Assembly: GCA_947447825.1 (NCBI GenBank)
Contig: CANFLL010000025.1
Coordinates: 1 to 47,912, forward strand
Direction: 5' to 3'
DNA from: Chitinophagaceae bacterium
GTDB lineage: Bacteria; Bacteroidota; Bacteroidia; Chitinophagales; Chitinophagaceae
DNA length: 47,912 nucleotides
In this document: positions 1 to 47,912 of the stretch, piece after piece
How the letters are laid out: every line of letters starts with the position of its first letter
Position numbering within the stretch: the first letter of the stretch is position 1
Position numbers and translations under genes: made by a program
Notes under the pieces: model-generated
The model's input: only the letters and a program-made list of their open reading frames with translations
The model's database searches: none
Told to the model about the DNA's origin: nothing

Positions 1-203
1 GTTCTTGTAATGAGGATGGAGCGAAGGATTCAGCTCATTCGTTTGTACCAAGAAAGTCAACCTGAATTAATTCAGGGATGAACGAGTTTGGCTCAATAAT
101 GCGTAAAATTCCTTTTATGCAGAATGAGAAGAGCCGTGTGAAGGGAGACTTTCAAGCACGGTTCTGTGGGAGGCTTGGGCTGAAATGCCCTTGCCTACTC
201 GAC
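1..203 (+). mobile_element. Group II intron, 3' end (domain IV tail, V, VI)
   Basis: The window opens inside the last part of a group II intron. The diagnostic part is a 34-nt domain V at 131-164 followed by a domain VI hairpin and a plausible 3' splice site after 203. Bases 1-130 would be the tail of domain IV behind the maturase/reverse transcriptase gene, which must lie upstream of the window if the element is complete. No part of that protein is visible here. Such introns are self-splicing retroelements that move with the help of their encoded reverse transcriptase. Whether this one is intact or a fragment cannot be told from the window. Confidence 0.85.
131..203 (+). ncRNA. Group II intron domains V and VI
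   Basis: Domain V is exactly 34 nt (131-164). Its proximal helix is GAGCCGTG paired with CACGGTTC (including one G-U pair), followed by a 2-nt AG bulge. The distal helix is TGAAGG paired with CTTTCA and is capped by a GAGA tetraloop of the GNRA class. The catalytic AGC triad is in the first strand. Domain VI follows: AGGC/GCCT and GGGC/GCCC pairs stack around a TGAAAT loop. An unpaired A at 197 is placed as the branch-point, 7 nt from the proposed 3' end at 203 (sequence CTCGAC, ending in the usual AY). Confidence 0.85.
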
Positions 204-536
204 GGTATAAAAAAAATTAAATGCGTTTGCCCTGCCCTATTCTCTAGATTTGTTCAATTTAATTAAAAATATAAGTTTATCCCGTTTTTAAAGCTAATAT
301 AGAGGAGTTGTAAAAAACTTTTCCTTACTCCCTAAGAGAACAATAAATGTATTCTACTTATCAAGGCTAATTTCATTTGTAGTACACAGCCGCCAACCAA
401 AAATCTTGTAATGCTTGATATTGTTAGATTACAGCTTTCTTAGCTGCAACTTGGGTTAACTTGGAGTATTAAGTACTTGACAAGTGGTAAACTTTAGTGA
501 AGTCTTTAACTTGAGTCATGAACCAGTCCTCGACGG
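204..536. other. Noncoding gap downstream of the intron
   Basis: No convincing gene. It would begin with the 3' exon flanking the intron. From 448 to 515 there are five short AACTT/TACTT words at uneven spacing (448, 458, 474, 490, 508), some as small dyads such as ACTTGACAAGT. They do not fit a fixed period, and no function can be assigned. Confidence 0.4.
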
Positions 537-1472
537 CTATTTATGTTGAAGGTCTTTGGCGGCAACTAGTTTTAGGATGCTAACATTCAGTTCGAAACCA
601 ATAAGCAGAATGAGGGAATTGAGGTTTATTAAAAGCATTATAATCATTACAGTACCTATTGATCCATATACCCTATTATAGCCTGCAAAATGATTTACCC
701 AGTAGCTAAATAGTATGGTTGTTATGAGGGTAAGGGTGGTGGCCAGTACTGAACCGGGTGTAATGAGCGGCCATCTACGTTTAACAGAAGGCGCAAACTT
801 GTACACCAAAGCAATTCCATAAAATAAAAATAAGATGAGAATAATCCATCTAACCGCATCCCACCAAGGCAAATCTGCCTTCTTTTTCATGTGGAATAGC
901 TTTTTTAATAGTACCTCAAATTGATGATGTCCAATGAGCAACGTGGAGGAGGTTAGCACAAATACTATTAAAATGGCGGTGAGCACAATGGCACGCCAAC
1001 GTTTATGCAGAAAGAATACTTTGTTTTCTTGTATGGATTTATCGAACGTATGAATTACGCCCATCATCATGTTTGATGAATAGTAGATGAGCAAAATGAA
1101 CCCAAAGGAAAATACGCCAACATGCTTCACTAGTAAGTCGCCTAGAACATTCTTGATGAGCATGTATGTACTAGAATTGGGAGCAATGTCTTTGAAGAGT
1201 CCCATTATCTGTGCATCAAATTTGTTTGATTCTGGCAAATAAGGAATAATAGAAAACAGGAACAGTAAGCCAGCAGGTAATGCCATAATCATGTTGAAAG
1301 AAATGGCGGCGGAACGCTCTCTAAGGCCAGCCTTTTTGGCTTGCCTTATAAATTCAACGATTACATCATACAGAAAAAGATCTTGTAATCCTGAAAATGT
1401 TGTTCTCTTGCTTTTCCTAACCAGAAACGCAAGAGGAGGGAAGGCTAATAGCCTACGTTCAAATTTCGTCAT
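537..1472 (-). CDS. YihY/virulence factor BrkB family membrane protein
   Basis: A 311-residue inner-membrane protein of the YihY/BrkB (UPF0761) family. A short basic N-terminus is followed by the family region RERSAAISFNMIMALPAG at about residues 50-68 and about six hydrophobic segments spread to residue 300. The family was once called ribonuclease BN, an assignment later withdrawn, and its molecular role is still unclear. The ATG lies only 2 bp after the mltG stop, so the two genes are probably cotranscribed and may be translationally linked. Length is normal for the family. Family assignment is solid; function is not known. Confidence 0.9.
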   Translation of the reverse strand: MTKFERRLLAFPPLAFLVRKSKRTTFSGLQDLFLYDVIVEFIRQAKKAGLRERSAAISFNMIMALPAGLLFLFSIIPYLPESNKFDAQIMGLFKDIAPNSSTYMLIKNVLGDLLVKHVGVFSFGFILLIYYSSNMMMGVIHTFDKSIQENKVFFLHKRWRAIVLTAILIVFVLTSSTLLIGHHQFEVLLKKLFHMKKKADLPWWDAVRWIILILFLFYGIALVYKFAPSVKRRWPLITPGSVLATTLTLITTILFSYWVNHFAGYNRVYGSIGTVMIIMLLINLNSLILLIGFELNVSILKLVAAKDLQHK

Positions 1473-1474
1473 GC

Positions 1475-2503
1475 TTACTGTGTTTTCTTTCTTAATAGAT
1501 ATTCATTAAGGGCCTGTTGATACTGTTTGGCATACTTGCTATGTTCTGAAAAGTTACTACTGAAATTACTGTAACCACTAAAATCTGGCTTAGCTACAAA
1601 ATATAGATAATCGGTTGTTGGCGCATTCAGTACCGCATCTAATGTTTCTATGCTAGGTGTACAGATTGGTCCAGGTGGAAGTCCTTTGTTTTTATAAGTG
1701 TTATATGGGGATGAAACGGTAAGGTGTTGGAACAAAATTCTCTTCAATGTAAAATCTTTCAGGGCAAACTTCACGGTAGGGTCAGCACCCAAATTCATTC
1801 CTTTATGAAAACGGTTAATGTAAACACTTGCAATCTTACCCTTGTCTGCAAGCATGTTGGTTTCTTCCTCAACAATGGAGGCGATTGCATAAATCTCCTT
1901 AGGTTTAAAACCCATAGAAGTAGCTTTCTGGGTTCTATCTTCCATGTTCCAAAAGTCTTCACTGCTAGATTGTAGTTTTGCTATTATTTTACTCAACGGA
2001 GTGATGTAATAGAACGAATAGGTATTTGGAATAATAATGCTTGTGAACGTGTTTGTATCAACAGAAAACTGTTTTAAAGAATCATTGTTGGACAGAAACG
2101 CCATTACACTTGCAGAATCAGTAGAAAAGTTTTTACCAATTAGTTTAGCTAGGTCTTCTTTGGTTCGTATTTTATTAATAACCAGTTTAACTTCTGTTTG
2201 ACGATTGTTTCGAAGCATTCTGACAATTGAAAGGAGATTGTCGCTGTGTTTTATCTGAAATTTACCTGGCTTAACCTTGCCCCAAATGTTCATGGCATCT
2301 CCTAGAAGTTTAAATGCCCAACCATTGCTAATAATTTCTTTCTCAACAAACAATTCAGCTACCTCTTCCTTTCCTGTGTTCCCTTGAGGGATAACTACAG
2401 ATTTATTTTTTTCGGAAAACGCAGTGGCAGGCGCAAAAATTATATAAGCGGTTGCTGCTAATAGCGAGATGATTAACAGAATAATGATCGTAGTTTTTTT
2501 CAT
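1475..2503 (-). CDS. mltG: Endolytic murein transglycosylase MltG
   Basis: MltG cleaves nascent peptidoglycan glycan strands and is thought to terminate their elongation. It is anchored in the inner membrane with a periplasmic catalytic domain. One N-terminal transmembrane helix (residues 4-23) is followed by a LysM-like region and the YceG domain. The signature ASIVEEET at 208-215 holds the expected catalytic Glu212. ADPTVKFAL and GLPPGPICTP are further conserved stretches. An in-frame TTG at 2518 exists, but the ATG at 2503 gives a clean membrane signal and was chosen. The start lies only about 16 nt behind the terminator that closes secG. The YihY gene follows after 2 bp. Confidence 0.95.
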   Translation of the reverse strand: MKKTTIIILLIISLLAATAYIIFAPATAFSEKNKSVVIPQGNTGKEEVAELFVEKEIISNGWAFKLLGDAMNIWGKVKPGKFQIKHSDNLLSIVRMLRNNRQTEVKLVINKIRTKEDLAKLIGKNFSTDSASVMAFLSNNDSLKQFSVDTNTFTSIIIPNTYSFYYITPLSKIIAKLQSSSEDFWNMEDRTQKATSMGFKPKEIYAIASIVEEETNMLADKGKIASVYINRFHKGMNLGADPTVKFALKDFTLKRILFQHLTVSSPYNTYKNKGLPPGPICTPSIETLDAVLNAPTTDYLYFVAKPDFSGYSNFSSNFSEHSKYAKQYQQALNEYLLRKKTQ

Positions 2504-2519
2504 GTGGTAAATAAACAAA

Positions 2520-2551
2520 AATCCCCGTTAAGTTTTCACCTAGCGGGGATT
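2520..2551 (-). terminator. Rho-independent terminator after secG
   Basis: Arms 2520-2530 and 2541-2551 form an 11-bp stem with a CCCC/GGGG core and one G-T pair, and a 10-nt loop. On the minus strand the hairpin is followed by TTTTGTTTATTT. It closes the lptE-secG transcript. The T tract runs nearly into the mltG start codon, so mltG is reached by read-through or from a promoter inside or just before the hairpin. Confidence 0.85.
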
Positions 2552-2572
2552 AAATGTGGGTTAATTAATAAA

Positions 2573-2869
2573 TTATTTTTTCAAAGGAGCTGGAGCGGTA
2601 GTATTCACCTTTTGTAAAAGTGAATTGTCAACACTTGTAGAGCCACCTTTTAAGAACAAAGTTGAAGTCAAAGCCAATACAGCAATGATACCAGCAAACA
2701 ACCAAGTACCTTTCTCTAATACATCAGTAGTTTGTTTTACACCCATGGTATTGTTGTTCAATCCGCCAACGCTACCAGAAAGTCCACCACCTTTAGGATT
2801 TTGAATTAATACCACAAATCCTAAAGCGACAGAAGCTAAAACGATTAAAGCTAAAAATAAGTAAACCAT
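2573..2869 (-). CDS. secG: Preprotein translocase subunit SecG
   Basis: SecG is the small accessory subunit of the SecYEG protein-export channel in the inner membrane. The 98-residue protein has the two expected transmembrane helices (about 2-22 and 55-75). The conserved cytoplasmic loop between them contains QNPKGGGLSG and a Gly/Asn-rich stretch. The C-terminal tail is polar and short. It is 9 bp downstream of the helical-repeat gene and is the last gene before a strong terminator. The order lptE, helical-repeat protein, secG fits an envelope-biogenesis operon. Confidence 0.95.
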   Translation of the reverse strand: MVYLFLALIVLASVALGFVVLIQNPKGGGLSGSVGGLNNNTMGVKQTTDVLEKGTWLFAGIIAVLALTSTLFLKGGSTSVDNSLLQKVNTTAPAPLKK

Positions 2870-2878
2870 AATATGAAT

Positions 2879-4345
2879 TTAGATTCCTTTTAATTGTTGA
2901 ATCTTGCTTGCAAAATAAGTGGATTTGGTAGGATCTAAAAAACTTAATTTTATATAAAGCTGAATTGCTTTACTAACCTTACCTTGTTTGATGAATACAT
3001 CAGCCATCGTTTCAGTCACAATCTCCTTTGCTTCGATGGAAGTTTTTGCAATATTTTGTATTGCTTTCTCCAATTCAGGGTCAGTGCCTAAGTCTTGTGG
3101 GTTAGTATCTGTTTTTTTAATCTGTTTCAACCAATCAGTAAACCTTCTCATTTGCATGGTTAGTTTGTCTTGTGGTTGTTTAGTTAAGTCTATTTTTATT
3201 CCCTGAGAAGCAAAATAATCTACCGTATGAAGGTGGTGTTCATTCTCAAATTCGAACTTAGAGTTTTCTTGAACTGGTTTATTAAAACCTTCAGCTTGCG
3301 TAGAAATTAGCGAAGAAATATTGTTCTCATACTTTCCTCCTGCTTCCTCTTCCTCATCATTGTTTTCCTCTTCAGCTTCTTCAAATTGCTTATTTGCAAA
3401 GGCTTCACTAATAGATACAGCGTCTGATAAGTTATCATCTTCAACAGTAAGTGGCGTTTCATGGGCAAACCCTCGGAAGGAATAAGAAGGAATGGTTGAA
3501 GCAACTTCTTCAATTTTCGTTTCTATATCCTGAGGAACTTCTTGCGGAATGAACGCTTCAACTTTTTCTTCTAATATTTCCTTTTCCTCAATTACTGGTT
3601 GAAAAGGTTTGCTAACATATATGGAAGATGATGTATCTGGTGTAGTTTCTTCATTAGTAGAAAAGAAAGAAAAAGAAGGGATACTACTAACTACTGCTGC
3701 GGCACTATTAATTGCTTCAATCTCAGCACCTGTTGAAAAGGCACTAACACTCGGTTCAGTCTCTTCAAAAGACAGCTTGCTTGTGGTAGTGGCAATTGCA
3801 ATAGGTTCTTCTAGAATATTAGGCAACTTAGAACTTTCTTCAGCAACAAAACCATCGGCTTTATTACCCAATAGATTCTTTACAGCCTCAAGAGTAGGAA
3901 CCTTAATGTCATTATCCTGTTTTGAAAAAAGAGTATTGTAATCAAAACTATTTTCAGCTTTGGCATTAAATTCATCCTTTAATTCTTCCGTTTGAGGGAT
4001 GTATGCTTGAGAACCAAGAAGCGAAGTTGGGAAGATGTTTTCTTCAACTATTGGCTTTATGCTTTCTAGAATAGGTTCAGATTCCTGAAAATGTAAATCA
4101 GGAACTGACACTTCTTTCTCGTTCAAAAGATAATTAAGCCAAACTTGATTGCTGAAATACAAGGAAGCTTTCTGTAATTGATATTGGTAATTGTAACTAT
4201 TGTCTTTTTTTTGTTTAAGGGCAAGTATAAACTGAGCTGGAGAGAAAAAGGGATATTCTCTTACAACTGCTGATATTTCATCAACATTTGTATTGTTAAA
4301 TTGCTTACTCCCAGTTATACTGTATAATACTTCTTCAGACGTCAT
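2879..4345 (-). CDS. Uncharacterised protein with C-terminal helical (TPR-like) repeat
   Basis: This 488-residue protein has no recognised enzyme domain. The N-terminal 90 residues are helical (starting MTSEEVLYSITGS). A long acidic, low-complexity middle (about 100-370) is rich in Glu, Ser, Thr and Pro. The C-terminus (about 430-488) reads as a TPR-like helical pair: ETMADVFIKQGKVSKAIQLY followed by KLSFLDPTKSTYFASKI. There is no signal peptide, so it is probably cytoplasmic. It sits between lptE (22 bp upstream) and secG (9 bp downstream), which suggests a role at the envelope as a scaffold or adaptor. That role is inference from position only. Confidence 0.85.
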   Translation of the reverse strand: MTSEEVLYSITGSKQFNNTNVDEISAVVREYPFFSPAQFILALKQKKDNSYNYQYQLQKASLYFSNQVWLNYLLNEKEVSVPDLHFQESEPILESIKPIVEENIFPTSLLGSQAYIPQTEELKDEFNAKAENSFDYNTLFSKQDNDIKVPTLEAVKNLLGNKADGFVAEESSKLPNILEEPIAIATTTSKLSFEETEPSVSAFSTGAEIEAINSAAAVVSSIPSFSFFSTNEETTPDTSSSIYVSKPFQPVIEEKEILEEKVEAFIPQEVPQDIETKIEEVASTIPSYSFRGFAHETPLTVEDDNLSDAVSISEAFANKQFEEAEEENNDEEEEAGGKYENNISSLISTQAEGFNKPVQENSKFEFENEHHLHTVDYFASQGIKIDLTKQPQDKLTMQMRRFTDWLKQIKKTDTNPQDLGTDPELEKAIQNIAKTSIEAKEIVTETMADVFIKQGKVSKAIQLYIKLSFLDPTKSTYFASKIQQLKGI

Positions 4346-4367
4346 ATTAGGGTGAAATTAATAAAAA

Positions 4368-4889
4368 TTACCAATTAGAGAATATTCGATTAAAAATTTC
4401 ATCAGTGATGTTACTAAGAATCTGATCTTGAAGCTTTACTTCTGCTTGTTGCAATGATAAATCAGCAGAAAAATCGAAGTTACGGGAGACATCATATTCA
4501 TCTGTTTTGTTTTCCACATTGTTTTTCACAATTAAATGAACACCCACATTTAATCTATTCCCAGTTGCCTGATTTGCTGCAATTGCTGTTGTGGAAACAG
4601 AATAATCTGAGATGTATCCAGATATTTGTAGGTTTGCGTCATCATTATTTGTTCTGGTTAACTTGGTTTGACTTACTATCTTTTGCTGAATCTTATTCGT
4701 TAACAGCGGACTAAGTGTTGGGTTGATGTACCTCGCTTTATTTTCGAAGAACCCTATTTTTATTGTTTTTATTTTTGAGTAATCAATCGAAACATCCTTA
4801 AAAGAGTATATGCCACAAGATTGACCAAATGTCAAAATTGAGAATAGAAAAATAAATAAGGCGAGGTGTCGAGCTATTCTTGTATGCAT
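4368..4889 (-). CDS. lptE: LPS assembly lipoprotein LptE
   Basis: LptE is the outer-membrane lipoprotein that plugs and assembles the LptD barrel, through which lipopolysaccharide reaches the cell surface. The 173-residue protein has a hydrophobic signal (residues 8-22) ending at FGQSC, with Cys25 as the likely lipidated residue. The lipobox is weak. The Bacteroidota LptE pattern is clear: GIYSFKDVSIDYSKIKTIKI, then ENKARYINPTLSPLLTNKIQ and an amphipathic strand-rich body. The next gene follows after 22 bp. lptD is not in the window. Confidence 0.9.
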   Translation of the reverse strand: MHTRIARHLALFIFLFSILTFGQSCGIYSFKDVSIDYSKIKTIKIGFFENKARYINPTLSPLLTNKIQQKIVSQTKLTRTNNDDANLQISGYISDYSVSTTAIAANQATGNRLNVGVHLIVKNNVENKTDEYDVSRNFDFSADLSLQQAEVKLQDQILSNITDEIFNRIFSNW

Positions 4890-4925
4890 TAATCTTTGTT
4901 TGTGTTAAGATGAGCAACTGTAAGT

Positions 4926-6209
4926 TTAAAGATTATCTATATCATACTCTATTAGTTTTCGATAGAGCGTTCTTTCACTAATGCCTAATTCTTTGCTAGC
5001 ATCTTTCCTTTTTCCTTTATGCTTTTTAAGTGCTTTGATGATTAATTCTTTCTCTACAACCATTATGTTTAGTGTTTCTTCTATTTCTTCGTGGGTATAT
5101 ATTTCATCATCATTCAACAACACAGGCTGACCATTGGCAGTATGAATGAAACTAGGTTGATTTGATGCAGGCTGCATCACTTTAGTTTGTGATAAAGTGG
5201 ATGTTGAATCATGGTTTTGAGAATGGAACTCTGAACTCAAAGATTCTTTAATAAAGTCTGAAGTGCTTCCTGTTAAAGAAGGATTCTTCAAAATCTCTAC
5301 AAACATTTTTTTAAGCTCCGTAACATCTTTTTTCATATCGAAGAAAAGTTTATAGAGTATTTCTCTTTCATTCGCAAATTCTCCTTGTGGTGCAGCATCA
5401 CTTGCCAGCATTGGCATTCTGTTCATCACCTTTTCTGGTAAAAACCTTTTCAATGCTGCTGCGTCAACACTATTGTTCGTACTTAGAACCGATATTTGTT
5501 CTGCTAAATTTTTTAACTCTCTAACATTTCCCGGAAAAGGGTAGGCAACCAATAGTTTTTTAGCAGCATCATCCAGTTGAACTGGGTTTGTTTTATATCG
5601 TTCAGCAAAATCGACTACAAACTTTCTGAATAAAATCAAAACATCTTCCTGTCTATCTCTCAATGCGGGCATTCTTATTGGAACAGTGCTTAAACGATAA
5701 TACAAATCCTGTCTGAAACGACCTTTTTCTGCAAACTCCAATAGTTCCCTATTGGTAGCCGCAATAACACGAACATCAGTTTTTTGAACCTTCGATGAAC
5801 CAACACGAATAAACTCTCCAGTTTCTAAAACTCTCAACAATCTTGCTTGAGTGCCAAGTGGCATTTCACCAATTTCATCTAGGAAGATAGTGCCACCATT
5901 AACTGTTTCAAAATAACCTTTTCTACTATCTACTGCTCCAGTGAAAGCACCTTTTTCGTGTCCAAACAGTTCACTATCTATTGTTCCTTCGGGTATTGCG
6001 CCACAGTTTAGTGCTATAAATGGATTATGTTTTCTGCTTGATGTGGCATGTATAATTTGAGATATTACTTCTTTACCAACCCCACTTTCTCCTACTACAA
6101 GCACCGTTAAATCTGTTGCAGCTACTTGAACAGCGGTATTAAGTGCAAAGTTCAATGCGGGAGAATTACCAATTATTCCAAACCTGTTTTTTATGCTTTG
6201 TAAATCCAT
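4926..6209 (-). CDS. Sigma-54-dependent transcriptional activator (AAA+ and Fis HTH, no receiver domain)
   Basis: An enhancer-binding ATPase that remodels RNA polymerase carrying sigma-54. The AAA+ domain starts almost at the N-terminus. Walker A is GESGVGKE (40-47), the sigma-54 contact loop is GAFTGA (87-92) and Walker B is TIFLDEIGE (107-115). A Fis-type helix-turn-helix ends the protein (KRKDASKELGISERTLYRKL). There is no N-terminal receiver, PAS or GAF domain, so activity is not obviously set by phosphorylation. A linker of about 110 residues separates the two domains. It lies 36 bp upstream of lptE and probably heads or shares the envelope operon. Its target promoters are unknown. Confidence 0.93.
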   Translation of the reverse strand: MDLQSIKNRFGIIGNSPALNFALNTAVQVAATDLTVLVVGESGVGKEVISQIIHATSSRKHNPFIALNCGAIPEGTIDSELFGHEKGAFTGAVDSRKGYFETVNGGTIFLDEIGEMPLGTQARLLRVLETGEFIRVGSSKVQKTDVRVIAATNRELLEFAEKGRFRQDLYYRLSTVPIRMPALRDRQEDVLILFRKFVVDFAERYKTNPVQLDDAAKKLLVAYPFPGNVRELKNLAEQISVLSTNNSVDAAALKRFLPEKVMNRMPMLASDAAPQGEFANEREILYKLFFDMKKDVTELKKMFVEILKNPSLTGSTSDFIKESLSSEFHSQNHDSTSTLSQTKVMQPASNQPSFIHTANGQPVLLNDDEIYTHEEIEETLNIMVVEKELIIKALKKHKGKRKDASKELGISERTLYRKLIEYDIDNL

Positions 6210-6219
6210 TTTATTAAAT

Positions 6220-6556
6220 CTAATGATTATTTAATACCTCAATTACTTCGTTGTAATGCAGCGGTAAATACTTTGTTACAATTACAAATAAATTGTAATT
6301 ATCTATTTCATCATACTCATGCGTTATTTTATTTCGTGTTGAAATTACTTGCTGTAATATGATATATTTTATGTGTAATCTATTTGCCATGAACTTTTTA
6401 GTGCTTCTACAATTATTTCAATCCCTCTTTCTACAACCCAACTGACCTCATATTTCTGATATGCTTCAGGACTAAGCCTTTTGTTGTTATGTCAATATTT
6501 TCAATTGCATGTAGAATATCTTCCAGATACTTTTTAAGCTTCTCCTTTTCCTCCAT
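6220..6556 (-). pseudogene. HEPN-domain toxin gene broken by two frameshifts
   Basis: Three overlapping reading-frame segments read as one DUF86-type HEPN protein, usually the RNase-like toxin partner of a MNT nucleotidyltransferase. The first frame starts at ATG 6556 (MEEKEKLKKYLEDILHAIEN). The reading then needs a shift near the TTTT run at 6479-6482 to continue as LSPEAYQKYEVSWVVERGIE. A second shift, at the TTTTT run 6395-6399, continues to RNKITHEYDEID and the stop at 6220. The last segment still holds the HEPN active-site pattern R-x4-H (RNKITH). Its start overlaps the nucleotidyltransferase gene by 23 bp. Both breaks sit at homopolymers, so real decay and sequencing error are both possible. 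Confidence 0.8.
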
Positions 6557-6872
6557 ATATCATGGTTTTATTACTTTCAACAAAAGCATTAAAATATTTA
6601 TTCCTGAATTTTCGATTCTTAACAAGGTCAATTCTTCTTCCAAGAATATTTTTCAACTTAATTTGAAGGTCAGTAAAATTCATTGAGTAGTCATATTCGC
6701 CATCGCTCCATCCTTTGAAATTTTCTATGTCTATCTCATATAAAAAGTCTACATCACTGTTTACATTCATTGTTCTGGAGGAGGCTGACCCAAGCACGTG
6801 CAGACACTTTACAAAGTGCTTTTCGCATACCTCATTAATTGTTTCAATATTCTCTTTTATAATCTTGTTCAT
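6534..6872 (-). CDS. MNT-type nucleotidyltransferase, antitoxin of a MNT/HEPN module
   Basis: A 112-residue minimal nucleotidyltransferase. The active-site pattern is present: G28-S29, ten residues, then D40-V-D42 (SDVDFLYEI). A third acidic residue is likely Asp82 in RRIDLVKN. Proteins of this family pair with HEPN toxins, and characterised members silence the toxin by adding nucleotides to it. The gene begins 9 bp after miaB and overlaps the HEPN start by 23 bp, so it is embedded in the miaB to secG gene series and was probably inserted there. It appears intact although its partner is broken. Confidence 0.87.
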   Translation of the reverse strand: MNKIIKENIETINEVCEKHFVKCLHVLGSASSRTMNVNSDVDFLYEIDIENFKGWSDGEYDYSMNFTDLQIKLKNILGRRIDLVKNRKFRNKYFNAFVESNKTMIYGGKGEA

Positions 6873-6881
6873 TATTTGAAT

Positions 6882-8306
6882 TTACTCCACAATTTCTCCC
6901 AACAAAGTTGCCCTAGTGCAACTTGCAATTTTTACCAGAACAAAGTCTCCTTTTTGGTAGTTGTAATTTCCTTTAGGAAATACTACTGATTTGTTTTGTT
7001 CATTTCTTCCTGCCCAATCCAAATCACTTTTCTTGCTTTTACCATCAATCAAAACCTTAAATGTCTGACCAATGTCTCTCAGGTTGCTTGCAGTAGATTG
7101 AATGCCTTGCATATCCACCACTTCTTGCAATCTTCTTTTCTTAACGTCTAATGGCACATCATCTTCAAATCTTTTTGCGGCAAGTGTGCCAGGGCGTTCG
7201 CTGTAAAAATACATGTAGCTCATGTCGTATTTACAGTACTCCATCACACTTAACGTTTCCTTGTGGTCTTCTTCAGTTTCTGTACAAAAGCCTGTAATAA
7301 TATCTGCAGTTATGCTACAGTTTGGAATAATCTCTTTAATGCGGTCTATTTTAGCCAAATACCATTCCTTCGAGTAAGTTCTGTTCATTAATTGCAGCAA
7401 CCTTGTGCTGCCACTTTGAAGTGGGAAATGGATATGATTACATACGTTTTCATACTTTGCCATAACAAAAAGTACGTCGTCGGTAATGTCTTTGGGGTGG
7501 GAAGTGCTGAATCTTATGCGTAAGTTTTCATCAATCAGTGCAACGCTTTCTAGTAGGTCTGCAAAGTTGATGAACTGGTCTTTTTGTTCGTCATGCCAGT
7601 TATAGCTATCAACGTTTTGCCCTAGAAGAGTTATTTCTTTATAGCCATTATTGAACAATTCTTGCGCTTCTGCAACAATGGAATGGGCATCACGACTACG
7701 CTCACGGCCACGAGTAAAAGGAACTACACAAAAGCTGCACATGTTGTTACAGCCACGCATGATGGACACAAAAGCACTGACTCCATTACTATCCAATCTG
7801 ATGGGAGAGATGTCTGCATAAGTTTCCTCACGACTTAGCAGCACATTAACCGCTTTTTGACCCGTTTCGGCTCTTTCAATTAGGGAAGGTAAGCTTCTGT
7901 AACTATCTGGTCCCACAACAATATCTACTAGCTTTTCTTCTTCTAATAGTTTTGTTTTAAGTCTTTCTGCCATGCAACCAAGCACACCAACAAGCACACT
8001 TTTATTCGCTTCTTTTAGTTTTCTGAACTCTGTGAGTCTTTTTCGAACAGTGGCTTCTGCCTTTTCGCGAATAGAACAAGTATTTACAAATATTAATTCT
8101 GCCTCTTCCACGTTTTTGGTGGCTCCGTAACCATTACTATTCAGTATGGAAGCAACAATTTCAGTATCGCTGAAATTCATGGCGCAACCATAACTCTCTA
8201 TATAAAAATACTTTTTGTAAACATTTTTAACGTCACTAATCGGCGTATATGCTTCGCCTTGCCTTACTTCATCGTGCGTCTTATTTTCTATTTCTAGTAA
8301 ATCCAT
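6882..8306 (-). CDS. miaB: tRNA-2-methylthio-N6-dimethylallyladenosine synthase MiaB
   Basis: MiaB is a radical-SAM methylthiotransferase that converts i6A37 to ms2i6A37 in tRNAs reading UNN codons. The 474-residue protein has the three family domains. The N-terminal methylthiotransferase domain ligates one Fe-S cluster (Cys41, Cys77, Cys111). The radical-SAM domain has CNNMCSFC (Cys186, 190, 193), and a TRAM domain lies at about 410-474. The stretch [12 protein letters not shown] is typical of MiaB rather than MtaB or RimO. It is the first gene of the minus-strand block, with the MNT/HEPN pair directly behind it. Confidence 0.97.
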
Positions 8307-8386
8307 TAACTATTAAAAATTAGGACTGCAAAAATATAGAATAAATGTCAGTTTGGCAGCATTATAAATGATGGATGAGCAATCCT

Positions 8387-8394
8387 TATTTTTG
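8387..8394 (+). promoter_or_regulatory. Candidate Bacteroidota -7 box for the DUF3078 gene
   Basis: TATTTTTG fits the Bacteroidota -7 consensus TAnnTTTG and lies 22 bp before the ATG at 8417. No TTTG (-33) element was found at the usual spacing, so this rests on one box and its position in the gap between divergent genes. Confidence 0.4.
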
Positions 8395-8416
8395 ACACCC
8401 AAAAAACAAGAATTTG

Positions 8417-9382
8417 ATGAAGAATATTGTTCTATTTACCGTGTTAATTAGCCTCTTTAATTTTTCATTTGGTCAGGAAATTCCTATTAAACCATTAATT
8501 ACTGAAACTACCAATAAGTCTATCAATAAAGAAGCGGATACGTCAAAATGGAATTGGAAAAGAGGTGGTTTGGTTAACTTTTCATTGGCACAAGGCTCTT
8601 TGAGTAACTGGGCGGCGGGTGGAGATAACTTTTCCTTAGCGGTAAGTTCTTACCTTAACTATTTTGTGTTTTATCAAAAGAAAAGATATAACTGGGATAA
8701 TAACATAGACATTAACTTAGGTTTTGTGCAAACTTCTAGTTTAGGAGGACGCAAAAATGATGACCGGTTTGATTTGTTGAGTAAATATGGCTACAAAATG
8801 GACACTACTGGTAAATGGTTCCTTTCGTCATTATTCAACTTTCGTTCTCAATTTTTTGATGGGTATACCTATAATAACAATGTAGGTACTTTTTCCTCTT
8901 CGGTGTTGTCTCCTGCTTACACCTTGCTTTCTTTAGGATTCGATTATAAACCGAATAATAAATTGTCTGTCTTCCTATCTCCTGCAACTTCGCGTTTGAT
9001 AATTGTTTCCAACGATATTTTATCTAGGCAGGCGGCTTATGGGGTAGATTCTGGTAAACACGCAAAGCAAGAGCTGGGTGCTTTTGCAACAGTAAGTTAT
9101 CGGAATGCGCTTGATAAAAACATTACTTACAAAGGGCGTTTAGATTTGTTTTCGAATTATTTAGATCATCCACAGAACATCAATGTGTATATGGTCAACC
9201 AGTTTTCATTTAAGATAAATAAATACTTCAGTGCCACTTATAGCCTCGACTTTATTTATGATGATAATGTACGCATATTTGGACCAAACAAAAACTCACC
9301 TGCTTTGCAAACAAAGAGTTTATTGGGTATAGGCTTTTTAAAAAGGCTTGAAACAAAGAAAGCGTTGTTGCACAAACTATAG
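8417..9382 (+). CDS. DUF3078 domain-containing protein
   Basis: A Bacteroidota-specific exported protein of unknown function. A signal peptide (about residues 1-19, ending SFGQ) is followed by the DUF3078 hallmark WKRGGLVNFSLAQGSLSNWAAGGDN. The rest is a series of amphipathic beta strands with frequent aromatic residues, for example YNWDNNIDINLGF, and it ends in LGIGFLKRL. The composition suggests an outer-membrane barrel. ATG 8417 was chosen over an in-frame TTG one codon earlier. The gene is transcribed alone, divergent from miaB. Confidence 0.88.
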   Translation: MKNIVLFTVLISLFNFSFGQEIPIKPLITETTNKSINKEADTSKWNWKRGGLVNFSLAQGSLSNWAAGGDNFSLAVSSYLNYFVFYQKKRYNWDNNIDINLGFVQTSSLGGRKNDDRFDLLSKYGYKMDTTGKWFLSSLFNFRSQFFDGYTYNNNVGTFSSSVLSPAYTLLSLGFDYKPNNKLSVFLSPATSRLIIVSNDILSRQAAYGVDSGKHAKQELGAFATVSYRNALDKNITYKGRLDLFSNYLDHPQNINVYMVNQFSFKINKYFSATYSLDFIYDDNVRIFGPNKNSPALQTKSLLGIGFLKRLETKKALLHKL

Positions 9383-9670
9383 CGTTGTAGGACTGCTGGT
9401 TTTAAAAGATATTATTCAATCCTGCTTGCTAGGTAATCATAGTCTTCTTGTTTAATGTACTAAAAACTTGTCTAATTAGGTGCTGTATAAACCAACTTAT
9501 TGTTTTGGCTAAGTTGGTGTTCAGTAAGCTTTATGCTTTTTAGGGTGATGCTATTTTATGTTTTGGTTGTTATTAAATATTTACAAATCAATCAGTTAAG
9601 CCATGTTTAAATATGAGCAATACTAGTCTCATGCTTATCTTTTACTCTTTCGTTTGAAGTTGACGCAACT

Positions 9671-9901
9671 TAGTGATTCGAATGCCTGAAGTAAAGACGA
9701 GCCTTTTAGCCCTCAATTAAACAATATTTAGCCTATATATGCCAATCATTAACCTTAGTATTTGAATACTAAGAGGTTTTGTTGTCAACTCATGCTCATA
9801 TATTAACATGTCTGCCTTTTTGAGGCTAATAACCGGCGTAGATATAGGCATATTTACCTCTAGTATTCGAATCACTAACACGCATTCGTTTAATAATGAT
9901 C
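9671..9901. repeat. Strongly degenerate 21-bp periodic array, about 11 units
   Basis: When cut into 21-bp units from 9671, the word (C/G/T)AAT falls at unit positions 10-13 in the units starting 9671, 9713, 9734, 9755, 9818 and 9860. The unit end is repeatedly close to TTAGCC or CTAAC (9692, 9713, 9734, 9839, 9860). Units 9671, 9755 and 9860 share TAGT..TTYGAAT. This is weaker than the arrays elsewhere in the window and was recognised by its matching period. Confidence 0.45.
9754..9773. repeat. Perfect 9-bp palindrome with 2-bp centre
   Basis: CTTAGTATT and AATACTAAG flank a TG centre. Related imperfect forms lie at 9671 (TAGTGATTCGAAT) and 9861 (TAGTATTCGAATCACTA). The shape suits a protein-binding dyad, but there is no adjacent regulator, so function is unknown. 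Confidence 0.5.
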
Positions 9902-10098
9902 TAGTGCAGTTTGTGTTTTCAATTGAAATAGTAGAATATAAAAGCGAAATAGAAGACTGTTGCGTTGAGTGTAAGAACAATATTTTCAGTACCAAAGCCT
10001 TTTCAAAACATCTGCACTAGGATACAATAGTGTGGTATATCTCATAAGGAATACTTATCAACTTTAGATTGTTCAGTTGCAACTTATTGCTCCTTTTT

Positions 10099-10722
10099 CT
10101 AGGAAAGCAGTTTCACTTCAGATAAACCACTAAAAGCATAGTGCCGGCCGGTTTCTAGCTCAATACATTCATATCTCTTTCTGCGTTTACCTAGTTTTCT
10201 AAACTTCCTACCATTATCAGTGATGAATTCTGCTCCATCGGGCACTTTATCCATAATGATGAAACCGGGGCGGAGGTTCTGGCTATAATTGCGTAGTACC
10301 ATCAATAATTCTGTTTCGCCATTAGCAGTGGCAGAAGGGTTTTTAATAGATTTTTGTAATGCCTTCTCTATTTCTGCTGGAAAAATCTTTTTGCTAACAA
10401 AGTCTTGTAATAATAAGCTGTAATTGTTTTTCCATTCAATGCCATGTGGTTCAACCTTGTTTTTATATTGTTCGTAAGTGAAAAGATGCGCCAATTCATG
10501 CAGAAAGGTAATCAGAAACTCGAACTTGTTGAGGTTGCCATTGATGCTTATTTTATGATTGCCCCAACCTCCTGCATGGCGATAATCGCCTAGAACACTT
10601 CTGCGTTTACGGGTTACTGTGAGGTGAATTTTATATTGATGAATATACGCAACAACAGGCTCAAACGAATTGTCGGGCAAATAGGCAGCAAGTGCCTGCA
10701 TTGGATGTTCTGTAGTGGACAT
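10099..10722 (-). CDS. SprT-like zinc-metalloprotease-fold protein
   Basis: A 207-residue protein with the SprT/Spartan-like core. Its zinc site is HELAH (75-79) with HGIEWK (93-98) supplying the next histidine, followed by a C-terminal basic region (about 170-185, KFRKLGKRRKRYECIE). SprT-like proteins are predicted proteases. The eukaryotic relative Spartan cuts DNA-protein crosslinks, while bacterial roles are largely unknown. The start ATG shares its A with the TAA stop of the upstream membrane gene (TAATG), so translation is coupled. No signal peptide; cytoplasmic. Confidence 0.88.
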   Translation of the reverse strand: MSTTEHPMQALAAYLPDNSFEPVVAYIHQYKIHLTVTRKRRSVLGDYRHAGGWGNHKISINGNLNKFEFLITFLHELAHLFTYEQYKNKVEPHGIEWKNNYSLLLQDFVSKKIFPAEIEKALQKSIKNPSATANGETELLMVLRNYSQNLRPGFIIMDKVPDGAEFITDNGRKFRKLGKRRKRYECIELETGRHYAFSGLSEVKLLS

Positions 10723-11114
10723 TACTGTTTTTTATTCAATAATAAAGCTGCTTTTACATCTACAATAGTGTATAAAACATATAATATCATTCCAGTCACG
10801 ATGGCTAGAATACTTTTTTCTTTACCCGCAATTACCAGATATACAACTGTGGCTATGCCCAAAACAAATAATTTGATGACAGTACTCCCCATTACACTTG
10901 CTGAAAAAACATTGGGATTGGGATTTTTTGCTGCTTTAAAGTGCATGGTTAGCGTGATGGCAGAGAGGGCAAATAATATCACATTACTAAAAATTACTAC
11001 AATATGATTGATGCCATATCCATCCCAAAGGCTAGGGAGTGCAACAAAAAGAACGGTTATTAAAACGAATAGTATAAAGGCAGGTAACAGTAATTTGTTG
11101 AAATTATTATTCAT
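10722..11114 (-). CDS. Four-helix membrane protein, AtpI-like by position
   Basis: A 130-residue integral membrane protein with four hydrophobic segments (about 8-28, 38-58, 72-92, 100-122) and short polar loops. It resembles the small membrane proteins next to F-type ATP synthase genes (AtpI-like), and an AtpZ-like gene lies 11 bp upstream. No a, b or c subunit genes follow. The next gene is sprT-like, joined by a TAATG overlap. The ATP synthase link is inferred from size, topology and the AtpZ neighbour. Confidence 0.7.
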   Translation of the reverse strand: MNNNFNKLLLPAFILFVLITVLFVALPSLWDGYGINHIVVIFSNVILFALSAITLTMHFKAAKNPNPNVFSASVMGSTVIKLFVLGIATVVYLVIAGKEKSILAIVTGMILYVLYTIVDVKAALLLNKKQ

Positions 11115-11125
11115 TGCAAATGAGC

Positions 11126-11323
11126 TTATTTAGAAGTATCTTTTATTACTTTAATGATGATGCCAATGATGACAAACATAGGCAAAACCCAAACAAGTAT
11201 TGGATTTGAGTTGAAGAAGTGTTGGTCAAGCCATTTTCCTGCAAAAAGTGTTAGTCCCAAACTGAAAAGCAGTTGAGTGACTAACCCTGTATATTGAAGT
11301 AAAATGTCTTTGTTAGATTTCAT
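11126..11323 (-). CDS. AtpZ/AtpI family protein
   Basis: A 65-residue protein with two transmembrane helices (about 12-30 and 40-58). The conserved pattern is GLTLFAGKWLDQHF after the first helix and VLPMFVIIGIIIKVIKDTSK at the end. This matches the F0F1-ATPase AtpZ/AtpI family, whose members are implicated in ATP synthase assembly or in Mg2+ or Ca2+ handling. It is followed by the four-helix protein, as is common in this phylum, but the core atp genes are not in the window. Confidence 0.82.
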   Translation of the reverse strand: MKSNKDILLQYTGLVTQLLFSLGLTLFAGKWLDQHFFNSNPILVWVLPMFVIIGIIIKVIKDTSK

Positions 11324-11333
11324 TTATTTTTAA

Positions 11334-11368
11334 GTCGAAAGTTGAAATTTAAAAGTTGAAAGTTAATA
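11334..11368. repeat. 7-bp tandem word run (GTYGAAA type)
   Basis: Five consecutive heptamers fill most of the 68-bp spacer between two minus-strand genes: GTCGAAA, GTTGAAA, TTTAAAA, GTTGAAA, GTTAATA. The same heptamer word recurs at 47720-47775. Confidence 0.7.
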
Positions 11369-11391
11369 AACCATTCATTAACAACAAACCA

Positions 11392-11787
11392 TTAGTCGTT
11401 GGTTACTTCTGTGGCGGGTATCTTAATGGGTACAGTATCAAGTTTTCCGGGGCTTGTGCCATTCAATACTTTCTTTACGCCAGTGAGGTATTGGTCATTG
11501 TATTTAATCGCTTGCTCAAGAGAATCAGTACGAATTTTCAATAGTTTAAATTGTGTTTCACTGTTTTTACTTCCATAACCAGGGATGTAATATTTCATAG
11601 GGGTAAGTACTATCAAAGCAACAGTAAAGCTTACTAATAAAACAAAAATGGAACTCAAGGCAATATAAACTGATAGTCTATCTAATTTAAAAGTAATTAA
11701 CTCCTCGTAGGTGTCATCGTTCATTATCACTAAACGATAGCGATTCCTGAGCCTTTTAAATGTTTCAGATGTATTTAATAATGACAT
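11392..11787 (-). CDS. Short single-pass membrane protein resembling the N-terminus of M23 peptidases
   Basis: This 131-residue protein begins with a basic segment (RLRNRYRLVIMNDDTYEELI), then one transmembrane helix (about 40-62) and a short periplasmic part with a YIPGYGS motif and a coiled-coil-like stretch. This is the layout of the N-terminus of Bacteroidota membrane-anchored M23 metallopeptidases, but the catalytic LytM domain with its HxH is absent. It ends in TEVTND with a normal stop. It is either a truncated derivative or an independent short family. It lies upstream of the AtpZ-like gene in the same orientation, 68 bp away. Confidence 0.7.
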   Translation of the reverse strand: MSLLNTSETFKRLRNRYRLVIMNDDTYEELITFKLDRLSVYIALSSIFVLLVSFTVALIVLTPMKYYIPGYGSKNSETQFKLLKIRTDSLEQAIKYNDQYLTGVKKVLNGTSPGKLDTVPIKIPATEVTND

Positions 11788-12132
11788 AAGGCGTAAAATT
11801 ATATGTTACCAATCAAAAGTAAAGAATTAATGTGTTAGTGGTTTGTTTGCCTAAAAGTTAGGTGCATATAAGTTTTGCGTATTTCAATTTTAATTCTTTA
11901 TCCTTTTACTCATTACCTATATTTTAACCTTCTACAATGCCCCGTGTTTTCTGAATTGATGACAGCAATATGCAATGGATTGATTATATAATTTAACAGT
12001 GGAGCTATAAGTATTTGTAACCTTCTTTAATCATACTACTACAAAAAATATTGCACAGAAGTAGTACACCCTCATTTAAGGGATTATATTCGCACCCCCC
12101 TGACAATACTTTTGCATCAAATAACAAATGAA
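11788..12132. other. Divergent intergenic region
   Basis: A 345-bp AT-rich gap between the minus-strand M23-like gene and the plus-strand lipoprotein gene. It should contain both promoters. Only the plus-strand -7 box at 12107 was recognised. No hairpin, repeat or gene was seen. Confidence 0.5.
12107..12114 (+). promoter_or_regulatory. Candidate -7 box for the lipoprotein-LruC operon
   Basis: TACTTTTG matches TAnnTTTG and lies 18 bp before the ATG at 12133, which would give a very short leader. No -33 TTTG at the right distance was found. Confidence 0.4.
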
Positions 12133-12540
12133 ATGAACAAATATTTTAAAAACATCGTGACCGGAAAAATTGTAATTGCAATGTGTTCTCTAGTTTTAAT
12201 TGGAACTTCTTGCAAAAAAGAAACAGCTCTAACTAACACAACTACTACATCCACTACTACTACACCTTTTGGAAGTATAGTTGCTACAAACTTTGGTTGG
12301 AGTAACGTAAATAAACTTACCCTAAACTTTGTAGGCCAGTCGGACAGAGACTACAACTCTATTTTAAAAGTAACTACTAGTGACAACAGCGTACTCTTCC
12401 AAAAATTGCAAAATGGAAGTGCAAATTTTTCAACTTCTTTTAATGTTCCATCAACTTACCATTCAATTACTGTTTCTTTTGGTGGAATTCAAAAAACCTT
12501 TATCACTAAAAATGGTACTGTTACCATGAACTTAAACTAA
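12133..12540 (+). CDS. Small secreted lipoprotein of unknown function
   Basis: A 135-residue protein with an N-terminal signal (MNKYFKNIVTGKIVIAMCS) and a lipobox-like LIGTSC followed by KKE. The lipidated Cys lies near residue 27. A Thr-rich linker (TNTTTTSTTTTP) leads to a beta-rich domain of about 90 residues with an Ig-like feel. ATG 12133 was preferred to an in-frame TTG seven codons earlier. It is 24 bp upstream of the LruC gene and probably cotranscribed, so it may partner that exported protein at the surface. No family was recognised. Confidence 0.8.
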   Translation: MNKYFKNIVTGKIVIAMCSLVLIGTSCKKETALTNTTTTSTTTTPFGSIVATNFGWSNVNKLTLNFVGQSDRDYNSILKVTTSDNSVLFQKLQNGSANFSTSFNVPSTYHSITVSFGGIQKTFITKNGTVTMNLN

Positions 12541-12564
12541 TCAATAACCACAAAACTTTTAACA

Positions 12565-14856
12565 ATGAAAATGATGAAATTGAGAAATATAAATAAGTCA
12601 GTAAAATTAGCAGCAAGCATAATAGCAATGGCATTTGCACAAGTTGCTTCTGCACAAGTGCCAACTGCACCTGCACAAGGATTTAATGTGTTTGTTAATG
12701 GTGGTGCAAGTTTTTATACTAGCGAAACCGAAGGGCCTGTTGCAATAGGTGGTGATCTTACAATTGGTGGTAGTTATGGTGTAAGTGTTCACAACAATTT
12801 TTCATACCAACTTAACAAAATAAATATTGGTTTACTAGTGGCTGGTAAAGTAAATTACAGCGGAGGAAATAGTTTGCAAGTATTGAACAATGGATATGTT
12901 CTTATTGGCAATCAGAATGGAAGTAAAGCATGGTATGCTGATCAGAACAATGCTTCTTCACCAATACGTATCACGCCAGGTAATGATTACAATGGTTCTC
13001 CAAACATCGCTCTATCTGCAAGTGCACCTAATCTTGGGGTTAGTGCTTCGGTAAATCCTATCTTTCAAGCTAGCCCTATAGATTTTGGTGCAGCATTTAC
13101 TACACTAAAATCTACTTCTACTAGTTTAAGTACTGCAACAGATAATGCTGTAATTTACAACTCACCTAATCAAGGTTCTGTGGCCATTGCACACAGCGGT
13201 ATTTCATCAAACTCTCAAATTTATATCACTGCTCTAAAAACGGGTACTACCTATTTAAATGTTTCTGGTGCTGATTTGAACAATTTTCAAAGTGTAACTT
13301 TCAATGGTCAAAAGCCTGATGCTACCCACCTTTTAGTTATAAATATCAATGCGCCGGGTGCTTTCACTTGGAATGCATATACTAATGGTGGAATAAGTGG
13401 CTCTAATACAGCTTACATTTTGTATAACTTTTACAACACCACTACATTAAATATTGCTGGTAATGGTTCGGTTGAAGGAACTGTTTTTGCTCCTTTTGCA
13501 AACATTTCTAAATCATCAAACAACAGTAACATAGAAGGTCAAGTAATTGCTCAGTCTTATGCTCAAACTGCTGGTGGTGAGATACATTCTTATAACTTCA
13601 ACTCAACTATCGATATTCCTGTTGTTAACACAATCCCTACTGTTTCTGCTACTAATTTTGTTTTCACTAGCACAGATGTTACTTCATTAAGCACTTCTTG
13701 GACTATTGGCAACGGTACAAACCGTGTGGTTATTGCTAGCACAAGCCCTATTACTGCATTTTCTTCATCTTCTTCCTTATTAAGTTCTGTAGCCACCGCT
13801 AGTTCAGTTTATGGTAAAGGTGCTGCGTTGGGTGGTGGTTATGTAGTTTATAATGGAACTGGTAATGCAGTTTCTGTTAGCGGTCTTACTGCTAATACAA
13901 AGTATTATTTCGCAGTTGTTGAGTACAATGCAAGCTCACCATATAATGCAACGCTTTCTTCCTATCTAACTGCCTCTGCCTCTACGCTTGCAGATACAGA
14001 TGGTGATGGAGTGGCAGATATTTACGACGCATATCCAAAAGATGCAACAAGGGCTTTCAACACTTCTTTCCCTGCAACTGGTTTTGGTACTTACCTTTTT
14101 GAAGATAACTGGCCAAGCAATGGTGATTATGATTTTAATGATTTAGTAATGGGCTATAAGTACGTTACTGTTACTAACGCAGCAAACCAAGTGGTTGAAC
14201 TTAAAGCTACTTTAGTGGCTACTGCAGCAGGTGCATTGTATAAGAATGCTTTTGGTATTCAGTTAGATGGTTTGTCTCCTAGTTTAGTAACAAGTGTTAC
14301 TGGTACAGATACCAAAGCCGCTTCTTGGTTATCAACAAATGCAAATGGAACAGAAGCAAAACAGACTTATGCTAACGTGATTGTTGTAGATGACATTTCC
14401 AGAGTATTGCCTACTAAGGATGGTAACCCAATTGTTAACACTATCATTGGTGCTCCTTATGTTGCACCAGATACCATCAATGTAGTAGTAACATTTACAC
14501 CTAATAAAGTTCTTCAATCAGACATTGCAATTAACCCTTATTTAATCGTTAACCAATATCGTGAAAGAGAAATTCACATGGCTAATAAAGTGCCTACAAG
14601 TATTGCTGCACCTGGATATTTTGGTTTGAATGATGATAAATCAGTTCCTGCTTCTGGTATATATTATGTAAATAAAAGTAATTTACCTTGGGCTTTAGAT
14701 ATTCCTGCTGCTATTCCTTATGCAATTGAAAGAGTTAATGTAACTGTGGCTTATCTTAACCTAGCCAATTGGGCTCAAAGTAGCGGAACTAATTTCACTG
14801 ATTGGTATCTAAATAACAGTGGAAACAGAAACGCTGATAATCTCTATAAACATTAA
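12565..14856 (+). CDS. Secreted LruC domain protein with choice-of-anchor A domain
   Basis: A 763-residue exported protein. A signal peptide ends at ASA-30. Residues of about 35-330 form a choice-of-anchor A domain (GFNVFVNGGASFYTSETEGP, AIGGDLTIGGSY, and VEGTVFAPFANISKSSNNSN near the end). A fibronectin-III-like module follows (about 350-470), then a calcium-binding DTDGDGVADIYDAYPKD repeat. A C-terminal LruC domain carries EDNWPSNGDYDFNDLVMGYK, which is diagnostic. Such proteins are surface or matrix proteins in Bacteroidota, but their ligand here is unknown. No T9SS sorting domain was recognised at the C-terminus. A strong terminator follows 28 bp later. Confidence 0.9.
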   Translation: MKMMKLRNINKSVKLAASIIAMAFAQVASAQVPTAPAQGFNVFVNGGASFYTSETEGPVAIGGDLTIGGSYGVSVHNNFSYQLNKINIGLLVAGKVNYSGGNSLQVLNNGYVLIGNQNGSKAWYADQNNASSPIRITPGNDYNGSPNIALSASAPNLGVSASVNPIFQASPIDFGAAFTTLKSTSTSLSTATDNAVIYNSPNQGSVAIAHSGISSNSQIYITALKTGTTYLNVSGADLNNFQSVTFNGQKPDATHLLVININAPGAFTWNAYTNGGISGSNTAYILYNFYNTTTLNIAGNGSVEGTVFAPFANISKSSNNSNIEGQVIAQSYAQTAGGEIHSYNFNSTIDIPVVNTIPTVSATNFVFTSTDVTSLSTSWTIGNGTNRVVIASTSPITAFSSSSSLLSSVATASSVYGKGAALGGGYVVYNGTGNAVSVSGLTANTKYYFAVVEYNASSPYNATLSSYLTASASTLADTDGDGVADIYDAYPKDATRAFNTSFPATGFGTYLFEDNWPSNGDYDFNDLVMGYKYVTVTNAANQVVELKATLVATAAGALYKNAFGIQLDGLSPSLVTSVTGTDTKAASWLSTNANGTEAKQTYANVIVVDDISRVLPTKDGNPIVNTIIGAPYVAPDTINVVVTFTPNKVLQSDIAINPYLIVNQYREREIHMANKVPTSIAAPGYFGLNDDKSVPASGIYYVNKSNLPWALDIPAAIPYAIERVNVTVAYLNLANWAQSSGTNFTDWYLNNSGNRNADNLYKH

Positions 14857-14884
14857 TAGTTAAGTAAACAATTTTTGATAGAGG

Positions 14885-14920
14885 AAAGGGTATTGTTACG
14901 AAAGTGACAGTACCCTTTTT
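14885..14920 (+). terminator. Strong intrinsic terminator of the LruC operon
   Basis: Arms 14885-14899 (AAAGGGTATTGTTAC) and 14904-14918 form a 15-bp stem with two G-T pairs and a GAAA tetraloop. The stem ends in TTTTT. The reverse reading begins with AAAAA, so it can also act on the minus strand. Confidence 0.92.
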
Positions 14921-15008
14921 CGTTAGTACCCTCTTTTCTTAATGCCAAAACAATTTCTTTCTAAAACACTTAGTGCTTCTTTAGTCACTTTTTTTATTAG
15001 AGGTTACT

Positions 15009-15320
15009 ACCAACGTCATAGTTGACGCACCTTGTCACTTAGTTGCGACAACCAACGTCATAGTTAACGCACCTTGTCACTTAGTTGCGACTACTAACGT
15101 CATAGTTGACGCACCTTGTCACTTAGTTGCGACTACTAACGTCATAGTTGACGCACCTTGTCACTTAGTTGCGACAACCAACGTCATAGTTGACGCACCT
15201 TGTCACTTAGTTGCGACAACCAACGTCATAGTTGTTGCACCTTGTCACTTAGTTGCGACAACCAACGTCATAGTTGACGCACCTTGTCACTTAGTTGTGA
15301 CTACTAACGTCATAGTTGTC
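15009..15320. repeat. 42-bp tandem array, 7.4 copies, each unit two related 21-bp halves
   Basis: Full units start at 15009, 15051, 15093, 15135, 15177, 15219 and 15261, with a partial one at 15303. They differ at only a few positions: AACC or TACT at the junction, GACG/AACG/GTTG in the middle. Each unit contains CGTCA-TAGT-TGACG, a dyad with a 4-base loop. The two 21-bp halves share TAGTTG at the same offset (positions 11-16, with CA at 20-21), so TAGTTG recurs every 21 bp through the array. There are no unique spacers, so this is not CRISPR. No protein reading is plausible. Confidence 0.95.
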
Positions 15321-15338
15321 GTTACGAACAACTTTTTT
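15314..15338 (+). terminator. Hairpin with T run at the end of the 42-bp array
   Basis: AGTTGT (15314-15319) pairs with ACAACT (15328-15333), extended by CG/CG inside around a TTA loop, and is followed by TTTTTT. Its 5' arm is the truncated last copy of the array. If functional, it would end a transcript made across the array. Confidence 0.6.
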
Positions 15339-15413
15339 ATTTTAGTAGTTTAATTTTCTTTGTTTTCTCTACTATTGACAAGCAACTATAAAAGTAGAAG
15401 CCACGTATTTGAA

Positions 15414-15617
15414 CTAATTAATCTTCCTTTGTTTGCGTTTGTTAAGAAGGTTAAGTTTTGTTTGGTGATTGAAATATAGGTGAATGATAGTTAGGAACAA
15501 AACTAGGCTTAGGATAATAATAGGTAAATCAAATAGATAAGTAAACCCACCAATTTTGAGATTCATTTTATTTATGGGGTTATCAACAGCTTTCTTAAGA
15601 CTAGATGCTAAAGACAT
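15414..15617 (-). CDS. Possible small single-pass membrane protein
   Basis: A 67-residue frame starting MSLASSLKKAVDNPINKMN, with one strong hydrophobic helix (about 28-50) and a very basic tail (KRKQRKIN). Composition and topology are protein-like, and no other frame in the area competes. There is no recognised family and no clear promoter. It converges with the LruC gene across the 42-bp array. It is kept as a tentative gene. Confidence 0.4.
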   Translation of the reverse strand: MSLASSLKKAVDNPINKMNLKIGGFTYLFDLPIIILSLVLFLTIIHLYFNHQTKLNLLNKRKQRKIN

Positions 15618-16044
15618 ATTTTACATTATTTTTAATTCGGTTGCAAGTATTGCTAGGAATGAAGTAGAAACAGTGACTAGATATGTCTATGTGAACTTTC
15701 TTATTATCATAAATAGAAAATAAATATTGCTTAAGTTCCCACGTTTCGAGCTTTTTACTTCTTCATAAAATAGATAATTAGAAATATGAAACCCAAGATT
15801 TTGTACTTAGTGGTTAAATACTCCTGAGTACATCTAAGTAATTCAATGCTGTTATGCATCCCAAAAATGAATGCTTTGGTTTATGAATATAACGTTTCCC
15901 TTCTTTTCGGAAAAGCTTGCGGACTCCCTAGTTAATTCACTCTCTACGGTATATAAAAAAAAGTGATGATTAGTTCATTTAAGCTATTTAATGAAATAAA
16001 AGCCCAAACCACTACATAAAGACTACTCTTGCATAAACATCATT
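15618..16044. other. Noncoding gap, AT-rich
   Basis: Upstream of two divergent genes. A TACTCTTG, one mismatch from the Bacteroidota -7 box, lies about 20 bp before the ATG at 16045. No repeat, hairpin or gene is visible. Confidence 0.4.
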
Positions 16045-17172
16045 ATGCATTTTCTACAAATAGATGGTCCCAGGTTTAACATATTAGATTCTGCTTACGG
16101 TTTTCAAATAAGAACCTCCTACTTGTTTGCTGATGTAAGTACCATCGTTGGCAACACGACTTTTTTGATAACCTACGATTATATAATAAAAAATTTATCC
16201 CTTACTCGATTATGTGAACTTGTATTACGCTATCCAGATAGCCCTCCAGAGATTATAGAAATAATAGAAGGCTACTTTCAGATGTTGAAAACCATGAAAG
16301 CCCTAAAACATGCACCAAATAATGTATTTATAGCTTTTAAAAAAGTTGAGCGTTCGATACAGATAGCCATCAAGCCAATCTTGTCGGGCATATCTACTCA
16401 TGCAAAGTCTTGTGGGTTTGAAGGAATATTTGAGTTGTATAAGGATGATTTTTTTGCGTTTTACAATCCCGAAGTCGATTCCATATCGCACAAAAACACA
16501 ACCATAAATATATTTAAGGTGTTGGCAAATAAAGCACCCATCAACGCTATTGATGTATCTATATGGTTGCTGCCAAACATTTTTTATGTCTCCGATATTT
16601 TCGATTCTGATGCAATTACAGACATAAACCTTATTGAAGAAAACAAACCTTACCTCATTAAATGTATTACGCTAACCAATTATGTTTTTGTTTCGCCTGC
16701 TGAATTAACTGCCATAAAGCAACAGTTGGAGAATGAAATTATTCCATTTAAAAAGGCAATGGAACAGTGGGCAATGGATTGCCATAAATCAACAAATGGA
16801 ATAGATAGTTTTAAAAATAAAGTGTTGCCAACACTGAAAGACACACAAGCAGTCATTGAAAACAATGCATTATTTAGACATTCTAGGAGTGTGGAGGCTG
16901 GAAAAATGGTGATAGACTTGCATTTCGGAGAAGTTTCTCCATTACTACTTTGGCATTATTATTTGCTTCACAATGTGATTACGGATGAAGAATATAATCA
17001 ATTAATAGAGGAATACAACACTATATCTCCTTACACTATACCTGTAATACTATTTGCCCCAGATAATTTACCTTTTTCTAGAATTGATATTGAATACTAT
17101 TCTAAACTCGGAGAAATAAAATTGAACACTGAAGTAACTGCTACTAAAAAGAGCATAGATATTGACGGTTAA
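16045..17172 (+). CDS. Hypothetical protein, no recognised domain
   Basis: A 375-residue soluble protein that I do not recognise. It has no signal peptide and no membrane helix. It is predicted to be mixed alpha/beta, with helical stretches around residues 60-85 (SPPEIIEIIEGYFQMLKTMK) and 220-275 (AELTAIKQQLENEI). The late segment LLLWHYYLLHNVITDEEYNQ is a likely helix. Base composition is like that of its neighbours. It stands alone on the plus strand, with an opposite-facing gene ending 48 bp beyond its stop. No function is offered. Confidence 0.8.
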   Translation: MHFLQIDGPRFNILDSAYGFQIRTSYLFADVSTIVGNTTFLITYDYIIKNLSLTRLCELVLRYPDSPPEIIEIIEGYFQMLKTMKALKHAPNNVFIAFKKVERSIQIAIKPILSGISTHAKSCGFEGIFELYKDDFFAFYNPEVDSISHKNTTINIFKVLANKAPINAIDVSIWLLPNIFYVSDIFDSDAITDINLIEENKPYLIKCITLTNYVFVSPAELTAIKQQLENEIIPFKKAMEQWAMDCHKSTNGIDSFKNKVLPTLKDTQAVIENNALFRHSRSVEAGKMVIDLHFGEVSPLLLWHYYLLHNVITDEEYNQLIEEYNTISPYTIPVILFAPDNLPFSRIDIEYYSKLGEIKLNTEVTATKKSIDIDG

Positions 17173-17220
17173 CTTCATAATGCAGATTAATATAACTTAA
17201 TCACATTTTCTAATAGAGTG

Positions 17221-18039
17221 TTACTGATTAAACATTGCAGGAATCCCGTATTCCAAAGCTGTCACCCTGAACTTAGCATAGCAATGGTCTCCATCTTTTA
17301 ATCGCCACATTACTTCGGCAGTTGTGGGTATCATAATTTCATTCATTTTTTTGTAATTACTTACATCAATAATCCATGTTTCTAATCTTTCTTTGTTCAT
17401 AAAGCGTTTCGTTTCCATTTGAGTTATTTCTCCAAGGGTATTAAATGTAACCCAAAAGTATAGTTTTATGTCATGATAAGTAAAGTTGAGTTTTGCAGAG
17501 TTTGCATCAATAGCCTCCCAATTCAGGTATTCGGTAGGTAAAAAATTTGTTGGAAACCAAACACTTTCACCAAGCCATCTTAAAAGTTCTCCCTGATTAT
17601 ATTGATCGCCTTTGGCATCTACTATCTTATAAAAAGACAATAGTGATACCACCAAATGCCCTTTGTTTCTTATAAACATATCTCTGGCAACAAAAAAGCT
17701 GGTTGTCCCTTTCCATATAAAGCCAGGCCTTTGAGTAGCAAAATACTCTTCTCCAGTAATGTTAACCCAAGGGTTTTTTAGACCAGTTTTAAATTTCCCA
17801 TCATGCTTTAGCCTTGCATAGCTAATGAATGGTTGCCCATCTTTCATGACAAATTTAAAATATCGTTGCACAGGTTCGGGTAGTGTCTCAATCTCTTTAA
17901 ATTGAAAAATGTTTTTTGAAATATTACTTGAATGTGAAAATAGAATTCTTACTTCTCTTTTAAATTTATAGGCTAATCTTCTTGTGCCAATTAAAAAAAT
18001 AGCAAGCATTCCTCCTATAATGGTTAGTGTAATAGTCAT
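17221..18039 (-). CDS. DUF6544 family membrane-anchored protein
   Basis: A 272-residue protein with an N-terminal transmembrane helix (about 3-20) followed by LPEPVQRYFKFVMKDGQPFI, then a lipocalin- or LolA-like beta-rich body. Recognisable stretches are RLKHDGKFKTGLKNPWVNI, RPGFIWKG, GESVWFPTNFLPTEYLNWEA and the closing ALEYGIPAMFNQ. This pattern matches DUF6544, of unknown function. It lies 68 bp downstream of the P-type ATPase gene on the same strand and may be cotranscribed. Confidence 0.75.
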   Translation of the reverse strand: MTITLTIIGGMLAIFLIGTRRLAYKFKREVRILFSHSSNISKNIFQFKEIETLPEPVQRYFKFVMKDGQPFISYARLKHDGKFKTGLKNPWVNITGEEYFATQRPGFIWKGTTSFFVARDMFIRNKGHLVVSLLSFYKIVDAKGDQYNQGELLRWLGESVWFPTNFLPTEYLNWEAIDANSAKLNFTYHDIKLYFWVTFNTLGEITQMETKRFMNKERLETWIIDVSNYKKMNEIMIPTTAEVMWRLKDGDHCYAKFRVTALEYGIPAMFNQ

Positions 18040-18107
18040 AATTTTTTCATTTGCATTTAAACTGTTTATACCTAATGCGAATTTTTATTGCTTTCAACCT
18101 TTTAGTT

Positions 18108-20621
18108 TCAACTTCCTCGGCCTTTATTAAAAAAGATTCTTAAACCTTTTACGCCCTCATACCAAATTGTAGCTAAAAATCCAACTCCTATAGATATACC
18201 TAGTTGAAGAATGGAAAGTTGTTCAAACAGGAAGAAATTTGCCAACGGTTTCACATAGAACAACATGGCAGTAATAGCTACAGTAATGCCAATGATGAGC
18301 AAAATAAGATTGTTCTTGTATTTCAACGTGGTTAAGATGGTGTAATGAAAAGAGCGATTAACGAGAGTTAGAAAGATGTTCGACGAAACTAAAACTGCAA
18401 AAACCATTGTTCGCACCACTGTTTCGTTAAAACCTTCTTTGAGAGCATAATGATAGGTGAATAAAGTGCCAACAGTAATCATTAACCCCTGAATTATGCT
18501 GGTGGCTAGCTCTCTGAAATTAAAGAATGTGCTTGAAAATGGACGAGGTTTTTGTAGCATCGTATTTTTTTCCATAGGTTCATTTTCATAAATAATGGAG
18601 CAGGTAGGTCCCATAATTAATTCAAGAAAAATGATGTGGACAGGCGAAAAGATGTTTGGATAAACCCACCCCATTGCCAAAGGAATAAATACGGTTAGAA
18701 TGATGGGTATATGAATGGATATAATGTATTGAATGGCTTTTTTTAGGTTTGTATAAATCCTTCTGCCCATGGCAATGGCATCTACCATTTTAGAGAAATC
18801 GTCATCTGCTAAAATTAGAGAAGCCGCTTGTTTGGCAATTTCTGTTCCTTTCTTTCCCATGGCTATTCCAATGTGTGCGGCCTTTAGTGCTGGTCCATCA
18901 TTTACGCCATCGCCTGTCATGGCCACAATTTCATTTGCGGCTTTTAGTGAATCTATTATTTTTAGCTTTGCTTCTGGATACATACGTGTAAAAATATCTG
19001 TTCTCAAAACCTCTTTTTTCAATTCAGTACCTGAAAGTTTCATTAGTTCATCACCCGAAATACTCTTTTCATACCCCTTGAAACCTATTTGTTTGGCAAT
19101 GGCTTTAGTAGTTTCTGCATTATCGCCAGTAATAATTTTCACACCAATTCCTGCTTTATAAAACTGCTGTAGAACGTGTTTAATATTTTTCTTAGGTGGG
19201 TCGTAAAAAGCTACCATCCCTTTAAAAGAGAACTTGAATTCTTGTTGTGTTTTGGGAAAGTTATTTCCTTCAAAGGTTGTTATACCAATACCAAGCACCC
19301 TGTATCCATCATCGGATAAAGAGTTACTAGCCTTTTCTATTTGAAGTTTTTCAACCTCAGACAGTTTGGTTATGACTGTCAAAGCCTCAACAGCACCTTT
19401 ACAAGCAATGAAACGTTTGCCTTCAGGGTTTTCAAATATGTGGGTCATCATAGGTGGTTTGCCACTTAGGGGATACTCATGAATCAATTTATAACTTTGT
19501 CTTTCATCTTCTTTTGTTGTCATGTGGTAAGCAGTATGCAGCGCAACTTCCATGGGGTCAAAAGGGATTGGCTCGCTTGCCCACATGGCATTTTGAATAA
19601 GTTTTTTTTCATCATCAGTAGACACAGCATCTATTTCAGTCATTTTGTTGGTGGACAAAACAAATATTTTAGCAAGGCTCATTTTGTTTTCAGTGATTGT
19701 ACCTGTTTTATCGGTACATATCACCGTGGCACTTCCTAACGTTTCCACTGTTTTCATTTGTTTAACCACAATGCCCATCTTCATTAACCTAAATGCACCC
19801 ATAGCCATAAAAGCAGTGAAGGCTACGGGTATTTCTTCTGGCATAATGCTTAGGGCTAATGTAAGAGCCTTTAATAAACTATCTAAAAAATTGTGTAAAT
19901 GATAAAAATTAACACCCCATACTATTGTAAAAACAATGGAGCCACCAATTACCATATAAGTTACAAAACTGATTATTTGTAATTCTAGAGGCGTTTTTTC
20001 TTCCTTGATTCCCTCTATACTTTTCCCTATTTTTCCCAGTTTGGTTGAGTTGCCTATTGCATTTACTGTGGCAACTGCTAAACCACTTGCCACGGTGGTG
20101 CCGCCAAAAACATATTTATCTTCTTGGTCTTTGTCTTTAAATACTTCAAAAGACTCCCCTGTAAGAATAGATTCATTCACTGAAAAATCATTCGATTGAA
20201 TGATTATGCCATCGGCAGAAATAGACGCACCTTCTTCTATTACCATACTATCTCCCAACACCAAATCTTCGGTCTTAATTTCTGTTATCGCCCCATTTCT
20301 AATTACTTTACAAGTAGGCTTTGTGAAATCTTTCAGTTTTTCCAGAGCGTTTTTACTTCGTGTATCTTGGTAAAAGGAAATACTAATCTCAAATATGATT
20401 GCAATGGATAAGAAAATAGCATCTCCCACTTTCCCACTGATAAAATATATTGTAGCAGCTACAAACAACAGGATAACCATCGGCTCTTTTGCAATACTAA
20501 AAAGAGCTAGAAGAAAGCTATTTTGCTTTTTATAGTCCAATTTGTTTTTACCATATTTTTCTCTGCTTTCAATGACTTCCTGATTGGTTAACCCCTTTAT
20601 TATTTGATTGTAACTTTTCAT
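18108..20621 (-). CDS. Cation-translocating P-type ATPase (P2-like)
   Basis: An 837-residue ion pump of the inner membrane. The N-terminal cation-ATPase domain begins at residue 1 with no heavy-metal domain. The actuator carries TGES (154-157). The M4 ion-site motif reads PEEIPV (261-266), close to the PEG(L/M)P of calcium pumps but with Glu for Gly. The phosphorylated Asp is D304 in DKTGT, and the hinge is TGDGVND (569-575). The C-terminal half has about six helices. The ion is not certain (Ca2+, Mn2+, Na+ or H+ all possible). The 21-bp array at 20703-20840 begins about 80 bp upstream of the start codon, in the likely promoter region. Confidence 0.92.
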   Translation of the reverse strand: MKSYNQIIKGLTNQEVIESREKYGKNKLDYKKQNSFLLALFSIAKEPMVILLFVAATIYFISGKVGDAIFLSIAIIFEISISFYQDTRSKNALEKLKDFTKPTCKVIRNGAITEIKTEDLVLGDSMVIEEGASISADGIIIQSNDFSVNESILTGESFEVFKDKDQEDKYVFGGTTVASGLAVATVNAIGNSTKLGKIGKSIEGIKEEKTPLELQIISFVTYMVIGGSIVFTIVWGVNFYHLHNFLDSLLKALTLALSIMPEEIPVAFTAFMAMGAFRLMKMGIVVKQMKTVETLGSATVICTDKTGTITENKMSLAKIFVLSTNKMTEIDAVSTDDEKKLIQNAMWASEPIPFDPMEVALHTAYHMTTKEDERQSYKLIHEYPLSGKPPMMTHIFENPEGKRFIACKGAVEALTVITKLSEVEKLQIEKASNSLSDDGYRVLGIGITTFEGNNFPKTQQEFKFSFKGMVAFYDPPKKNIKHVLQQFYKAGIGVKIITGDNAETTKAIAKQIGFKGYEKSISGDELMKLSGTELKKEVLRTDIFTRMYPEAKLKIIDSLKAANEIVAMTGDGVNDGPALKAAHIGIAMGKKGTEIAKQAASLILADDDFSKMVDAIAMGRRIYTNLKKAIQYIISIHIPIILTVFIPLAMGWVYPNIFSPVHIIFLELIMGPTCSIIYENEPMEKNTMLQKPRPFSSTFFNFRELATSIIQGLMITVGTLFTYHYALKEGFNETVVRTMVFAVLVSSNIFLTLVNRSFHYTILTTLKYKNNLILLIIGITVAITAMLFYVKPLANFFLFEQLSILQLGISIGVGFLATIWYEGVKGLRIFFNKGRGS

Positions 20622-21008
20622 GTATGAAAGATTTGTTTATTATGTTTACGATGATAAATTAGTTAGCATAGATTATTCTGAAATTTCGTTAAAAAGCGTC
20701 ATTTACTCAGTTGGGTCAGTCCACGACTCAACTGAATCTTTGGCTGACTCACTTGAGTCGTCGACTTACTTAGGTGAATCTTTTTCTGACTCAAGCGAAT
20801 CATTGACTGATTCGAGTGAATTTAAGCGTGATTCAATTGGATAAATGGAAGAAAGAGGATAAAAGAAAGTGCTCATTTTGATATTCTGTGTGTTTGGGAT
20901 AAGCTTCGAGTATGTTTAGAACTTTTTGAGAGTTGGAAAGGTTGCATAAAAGTTTATCACTTTTCCTTATGAAATTAGCGGTATTGCTCCTGAGGGATAA
21001 CAATCATT
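20622..21008. other. Gap upstream of the P-type ATPase
   Basis: 387 bp between two minus-strand genes. It holds the 21-bp array (20703-20840). The rest is AT-rich, with no recognised terminator for the AI-2E gene. A 74-codon plus-strand frame from 20620 runs across the array but is judged a by-product of the repeats. Confidence 0.5.
20703..20840. repeat. Degenerate 21-bp tandem array, 6.6 units, dyad-bearing
   Basis: Units start at 20703, 20724, 20745, 20766, 20787, 20808 and 20829. In every unit A is at position 3, T at 5 and G at 11, and most read TGACTCA..TGAATC over positions 1-15. The third unit contains the perfect dyad GACTCA-CT-TGAGTC. Sequence conservation is moderate, but the register is exact, with no insertion. 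It lies directly upstream of the P-type ATPase gene, so an operator role is possible. Confidence 0.88.
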
Positions 21009-22034
21009 TTAATCTGTCAAAGTAGAATTAGTAGCAAATTCGTCTAGGTATATTTTTATTAGAACAATAAGGTAGCTAATAAGTAAGGGACCAAATATTA
21101 AGCCTATGAAACCAAAAAGCTTTAACCCTACAATTACGCCAAACACTGTGATTAGTGGATGTACATTCCCAATTTTTTTCAATAGTCCGAGCCTAGATAT
21201 ATAGTCTACATTGCCTGTAATGACAAAGCTGTAAATCATTAATCCTGTAGCTGCAAGGTTTTGATTGGTGGCGTACATGAAAATAACCAAAGGAGTCCAA
21301 ACAACCATTGTTCCGATGAGGGGAAAAAAGGCTAGAACGCCCGTTACAAAACCCCATAAACCCCAATCTTTCAATCCGAATATCAAATATCCAATTGTAG
21401 CGAAAACTCCTTGCACCAAACATATAAGTGGTATTCCCAGTGCGTTTGCCCTTATCATTAAGTCTGTTTCTGTAGCTAGTTTATGAACATTCTGTGGTCT
21501 CAGAGGAATAATATGATTCAAATACTTTTCAATCATTTTGCCTCCACATAGTAAATAATACATTAAAAAAAACATAAGTAACAGATTGGCAAAAATGTTT
21601 ACTGTATTGTTTAAAAATGAGGGTAGATAGGCAAATAGGTTTTTAACAAACGATGTGGCATTTTCTGATGTAAAGAGCTCAATGCCTGTATATACTTCAA
21701 TTTTTTTTGAAAATTTTTCCAAGGTGCTAATGATTGCATCTTGGTTATTTACCAATAATGTTATTTTAGGTGAAACTATCAGTATTGAAAAATAAATTGG
21801 GATTGCTATCAAAACAACAAAACAAAGAATAAATAAAAGTGCGGTTATCCATTTGCTCCAATGTTGTTTTAGAGTCAAATTAAAATACCATTTTCTAGTA
21901 AGCATGTATAGCGTAACCCCTCCAAGTATTCCAGAAAGAAAGATCATTAATGTTGAAAAAAGTAATATGCCCAATGAAATGATTATTGATAAAAGCATTA
22001 CTTGCCTGAGCCGGTAGTTGAAAATATTTTTCAT
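21009..22034 (-). CDS. AI-2E family transporter (PerM/YdiK-like)
   Basis: A 341-residue polytopic membrane protein of the AI-2E exporter/PerM family. Two helix pairs flank a soluble coiled segment (about 100-150). The C-terminal half has the family pattern: LGIPLICLVQGVFATIGYLI, GFVTGVLAFFPLIGTMVVW and HPLITVFGVIVGLKLFGFIG, followed by GLIFGPLL. Members include the E. coli TqsA autoinducer-2 exporter, but most have unknown substrates. It is probably part of the surrounding stress and envelope gene run, without tight operon spacing (84 bp to the permease stop upstream). Confidence 0.9.
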   Translation of the reverse strand: MKNIFNYRLRQVMLLSIIISLGILLFSTLMIFLSGILGGVTLYMLTRKWYFNLTLKQHWSKWITALLFILCFVVLIAIPIYFSILIVSPKITLLVNNQDAIISTLEKFSKKIEVYTGIELFTSENATSFVKNLFAYLPSFLNNTVNIFANLLLMFFLMYYLLCGGKMIEKYLNHIIPLRPQNVHKLATETDLMIRANALGIPLICLVQGVFATIGYLIFGLKDWGLWGFVTGVLAFFPLIGTMVVWTPLVIFMYATNQNLAATGLMIYSFVITGNVDYISRLGLLKKIGNVHPLITVFGVIVGLKLFGFIGLIFGPLLISYLIVLIKIYLDEFATNSTLTD

Positions 22035-22118
22035 GGAATCTTTATTTTGTAGGTACTATATATTGTTTAAAATGAACATATTCTCTTTTCCCACATTTTG
22101 AATTGTTCTCTTTTAGCC

Positions 22119-23345
22119 TTATTCATACCTCAGCGCATCAATTGGGTTCAATGCGGCTGCTTTTCGAGCAGGATACCAACCAAAGAATAAACCAATGGCA
22201 GAAGAAAATCCAAATGATACAATAACAGAGAGTGGGGTAATTACTACAGGCCATCCGCCAAAAGTTGCCACTAGTTCTGCTACAACTATTCCCATAATTA
22301 TTCCAATTAAACCTCCAACAATGCTTATCAAGATTGATTCTATAACAAATTGTAGCAATACATCTTTTCCTTTAGCTCCAATTGCCATTCTGATGCCTAT
22401 TTCTCTGGTTCTTTCGGTTACAGATACAAGCATAATATTCATAATGCCAATCCCTCCTACCAATAAGGAGATGCCAGCAATGCTTGCTAACAAAATCGTC
22501 ATTACTTTGGTGATACTCCCAAAAATATTGCTCAATTCAGATTGTGTTCTAACGGTGAAGTCAATAGCATCAGAGGGAGCAATTTTGTGTTTTTCTCTTA
22601 ATAAACTAGTTATTTGATCTACAGCATCCACTACTTGTAACTCCGTTTTGCCAGATGCGATGATGCTGCCAATGTGATCCGAAGAAATCATCATTCGTTT
22701 TTGTACAGTATAAAAAGGAGCCAATACAATATCATCCTGATCCTGTCCAAATGTATTCTGACCCATCTTGGAAAGTACACCAATAATTTTTACAGGAATA
22801 CTATTAATCCTTATGATTTGACCGATAGGATTAAAATTCTCATCTCCAAATAGATTAAAAATAACCGTAACGCCCACTAAACAAACCTTTGACGCCGTTC
22901 GTTGATCAGCTTCTGAAATGCCATTCCCAATTGTTACATTAAGCGACCTGATAAGCATATAATCATTTCTAATTCCCATCACGGTTGTATTCCAGTTTTT
23001 TGGTCCAAAAATCAATTGAGACCTTCGCTGTACAATGGGGGAAACATACTTTACTAGGTCACAATGTGCTGCAATTGCATCTGCATCTTCCAGTGTCAGC
23101 GATTGAACCGAACCAGCTCCACCTCGTACTCCTCCATTGGAATTAGTACCTGGGAAAATATAGATAGAATTTGTACCTAAACTAGAAATTGATTTCTGGA
23201 TCGTTTGATTGCTGCCTTCACCGATAGCAAGCATCGCAATAACAGAGGCTACCCCAATAATAATCCCTAACATGGTTAGAAAACTTCTCAATTTATTTCT
23301 ATTGAGTGAACGATAGGCTATCCGAAATAGGTTAAAGAATTTCAT
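22119..23345 (-). CDS. MacB-like ABC transporter permease (FtsX/MacB periplasmic core)
   Basis: The permease of a tripartite efflux or export system. Helix 1 (about 18-40, RSFLTMLGIIIGVASVIAMLA) is followed by a large periplasmic MacB core domain (about 50-270). Three C-terminal helices form the FtsX domain (ISLLVGGIGIMNIMLVSVTERTREIGIRMA). The protein ends PARKAAALNPIDALRYE, the standard end of this family. Its start overlaps the ATPase stop by 4 bp (ATGA), so the two are coupled. Unlike E. coli MacB, the ATPase is a separate protein here. Confidence 0.94.
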   Translation of the reverse strand: MKFFNLFRIAYRSLNRNKLRSFLTMLGIIIGVASVIAMLAIGEGSNQTIQKSISSLGTNSIYIFPGTNSNGGVRGGAGSVQSLTLEDADAIAAHCDLVKYVSPIVQRRSQLIFGPKNWNTTVMGIRNDYMLIRSLNVTIGNGISEADQRTASKVCLVGVTVIFNLFGDENFNPIGQIIRINSIPVKIIGVLSKMGQNTFGQDQDDIVLAPFYTVQKRMMISSDHIGSIIASGKTELQVVDAVDQITSLLREKHKIAPSDAIDFTVRTQSELSNIFGSITKVMTILLASIAGISLLVGGIGIMNIMLVSVTERTREIGIRMAIGAKGKDVLLQFVIESILISIVGGLIGIIMGIVVAELVATFGGWPVVITPLSVIVSFGFSSAIGLFFGWYPARKAAALNPIDALRYE

Positions 23346-24106
23346 GTTGTAGATTTTTCATCGGTTAATGTTGCAATCTTTATTAACTCTTCTGTCGCTA
23401 TTTTTCTGTCAGATACTGGATGATTGGCGATAATGTTTCCATCTTTAAATACAATATTTGTTTTAGCAAACTGAGCAATATCTGGTTCGTGCGTAACCAT
23501 TACAATAGTTATCCCTTCGTCATTTAGTTTTTGGAAGATGCCCATTATTTCATAGCTTGTTTTAGAGTCAAGGTTTCCTGTTGGTTCATCTGCCATTATC
23601 ACAAGCGGTTCATTTACTAAAGCTCTTGCAATTGCAACTCGCTGTTGTTGTCCTCCAGATAGTTCATTGGGCATGGCACCTAATCTGTCTGAAAGACCAA
23701 CGGATGTTAACGCATCAATTGCTTTTTTCTCTCTTATAGATGCTTCTACTTTATTATTGTATAGTAAAGGGAGTTCAACATTTTCTTGAGCAGATGTGCG
23801 TGGTAATAGATTGAAGGACTGAAATACAAAACCAAGTTTGCTGTTTCTCAATTCAGCTAATTCATTTTTGTCGCGAGTTAATACATCTTTTCCCTCCATT
23901 AGATATTCACCACTAGTAGGATAGTCTAAACAGCCAATTATATTCATGAAGGTGGATTTGCCTGAACCACTTGCCCCCATTATTGCTAAGAACTCACCTT
24001 TATCGATGTTTAGCGAAATGGCATTTAATGCAAATACCTCTAAATTGCCAGTTTTGTAGGTTTTTGTCAATTCTTTAACGGTGATTAAATTTTCAGCTTT
24101 TGGCAT
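23342..24106 (-). CDS. ABC transporter ATP-binding protein (MacB/LolD type)
   Basis: The ATPase partner of the MacB-like permease, 254 residues from the chosen ATG. It has Walker A GASGSGKS (44-51), Q-loop Gln96, signature LSGGQQQ (149-155) and Walker B VIMADE (169-174). The frame is open 24 codons upstream, but ATG 24106 gives the standard start [20 protein letters not shown] and leaves 1 bp after the stop of the adaptor gene. The N-terminal extension would run into the adaptor gene and is unlikely. It drives export through the adaptor and the TolC-like channel. Confidence 0.95.
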
Positions 24107-24107
24107 G

Positions 24108-25346
24108 TTATTTCTTTTTAGTAGAAAATTTAGGCATAAAAGGACTACTAGCCTTCTTATTCTCGTCGGGTGTTGCATTTTGGTTGATACCGGTAGCTAC
24201 TTTGTCCCCTTCTTTGATATTGCCAGTGATTTCGGTAAACGAACCATCATTCAAGCCTTTTATTACCTGAACAGGCATCACATCATTATCAATTATAACC
24301 CATAGAAATCCAACCTGTCCTTTGGTTTCCACAATCTCTTGTTTTTTTATTTCACTTGCACCCTTTATTTGCCGAAGCCAGAATGTCTTTGTCGAGTCAT
24401 TCAGTAGTTTTGATGCTTGTAAATATTCTATTGGAGGCGTAAAGGTGAAAGCATTGGTTGCCACCCTGATAATATTCTTACGTTCTTCTATATAGATATT
24501 TGTATTGGCAGTAAGACCAGGCATAAGCTTCAAATCTTGGTTATTGACCTCAATAATTACTACATAATTAACCACATTCGATAATGTTACAGGTTGATGC
24601 CTTATTTGCGTTACGACTCCAGTAAACATATCATTTGGGTATGCATCAACTGTGAATTTTGCAAGCTGTCCTACTTTCAATTGTCCAATGTCAGCCTCAT
24701 CAACATTAGCTTGAACTTGCATCTTTTTTAAGTCATAAGCAATGGTGAATAATACAGGGCTACTAAAGCTAGCAATTACCATATTGCCTAATTGAATATT
24801 CCTTGCAATGATGACACCACTGATTGGAGCCATTATGGTGCAATATTTCAAGTTGATAACCGCTTTTTTTAGAAGTGCTTGTGCGGAAACAACATTTCCT
24901 ACTGCATTTTGATAGGCTGTTTTTGCTAAATCAAAATCGGACTGTGCTTCTACTTTATTATCAAATAAATTTTTGCTTCTGTCATATTCAATTTTGGCTT
25001 GCTTTTCTGCAATGTCTGCTCTTTGCAAAGTAGCCAAAGCATCCACTTTGGTGGCAAAGTATAAAGTGGTATCCAACACTGCTATAATCTGTCCTTTTTT
25101 TACATTATCATTAAAATCTGCTTTTATTTTAGCAATACTCCCTGATACTTGAACTCCCACATCTACAGAGGTGTCCGCTGCCATTGCACCTGTAGCAGTA
25201 ACCATAACTTTTACGTCGCCTCTCTCTATTGAAACTGCTCTCCAGAAATATATTATTGGTTTATTTTTATATCGATAATAGATAATTGAAACTATTGCTA
25301 ACAACAATATTACTGATATTGAAATAATAATCGTGCTTCTTTTCAT
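24108..25346 (-). CDS. Periplasmic adaptor (MacA/RND-type membrane fusion protein)
   Basis: A 412-residue adaptor that links the inner-membrane transporter to the outer-membrane channel. An N-terminal membrane anchor (about 4-24) is followed by a barrel-sandwich half with GAMAADTSVDVGVQVSGSIA, then a helical hairpin (about 95-165). The second half-motif is APISGVIIARNIQLGNMV, followed by a beta-barrel and a membrane-proximal domain that ends in a Lys-rich tail. It is 2 bp downstream of the TolC gene and 1 bp upstream of the ATPase, in a four-gene operon. Confidence 0.94.
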   Translation of the reverse strand: MKRSTIIISISVILLLAIVSIIYYRYKNKPIIYFWRAVSIERGDVKVMVTATGAMAADTSVDVGVQVSGSIAKIKADFNDNVKKGQIIAVLDTTLYFATKVDALATLQRADIAEKQAKIEYDRSKNLFDNKVEAQSDFDLAKTAYQNAVGNVVSAQALLKKAVINLKYCTIMAPISGVIIARNIQLGNMVIASFSSPVLFTIAYDLKKMQVQANVDEADIGQLKVGQLAKFTVDAYPNDMFTGVVTQIRHQPVTLSNVVNYVVIIEVNNQDLKLMPGLTANTNIYIEERKNIIRVATNAFTFTPPIEYLQASKLLNDSTKTFWLRQIKGASEIKKQEIVETKGQVGFLWVIIDNDVMPVQVIKGLNDGSFTEITGNIKEGDKVATGINQNATPDENKKASSPFMPKFSTKKK

Positions 25347-25348
25347 TG

Positions 25349-26779
25349 CTAATAATTTAAAGATTTTCCAAGGTAGAAATCTACTATTTTACTTTTTAAA
25401 ACATAATCATACTTGGCCTGAATAAAGGATAAGGATACTTTGTTGAAATTATTTTTTTCTATCAAGAAGTCTGTTGCCCCAACCGCTCCAAATGCGTACT
25501 TCTTCTCCATATCTATAAAGGTTCTTTGTTCTAAATCTAGCTGCTCTTTAATTGTAGTCATTTTTTTGCCAGCAGATATTTGGTTTGTATAAACCGTTTC
25601 TACGGTTTTTCGTAAATCATTCTTTACTTGTTGTTCGTTTAATTCTGCAACTCTTATATTTATTTTAGCTATTGAAATATTGTTTCTAGCTGTATTCTTA
25701 TTGAAAATTGGAATAGTTAGAGCTAGGGTAATAAACTCTCCGAAATTATTTTTAAGTTGATTGCTCATAGACTGAATCTGTTTGTGCGTGGTAAATGTCG
25801 ATATCATATTTGTGACAGGAAAAGACAAATCCCCATTCACATATCCAATGGTAGTTTGCTGATTAGAAGTGTCTGAAGTATAACTGGATCTTATACTAGA
25901 ATATCCTGTTTTTAAGCCACCGCTCAGTACAAGTGATGGAATGCCTAAAGCTTTTTCTATACTGATACTTGTATTTGCAGCTTCAATTCTAAAAGTTGCA
26001 CTTTTTACTTGAGGCATAAATTTTATAGCTGCACTATTTATCTCAATTGGAGTAGGGGTGATAAAAGACATGTAGGAAAAAATGTTTTGTTGCCTTATTT
26101 CAAAATGTTCATTCGATGGCATCTCCATAAGCTGCAATAATGTTAGTTTATCTAGCTGCAGTTGGTTTTCAAGGTTTATTTGTAGAAGCTTATCTGATGC
26201 TAATTGAGATCTCATTTGCAATAAACTCAGTTCTGCCACTTTGCCAAATTGAAGTTGCTTTTCAGTTTGTTCAACTTTGAGTTCTGATGCGGAAACTTGT
26301 TCTTTAGAAATATTTATTGCCTCATAATCCATTAAAACCTGCATAAATGCTGCCATCACACTTAGTGTTATATCTACTTTTAGTTTATCAATGTCCAATA
26401 GACTCGCCTCAAACAGCAATTTGTTTTGTTTGATAGTATTTAACAACACACGTCCGTTATAAATGATAAAGGAGCTATTTAGTGAAAGGATATTGCTAGA
26501 TATATTTTGTGAAGTATATTCATTTGTATATGGATCTAAGGAAAAGCCGGAATTTAAACTATGACTGTCATTTAAATATAAATTGGGTAATTGGTTCGCT
26601 TTTGATTGTATCAAGTTTATCTTAGCTATTTGACTACTTAAATAACCCTGATTGATGGAGATATTTTTTATTAATGCAGTATCTAAACATTCTTGTAGCG
26701 TCCAGATTCGTTGTGCCTTTATTGAAAGGCAAAATAAACATGCAATAAATACTGCGAGTTCTTTAAGGCTTCTTTTCAT
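25349..26779 (-). CDS. TolC family outer-membrane efflux channel
   Basis: A 476-residue protein with a signal peptide (MKRSLKELAVFIACLFCLSI, cleaved near KAQ) and the TolC start WTLQECLDTALIKNISINQG. Two long helical halves with heptad-like repeats follow (about 30-220 and 265-470). The frame runs 12 codons further upstream, but ATG 26779 puts the signal peptide at the start and was chosen. It forms the outer-membrane duct for the MacA/MacB-like partners, which follow in order. Confidence 0.93.
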   Translation of the reverse strand: MKRSLKELAVFIACLFCLSIKAQRIWTLQECLDTALIKNISINQGYLSSQIAKINLIQSKANQLPNLYLNDSHSLNSGFSLDPYTNEYTSQNISSNILSLNSSFIIYNGRVLLNTIKQNKLLFEASLLDIDKLKVDITLSVMAAFMQVLMDYEAINISKEQVSASELKVEQTEKQLQFGKVAELSLLQMRSQLASDKLLQINLENQLQLDKLTLLQLMEMPSNEHFEIRQQNIFSYMSFITPTPIEINSAAIKFMPQVKSATFRIEAANTSISIEKALGIPSLVLSGGLKTGYSSIRSSYTSDTSNQQTTIGYVNGDLSFPVTNMISTFTTHKQIQSMSNQLKNNFGEFITLALTIPIFNKNTARNNISIAKINIRVAELNEQQVKNDLRKTVETVYTNQISAGKKMTTIKEQLDLEQRTFIDMEKKYAFGAVGATDFLIEKNNFNKVSLSFIQAKYDYVLKSKIVDFYLGKSLNY

Positions 26780-26838
26780 TTTATTGATTAATCGTGTTTT
26801 CAGCTTGAAGCACATACATATAGCTTTAGCAGCTTAAT

Positions 26839-27018
26839 TCAAAATATTATCTGAGGTGTTATTTCTTGTCGAACAACAAGTTTTTTACCGTCATACTCTA
26901 TAACAAGTTCTTCGGTTGCTCCAGATGCATTCTTATAATTTAGAACTTTTTTTTTCAATTCATTTGAAGAGACTTTTATAGCCTTTTCTTTTCTAGTAGT
27001 ATTTGTCAATTCTGTCAT
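26839..27018 (-). CDS. Small protein (59 aa) ahead of the efflux operon
   Basis: A short frame starting MTELTNTTRKEKAIKVSSNE and ending TPQIIF, 60 bp upstream of the TolC start and in the same direction. It is polar, with a basic first half (LKKKVLNYKN) and a beta-like second half (EELVIEYDGKKLVVRQE). There is no signal peptide or membrane helix. The protein-like composition, its place at the head of the operon and the absence of a competing frame support it. No family was recognised. Confidence 0.55.
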   Translation of the reverse strand: MTELTNTTRKEKAIKVSSNELKKKVLNYKNASGATEELVIEYDGKKLVVRQEITPQIIF

Positions 27019-27318
27019 TTTTAAATTAATTCTATTAGTGAAATGTTATTTTTGAATATTATGTATTTAAATCAGAATTGCTAAACATTATATGAGCCTT
27101 GATTGCTCGTCAATAGAGATTGGTTTTGGAGAAATTAAATGCTGCAACTTTTAGAGATTATTTAATTCAATCATTTCTTTCATATAAATATTGTAGCAGT
27201 GGAATAAATGATTCATGAAATTGGTAAAATTCATGAATCATTTATTGCTTTTTAATTACCCCATCTTAGAAAGATAGAACTGGTAGTGTAATGGTTAAGT
27301 GTCTATGAGAATTTCCTT
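27019..27318. other. Gap upstream of the efflux operon
   Basis: A 300-bp AT-rich gap between the small gene and the aldehyde dehydrogenase stop. It should hold the efflux promoter. The only structure seen is the 17-bp inverted repeat at 27203-27246. Confidence 0.5.
27203..27246. repeat. 17-bp perfect inverted repeat, possible terminator
   Basis: Arms 27203-27219 and 27230-27246 (core AATGATTCATGAA / TTCATGAATCATT) pair perfectly with a 10-nt loop. It is about 75 bp downstream of the aldehyde dehydrogenase stop on the minus strand. There is no T run, so it may be a weak terminator, an mRNA-stabilising 3' structure or a binding dyad. Confidence 0.6.
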
Positions 27319-28701
27319 TTAGAAAGGATCGCTTAATTCACTTATTCTGATTAATTTTTTGTTGACAAATTCATCTAATCCCAATTCAGCCATTTCTCTA
27401 CCATAGCCCGATCCTTTTGTGCCTCCAAATGGCAAATCGGCTTGCGTCCATGTTGGGTGATTAATAAACACCATTCCCGTGTCAATCTGATTCGCCAATC
27501 TTTTACCTCTTTCAATATTCTGAGTAAAAATAGAACCACCTAATCCAAAAGGAGAATCATTAGCTAACGCAATAGCTTCTTCTTCGTTTTTTACTTTAAA
27601 GAAAAGAGCAACAGGGCCGAAAAATTCTTCGTAATAAACAGGATTACTTGGAGACACATCAGTAAGAATTGTAGCTTCCATGTAGGCACCTTCTCTGTTA
27701 ACTCTTTTTCCGCCTAATAGTATTTTTGCTCCACCATCTACGGCTCTTTTAACTTGGTTAGCTATTTTAACGGCAGCAGCTTCGGTACAAAGAGGTCCTA
27801 GGTTAGTTGATAATTCAACAGGATTTCCTATCGTTAAATTTGCAAGCTTTATTTTGAACTTTTCTAAAAATGATTCCGCAATTTCTTCCACGGCAATGAA
27901 CCTTTTGGATGCCACACAACATTGCCCATTGTTATTAATTCTGCCCACAACCGCCCATTCAACAGCTTTGTCAATATCTGCATCTTCCAAAATAATAAAT
28001 GCATCGCTACCTCCTAACTCTAAAACAGATCTTTTTATATGTTTTCCCGCTTCGGTAGCAACACTTGCACCAGCGGTTTCACTGCCAGTAAGTGATACAC
28101 CTCTAATTCTTTTATCCGCAATTAATGCAGATGTCCTTGGGTTCGATAATAGTAAGTTGGTGTATAGTCCTAATGGTGCGCCTGCGTCTTTAAAAATTTC
28201 ATTTATTGCCATTGCACATTGAGGTACATTGGGCGCATGTTTAATTAATACAGTATTCCCAATCATTATGTTTGGTGCAGCAAACCTTGCAACTTGATAG
28301 AATGGAAAGTTCCAAGGCTGTATGCCAAGTAAAACCCCAATGGGACTAAATTTTATTATAGCTTTTCCATGAACAGGGTTTAATATTTTATCAGCTAAAA
28401 AAGTTTCAGCATTTTTTGCATAATAATCAAAAATTTCAGCACTTAATTTTATTTCGCCTTCTGCATGGGTTAAGAGTTTACCCATTTCTAGGGTAATCAT
28501 TTGTGCTAGGTCTTTTTTTCGCTCTCTAAGTAAACCAGCTACTTTATATAGTAGTTGTGACCTTAGTATATAATCAGTGTTTTTCCAGTCATTAAATGTT
28601 AATGCTGCTTTTGCCACTAATTCATCAACCTCTAAGTCACTCATCTCTTCAAATGATTTTAGTAGTTGATTATTTGAGGGATTTATTGTTTGAAATAACA
28701 T
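27319..28701 (-). CDS. NAD(P)-dependent aldehyde dehydrogenase, succinate-semialdehyde-dehydrogenase-like
   Basis: A 460-residue aldehyde dehydrogenase that oxidises an aldehyde to the acid. The active site is complete: Asn131 (PWNFP), Glu228 (LELGG) and the nucleophile Cys262 (NNGQCCVASKR). The C-terminal DLPFGGTKGSGYGREMAELG is typical. The length and N-terminus match the short succinate-semialdehyde dehydrogenase group, but the substrate cannot be set from sequence. It lies 25 bp after the DJ-1/PfpI gene and is probably cotranscribed with it, which suggests carbonyl detoxification. Confidence 0.93.
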   Translation of the reverse strand: MLFQTINPSNNQLLKSFEEMSDLEVDELVAKAALTFNDWKNTDYILRSQLLYKVAGLLRERKKDLAQMITLEMGKLLTHAEGEIKLSAEIFDYYAKNAETFLADKILNPVHGKAIIKFSPIGVLLGIQPWNFPFYQVARFAAPNIMIGNTVLIKHAPNVPQCAMAINEIFKDAGAPLGLYTNLLLSNPRTSALIADKRIRGVSLTGSETAGASVATEAGKHIKRSVLELGGSDAFIILEDADIDKAVEWAVVGRINNNGQCCVASKRFIAVEEIAESFLEKFKIKLANLTIGNPVELSTNLGPLCTEAAAVKIANQVKRAVDGGAKILLGGKRVNREGAYMEATILTDVSPSNPVYYEEFFGPVALFFKVKNEEEAIALANDSPFGLGGSIFTQNIERGKRLANQIDTGMVFINHPTWTQADLPFGGTKGSGYGREMAELGLDEFVNKKLIRISELSDPF

Positions 28702-28726
28702 TTTTTTTTATTTTTTTGTGAACTAA

Positions 28727-29413
28727 TTATTTTTTACCACTAAGGATTTTTAATAGTTGATTAGCAACAGCTTCGGAAGAAGCGGGATTTTGCCCGGTAA
28801 TCAATAATCCGTCTTGTTTGATATAGGATGACCAGTCTTGCCCCTTTGTATAATGAGCCCCTAGCTTTTTTAGCTCATCCTCCAATAAAAAAGGAACAAC
28901 ATAGGTTAATTTAAGGGCATCCTCTTCTGTGTTAGAAAAACTAGTAAGATGCTTTCCTTTTATAAGTGGTTGCCCGTTTTCAGCTTTAGTATTTATTAAA
29001 GCAGCTGGGGCGTGGCAAACAAATGCAATTGGCTTTTGATTATTATAAAACTCTTCTATAAGTTTGATAGATTCTTTGTCATTTGCCAAATCCCATAGAG
29101 GGCCATGACCACCGGGATAGAAAACAGCATCATAATCCTCTTGTTTTATCTCGCTTAATTTTTTTGAAAACGCTACTTTATCAATAACACTATTGTCTTT
29201 GTAAAACCTTTTTGTTGATTCAGTTTGAGCGTCTGGCAACTCACTTTTTGGATCGACGGGAGGCTGCCCACCTTTGGGAGAAGCTATATCAATATCAGCT
29301 CCGGCATCTGCTAAAACATAATATGGGGAAGCGAATTCTTCAATCCAAAATCCAGTTTTTTCGCCACTATTACCTAATTCACTGTGTGATGTTAGTACTA
29401 TTAATATTTTCAT
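28727..29413 (-). CDS. DJ-1/PfpI family protein (Hsp31-like)
   Basis: A 228-residue class I glutamine-amidotransferase-fold protein. The nucleophile elbow is AFVCHAPAAL with Cys133-His134. Glu25/26 in FWIEEFASPY matches the conserved acidic residue, and GGHGPLWDLA is the family oxyanion region. The group includes Hsp31-like chaperones and glyoxalase III enzymes that convert methylglyoxal to lactate. Which activity applies here is not decidable. The aldehyde dehydrogenase gene follows after 25 bp, a sensible pairing for reactive-carbonyl stress. Confidence 0.92.
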   Translation of the reverse strand: MKILIVLTSHSELGNSGEKTGFWIEEFASPYYVLADAGADIDIASPKGGQPPVDPKSELPDAQTESTKRFYKDNSVIDKVAFSKKLSEIKQEDYDAVFYPGGHGPLWDLANDKESIKLIEEFYNNQKPIAFVCHAPAALINTKAENGQPLIKGKHLTSFSNTEEDALKLTYVVPFLLEDELKKLGAHYTKGQDWSSYIKQDGLLITGQNPASSEAVANQLLKILSGKK

Positions 29414-29548
29414 TTTTCAACTTTTTAATTAATAACCTTAAGAATGCTGTTTTTTTATTTTGTGCCGTTTTTACTTGCAATATTTAATTTTGAAATTGCT
29501 AAATTTTCAGTTCTCCATTTTAGTATTTAATATGAATATGAGCCTTTA

Positions 29549-30070
29549 TTAATGTTGCTGCATAGTCATTTTAAGTTTTGAAACGTCAAATCCTTTCTTT
29601 TTCATTCTCTCAACTATTTGTTTGTAAGTTCCATCTGCCATTGTAGATTTTCGTGATAATATCCACAAGTATTTTCTGTTTGGATGACCTACAACAGCAT
29701 AGCTATAGTCTTCTGCCAAATCAATTATCCAGTACTTGGCTTTAAAAGGCCAAAAAAATTGTACCAGTAGTTTTGCATTGCCGCTGTTTTTAATGATAAA
29801 TGCTTTGCCTTTAATGTAAGACTGTTTTCCATTTATACTATCCTTCAAGCATTTATTTTCAACAATCACATAGCCTTTGTTTGTTAAAGTATATTCTGCT
29901 GTGGTGCAAGTACACCCTTTTTGAAACCATTGAGGAAATGATGCAATTTCATACCACTTGCCTGAATAACTATTTATATCAACAAAAGGAACAGTCTGAA
30001 GTGTTTGAGACAGAGAATCATTTACTAGCATAGATAACAACAAGGTTAATGTGATGTATATTTTTTTCAT
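29549..30070 (-). CDS. Lipocalin family protein (Blc-like)
   Basis: A secreted lipocalin of 173 residues. A signal peptide starts at MKKIYITLTLLLSMLVNDSL, and the lipocalin motif GKWYEIASFPQWFQKGC follows at about 40 after cleavage near SQT. Later strands include YWIIDLAEDYSYAVVGHPNRKYLWILSR, the Blc-like signature. The open frame extends 12 codons upstream, but ATG 30070 places the signal correctly. There is no lipobox, so it is periplasmic or secreted. Bacterial lipocalins are tied to membrane stress. It lies between the DJ-1 and BON genes. Confidence 0.9.
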   Translation of the reverse strand: MKKIYITLTLLLSMLVNDSLSQTLQTVPFVDINSYSGKWYEIASFPQWFQKGCTCTTAEYTLTNKGYVIVENKCLKDSINGKQSYIKGKAFIIKNSGNAKLLVQFFWPFKAKYWIIDLAEDYSYAVVGHPNRKYLWILSRKSTMADGTYKQIVERMKKKGFDVSKLKMTMQQH

Positions 30071-30081
30071 AAAGTATAATA

Positions 30082-30110
30082 AACGTTGAAAGAACAATAC
30101 TTTCAACGTT
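30082..30110 (-). terminator. Terminator-like hairpin after the BON gene
   Basis: AACGTTGAAAG (30082-30092) and CTTTCAACGTT (30100-30110) form a perfect 11-bp stem with a 7-nt loop. On the minus strand it is followed by TATTATACTTT. It falls between the BON stop and the lipocalin start, which lies 12 nt beyond. Confidence 0.65.
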
Positions 30111-30124
30111 CATTAATAAGCAAT

Positions 30125-30793
30125 TTAACTAAAAGCATATTCATAATCAACTGCCAATTCATTTTTCACACTCCAAATTCCGGGGGTTTTCCACGCAATA
30201 CGTCCGGCTTCTTCTTTTTGATACCAAGAATCAACTGTTCCGCTTAAAGTCACTGTTGTTCCTGATACTGAAACATTAATATCGCTATCATCTACAGACC
30301 AACTTCTGCCGATTGCTTCTTCAACATCTTCTTTTTCAATTTCATCATGCGTGTCCGATTTGATTTTTATATTGTTCATTACTCCCTTAACGCCAGTAAG
30401 ATAATTTACTGCACTTTTGGCAGCTTCTTTTTGATAGTTCCAAGGTAATTCTCCTTCTAGAGTTACCCAGCCGTCTTCTACTTTCACTGTTACCAAATCT
30501 TTCGGAACTGACCAGTTAGATTTTAATGCGGCTAAGACTTCTTTAGCAATTTCTTCATTGCTTTTTGTCCATGAGCTTGGAAATTTAACTTCAATTTTTT
30601 CAACAATGGCTTTTACTCCAATTACTTTTTTTGCTGCATTTTCTGCTTCCATTTTTTTTGCATAACTATCCACAACGCCATCTAAGGATACCACACCATC
30701 TTGAGCAGTAACTCCAATTTCTGCGGCACTCAATAAAGGTTCCCATTTAATGGCGTTTTGAACGTCAGTTTGCAATTCTTGATTACTTTTCAC
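30125..30793 (-). CDS. Triple BON-domain protein (OsmY-like)
   Basis: A 222-residue protein made of three BON domains (about 1-66, 78-145, 150-217). Each has the alternating helix and strand pattern with a Gly motif, for example VTAQDGVVSLDGVVDSYAKK, VKVEDGWVTLEGELPWNYQK and VSGTTVTLSGTVDSWYQKEE. BON domains bind phospholipid and occur in osmotic-shock proteins. No signal peptide is seen, unlike E. coli OsmY, so it may be cytoplasmic. The start is GTG. It is the first gene of the minus-strand stress run. Confidence 0.92.
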   Translation of the reverse strand: MKSNQELQTDVQNAIKWEPLLSAAEIGVTAQDGVVSLDGVVDSYAKKMEAENAAKKVIGVKAIVEKIEVKFPSSWTKSNEEIAKEVLAALKSNWSVPKDLVTVKVEDGWVTLEGELPWNYQKEAAKSAVNYLTGVKGVMNNIKIKSDTHDEIEKEDVEEAIGRSWSVDDSDINVSVSGTTVTLSGTVDSWYQKEEAGRIAWKTPGIWSVKNELAVDYEYAFS

Positions 30794-31402
30794 TTGTCAA
30801 TAATTTTATTTTGTAACTGATTTGTTACGATGTAAAGGTGGTTGTACTTCTAGGGTATGGTATTACATTATTGCTGAAAATAATTATAGTATTCATTGAT
30901 TGTGGAAATAAGCTTGTTAAAACTAGTAATTGTAGTATTCGTTAGTTTAAAACTTTGATTCTTACTTTTGACTAAAATGGTAAAACTGAAATTATAACAT
31001 TTAGCTTTTCGTGAATTACTGCTTTGATTTAATTCTACTTTGACACTTTAGAGTTTAAAATGGGTTCTTCGGCATAGTAAGTGGAATTGCTATGTAAAAC
31101 CTTCATTTTAGAAATATAATTTAGGTTAGGAATGCTTTTTTATATGGTTATTCTCACTTAATTTACATAGATGAATTAAAATAAACGCCATTTTTTTATT
31201 TTAATTATGGAGTATAATTTAACCGCTGAGTCCACTAAGGATTTCACAAAGAAAAATGCAAATGGAGAGGAAAGGAAGGAAAAAAAACGGCAAATCAAGT
31301 ACGCAAAGAAGGGAGTATAGAAGGGGCGTTTATTTTAAGGTGTCTAGATAGAATAAATTTCAATATAAAATTATTTAAAAGATTTTATGCCTCAAAGATA
31401 TT

Positions 31403-31592
31403 GTTGCCATTTATTTAAAAAAAGTTGCCGTTTATGGCAGAAAGGTTGCTCCTTATGAGTTAAAAAGAGCAACCTATTCAACAATGTTTGCCAACTTTGG
31501 CCAAAAAGGGGCAAACAACACCCCTTCCGGTTGCCGTTTATGAGTCATTCATTGCCCTTTTTGACTCATAAACGGCAATGCCATGACGATTT
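31403..31592. repeat. Degenerate 21-bp periodic array of nine units with hairpins
   Basis: Units start at 31403, 31424, 31445, 31466, 31487, 31508, 31530, 31551 and 31572, in register apart from one extra base before 31530. GC falls at unit positions 4-5 in all nine, and most read GTTGCC.TTTATG. The units make hairpins: TGCC/GGCA (31426-31439), GGTTGCTC/GAGCAACC (31444-31474), GTTTGCC/GGCAAAC (31486-31516) and a 17-bp one (31531-31578). Confidence 0.75.
31531..31578. repeat. 17-bp perfect inverted repeat
   Basis: TTGCCGTTTATGAGTCA (31531-31547) and its exact complement (31562-31578) flank a 14-nt loop. It has no T tract on either side, so it is not a standard terminator. It lies inside the 21-bp array. 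Confidence 0.85.
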
Positions 31593-31776
31593 GATTGAAC
31601 AATTTGAAGCAGAACGCCTAATAAACTAAGATAACCCCTGATATGGTGAGAATTAAATCTTTTTGTACAACTTATTAAAATGATTTTATTGAAAGGGATG
31701 ATTTACCTCCTTGATTTCAAATGAATACAGCCCCTCTTATCCGAGAATTGAATTTTATCTATATGTGCTACATTGA

Positions 31777-33498
31777 CTACTCGTCAAAATATAATTGCAC
31801 TTGTTTTAGTTGGGGTGTTTTACTAGTTGCTAAAATATTAACCCTAAATTCCTTTGCTACTATAGGTTTAAATGACTTGAAGTAGCCAGCACCAATAGTT
31901 TTGTCTTCAAAAATGGATTTCCATTCTTCTCCATCTTTATATTCTAGTTTAAATTCCTTTACAAATTTATCGAAAGTGCCAGCCTCAGTTATGGCTATAC
32001 TGCCAATACTTGTTGGTTTGCCTAAGTCTATTGCCAACCAACCAGTTTTTTCTCCCTCAATTGCCACCCAACCTTTTTTGCCGCCATCAAAAGCACCAGA
32101 TGCTTTAGATGATTCAGAAGAAGCAGTAGCATTTGCTGCTTTTCCTAATGAAGGTATTGGATCTTCGATTGTAATTTTTGGTTGCCCTTCAATTTGCACC
32201 TTTAATACTGTTGCAATTGTATCTTGAGTAAGAGAGGGGAGTTTAAATTCGACATATTTGCCCACTGTCTTATGCGTTATTTTTTGTTTTGGCAAAGCCA
32301 ATAAATTAGCTTTTACTACCTTATTATCCATTGGCACTCTTATGATACCATCGTTTGGCCATTGTAGGATATGAAAATAAAGTATATCACCTTTACGGGT
32401 ACACCTGCCAAATTTTAGGTAAGCAAAAGGACTAGATAATGTTCCATAAATAGATTCACCATTAGTTTTAAGCCAAGCACCCACCGTTTTTAATCTTGAA
32501 ACAGAAGGCTCAGGTATCTATCCTTCACTTGTAGGACCCACATTTAGTAAATAATTTCCTCCTTTAGAAGCAATGTCTATTAGATTCTGAATAATTACCT
32601 TACTACTTTTCCAATGGTTATCATAACTCTTAAAACCCCAAGTATCATTCATTGTCATGCAAGCTTCCCAGTTTTTTCCTGGAAACCCTGTTGCAGGAAT
32701 GTACTGTTCGGGCGTTTCCAAATCGCCTTTTACTCCTCCACCCAAACGATTATTGTAAATAAGGTCTGGGTATTGCTTCAAAACATCTAGTATTTGGTTT
32801 GCATATTCTTGCGTCATCCCTGTTGGTGTATCAAACCACAAAACAGTTGGATTATATTTAGCTAAAATTTCCTTTATCTGAGGAATCGCCTTAGTGGTTA
32901 GGTATTGGCTCATGCTGCCGTTCTGTACACTATCCCAATGTCCGCCATTTGCTGCGCCGCCGGGAGCTGTCCAATCTTGCGCTTGAGAATAATATAAACC
33001 AAACTTCATATTGTACTTTTTGCAAGCATTGGCTAATTCTTGAACAGCATCTCTTTTAAACGGAGTGGCATCAACTATATTAAAGGGATGCTCCGATTTA
33101 AACATGGCAAAACCATCGTGGTGTTTACTAGTTAGTATCATATATTTCATCCCCGCAGCCTTTGCTATTTTCACCCATTCTTCTGCGTTATATTTTACAG
33201 GATTGAACTGAGAAGCATAGTCTTTGTAAACATTTACAGGAATCTTACCTTTATTCATTATCCATTCTCCAATGCCATTAACCTTATTTTCATTGTAGAT
33301 TCCTGCCGGAACTGAATACAGTCCCCAGTGAATAAACATGCCAAAGCGAGCCTCTTTCCACCATTCCATTTTTGTTTCATTTAGTGTAGACTTTTCCGAT
33401 GTTCTTTCAGTACTCAAAATGGCAGTTTGCCCTTTCAGATTTGTTAACAATGGTGATATGATTATGGTGATAATTACTAAAGTGATTATTTTTCTCAT
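31777..33498 (-). pseudogene. Alpha-L-fucosidase (GH29) interrupted by an in-frame amber codon
   Basis: One continuous frame of 574 codons, broken only by TAG at 32518-32520. The first part (326 residues) has a signal or membrane N-terminus (2-22), GH29 motifs WWKEARFGMFIHWGLYSVP, HHDGF (126-130) and the likely nucleophile Asp223 (LWFDTP), and ends NYLLNVGPTSEG. The reading continues IPEPSVSRLKTVGAWLKTNG, the usual next GH29 segment, and ends in an F5/8-type (discoidin-like) module from about 490. Related enzymes usually have a hydrophobic residue at the stop position, so one substitution such as TTG to TAG explains it. The enzyme would remove terminal fucose. A recent mutation or a sequencing error is more likely than recoding. 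Confidence 0.9.
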
Positions 33499-33603
33499 AC
33501 AGCTTTTTTTAAATGTTATACTGCGAATATAGTTGAGCTACTTGACCAAAAGAAAAATATGAGGTTTAAAGATTGTAGCAATTTTCGTTTGAGGCTTTAA
33601 CAC

Positions 33604-33611
33604 TATTTTTG
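33604..33611 (+). promoter_or_regulatory. Candidate -7 box for the Wzi/RemB-like gene
   Basis: TATTTTTG, followed by GACGC, matches TAnnTTTG and is nearly identical to the box at 8387 (TATTTTTG then GACAC). It is 53 bp upstream of the ATG. No -33 element at standard spacing was found. Confidence 0.35.
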
Positions 33612-33664
33612 ACGCTCTGTTCATTCACATAAGTTCATCGTTCAAAATTCAAATAGTAATAAAT

Positions 33665-35353
33665 ATGAAGTCATTAAAGGTTCTATTAGCATTAACCTTT
33701 GCTATTGTTGGTGTTAAATCTTTTGCACAGTCAGACTATATCACGCTTGGTTCTAAGGAGTATGGAGTAATTGATAGGTTACAAATTAAGTTAAGAAAAG
33801 ATTCTATTTTAAACTTCTCCGACATACGTCCTTACAGTAGAAAGGTGGTTACTGAAAGACTAGAGTATATTAATCAACTTGCTAGCGAAGGGAAGATTAG
33901 TTTGTCGGAGGTAGACAAGTATAACATTGAGATGTGTCTTAAAGAAAACTTTGAATACAGAACTGGATACGATTTAAAAGATTCTACACTCAGATTTAGG
34001 GATGTATTCACTAAATCTACCCTCACTAATCCTGCTTATATAGGTGTAAAGAGAGGTGATTTCTCAATTTATGCCACTGGGCATATCGATTATTCAAAAG
34101 GGAATGATAATAATTCCAACTATCAGTTATTTAATAACATCAGGGCTCTTTCATTAAGAGGAACCCTCTCTAAAAACTTCGGCTTTTATTCTACTTTGTT
34201 CGAGCACCAAGAGGCTGAAGCTGCTTATGTAAAGCAATATGTTAAAAGTTTTACAGCGGTGCCTGGAGAAGGATTTTATAATTCATTTAAAACAACTGGA
34301 TATGATGTTTTTAATGCGAAGGGTGGCGTTATGTTCAAGGCATCTAAAACAACAGACATTCAGTTTGCTTACGATAAAGTGTTCATTGGAGATGGTTTTA
34401 GGAGTTTAATATTGAGTGATTTTAGCAATAATTTTCTATTTTTAAAAGTGAATACCCGTGTTTGGAAACTTAATTATCACATGCTTTATGCGCAATTAGT
34501 TGGCACTCACCCAAATGTTGGAAACTATTTATATCCTAAGAAATATATGGCTTTCCACCAGTTAGATATTCAGGCAAACAAATGGTTGAACATTGGTGCA
34601 TTCGAGAGTGTGATGTTTGGTCGGTCTAACGGTTTTGCACTATCTTATGCTAATCCAATTATCTTTTACAGGTCGGTGGAAAGGCAAGAAGGAAGTCCGG
34701 ACAAAGTATTAATTGGTTTGAATATTAAAGCAAATCCATTTAAAAATACACAGTTGTATAGTCAGCTAATTTTAAATGAGTTTTCTTTTGACCAAATTAA
34801 GCGTTACAGCAAAGGCAATTATGTAAACAAACAAGCAATTCAGTTGGGTGCTAAAACAATTGATTTGTTTGGGGTTAAAAACCTAGATGTTCAAGCTGAA
34901 ATGAACATCGTTCGTCCATTTGTTTACACACATTATGATTCAACAGGTTCGTATTCAAACTACAACCAACAACTTGCGCATCCTTTAGGCGCAAATTTTA
35001 GAGAATATGTGGGCATTATAAAGTATCAGCCCATTAATAAATTGCAATTACAAGCCAAGTTGATTTATTACAAACAAGGATTAGATTCTGCAGGGTATAA
35101 TTTTGGATCAAATATTTTTAGGTTCTATTCTGAGGGAAAACCACGTGAGGATGGTTTCTTTATTGGAAGCGGCCTTCTTGCTACTTGTATGTTAACCCAG
35201 CTTACTGCTACGTATGAAGTTCTGCCGAATCTATATATTGATGCTAGCACCACTATAAGAAACTATTCTAAAAAGGGTTCAGCAGACTTTAATTCTCGAA
35301 TTTATTCAGTTGGAATAAGGCTTAACATAGCTCGCAGGGATTTTGATTTTTAA
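33665..35353 (+). CDS. Wzi/RemB-like outer-membrane beta-barrel protein
   Basis: A 562-residue protein with a signal peptide (1-21, ending SFAQ) and a basic N-terminal segment of about 100 residues. The body is many amphipathic strands rich in Tyr and Phe (GFYSTLFEHQEAEAAYV, DIQFAYDKVFIGDGFRSLIL, WKLNYHMLYAQLVGTHPN). The final strand RIYSVGIRLNI fits a barrel. The pattern matches the Wzi capsule-assembly fold and the gliding-motility protein RemB of flavobacteria. Which role applies is open, as no gliding genes are near. It is flanked by the fucosidase gene, divergent, and closed by a terminator. Confidence 0.82.
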   Translation: MKSLKVLLALTFAIVGVKSFAQSDYITLGSKEYGVIDRLQIKLRKDSILNFSDIRPYSRKVVTERLEYINQLASEGKISLSEVDKYNIEMCLKENFEYRTGYDLKDSTLRFRDVFTKSTLTNPAYIGVKRGDFSIYATGHIDYSKGNDNNSNYQLFNNIRALSLRGTLSKNFGFYSTLFEHQEAEAAYVKQYVKSFTAVPGEGFYNSFKTTGYDVFNAKGGVMFKASKTTDIQFAYDKVFIGDGFRSLILSDFSNNFLFLKVNTRVWKLNYHMLYAQLVGTHPNVGNYLYPKKYMAFHQLDIQANKWLNIGAFESVMFGRSNGFALSYANPIIFYRSVERQEGSPDKVLIGLNIKANPFKNTQLYSQLILNEFSFDQIKRYSKGNYVNKQAIQLGAKTIDLFGVKNLDVQAEMNIVRPFVYTHYDSTGSYSNYNQQLAHPLGANFREYVGIIKYQPINKLQLQAKLIYYKQGLDSAGYNFGSNIFRFYSEGKPREDGFFIGSGLLATCMLTQLTATYEVLPNLYIDASTTIRNYSKKGSADFNSRIYSVGIRLNIARRDFDF

Positions 35354-35376
35354 AATACAGTAGATATATACTATGG

Positions 35377-35415
35377 AAGCCCAACTTGTAAATGGTGCAA
35401 GTTGAGCTTTTTTTT
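35377..35415 (+). terminator. Intrinsic terminator of the Wzi/RemB-like gene
   Basis: Arms 35377-35388 (AAGCCCAACTTG) and 35398-35409 pair over 12 bp with a single C/A mismatch and a 9-nt loop. They are followed by a run of T to 35415. It is 24 bp behind the stop codon. Confidence 0.9.
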
Positions 35416-35546
35416 AAAATAGATTTTGTGCCAAGAACATCTGTTGATTGGGTAGAACCTCTAATTTGGTTATAAAAGTATTTTGATGATTATCTAAATA
35501 TTCCCCAGATATTCTAAACGTTCTGAGGACTGTCACATTTTGGCCA

Positions 35547-36335
35547 CTACACTTCAACCCAAGTATGATCTGCTAATAATCTTACCGATGCTATAAACTG
35601 ATTAAAAGCACCACCGCGCCCCCATTCATTAGGCGAAATGAGTGATAGGGCATGAGTTCCATCTTTCTGTTCATATAGATGATAAGTGTGACCTATTTGT
35701 GGTTTAAAGCGCAAAGTGGCTTCATAAATCATTAAACTAAGTTCCTTACGTTTATTAATCTCTTGTGCCTGCCTAGCCAATAATTCTATCTGTTGTTTAA
35801 TTTGGTCTAGATGCATATTTGTTTGCTCCTCCATGGCCGTAAGCGCTTTGTGTTTTATAACGCCTTCCTTAGTAGGTTTAATTGCCACACCACTAATGCT
35901 TGAAGCATAAGGAAGCACACTCATTTGCTTATGATAAACCTCAGTATTTATAAATGGTTCATTATTTTCATTCAATCCCTTTTGGGTAACTTTCATGTAT
36001 CCATTGGGTAATATTTCATTAGTTACTTCAAGTATTGTCACCTCTTCTTTAATGAATGCTGTGGCAATGGTAGAAGCATTTATAATGGAAGCCTTTATGG
36101 TATCAGCCAATTCCTGATTATCGAATGGATGATATTCGCCATCAGGTTTCACTTCATATTGGGTATAAAAGGCATCATTAGTAATAGAAACCCAGTTGAT
36201 GCTCACACACAACTCATGACCATTCTTTATGCTTTCAATTTTATAGTTGCCACTTTTAGGGATTGTGCCAAACTGAAAGTTACATTTCTCTGGAAACAAT
36301 TGCCAAGAGGCAAGAAAATTATATGCCTGAACCAT
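35547..36335 (-). CDS. DUF2452 domain-containing protein
   Basis: A 262-residue cytoplasmic protein. The C-terminal third (about 165-262) has the DUF2452 pattern: an Ile/Gln-rich helix (EEQTNMHLDQIKQQIELLA), then FKPQIGHTYHLYEQKDG and LSLISPNEWGRG. The N-terminal part (about 1-145) is beta-rich and unrecognised (FQFGTIPKSGNYKIE, WVSITNDAFYTQYE). DUF2452 has no established function. It is transcribed alone, between a terminator (36379) and the convergent Wzi-like gene. Confidence 0.78.
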   Translation of the reverse strand: MVQAYNFLASWQLFPEKCNFQFGTIPKSGNYKIESIKNGHELCVSINWVSITNDAFYTQYEVKPDGEYHPFDNQELADTIKASIINASTIATAFIKEEVTILEVTNEILPNGYMKVTQKGLNENNEPFINTEVYHKQMSVLPYASSISGVAIKPTKEGVIKHKALTAMEEQTNMHLDQIKQQIELLARQAQEINKRKELSLMIYEATLRFKPQIGHTYHLYEQKDGTHALSLISPNEWGRGGAFNQFIASVRLLADHTWVEV

Positions 36336-36378
36336 AGTTTTATTCTTTAATCAATTTACTGCACCTACAACATCCCCT

Positions 36379-36426
36379 TAAAAGAAAAGGTTGAACACAT
36401 ATACATGTATTCAACCTTTTCTTTTA
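36379..36426 (-). terminator. Bidirectional terminator behind iscA
   Basis: A perfect 17-bp inverted repeat: arms 36379-36395 (core AAAAGGTTGAA) and 36410-36426, with a 14-nt loop. On the minus strand the second arm ends in CCTTTTCTTTTA. It closes the isc operon 15 bp after the iscA stop. Confidence 0.88.
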
Positions 36427-36440
36427 TAAATCTATGAAAT

Positions 36441-36791
36441 TTACACAGCAAAGCTGTCTCCGCAACCGCAACTTCTACTGGCATTTGGGTTATTGAAATG
36501 AAATCCTTTGCCATTTAACCCATCACTAAAATCTAGTTCAGTATTTACTAAGTAGAGAAAACTCTTTAAATCAGTAACAACCTTAACGCCATTATCTTCA
36601 AAAATCTGATCCATCGGTTTAGTCTCATTATCGAAGTCTAACTTATAGCTAAGTCCGCTACATCCTCCACCCACTACGCCTACGCGTAAAAAATAACTTG
36701 TATCCCCTGCAATGCCAGCTTCATCCATCAGCTTTATCACTTTAGCTTTTGCTTTGTCGCTTACGTAGATTGCATTATCTGTTGCTACCAT
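36441..36791 (-). CDS. A-type Fe-S cluster carrier (IscA/ErpA family)
   Basis: A 116-residue A-type carrier that accepts a cluster from IscU and passes it to target proteins. The three cluster ligands are in the usual pattern: Cys44 in GGCSGLSY, and Cys108 and Cys110 in SCGCGDSFAV at the C-terminus. It has the usual length. It is the third gene of a iscS-iscU-iscA order, 98 bp after iscU. The spacer carries two runs of 7-bp words. IscA, ErpA and SufA cannot be separated by sequence alone. Confidence 0.93.
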   Translation of the reverse strand: MVATDNAIYVSDKAKAKVIKLMDEAGIAGDTSYFLRVGVVGGGCSGLSYKLDFDNETKPMDQIFEDNGVKVVTDLKSFLYLVNTELDFSDGLNGKGFHFNNPNASRSCGCGDSFAV

Positions 36792-36802
36792 CTTGTTTCT
36801 GT

Positions 36803-36887
36803 TTTAAATTTTAAATTTTGTAATTTATATTTAGCATGAGGTTATAAATTAAGATAATCTCGGTTTAAAATACAAAATTCAAAACAA
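36803..36887. repeat. Two 7-bp word runs between iscU and iscA
   Basis: The first run is TTTAAAT, TTTAAAT, TTTGTAA, TTTATAT at 36803-36830. The second is AAAATAC, AAAATTC, AAAACAA at 36867-36887. They fill most of the 98-bp spacer. The motif class is the same as elsewhere in the window but more AT-rich, so simple composition could explain part of it. Confidence 0.5.
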
Positions 36888-36889
36888 AT

Positions 36890-37309
36890 CTAATGAACGC
36901 CTTTTTCTTCAAACACTAACTCTTCTAAACCGTTCTTCACACGGTAATCATTGATAGCTGCTTTGATGGCATCTTCTGCCAAAACAGAGCAGTGGATTTT
37001 AACTGGAGGAAGATTTAATTCTTCTACCAAATCCATGTTATCAATCGCCATTGCTTGATCTACAGTTTTTCCTTTCAACCATTCTGTTGCTAAAGAAGAT
37101 GAGGCAATAGCAGAACCACAACCAAATGTTTTAAACTTAGCATCTGTGATAACACCAGTTGAATCATCAACCTGAATTTGAAGACGCATAACATCACCGC
37201 ATTCTGGTGCGCCAACTAAACCAGTACCTACGCTTTTACTTCCTTTATCGAGTGTACCCACATTTTTTGGGTTACTATAATGATCAATTACTTTTTCTGA
37301 ATATGCCAT
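36890..37309 (-). CDS. iscU: Fe-S cluster assembly scaffold IscU
   Basis: IscU is the scaffold on which the 2Fe-2S cluster is built from IscS-derived sulfur. The three cysteine ligands are present: Cys37 (APECGD, with Asp39), Cys64 (FGCGSA) and Cys107 (IHCSVLAEDA). The chaperone recognition motif LPPVK is at 100-104. Length (139) is standard. It is 89 bp downstream of iscS. No hscBA or fdx follows in the window, only iscA. Confidence 0.96.
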   Translation of the reverse strand: MAYSEKVIDHYSNPKNVGTLDKGSKSVGTGLVGAPECGDVMRLQIQVDDSTGVITDAKFKTFGCGSAIASSSLATEWLKGKTVDQAMAIDNMDLVEELNLPPVKIHCSVLAEDAIKAAINDYRVKNGLEELVFEEKGVH

Positions 37310-37398
37310 GATGAATTTTTTATTAATGATTAAACTATAAAAATGACTTATAAAACCTTCTTCTTTTTTCTACACACCACTTGCCACTTTCGGCTTAT

Positions 37399-38616
37399 TT
37401 AATGGTGTGCCCATTCAATGCTGTTCAAATCGATACCTTCCTTATACATTTCCCAAAGCGGACTCATGTCTCTCAACTTAAGAACTGTATTTGTAATTTG
37501 CTCAATGGTGTAGTCTATTTGTTCTTCAGTAGTGAAACGTCCCAAACCAAAACGTAAAGAACTATGCGCTAAGTCATCACCCAAGCCTAAAGCTTTCAAT
37601 ACATAGCTAGGTTCAAGAGAGGCAGACGTGCAAGCAGAGCCAGAACTAAGGGCAATATTTTTGTTGAAACCCATTAGTAAACCTTCACCTTCTACGTGTT
37701 TAAAGGAAATGTTAGCCACATGAGGTAAACGATGTTCACGATTACCGTTAACATACGACTCTTCTATTTGCAACAAAGCATTCTCTAATTTATCTCTAAG
37801 CTTGCTCAATCGTGAAGCATCTTCTGCCATTTCTTTTTTAGCTATTTCGCAAGCCTTACCAAAACCTACAATGCCAGGAACATTCAGTGTGCCACTACGC
37901 ATTCCTCTTTCGTGGCCGCCACCGTCCATTTGGGCAGTAACTTTAACACGAGGGTTTTTACGACGAACATATAAAGCTCCAATTCCTTTTGGGCCATACA
38001 TTTTGTGAGCAGTGAAGGCCATTAAATCAATGCCATCTTTAATGACATCAACTGGTATTTTTCCTACTGCTTGAACTGCATCCGAAAAGAAAAGAACACC
38101 ATGTTTTTTGGCAATTGCAGCAATTTCTTTTATTGGCTGAACAACGCCAATTTCATTGTTAGCATACATAATTGCAACTAATATGGTTGTTGGTCTGATG
38201 GCTGCTTCTAATTCTGCTAAATCTATTAATCCATCTTCTTTCACTTCAAGGTAAGTAACTTCTCCACCCAATTTCTCAATGTGCTTGCAAGTATCCAAAA
38301 CAGCTTTGTGCTCGGTGGTAGCTGTAATAATATGGTTTCCTTTACTAGCATACATTTCATAAACACCCTTTATTGCTAGGTTATCACCTTCAGTTGCACC
38401 ACTTGTAAAAATAATTTCTTTGGGATCAGCACCTATCAAAGCCGCCACTTGCTCACGAGCATAATCCACAGCTTCTTCTGCTTCCCAACCAAATGGATGG
38501 TTGCGGCTAGCTGCATTGCCAAAGTGTTCTGTGAAATAAGGAATCATTGTTTCCAACACCCTTGGGTCCATTGGTGTTGTTGCATTATTGTCTAAATAAA
38601 CGGGAAGTTTCAACAT
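37399..38616 (-). CDS. iscS: Cysteine desulfurase IscS
   Basis: A PLP enzyme that removes sulfur from cysteine to feed Fe-S assembly and tRNA thiolation. It is 405 residues from the chosen ATG. It has the N-terminal [14 protein letters not shown], the PLP Lys205 ([11 protein letters not shown]), and the catalytic Cys329 in the long flexible loop [10 protein letters not shown], typical of group I (IscS-type) desulfurases. The frame opens 11 codons earlier, but [10 protein letters not shown] is the standard family start. It heads the iscS-iscU-iscA operon. No IscR-like regulator gene is near. Confidence 0.95.
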
Positions 38617-38730
38617 GTGTTTTTCTTTACTACTTAAGTTTAAACACAAACTTAGTGCAAAGGTTTTTAGTTTTCGTCAATTTTGGAGTCAGGAAACCTA
38701 ATTTTTCATATCTCGTAATCATAAAATACA

Positions 38731-38767
38731 AGAGGGCTAAAGCACAAATCTTATGCAATAGCCCTCT
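38731..38767 (-). terminator. Hairpin between the deacetylase and iscS
   Basis: AGAGGGCTA (38731-38739) pairs with TAGCCCTCT (38759-38767) over a 19-nt loop. On the minus strand it is followed by TGTATTTTATG. It lies about 110 bp past the deacetylase stop, so it may end that transcript before iscS. The T tract is poor. Confidence 0.5.
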
Positions 38768-38879
38768 AATTATTCCTTATTTGTATGCTTTTAAAATTGG
38801 CATTTCCTTTATAAACCTACTATCCAATTTTACTTAACTGCAATAATCAAATGAAATAAAGTATGCCTTTTTCAACCAA

Positions 38880-39716
38880 CTATTTCTTATTCAATGTATC
38901 CTTAACTGCGTGTTTTATTAATGGATAATGGTCAATGGTTTCAAATACATTCCTCGGGTCTTTTTTCAAGATTGAAATGAAACGAGCCAATGAATCAGCA
39001 TATTGCGGCTTTGCAAACATTCTGTCATGTGCCAATATCACAATTGCATTTGGAGCAACGGTAAGCTGGTCTTCTAGTTTATCATTCACTTCTTTTGCCA
39101 TTTGTTCTGCACCTTGCACGGGCGTGTTGCCCCCCTTGAAACGCCATTCCACATCCCAACCAATTACGCTATAACCAAGTGCATCTAGCTTTTTGTAAAC
39201 CTTTTCAGTAGAAGGTTGCCCTTTCATTTCTCCATCTAATACCCAAGAGTTACATCCAGGTAGTCTAATAATCTTCACAGGTACTTTTAACTCTTGTTCT
39301 GCATGTAAAAAGTCTTGCACTGCACTATCAGGCTGAGTATAGAATGACTTGTATTTATCCTTAAATCCATGCGAATAGCTATGATTTGCTAACAGAAACT
39401 CAGGGTAGCTATTGCGAATTTCATCTACCAAGCGTCTGCGTCTAAGGTCGAAAGCGTGCATTCCAACAGAAAAGAAAGTTGCTTTAACGCCTTCTTTATG
39501 GAAAACATCCTTACAAACCGTTGTTCCAGGAGGTTGAGGAGAATCATCCCAAGTTAAATAGATATATCGTTTACTGCTATCGAATTTTATGATGCTTCCG
39601 GGTATAGGTTTTGGTGCTTCTACTACTGCTTTAACTTCTTCTTTTTTAGGTTCGTTCTTGCAGCTTACAGCCATCAAAAGAACAGAAAGACAAAGTGTAC
39701 TTGTTAATAATTTCAT
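38880..39716 (-). CDS. Polysaccharide deacetylase (NodB-like) lipoprotein
   Basis: A 278-residue secreted lipoprotein. The signal ends at LLMAVSC with Cys19. The NodB domain runs from about 50 to 230: TWDDSP (Asp57/58, variant of TFDDGP), zinc histidines in NHSYSH (His112, His116), RLPG (151-154) and the last motif LAHD (His230). All catalytic motifs are present. Such enzymes deacetylate N-acetylated polysaccharides such as peptidoglycan, chitin or exopolysaccharide; the substrate is not clear. It stands alone upstream of iscS. Confidence 0.9.
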   Translation of the reverse strand: MKLLTSTLCLSVLLMAVSCKNEPKKEEVKAVVEAPKPIPGSIIKFDSSKRYIYLTWDDSPQPPGTTVCKDVFHKEGVKATFFSVGMHAFDLRRRRLVDEIRNSYPEFLLANHSYSHGFKDKYKSFYTQPDSAVQDFLHAEQELKVPVKIIRLPGCNSWVLDGEMKGQPSTEKVYKKLDALGYSVIGWDVEWRFKGGNTPVQGAEQMAKEVNDKLEDQLTVAPNAIVILAHDRMFAKPQYADSLARFISILKKDPRNVFETIDHYPLIKHAVKDTLNKK

Positions 39717-39856
39717 GGTAACTCGTATTAGTGATTTATCAAAAATAGGCTTTTAAAAAGCGTATTTTGGCAAAACAACCATACGTTGAAAACTATTTAG
39801 CTTTTCATTTATATGCACATTTTCATTTAAACTTGTGCAGAAGTGATGCTGAAAGG

Positions 39857-40303
39857 TCAGATTGCCCTTAAATATTTTGCAGGATTACCTGCATAAATAC
39901 CCGGCTTAGTTATGTTTTTAGTAACTACTGCTCCTGCGCCAATCACCACATTGTCACATATAGATACAGGCAATAGTGTTGCATTACTACCAATGGAAAC
40001 ATTGTTGCCAATGGTTGTTGGCTTCCAAAGTTGTTTATTGCCATTTGCTGGATGTCCTTCGCTAAACAAGTCATTTACAAACATTACTCCATGACCAATA
40101 AAACAATCATGGCCGATGGTTACAAGTTCGCAGATAAAACTGTGTGATTGAATTCGACATCTTTCGCCTATCAGTACTCCCTTTTGTATTTCAGTAAATG
40201 GTCCCACAAAACTGTTGCTACCTATTGTACAGCCATACAAGTTTGCGGGTTCCACCACCGTAACATTTTCCCCGAAGGACACATCTTTTATTGAAACATT
40301 CAT
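39857..40303 (-). CDS. Left-handed beta-helix acyltransferase (hexapeptide-repeat)
   Basis: A 148-residue protein made of hexapeptide repeats that form a left-handed beta-helix (for example IGSNSFVGPFTEI, VLIGERCRIQSHSF, TIGNNVSIGSNATLLP and VVIGAGAVVTKNI). It ends AGNPAKYLRAI, as in O-acetyl and N-acyltransferases of sugar nucleotides (WbbJ/PglD/WlbB-like). Such proteins act as trimers with acyl-CoA. The substrate is likely a polysaccharide precursor, but no pathway genes are adjacent. Confidence 0.85.
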   Translation of the reverse strand: MNVSIKDVSFGENVTVVEPANLYGCTIGSNSFVGPFTEIQKGVLIGERCRIQSHSFICELVTIGHDCFIGHGVMFVNDLFSEGHPANGNKQLWKPTTIGNNVSIGSNATLLPVSICDNVVIGAGAVVTKNITKPGIYAGNPAKYLRAI

Positions 40304-40310
40304 TGTAATT

Positions 40311-40352
40311 AGTTATGAATTATGAGCTATGAAATGAGAAATTTGGAATGTG
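40311..40352. repeat. 7-bp word run
   Basis: Consecutive heptamers: AGTTATG, AATTATG, AGCTATG, AAATGAG, AAATTTG, GAATGTG. The first three share the ending TATG. It lies just upstream of the acyltransferase start. Confidence 0.6.
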
Positions 40353-40584
40353 CGTTTTGAAACTATTTGCAAAAGTGGGCATCGCTATAATAATTCAGCA
40401 TTCAATCTGTAAAGTCATTAAGTATTTCTTATTGTTATTATTATATCTGAAAATGTAAATGACAAATGAAAATGACAAATATAGTGTTCTAGGATTCAGT
40501 TATAAACCAATTTTGTAACTATTCAGGGCGTATTTAACCATAAAGGTCACTAAGACTTTCAGCAGGAGCACAAGGATCACACAG

Positions 40585-40794
40585 TCCAAATATGTCTTCA
40601 CGCATACCAAATATGTCTTCACATATACCAAATATGTCTTCACACATACCAAATATGTCTTCACACATACCAAATACGACTTCACATATACCAAATATGT
40701 CTTCACACATACCAAATACGACTTCACACAGTCCAAATATGTCTTCACATATACCAAATACGACTTCACACAGTCCAAATACGACTTCACACAT
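40585..40794. repeat. Near-perfect 21-bp tandem array, ten units
   Basis: Ten units in exact register, starting every 21 bp from 40585. Two forms alternate irregularly: CCAAATATGTCTTCAC (copies 1-4, 6, 8) and CCAAATACGACTTCAC (copies 5, 7, 9, 10), with ends ACAT, ATAT, GCAT or ACAG. Most copies of the first form contain a TATGT/ACATA dyad. The 7-codon period leaves frames open on both strands, which is a by-product of the repeat. Such an array should vary in copy number between strains. Confidence 0.97.
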
Positions 40795-40944
40795 TGCCTT
40801 TTTCTAGAAAAAAAGAAGTTTTATTTAAGGAAATAAAACATACTGATCTCTATATATTAGGTCTAAGTACGTTATTTGTAAAAAAATGATGGCTATTAAG
40901 TTCATAGTACATCTTAGGTTTCAGTATTAAATATTCCACTTACA

Positions 40945-41517
40945 ATGCAGTCAATTAACGAACAAAAAAATCCGTGGACAATCATCGATCAAACAACTAT
41001 TTACGATAATAACTGGATTTCTTTAATCCATCACAACGTATTAAATCCTGCTGGAGGAAAAGGTATTTATGGTAAAGTGCATTTTAAAAACAAAGCCATC
41101 GCTGTTGTAGTCGTTGATGAAAATAAGGACACTTATTTGGTAGGACAGTTTCGTTTTACAATTAATGAATACAGTTGGGAAGTGCCAGAAGGTGGTGCGC
41201 CATGGTCTGAAGACTCATTAGAAGCCGCAAAAAGAGAATTATTGGAAGAAACAGGACTAAAAGCTGCCAATTGGGTGAGGCTTGGAGGCGGCTATTTATC
41301 TAATTCTGTTACAGACGAGTATGCCGAATGCTATCTGGCTACAAATCTTACGCAGCATGAAGCCGAACCCGAAGAAACAGAGCAGTTGGTGGTAAAGAAA
41401 GTGCCACTGAATGAGGCTTTTGCCATGGCTAGTGATGGAAGAATAATGGACGGCTTTTCCTTACTTGCCTTGCAAAAGCTGGAGTTAATGTTGCTGAAAG
41501 GAGAGATTGTTTTGTAG
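40945..41517 (+). CDS. Nudix hydrolase (ADP-ribose-pyrophosphatase-like)
   Basis: A 190-residue Nudix hydrolase. The Nudix box is perfect from Gly83: G-x5-E (Glu89), seven residues, RELLEETGL, fitting GX5EX7REUXEEXGU. The N-terminal part (NPWTIIDQTTIYDNNWISL) and the length suit ADP-ribose or other nucleoside-diphosphate-linked substrates, though the exact substrate is not decidable. Plus-strand, single gene. An unusual intergenic hairpin region follows before proS. Confidence 0.9.
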   Translation: MQSINEQKNPWTIIDQTTIYDNNWISLIHHNVLNPAGGKGIYGKVHFKNKAIAVVVVDENKDTYLVGQFRFTINEYSWEVPEGGAPWSEDSLEAAKRELLEETGLKAANWVRLGGGYLSNSVTDEYAECYLATNLTQHEAEPEETEQLVVKKVPLNEAFAMASDGRIMDGFSLLALQKLELMLLKGEIVL

Positions 41518-41543
41518 TTTGTTTAACCAAGGAGGAAGATTTT

Positions 41544-41640
41544 ACCACTAAGGCCACAAAGAAAAAAACACAAAGACCACAAGAGATAAAACATAAGTAT
41601 AGGATTTCTTTGTGCGCCTTGTGACACCTTATTTCTTTGT
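41544..41640. repeat. Dispersed CCACTAAGG/CACAAAG element with inverted arms
   Basis: The 5' part ACCACTAAGGCCACAAAG faces a reverse-complement part (41605-41628, TTTCTTTGTGCGCC) and could fold into a long imperfect hairpin. Similar words occur at 31218-31254, 40532-40578 and about 43997-44030. It looks like a small repetitive extragenic element; movement is not shown. Confidence 0.5.
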
Positions 41641-41772
41641 AGTTAAATAATAATCCTTGAGTTCCTTTTGGTAAATATTAAAACCCATTTAGCAATACTT
41701 AGATGAAGTAGTTACTTTTACCGCCGAACATTTAGATACAAAATACTTAGATACAAAATAGATACATAGATA

Positions 41773-43251
41773 ATGAGTAAAGAGATTACATCGAGAGAAA
41801 AAGATTATTCGCAGTGGTATAATGATTTGATAATAAAAGGTGGTTTAGCCGACTACACTGCCGTAAGGGGTTGCATGGTTATTAAGCCTTATGGCTTTGC
41901 CCTTTGGGAAAACATGCGCGATGTGTTGGATAAAATGTTCAAGGATACTGGCCATCAGAACGCCTACTTTCCTTTGTTTGTGCCCAAAAGCTTGTTTGAA
42001 GCCGAAGAAAAGAATGCAGAAGGTTTTGCTAAGGAATGTGCCGTGGTGACACATTACCGTTTAAAAACTGATCCTAATAATAAGGGTAAACTCATCGTTG
42101 ATCCAGAAGCTAAACTCGAAGAAGAACTAGTTGTTCGCCCCACCAGTGAAGCCATTATTTGGAGTACTTATAAAGGCTGGATTCAATCGTATCGTGACTT
42201 GCCAATATTAATAAATCAATGGGCCAATGTGGTTCGTTGGGAAATGCGTACACGTTTGTTTTTGCGCACTGCCGAATTTCTTTGGCAGGAAGGTCACACC
42301 GCACATGCTACCAAAAAAGAAGCCGTAGAAGAAGCAGAAAGAATGCTGGAAGTGTATGCAGATTTTGCTGAAAACTATATGGCAATGCCTGTAATTAGAG
42401 GATTGAAAAGCCCTAATGAACGTTTTGCTGGTGCAGAAGAAACCTATTGCATTGAGGCATTGATGCAAGATGGAAAAGCTTTGCAAGCAGGTACTTCACA
42501 CTTTCTGGGTCAGAATTTTGCCAAAGCTTTCGATGTTAAGTTTAGCGATAAAGAAAACAAACTAGAATATGTTTGGGCTACAAGTTGGGGCGTTAGTACT
42601 CGGTTGATAGGTGCTTTGGTGATGGCACACAGCGATGATGATGGATTAATTCTTCCTCCTAAAATTGCGCCTTTGCAAGTGGTGATTGTGCCAATATTTA
42701 AGGGTGATGAACAAAAGGCAATGATTGATAATAAGGTAAATGCTATTGTTTCGGAGTTAAAAGACCTTGGCATTCGTGTAAAATATGATGATAATGAAAA
42801 TACACGTCCAGGTTGGAAGTTTGCTCAATATGAGATGCAAGGCGTTCCAGTTCGTATTGCAATAGGTGCAAGGGATTTGGAAAACAACGTGGCAGAAGTG
42901 GCACGTAGGGATACTAAAGTGAAAACGACTGTTGACATAAATGGTATTTCATTCTATGTAAAAGAGTTGTTAGACGAAATTCAATTGCACATTTACAATA
43001 AGGCAAAACAATATACTGAAGATCATATTACGCTAGCCAATACTTGGGAGGAGTTTATTGATTTGCTGGATAATAAAACTGGTTTCATCTCCGCACATTG
43101 GGATGGTACGCCAGAAACAGAGGAAAAAATTAAGGAGCTAACCAAGGCCACCATCCGTTGCATCCCTTTAAACAATCCTTTAGAGGATGGAAAATGCATA
43201 CTGACAGGTAATCCTTCAACACAAAGGGTTTTGTTTGCAAGAGCGTACTAA
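41773..43251 (+). CDS. proS: Prolyl-tRNA synthetase, archaeal/eukaryal-like type
   Basis: A class II aminoacyl-tRNA synthetase that charges tRNA-Pro. At 492 residues it is the short type without the bacterial editing insertion, and the C-terminal extension is of the zinc-domain-like group. Class II motif 2 is seen in [20 protein letters not shown] followed by [12 protein letters not shown]. The anticodon-binding domain starts at about 310 (LQVVIVPIF). This type is usual in Bacteroidota. It is followed by a clear terminator. Confidence 0.96.
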
Positions 43252-43292
43252 GTTTTGAGTTATACGTTATAAGTTGTACGTTTTACGTATGT
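43251..43292. repeat. 7-bp word run after proS
   Basis: Consecutive heptamers from the proS stop: AGTTTTG, AGTTATA, CGTTATA, AGTTGTA, CGTTTTA, CGTATGT. The (A/C)GTTnTA pattern is visible in the first five, which is strong for chance. Confidence 0.65.
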
Positions 43293-43315
43293 AATTCAGA
43301 TAGACTAAATAAAAG

Positions 43316-43349
43316 TGCGGGTATCCTTTAGCGGATTACCCGCATTTTT
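43316..43349 (+). terminator. Bidirectional intrinsic terminator between proS and the DinB gene
   Basis: TGCGGGTA (43316-43323) pairs with TACCCGCA (43337-43344), extended inside by TCC/GGA across one unpaired T. It is followed by TTTTTA. On the minus strand the other end gives CTTTTATTT. It can serve the two convergent genes. Confidence 0.9.
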
Positions 43350-43430
43350 ATTTGAGTTAAGGATTTAGTCTAAATAAAAAGAGCAGTTTTCATTTCATTG
43401 TGGCATTCTTTCCACTTTCTACTTCCCTAC

Positions 43431-43943
43431 TCACAAATACTTCTCGGTAAGTATATTTTGGTGATGGATGTTATGACCGAAAAGTATATGTGCAATTGCT
43501 TTTACATTGATGATGTTTTTATTTACCACTCCTTTTGCATTCCATTGTTCTTTAGTAAAAGAACTTAACAAAACGTCCGTTGATTTCCTTGTTAAAATGA
43601 ACTCTTCCTTTAGGCTTCCCAAACTTCTGTCTGATGCTGTGGCATTCAAGGCATAGCTATTTTCATCAAAACCATTCAGTGGCAGTGGCTCTTGCCTACT
43701 CAAGCACAAGGCTCTGTAAGTAAGTATTCTTTCTGTATCTATCACATGTTGAAGTAATTGTTTCACAGTCCACTTTCCTTCCGCATACCTATAATCCGCC
43801 TTTTCTTCCGGTATTGAACTGTAAAATGCAAGTAATGCTGTGCTATGATTGGCAATCAGTTCAGCTATGTTTTCACCTATGGTAAGGCTTACATAATGCT
43901 GTTGATACGGTGGGAGTGTTACGCCTAAATTATTTATTGACAT
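43431..43943 (-). CDS. DinB family protein
   Basis: A 170-residue four-helix-bundle protein. The metal-ligand histidines of the DinB/YfiT fold are visible: LLQHVIDTERI at about 65-75 and HILFGHNIHHQNIL at about 150-165. The Trp-containing KWTVKQLLQHV is typical. Many members are metal-dependent and some transfer thiols (bacillithiol or similar), but the activity of this one is unknown. It is a single gene convergent with proS. Confidence 0.88.
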   Translation of the reverse strand: MSINNLGVTLPPYQQHYVSLTIGENIAELIANHSTALLAFYSSIPEEKADYRYAEGKWTVKQLLQHVIDTERILTYRALCLSRQEPLPLNGFDENSYALNATASDRSLGSLKEEFILTRKSTDVLLSSFTKEQWNAKGVVNKNIINVKAIAHILFGHNIHHQNILTEKYL

Positions 43944-44135
43944 AATGAAAATTTATTGTATCTAATGAGGTGTTATTTCTCAGGAGCTTTACCATAATGG
44001 ATACTAAGTAAAAGCACAAAGAACACAAGGTTATATTTTACACATTAACAATCATTCTAAACCAATAACCTTTAGTCTTAATGGCGCTAGTATTTTATTT
44101 ATGATCATAGTAGTAAAGCTCTCAGTAGTAGCCGC

Positions 44136-45800
44136 TTATTTCTTTATCTTTTTAACACCATATTTCCCTTTGCTCATTTCATCAGCAATCATCACAGCCT
44201 TGTATGCGTTCACAATACCACCACTACGGCACAAATCCGACATCTTTACTGGGGTTTCAGCACCCGGAATGGTGCAATTTGTATTAATTATGGTAACAGA
44301 CTTTTCAATAGCTTCCTTTGTTTGTAGGGCAGTTAAGGTTGGATAATATGATCTAATTAATGCGGCAATACCCACAACAACAGGTGTAGCCATACTTGTT
44401 CCATCTAGAAAACCATACTTATCACCACCAGGTAATGAACTGTAAATCATAGAACCAGGTGCAAAAACATCCACAGATGTTTTGCCATAATTGCTGAAAG
44501 AAGCCACGTAATCATTAATCATAATTGTATCGCCACTTGCACCCACCGTTATTACATTGTTTGCATGACCACCCAATAAGTAGGTAGTACTAGGATAGTT
44601 ATCTGTGCTATCAATGTTTTTACTATCATTACCAGCCGCATGAACAAGCAAAACATCTTTTGATGCAGCATATTGAAAGGCACTATCCACCCAATATTTT
44701 TGAGGAGAGAAACTCTTTCCAAAGCTCATGTTAATCACTTTTGCACCATTATCAACCGCATATCTAATGGCAAGTGCAATGTCTTTATCATATTCATCAC
44801 CATCTGGCACCGCCCTAATCATCATTATTTTAGCATTGTCTGCAATGCCATCAACACCAACGCCGTTATTTCTTTGGGCAGCAATAATTCCACTAACATG
44901 TGTGCCGTGCATACTTCCTTGTCCCATAATGTCTTTGTTGCCATAAAACTTATCATTAAAGCTAGCGTAGTTGTCTTTAATCACAGTTTGGTGTACATCA
45001 ATTGGAGGATTATCCTTAGCTTCTAATTCACCATGCAATCTGTCCAATTCCTCATTAAGATCATGAAGAATGGTACTCTTCTTTGCATCTGGGCCAAATG
45101 GCAATGCCTTCATAAGTTTAATGAAACCCATTTTGGCTTTGTTGCCCTCGCTGGTATTTAATGTTAGTTTTTCTAACTCATTTTGGCTGTAATCTGTAGT
45201 GTTCGTTTCTTGCCTTATGACAGAGTCCCAAATGTTAAGTTTCTTAGCCACGCCCCCCAAGGCATTTGCTTGATTACTGGTTTCAATACTTGGCTCTATT
45301 TCACTAGCGGCTTTGTTCCATGCTTTATATTGAAACAAACCAATCTTAGAAAGCTTAGTGGTATCAATATTTTTGTTCTGGTATAAATCTTTAAACCCAT
45401 GATATACCCTCGATTTTTCAGAAGAAGCTTTTTCTACTTCTGTTCCATCCTTTGCGCCCAAAAAGTTCCACCCATGCACATCATCTACATAGCCATTGCC
45501 ATCATCATCAATACCATTACCTGGAATTTCTTTTTTATTAGTCCATAAAACAGACTTTAGGTCTTCATGTAGGGTGTCAATACCAGAATCTATAACGCCA
45601 ACAATTACTGTAGAGCTTTTCTTTCCCTTTAAAAAGGAATAGGCTTTGTTTAAACTAATGCCAGCATAGCCATCTTCTTTCAAATCGCGTTGATGCCATC
45701 CCTTAATGCTATCCCTTTCTGCAGATGGTTGAGCAATGGAAGCAGCCACAAAAAACAAGCATATAGCCAAGTAATAAAATCTTTCAGCAAAATGTTTCAT
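44136..45800 (-). CDS. Subtilisin-like serine protease (S8 family), secreted
   Basis: A 554-residue exported protease. A signal peptide (about 1-23, cleaved near SIAQ) is followed by the S8 domain with an intact triad: Asp71 (GVIDSGIDT), His298 (HGTHVSG) and Ser469 (DGTSMATP), with Asn391 as the oxyanion-hole residue (AAGND). Between Asp71 and His298 is an insert of about 190 residues, longer than in classic subtilisins. No T9SS C-terminal domain is present; it ends shortly after the catalytic domain in a Lys-rich tail. The frame runs 9 codons upstream, but ATG 45800 starts the signal peptide. Confidence 0.94.
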   Translation of the reverse strand: MKHFAERFYYLAICLFFVAASIAQPSAERDSIKGWHQRDLKEDGYAGISLNKAYSFLKGKKSSTVIVGVIDSGIDTLHEDLKSVLWTNKKEIPGNGIDDDGNGYVDDVHGWNFLGAKDGTEVEKASSEKSRVYHGFKDLYQNKNIDTTKLSKIGLFQYKAWNKAASEIEPSIETSNQANALGGVAKKLNIWDSVIRQETNTTDYSQNELEKLTLNTSEGNKAKMGFIKLMKALPFGPDAKKSTILHDLNEELDRLHGELEAKDNPPIDVHQTVIKDNYASFNDKFYGNKDIMGQGSMHGTHVSGIIAAQRNNGVGVDGIADNAKIMMIRAVPDGDEYDKDIALAIRYAVDNGAKVINMSFGKSFSPQKYWVDSAFQYAASKDVLLVHAAGNDSKNIDSTDNYPSTTYLLGGHANNVITVGASGDTIMINDYVASFSNYGKTSVDVFAPGSMIYSSLPGGDKYGFLDGTSMATPVVVGIAALIRSYYPTLTALQTKEAIEKSVTIINTNCTIPGAETPVKMSDLCRSGGIVNAYKAVMIADEMSKGKYGVKKIKK

Positions 45801-46093
45801 AAATACAAAAATGCAGAAAAGAAGCACCCGTTTTATTTAATTGTAGCATTTTACGAAAACTTTTTGATGAATGAAGCTGTGTTTATACCCTTTAAACAAC
45901 CTTTTTTGCTTTATTTTAAAATAAAATTGTTCCTTAACAGAATAAACACCCCATAAATTACGTTATAAGAAAGTGTAGTGACTTAATTTACTATACAGCA
46001 TTATTATTTAATGCAATTGTATTTCTAATTTATTGCCATTTTTGTGGCATACTGATGGTTTGCTTGGGATATTAAAAATAAACTTTTAAGATT
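45801..46093. other. Divergent gap before the small gene
   Basis: A 293-bp AT-rich region between the protease and the plus-strand small gene. TGCCA and TGGCA form a small hairpin near 46032, and CATTTTTG close to it resembles a -7 box with one mismatch. Nothing else was seen. Confidence 0.4.
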
Positions 46094-46270
46094 ATGATTA
46101 AACGTCATCTAGTTAAGGAGAATAGGATAATAGACTCCACCGCTACGTTCTTTATTGCAAACAACTTCACTACAATGTTCAATATTTCCACTGCTGCGGC
46201 TATTCGTGCAAATAACGCTATAGATGCCGCGGTAATTTTTTTCTTTAAACAAAACGGCATTCGGTTATGA
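46094..46270 (+). CDS. Small 58-aa protein translationally coupled to the OmpA gene
   Basis: The frame starts MIKRHLVKENRIIDSTATFF and ends FFKQNGIRL. It is followed, with a 4-bp ATGA overlap, by the ATG of the OmpA-family gene. That overlap is typical of coupled translation. The sequence has a basic start, a repetitive Ala/Asn/Ile middle (STAAAIRANNAIDAAV) and no cleavable signal. It may be a short regulator, a leader that sets OmpA expression, or a non-functional upstream frame. No family was recognised. Confidence 0.55.
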   Translation: MIKRHLVKENRIIDSTATFFIANNFTTMFNISTAAAIRANNAIDAAVIFFFKQNGIRL

Positions 46271-47703
46271 TTCATCGAACAACAATAAAATTATTATTAG
46301 TTTCTCTATATTGTGCTATTACTCTTTTGTCTAAAGGACAAACTAATTATGTTGGTTTCTATGGCACTGTAAATGACTACACTGGGGCTTTGAGTAAAAA
46401 CCAGTTTGCCATCTTTAGGTATAAATACTATAAGCCTGGTCCTTCAATTTCCTTTGAACAATACTTGAGTCCCTTTTTTAATGTGATTGAAAACTTTTCT
46501 TATGATTGGGTGCAATATGAAACAGATACCAAGTCGGCGGGCGTAGATGCCAAGTTTCTTTCAGGGGATTTAATACTAAAATACAAACTAAACAATGATT
46601 ATGTTTTTAGTTCGGGTGCTGCCATTGCGCCCTTCATCGAGATTGGGGCGGGTGCCACATATTTAAAATCTCGACAATACACTTTCGACAAATCAGGAAG
46701 CCTTATTGCCGAGGAAACTAAGCTTAATGCTTTAGCAGGCATTGGGCTAACGTTCAGGATAAATGAGGGCGTAGGTTTCGAAGTAGCAAGTAAGGTTTAT
46801 ATGCCCATGCGCAATGGTTGGGATGGCAAACCACAACCTAATAATGATGTATGGTCTAATGCAATTTATACACAGGAAAGCGTAGGTGTTGTAGTAGCTT
46901 TAAAACGCAGTTTGGATAGCGATCATGATGGTGTGCCAGACAAAAGAGACGAATGCCCCGGTACGCCTTATGGAGAACGAGTTGATTACAGAGGTTGCCC
47001 TCTTGATAGTGATGGTGATGGCATTCCAGATTACATGGATAGATGCCCCACTGTGCCTGGTTTAGCCATGTATCAGGGTTGTCCTACTGGTCAAAACAAT
47101 TATAACCAGAAAAATAACTACGATCCAGATTCTGATGGAGATGGTGTGCCAGATTCTAGAGATAAATGTGCCAATACGCCTATCAATACACCTGTGGATG
47201 CCAATGGATGTCCTTTTGTTCCGAAAGATAATTTTAATAATGATGATAACAAAGACTCAGACGGTGATGGCGTGCCAGACAGAATAGATAAATGTCCGTT
47301 TACGCCAGGGCCTGCCTCTAATAGAGGATGTCCTGAGGTGAGTGCTTCTGCTAAAAAGCGTTTGAGATTTGCTACAAGAGGCATTTATTTCGAAACTGAT
47401 AAAGCCATCATAAAGGCACAATCTTATCCCATGCTCGATGAAATAGTGGATATACTAAATCAATATCCCGATTATGATGTAAGGCTTGCAGGGCATACAG
47501 ATAATGTGGGTGGCGATGCATACAACATTCAATTATCGCAAAGCCGGGTAGATGCTGTTAGGTCATATCTTATAGATAAAGGATTACCCTCTCATCGATT
47601 AGAGGCAATTGGTTATGGTAAAACCCGCCCTATTGCAAATAACAATACGGCTATAGGGCGTGCATTAAACCGTAGGGTAGAAGTAGAGTTGTATTTGAAG
47701 TAA
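46267..47703 (+). CDS. OmpA family outer-membrane protein with thrombospondin type 3 repeats
   Basis: A 478-residue protein. A signal peptide (1-25, ending LSKG) is followed by an N-terminal beta-barrel (about 26-215). Calcium-binding TSP3 repeats come next (DSDHDGVPDKRDECPGTP, DSDGDGIPDYMDRCP and later copies to about 350). A C-terminal OmpA peptidoglycan-binding domain (about 365-478) has GHTDNVGGDAYNIQLSQSRV, YGKTRPIANN and NRRVEVELYLK. It anchors the outer membrane to the wall. The overlap with the small upstream gene is described there. Confidence 0.94.
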   Translation: MIHRTTIKLLLVSLYCAITLLSKGQTNYVGFYGTVNDYTGALSKNQFAIFRYKYYKPGPSISFEQYLSPFFNVIENFSYDWVQYETDTKSAGVDAKFLSGDLILKYKLNNDYVFSSGAAIAPFIEIGAGATYLKSRQYTFDKSGSLIAEETKLNALAGIGLTFRINEGVGFEVASKVYMPMRNGWDGKPQPNNDVWSNAIYTQESVGVVVALKRSLDSDHDGVPDKRDECPGTPYGERVDYRGCPLDSDGDGIPDYMDRCPTVPGLAMYQGCPTGQNNYNQKNNYDPDSDGDGVPDSRDKCANTPINTPVDANGCPFVPKDNFNNDDNKDSDGDGVPDRIDKCPFTPGPASNRGCPEVSASAKKRLRFATRGIYFETDKAIIKAQSYPMLDEIVDILNQYPDYDVRLAGHTDNVGGDAYNIQLSQSRVDAVRSYLIDKGLPSHRLEAIGYGKTRPIANNNTAIGRALNRRVEVELYLK

Positions 47704-47719
47704 AACCCAATAGTGGTTA

Positions 47720-47775
47720 ATCGTGAGCTAAAAGTCGAGAGCTAAAAGTCGAAAGTTATAAGTCGAAAGTTGAAT
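47720..47775. repeat. 7-bp word run of the GTCGAAA family
   Basis: Consecutive heptamers: ATCGTGA, GCTAAAA, GTCGAGA, GCTAAAA, GTCGAAA, GTTATAA, GTCGAAA, GTTGAAT. The words GTCGAAA and GTTGAAx match those at 11334-11368, 36 kb away, so the same heptamer recurs at an unlinked place. Confidence 0.8.
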
Positions 47776-47855
47776 GGTTGAGGTCCCATAATATAGGTTG
47801 ACGTTTTTTCTCCCACTTTCAACTTTTGTTGATAACCTCTTTAGTTAAAAAATAA

Positions 47856-47912
47856 TTATTTCTCTTCTTTTGTTTTGTCAATGAGAAGCGTATGATGACC
47901 TTGTTCTGGGGA
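47856..47912 (-). CDS. C-terminal 18 residues of a gene running off the window
   Basis: The frame reads SPEQGHHTLLIDKTKEEK and a TAA stop at 47856-47858. It enters from the right edge on the minus strand. The protein is not recognisable from this fragment. Confidence 0.55.
   Translation of the reverse strand, partial: SPEQGHHTLLIDKTKEEK

Follow-up and report, generated by a model that had tools for sequence, protein, structure and literature searches.

Intergenic arrays of different sequence within one bacterial genome may all repeat every 21 bp, and this raises the question of what sets their common period. Such arrays are found in Chitinophagaceae bacterium (GCA_947447825.1, contig CANFLL010000025.1), of which we analysed positions 1 to 47,912 of the forward strand (47,912 nucleotides; the window). 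An initial annotation had described five unrelated arrays with a period of 21 or 42 bp, which we delimit and characterise as follows:

9671..9901, no strand assigned: array 1, degenerate 21-bp periodic stretch of about 11 units
15009..15320, + strand: array 2, 42-bp units composed of two related 21-bp halves, 7.4 copies (TRF)
20703..20842, + strand: array 3, degenerate member of a family with the unit GACTCA-NN-TGAGTC plus a 7-bp spacer
31403..31592, + strand: array 4, degenerate 21-bp array with GTTGCC-type units
40577..40794, + strand: array 5, 21-bp units, 10.4 copies

A common 21-bp period in the window and the genome

When autocorrelation at lags 5-69 was compared with 300 dinucleotide shuffles per array, the best lag was 21 or 42 in all five arrays, the 95th percentile of the shuffles for the best lag being 3.1-3.3. 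The strongest signals came from array 2 (15009-15320; z 23.6 at lag 42 and 8.2 at lag 21) and array 5 (40585-40794; 16.8 and 16.0, respectively), followed at lag 21 by array 3 (8.7 over 20703-20840) and array 4 (5.0, or 5.6 in the genome scan described below). Array 1 (9671-9901) was marginal, with z 4.2 at lag 21, the best of lags 5-69, and 3.2 at lag 42. TRF independently detected arrays 2, 3 and 5 and missed arrays 1 and 4. The five periodic arrays of the initial annotation were thus confirmed, array 1 only marginally.

The same annotation had proposed an autocorrelation check of the genome and its relatives. We scanned 41 stretches of the home genome (847 kb, 18% of the genome, mainly the opening 20-40 kb of the longest contigs); the sample was non-random in that three stretches, the window included, were picked for known arrays, and the open reading frame mask that separated intergenic from coding DNA was crude. 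At the threshold of the first scan (z ≥ 4.5), four of the five window arrays were recovered, the weak array 1 being missed. Exact lags of 21, 42 or 63 accounted for 57 of 100 intergenic peaks, and 74 fell inside 20-22, 41-43 or 62-65, while 17 were at lag 14. Three replicates of randomised intergenic DNA yielded 12 peaks altogether, of which one was at 21, 42 or 63; among coding peaks the corresponding number was 32 of 172, the remainder lying mostly over multiples of 3. Genus relatives of the home genome also showed periodicity of the 21-bp type.

The 57 peaks corresponded to 54 arrays, which sorted into 31 families or singletons, with three of the 54 being in truth 7-bp repeats that also score at 21. 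Together with the relatives, 81 arrays formed 54 clusters, only two of which spanned genomes. A test at lags 7, 14, 28 and 35 assigned 6 of the 81 to the 7-bp type, including the three of the home genome and both arrays of relative G012, and two arrays from outside the genus were 7-bp repeats by eye. The 21/42-bp periodicity is therefore real and genome-wide, and is common to about 30 sequence families in the 18% sample. Register within an array needs no selection, because duplication or deletion between repeats preserves it; the point to be explained is that about 30 families have one period.

A coding origin, in which 21 bp would be a seven-residue repeat, was considered and rejected. Open reading frames do run across arrays 3 and 5, and the mean number of open frames per array was 1.38, against 1.10 after column permutation. 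However, an open frame was present in 42 of 65 arrays where 39.7 were expected, intergenic periods of 41, 62, 64 and 65 bp occurred as well in the 847-kb scan, and the one array-5 frame tested had no Pfam match, which together make this origin highly improbable. Another possibility is intrinsically curved DNA, in which a two-turn repeat sums local bends and selection keeps the bend rather than the sequence. Predicted curvature was indeed 0.67 deg/bp in arrays, whereas 455 intergenic windows free of arrays gave 0.36; the control 90th percentile was exceeded by 39 of 81 arrays, and the AA/TT 10.5-bp harmonic was the most raised. Yet column-permuted arrays with the same period reached 0.61, and only 43 of 81 arrays exceeded their own permuted mean. 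The order inside the unit thus appears untuned for bending, and we consider curvature an unlikely cause.

Dyads in register

The initial annotation had also noted that several units carry dyads. When the best dyad centre was compared with that of column-permuted arrays (p ≤ 0.05), 37 of 81 arrays had a significant dyad and 44 did not, the full 168-bp scan window being used for arrays that extended over <105 bp; in a repeat of the test the numbers were 35 of 75 once the 7-bp type was set aside and 1 of 6 for that type. Window arrays 2 (p 0.017), 3 and 5 passed, array 4 failed (p 0.28), and array 1 was outside the tested set. About half of the arrays hence carry a dyad with a common centre across their units. 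Watson-Crick pairs numbered 1718 versus 1607 when right arms were permuted between units, giving a z of 6.3 that is inflated by co-duplicated units; this comparison used a fresh selection of 37 arrays by the same procedure, and the excess was seen in 22 of them. A general test of paired against unpaired columns was weak: the null mean was exceeded in 43 of 65 arrays, and z averaged 0.48. In family 5, where the pattern recovered 50 units from seven arrays, with misses uncounted, the arms showed no association and the pair lay outside the 12 strongest column associations.

Units that fold as dyads could represent RNA or single-strand hairpins acting in transcripts through stability, termination or as decoys. 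On the sense strand, however, G-U mismatches were not in excess (94 versus 112 A-C), which points to DNA rather than RNA as the level of dyad pairing. Convergent gaps were not enriched either (5 of 54 arrays versus 37 of 235 gaps ≥200 bp), and the window arrays had no Rfam match. Arm sequences varied among families and even between the halves of one 42-bp array, so a single protein could not read all of them by sequence.

Mobile elements carrying the arrays

Array 3 belongs to a miniature inverted-repeat element (MITE) of ~725 bp with inverted ends, presumably too short for a full transposase gene. Dispersed elements were also found around arrays 4 and 5:

20844..21030, + strand: right flank of the array-3 MITE, 87% identity to the right flank of another copy
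21015-21029: exact terminal inverted repeat of the array-3 MITE
31031..31062, + strand: MITE remnant of the array-3 type, left terminal inverted repeat and first bases
31168..31626, + strand: second dispersed element, holding array 4 and sitting within the MITE remnant
31670..31725, + strand: MITE left-flank piece after array 4, 79% to flank-query positions 137-193
31782..31796, − strand: degenerate right terminal repeat of the MITE remnant around array 4 (3 mismatches; at ≤3 mismatches the repeat has 93 matches in 847 kb, and chance matches are common)
40513..40577, + strand: first ~60 bp of the "CAP" element (~150 bp in whole), abutting array 5

The left flank of the array-3 MITE was not found in the window copy. 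MITE flanks were present at 12 of 16 fetched home-genome loci, and both ends (AATTCTACTTTGACA / TGTCAAAGTAGAATT) at eight; the ends inspected by eye showed no consistent target-site duplication. The left 260 bp had at least 38 matches at at least 36 places, at least 23 of them nearly full length, among the 40 of 77 candidates that were scored. The array-3 family thus has the terminal inverted repeats, leader, tail and high copy number of a MITE. Copies of the element holding array 4, some complete and others partial, lie at other places in the genome with 72-95% identity (e.g. C30, C12, C39, C41, C16 and C48); as 40 of 153 candidates were scored, this is a lower bound.

The initial annotation had suggested comparing related strains to see whether arrays gain and lose whole units. 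For six near relatives, DNA matches to the window (≥100 bp) were confined to the ProRS gene, and MITE copies were therefore compared in place of strains. We used 19 copies picked by both flank anchors (L256, L265, L271, L278, L280 and L285, with parts of both, were unused). Exactly 5, 7, 9, 10 or 11 sites were present in 17 of them; in L287 and L289 the left anchor put the count at 6.57 and 7.57 sites. This shows that MITE copies differ by whole 21-bp units.

Other arrays were less clearly carried. Array 2 had two more matches in the home genome and two in a sister species, and array 5 at least 12 in the home genome, itself counted. In the sampled stretches, a minor part of the genome, arrays 1, 2 and 5 had no common flanks among the matches listed, except at the left edge of array 5 and over 50 bp (15995-16044); within those stretches the three arrays did not show the terminal inverted repeats, leader, tail and many copies of a minisatellite-bearing MITE. 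A flank matching the flank of another array was found for 24 of 54 arrays versus 6-10 of 54 array-free gaps. Terminal inverted repeats around arrays scored ≥14 in 7 of 76 cases versus 2% of mismatched flanks, and at ≥12 were no different (12% versus 11%), which suggests that most arrays are without visible terminal inverted repeats. CAP had 35 matches in 847 kb and was rejected as a general carrier, as 13 of the 35 were near an array compared with 25% of random positions, a weak association. A link with RAYTs, Y1 transposases associated with palindromes that have a GTAG or CGTC tag beside them, was not visible in copy numbers: Y1 transposases (PF01797) had 5 matches in the home genome, within the range of 0-9 in 26 relatives. 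The description of five unrelated arrays consequently has to be amended, as array 3 is part of a mobile family and dispersed repeats lie next to arrays 4 and 5.

Such linkage to dispersed repeats would also be expected of selfish or neutral minisatellites, which MITEs and slippage would spread and lengthen, hairpin template switching would furnish with dyads, and slippage or DNA-packing geometry would give their period, with no benefit to the cell. We regard this as the main alternative, possible though not probable. Simple slippage does not predict one period in about 30 families; further evidence on both sides is given in the next two sections.

A conserved core within the unit

The unit of the array-3 family consists of a palindrome of 14 bp, GACTCA-NN-TGAGTC, and a 7-bp spacer after it. 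Among nine copies with ten sites (L277 was omitted from the ten-copy comparison), pairwise identity was 0.981 for the inner arms (TCA/TGA), 0.850 for the outer arms, 0.778 for the spacers, 0.759 for the 2-bp gap, and 0.817 and 0.831 for the flanks; the left-flank value had been biased to 0.778 by L254, whose left flank is incomplete, and rose to 0.817 with this copy omitted. Invariant columns made up 44 of 48 in the inner arms versus 19 of 49 in the spacers. The core TCA-NN-TGA of this MITE family is thus almost invariant, and the spacers drift like flanks. The outer arms were barely above the flanks in conservation (0.850 versus 0.817-0.831), and their diversity was 0.149 compared with 0.131 for the right flank over its initial 36 bp. 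Homogenisation from unit to unit could also reduce arm diversity.

A half-site core far more conserved than the spacers and flanks of the same element argues against a purely selfish or neutral origin. On the other hand, spacer 7-mers were present in both orientations within one array, as loop flips would give, and solo sites were absent: all 40 near-exact sites of the 847-kb sample sit in arrays, a distribution unlike that of an ordinary regulon. With respect to RNA hairpins, the side of the hairpin adjoining the 7-bp loop was the more variable, and the conserved core flanks the 2-bp gap, which is too short for a hairpin loop. Given also the lack of wobble preference, convergent-gap enrichment and Rfam matches, RNA hairpins are not favoured, and we assign them a small likelihood.

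Relatives and turnover

TGAGTC-N7-GACTCA had 110 matches in the home genome, 5 each in relatives G001 and G010 and 1 in G006, and none in nine other genus relatives or in 14 genomes of other genera. In G001 and G010, matches on the same contig were multiples of 21 bp apart and had other spacers. TGAGTC/GACTCA half-sites, which mark the largest family only, therefore recur in three sister species; their recurrence with other spacers is not what selfish or neutral spread would suggest. No near-exact site at all was found in the relatives' stretches (1033 kb).

Position was poorly conserved. At orthologous gaps an array was present in one of six relatives for array 3 (weak), one of nine for array 5, one of nine for array 4 and none of four for array 2, and where present it had another sequence; array 1 was outside this comparison. 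Conserved position at orthologous genes was thus rejected, since sister species rarely have an array in the corresponding place. Such fast turnover at the gaps of arrays 2-5 is consistent with selfish or neutral minisatellites.

Relation to known repeats and a proposed model

The initial annotation knew of no named repeat class that fits, a statement that published work overturns. Non-coding satellites of constant size (20-21 nt, some 40-41 nt) and variable sequence occur in many bacteria, with several unrelated families per genome that are mostly species-specific and a short characteristic sequence common to most repeats of a species (Subirana and Messeguer, PMC8161180). These authors remark on two helical turns, propose proteins or small RNAs, and report that short sequences and their reverse often occur within one 52-nt repeat; the string "palindrom" has a count of 0 in their paper, and the reason for the ~21-nt unit in unrelated satellites is an open question in print (PMC8161180). 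The present arrays have the constant 20-21-nt non-coding unit and the several unrelated, mostly species-specific families of those satellites. They differ in coming from Chitinophagaceae, in the in-register dyads that many units form, in a resolved 14-bp site whose core is conserved, and in one family that lies inside a MITE whose copies show whole-unit change. BrickBuilt and 464/PgRS of Porphyromonas gingivalis are intergenic MITEs with terminal inverted repeats and an internal minisatellite of 23 or 41 nt; BrickBuilt is a 23-nt satellite in a MITE with leader and tail, and its repeat number varies among copies (PMC4596501). Like these, the array-3 element is a TIR-bounded intergenic MITE of Bacteroidota with an internal minisatellite, but its sequence and unit length are different, its unit joins a palindrome, the core of which is constrained, to a spacer, and the genome has many satellite families with a single period. 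REP and BIME elements are short intergenic palindromes, sometimes clustered and possibly mobilised in trans by RAYTs (PMC3733652). Unlike them, we observed strict 21-bp tandem arrays of many sequences and few Y1 transposases. Iteron and operator arrays bound by protein dimers likewise repeat a site directly, about every two turns; the present arrays differ from them in being dispersed over the genome, and the role of the site is predicted from core conservation. What is new here is the dyads in register, the MITE carrier, the resolved site and core, and the half-sites in sister species; the arrays show a known but unexplained repeat type in a more sharply defined form.

We propose, at about an even chance of being right, that these are MITE-spread minisatellites of double-stranded sites for protein dimers at two-turn pitch, the core being kept by purifying selection. 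The arrays would be intergenic minisatellites whose unit is fixed at 21 bp, or at 42 bp where it comprises two diverged units, part of them carried over the genome by miniature transposable elements. In the array-3 family each unit would hold one double-stranded dimer site, GACTCA-NN-TGAGTC, and then the 7-bp spacer, so that putative dimers would be spaced by two helical turns and share one face of the DNA. Arrays would grow and shrink by slippage or unequal exchange between units, and purifying selection by a putative protein of the genus would keep TCA-NN-TGA while spacers drift. This site model is drawn from the array-3 MITE family and may extend to other families. The reading of the arrays as phased sites is supported for that family; overall, the earlier interpretation is partly supported and its observation confirmed.

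More speculatively, and with considerable doubt, a dimeric, array-forming protein of the genus may use MITE-spread palindromic rows with a strict two-turn pitch as dispersed sites for nucleoid organisation or segregation, and constant-size satellites of other bacteria may be of the same kind with other proteins. For the shared ~21-nt unit, this genome offers several handles: the site is defined and its core constrained, a mobile carrier has matches at at least 36 places, copies of the carrier differ by whole units, and sister species have the same half-sites.

Periodicity in the window and in the home genome

The initial annotation had noted that five unrelated intergenic arrays in the window repeat every 21 or 42 bp:

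9671-9901: array 1
15009-15320: array 2 (42-bp units)
20703-20840: array 3
31403-31592: array 4
40585-40794: array 5

Compared with dinucleotide shuffles, this was borne out for all five, the strongest lag among those from 5 to about 69 being 21 or 42 bp. Periodicity was strong in arrays 2, 3 and 5, moderate in array 4 and marginal in array 1, which the genome scan did not recover as a peak. As contig 25, the window belongs to a 4.65-Mb genome assembled in 187 contigs (hereafter the home genome), and its prolyl-tRNA synthetase showed 95-96% identity to those of three uncultured Chitinophagaceae. The window also contained a 28-bp tandem duplication not of the 21-bp class (30856-30911) and, close to the contig edge, a match to a group II intron domain in Rfam (129-203).

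The genome scan (168-bp windows, lags 8-70, peak cut-off z >= 4.5) covered 847 kb in 41 stretches, one of them the window; most were the opening 20-40 kb of the longest contigs, and 3 of the 41 were picked for known arrays. We found that the 21/42-bp pattern is real and genome-wide. Among 100 intergenic peaks, 57 were at lags 21 (31), 42 (24) or 63 (2), as against 1 of 12 (at lag 42) in three replicates of Markov-resampled intergenic DNA, which is the excess over randomised controls that had been proposed as a check. Within the ranges 20-22, 41-43 or 62-65, the count was 74 of 100. In coding DNA, 32 of 172 peaks were at 21/42/63 and the remainder were mostly scattered over multiples of three. 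A separate class of 7/14-bp repeats was often located close to gene ends (for example, window 47721-47774 and 11332-11366), and lag 14 was seen in 17 of the 100 intergenic peaks.

Distribution among relatives and other genera

In six relatives from the same genus, 28 of 58 intergenic peaks were at 21/42/63 (G011, 9/16; G006, 6/11; G007, 4/5; G004, 5/14; G012, 3/11; G010, 1/1). Repeats of 7 bp can also score at lag 21 and mimic 21-bp arrays. A test at lags 7, 14, 28 and 35 flagged as this 7-bp type 3 of 54 home-genome arrays, 1 of 5 in G004 and both arrays kept in G012, and therefore G012 gives no support for the 21-bp period. Twelve genomes of other genera yielded 2 of 5 peaks at 21/42/63, and both of these arrays resembled 7-bp repeats by eye. 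Among 80 named loci surrounding the synthetase gene (z >= 5), 6 arrays were found in the 35 nearest and 2 in the 45 further ones, one of the latter two (L215) being itself labelled as Chitinophagaceae. Elsewhere, the 21-bp trait is thus sporadic. Periods of 41 and 62-65 were recurrent in the genus, and one sister species had a 41-bp array close to the P-type ATPase gene (L106:5301-5472). Stretches of G006, another sister species, had 17 lag-8 peaks within putative coding DNA.

Array families, gene context and carriers

The 54 home-genome arrays formed 31 families or singletons, and when all 81 arrays were clustered, 2 of 54 clusters spanned genomes. Array size was similar throughout (median 8.6 units, middle half 8-10). 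With regard to gene context, 30 of the 54 arrays were in co-directional, 14 in divergent and 5 in convergent gaps, with 5 at edges; comparison gaps of at least 200 bp numbered 133, 65 and 37, respectively. A flank matching that of another array was found for 24 of 54 arrays, versus 6-10 of 54 when array-free gaps were taken in the same number. Carriers in the window were as follows:

20844-21030: right half and right end of the MITE, an element of ~725 bp that carries array 3
31168-31626: dispersed element holding array 4, with copies elsewhere
31031 to about 31796: remnant of an array-3-type MITE enclosing the array-4 element

The left half of the MITE was missing from the window copy at array 3. 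The termini of the element are AATTCTACTTTGACA and the reverse complement thereof, and no target duplication was evident at its ends. Its flanks were common to 12 of 16 home-genome loci fetched, with both ends in 8 of the 12; L255 had a flank fragment only, and L258, L259 and L264 were without these flanks. The left 260 bp had at least 38 matches at at least 36 places in the home genome, at least 23 of them nearly full length, these counts being lower bounds because 40 of 77 candidates were scored. In 12 other genomes searched, weak partial matches were found in G004 and G003 only. The half-sites of array 3, TGAGTC-N7-GACTCA, occurred 110 times in the home genome, 5 times each in the sister species G001 and G010 and once in G006; a search of the 9 remaining relatives in the genus and of 14 genomes from other genera gave none.

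Array 5 adjoins the first 60 bp of CAP, a short dispersed element of ~150 bp, a copy of which was inserted in a 725-bp MITE copy (L270:242-404) with ~8 bp of target duplicated. Elsewhere, a 42-bp array was flanked by two inverted CAP copies of 148 bp (L018:7138-8271). Array 5 had 12 matches in the home genome, itself included; seven copies of this family shared no flanks within 90 bp on either side among the matches listed, and one of them (L030) had a CAP piece ~170 bp from the array. Arrays 1 and 2 had no clear carrier within the stretches compared.

Dyads

For each of the 81 arrays, the best dyad centre modulo 21 was compared with that after permutation of the 21 columns, which preserves repeat and composition. 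Dyads, which had been noted initially in several units, were in register at p <= 0.05 in 37 of 81 arrays (25 of these at p <= 0.01); without the 7-bp type, the home genome gave 28 of 51 and the full set 35 of 75. Because related arrays were treated as independent, the combined Fisher p of 6e-31 over the 81 arrays is too small. In 37 arrays selected anew, all but one identical to the earlier 37, there were 1718 within-unit pairs versus 1607 after right arms were permuted among units, with an excess in 22 of 37. This excess was greatest in those 42-bp arrays in which the halves carry differing arms around a shared centre (L153, L166, L006, L137). Array L164 of G007 had AACT..AGTT arms in some units, AACC..GGTT in others and mismatches in some. 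Arm mismatches showed no G-U preference, either in all (148 G-T versus 196 A-C) or with co-directional gaps read on the sense strand (94 versus 112).

Site structure and constraint in the MITE family

If units are counted from the ends of the arrays, each one in this family is a 14-bp palindrome, GACTCA-NN-TGAGTC, followed by a 7-bp spacer, with spacers in both orientations within one array. All 40 near-exact palindromes in the 847 kb were inside arrays, and no solo sites were found there. The number of sites between fixed flank anchors was exactly 5, 7, 9, 10 or 11 in 17 of 19 MITE copies, the other two being fractional because of the left anchor; this answers the question, raised at the outset, of whether whole units are gained and lost. 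Identity at homologous positions in nine ten-site copies is listed below.

Identity among nine ten-site MITE copies
Inner arms (TCA/TGA): 0.981
Outer arms: 0.850
Spacers: 0.778
Gap: 0.759
The two flanks: 0.817 and 0.831

A ten-copy version, which includes one copy with an incomplete left flank, gave 0.917 for pooled arms. Invariant columns amounted to 44 of 48 in the inner arm and 19 of 49 in the spacer, and arms differed from spacers at p 1.6e-5 with columns taken as independent. Conservation of the outer arms did not exceed that of the right flank over its first 36 bp (diversity 0.149 versus 0.131). Since inner arms were near-invariant and outer arms resembled the flank, the constraint is located in the core. 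Unit exchange could also contribute to this signal. Arrays of G001 and G010 retained the half-sites with different spacers; the MITE end was absent from all four sister-species loci, and the unit reader found no array at L269 of G006. Judged from these sequences, the core around the 2-bp gap fits better with a putative protein dimer on double-stranded DNA than with a hairpin.

Relation to known repeats

The authors of a study on constant-size bacterial satellites had reportedly described 22/44-nt and 52-nt satellites in an earlier paper. It had initially been stated that no named repeat class fits the window arrays; satellites of 20-21 nt with constant size and variable sequence are already in print, with two helical turns remarked upon (PMC8161180), and a count of the term "palindrom" in that paper gives 0. 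BrickBuilt repeats are described in PMC4596501, and further literature includes PMC3733652, PMC9426551 and PMC8625621. The absence of prior satellite reports for Chitinophagaceae/Bacteroidetes carries little weight, the search having been narrow and without most subscription journals. The initial reading of the arrays as phased sites holds in part: two-turn arrays of putative sites are supported for one family, the MITE family, and are a possible reading for the remaining families. The pattern as a whole is a variant, itself new, of a kind of repeat already known.
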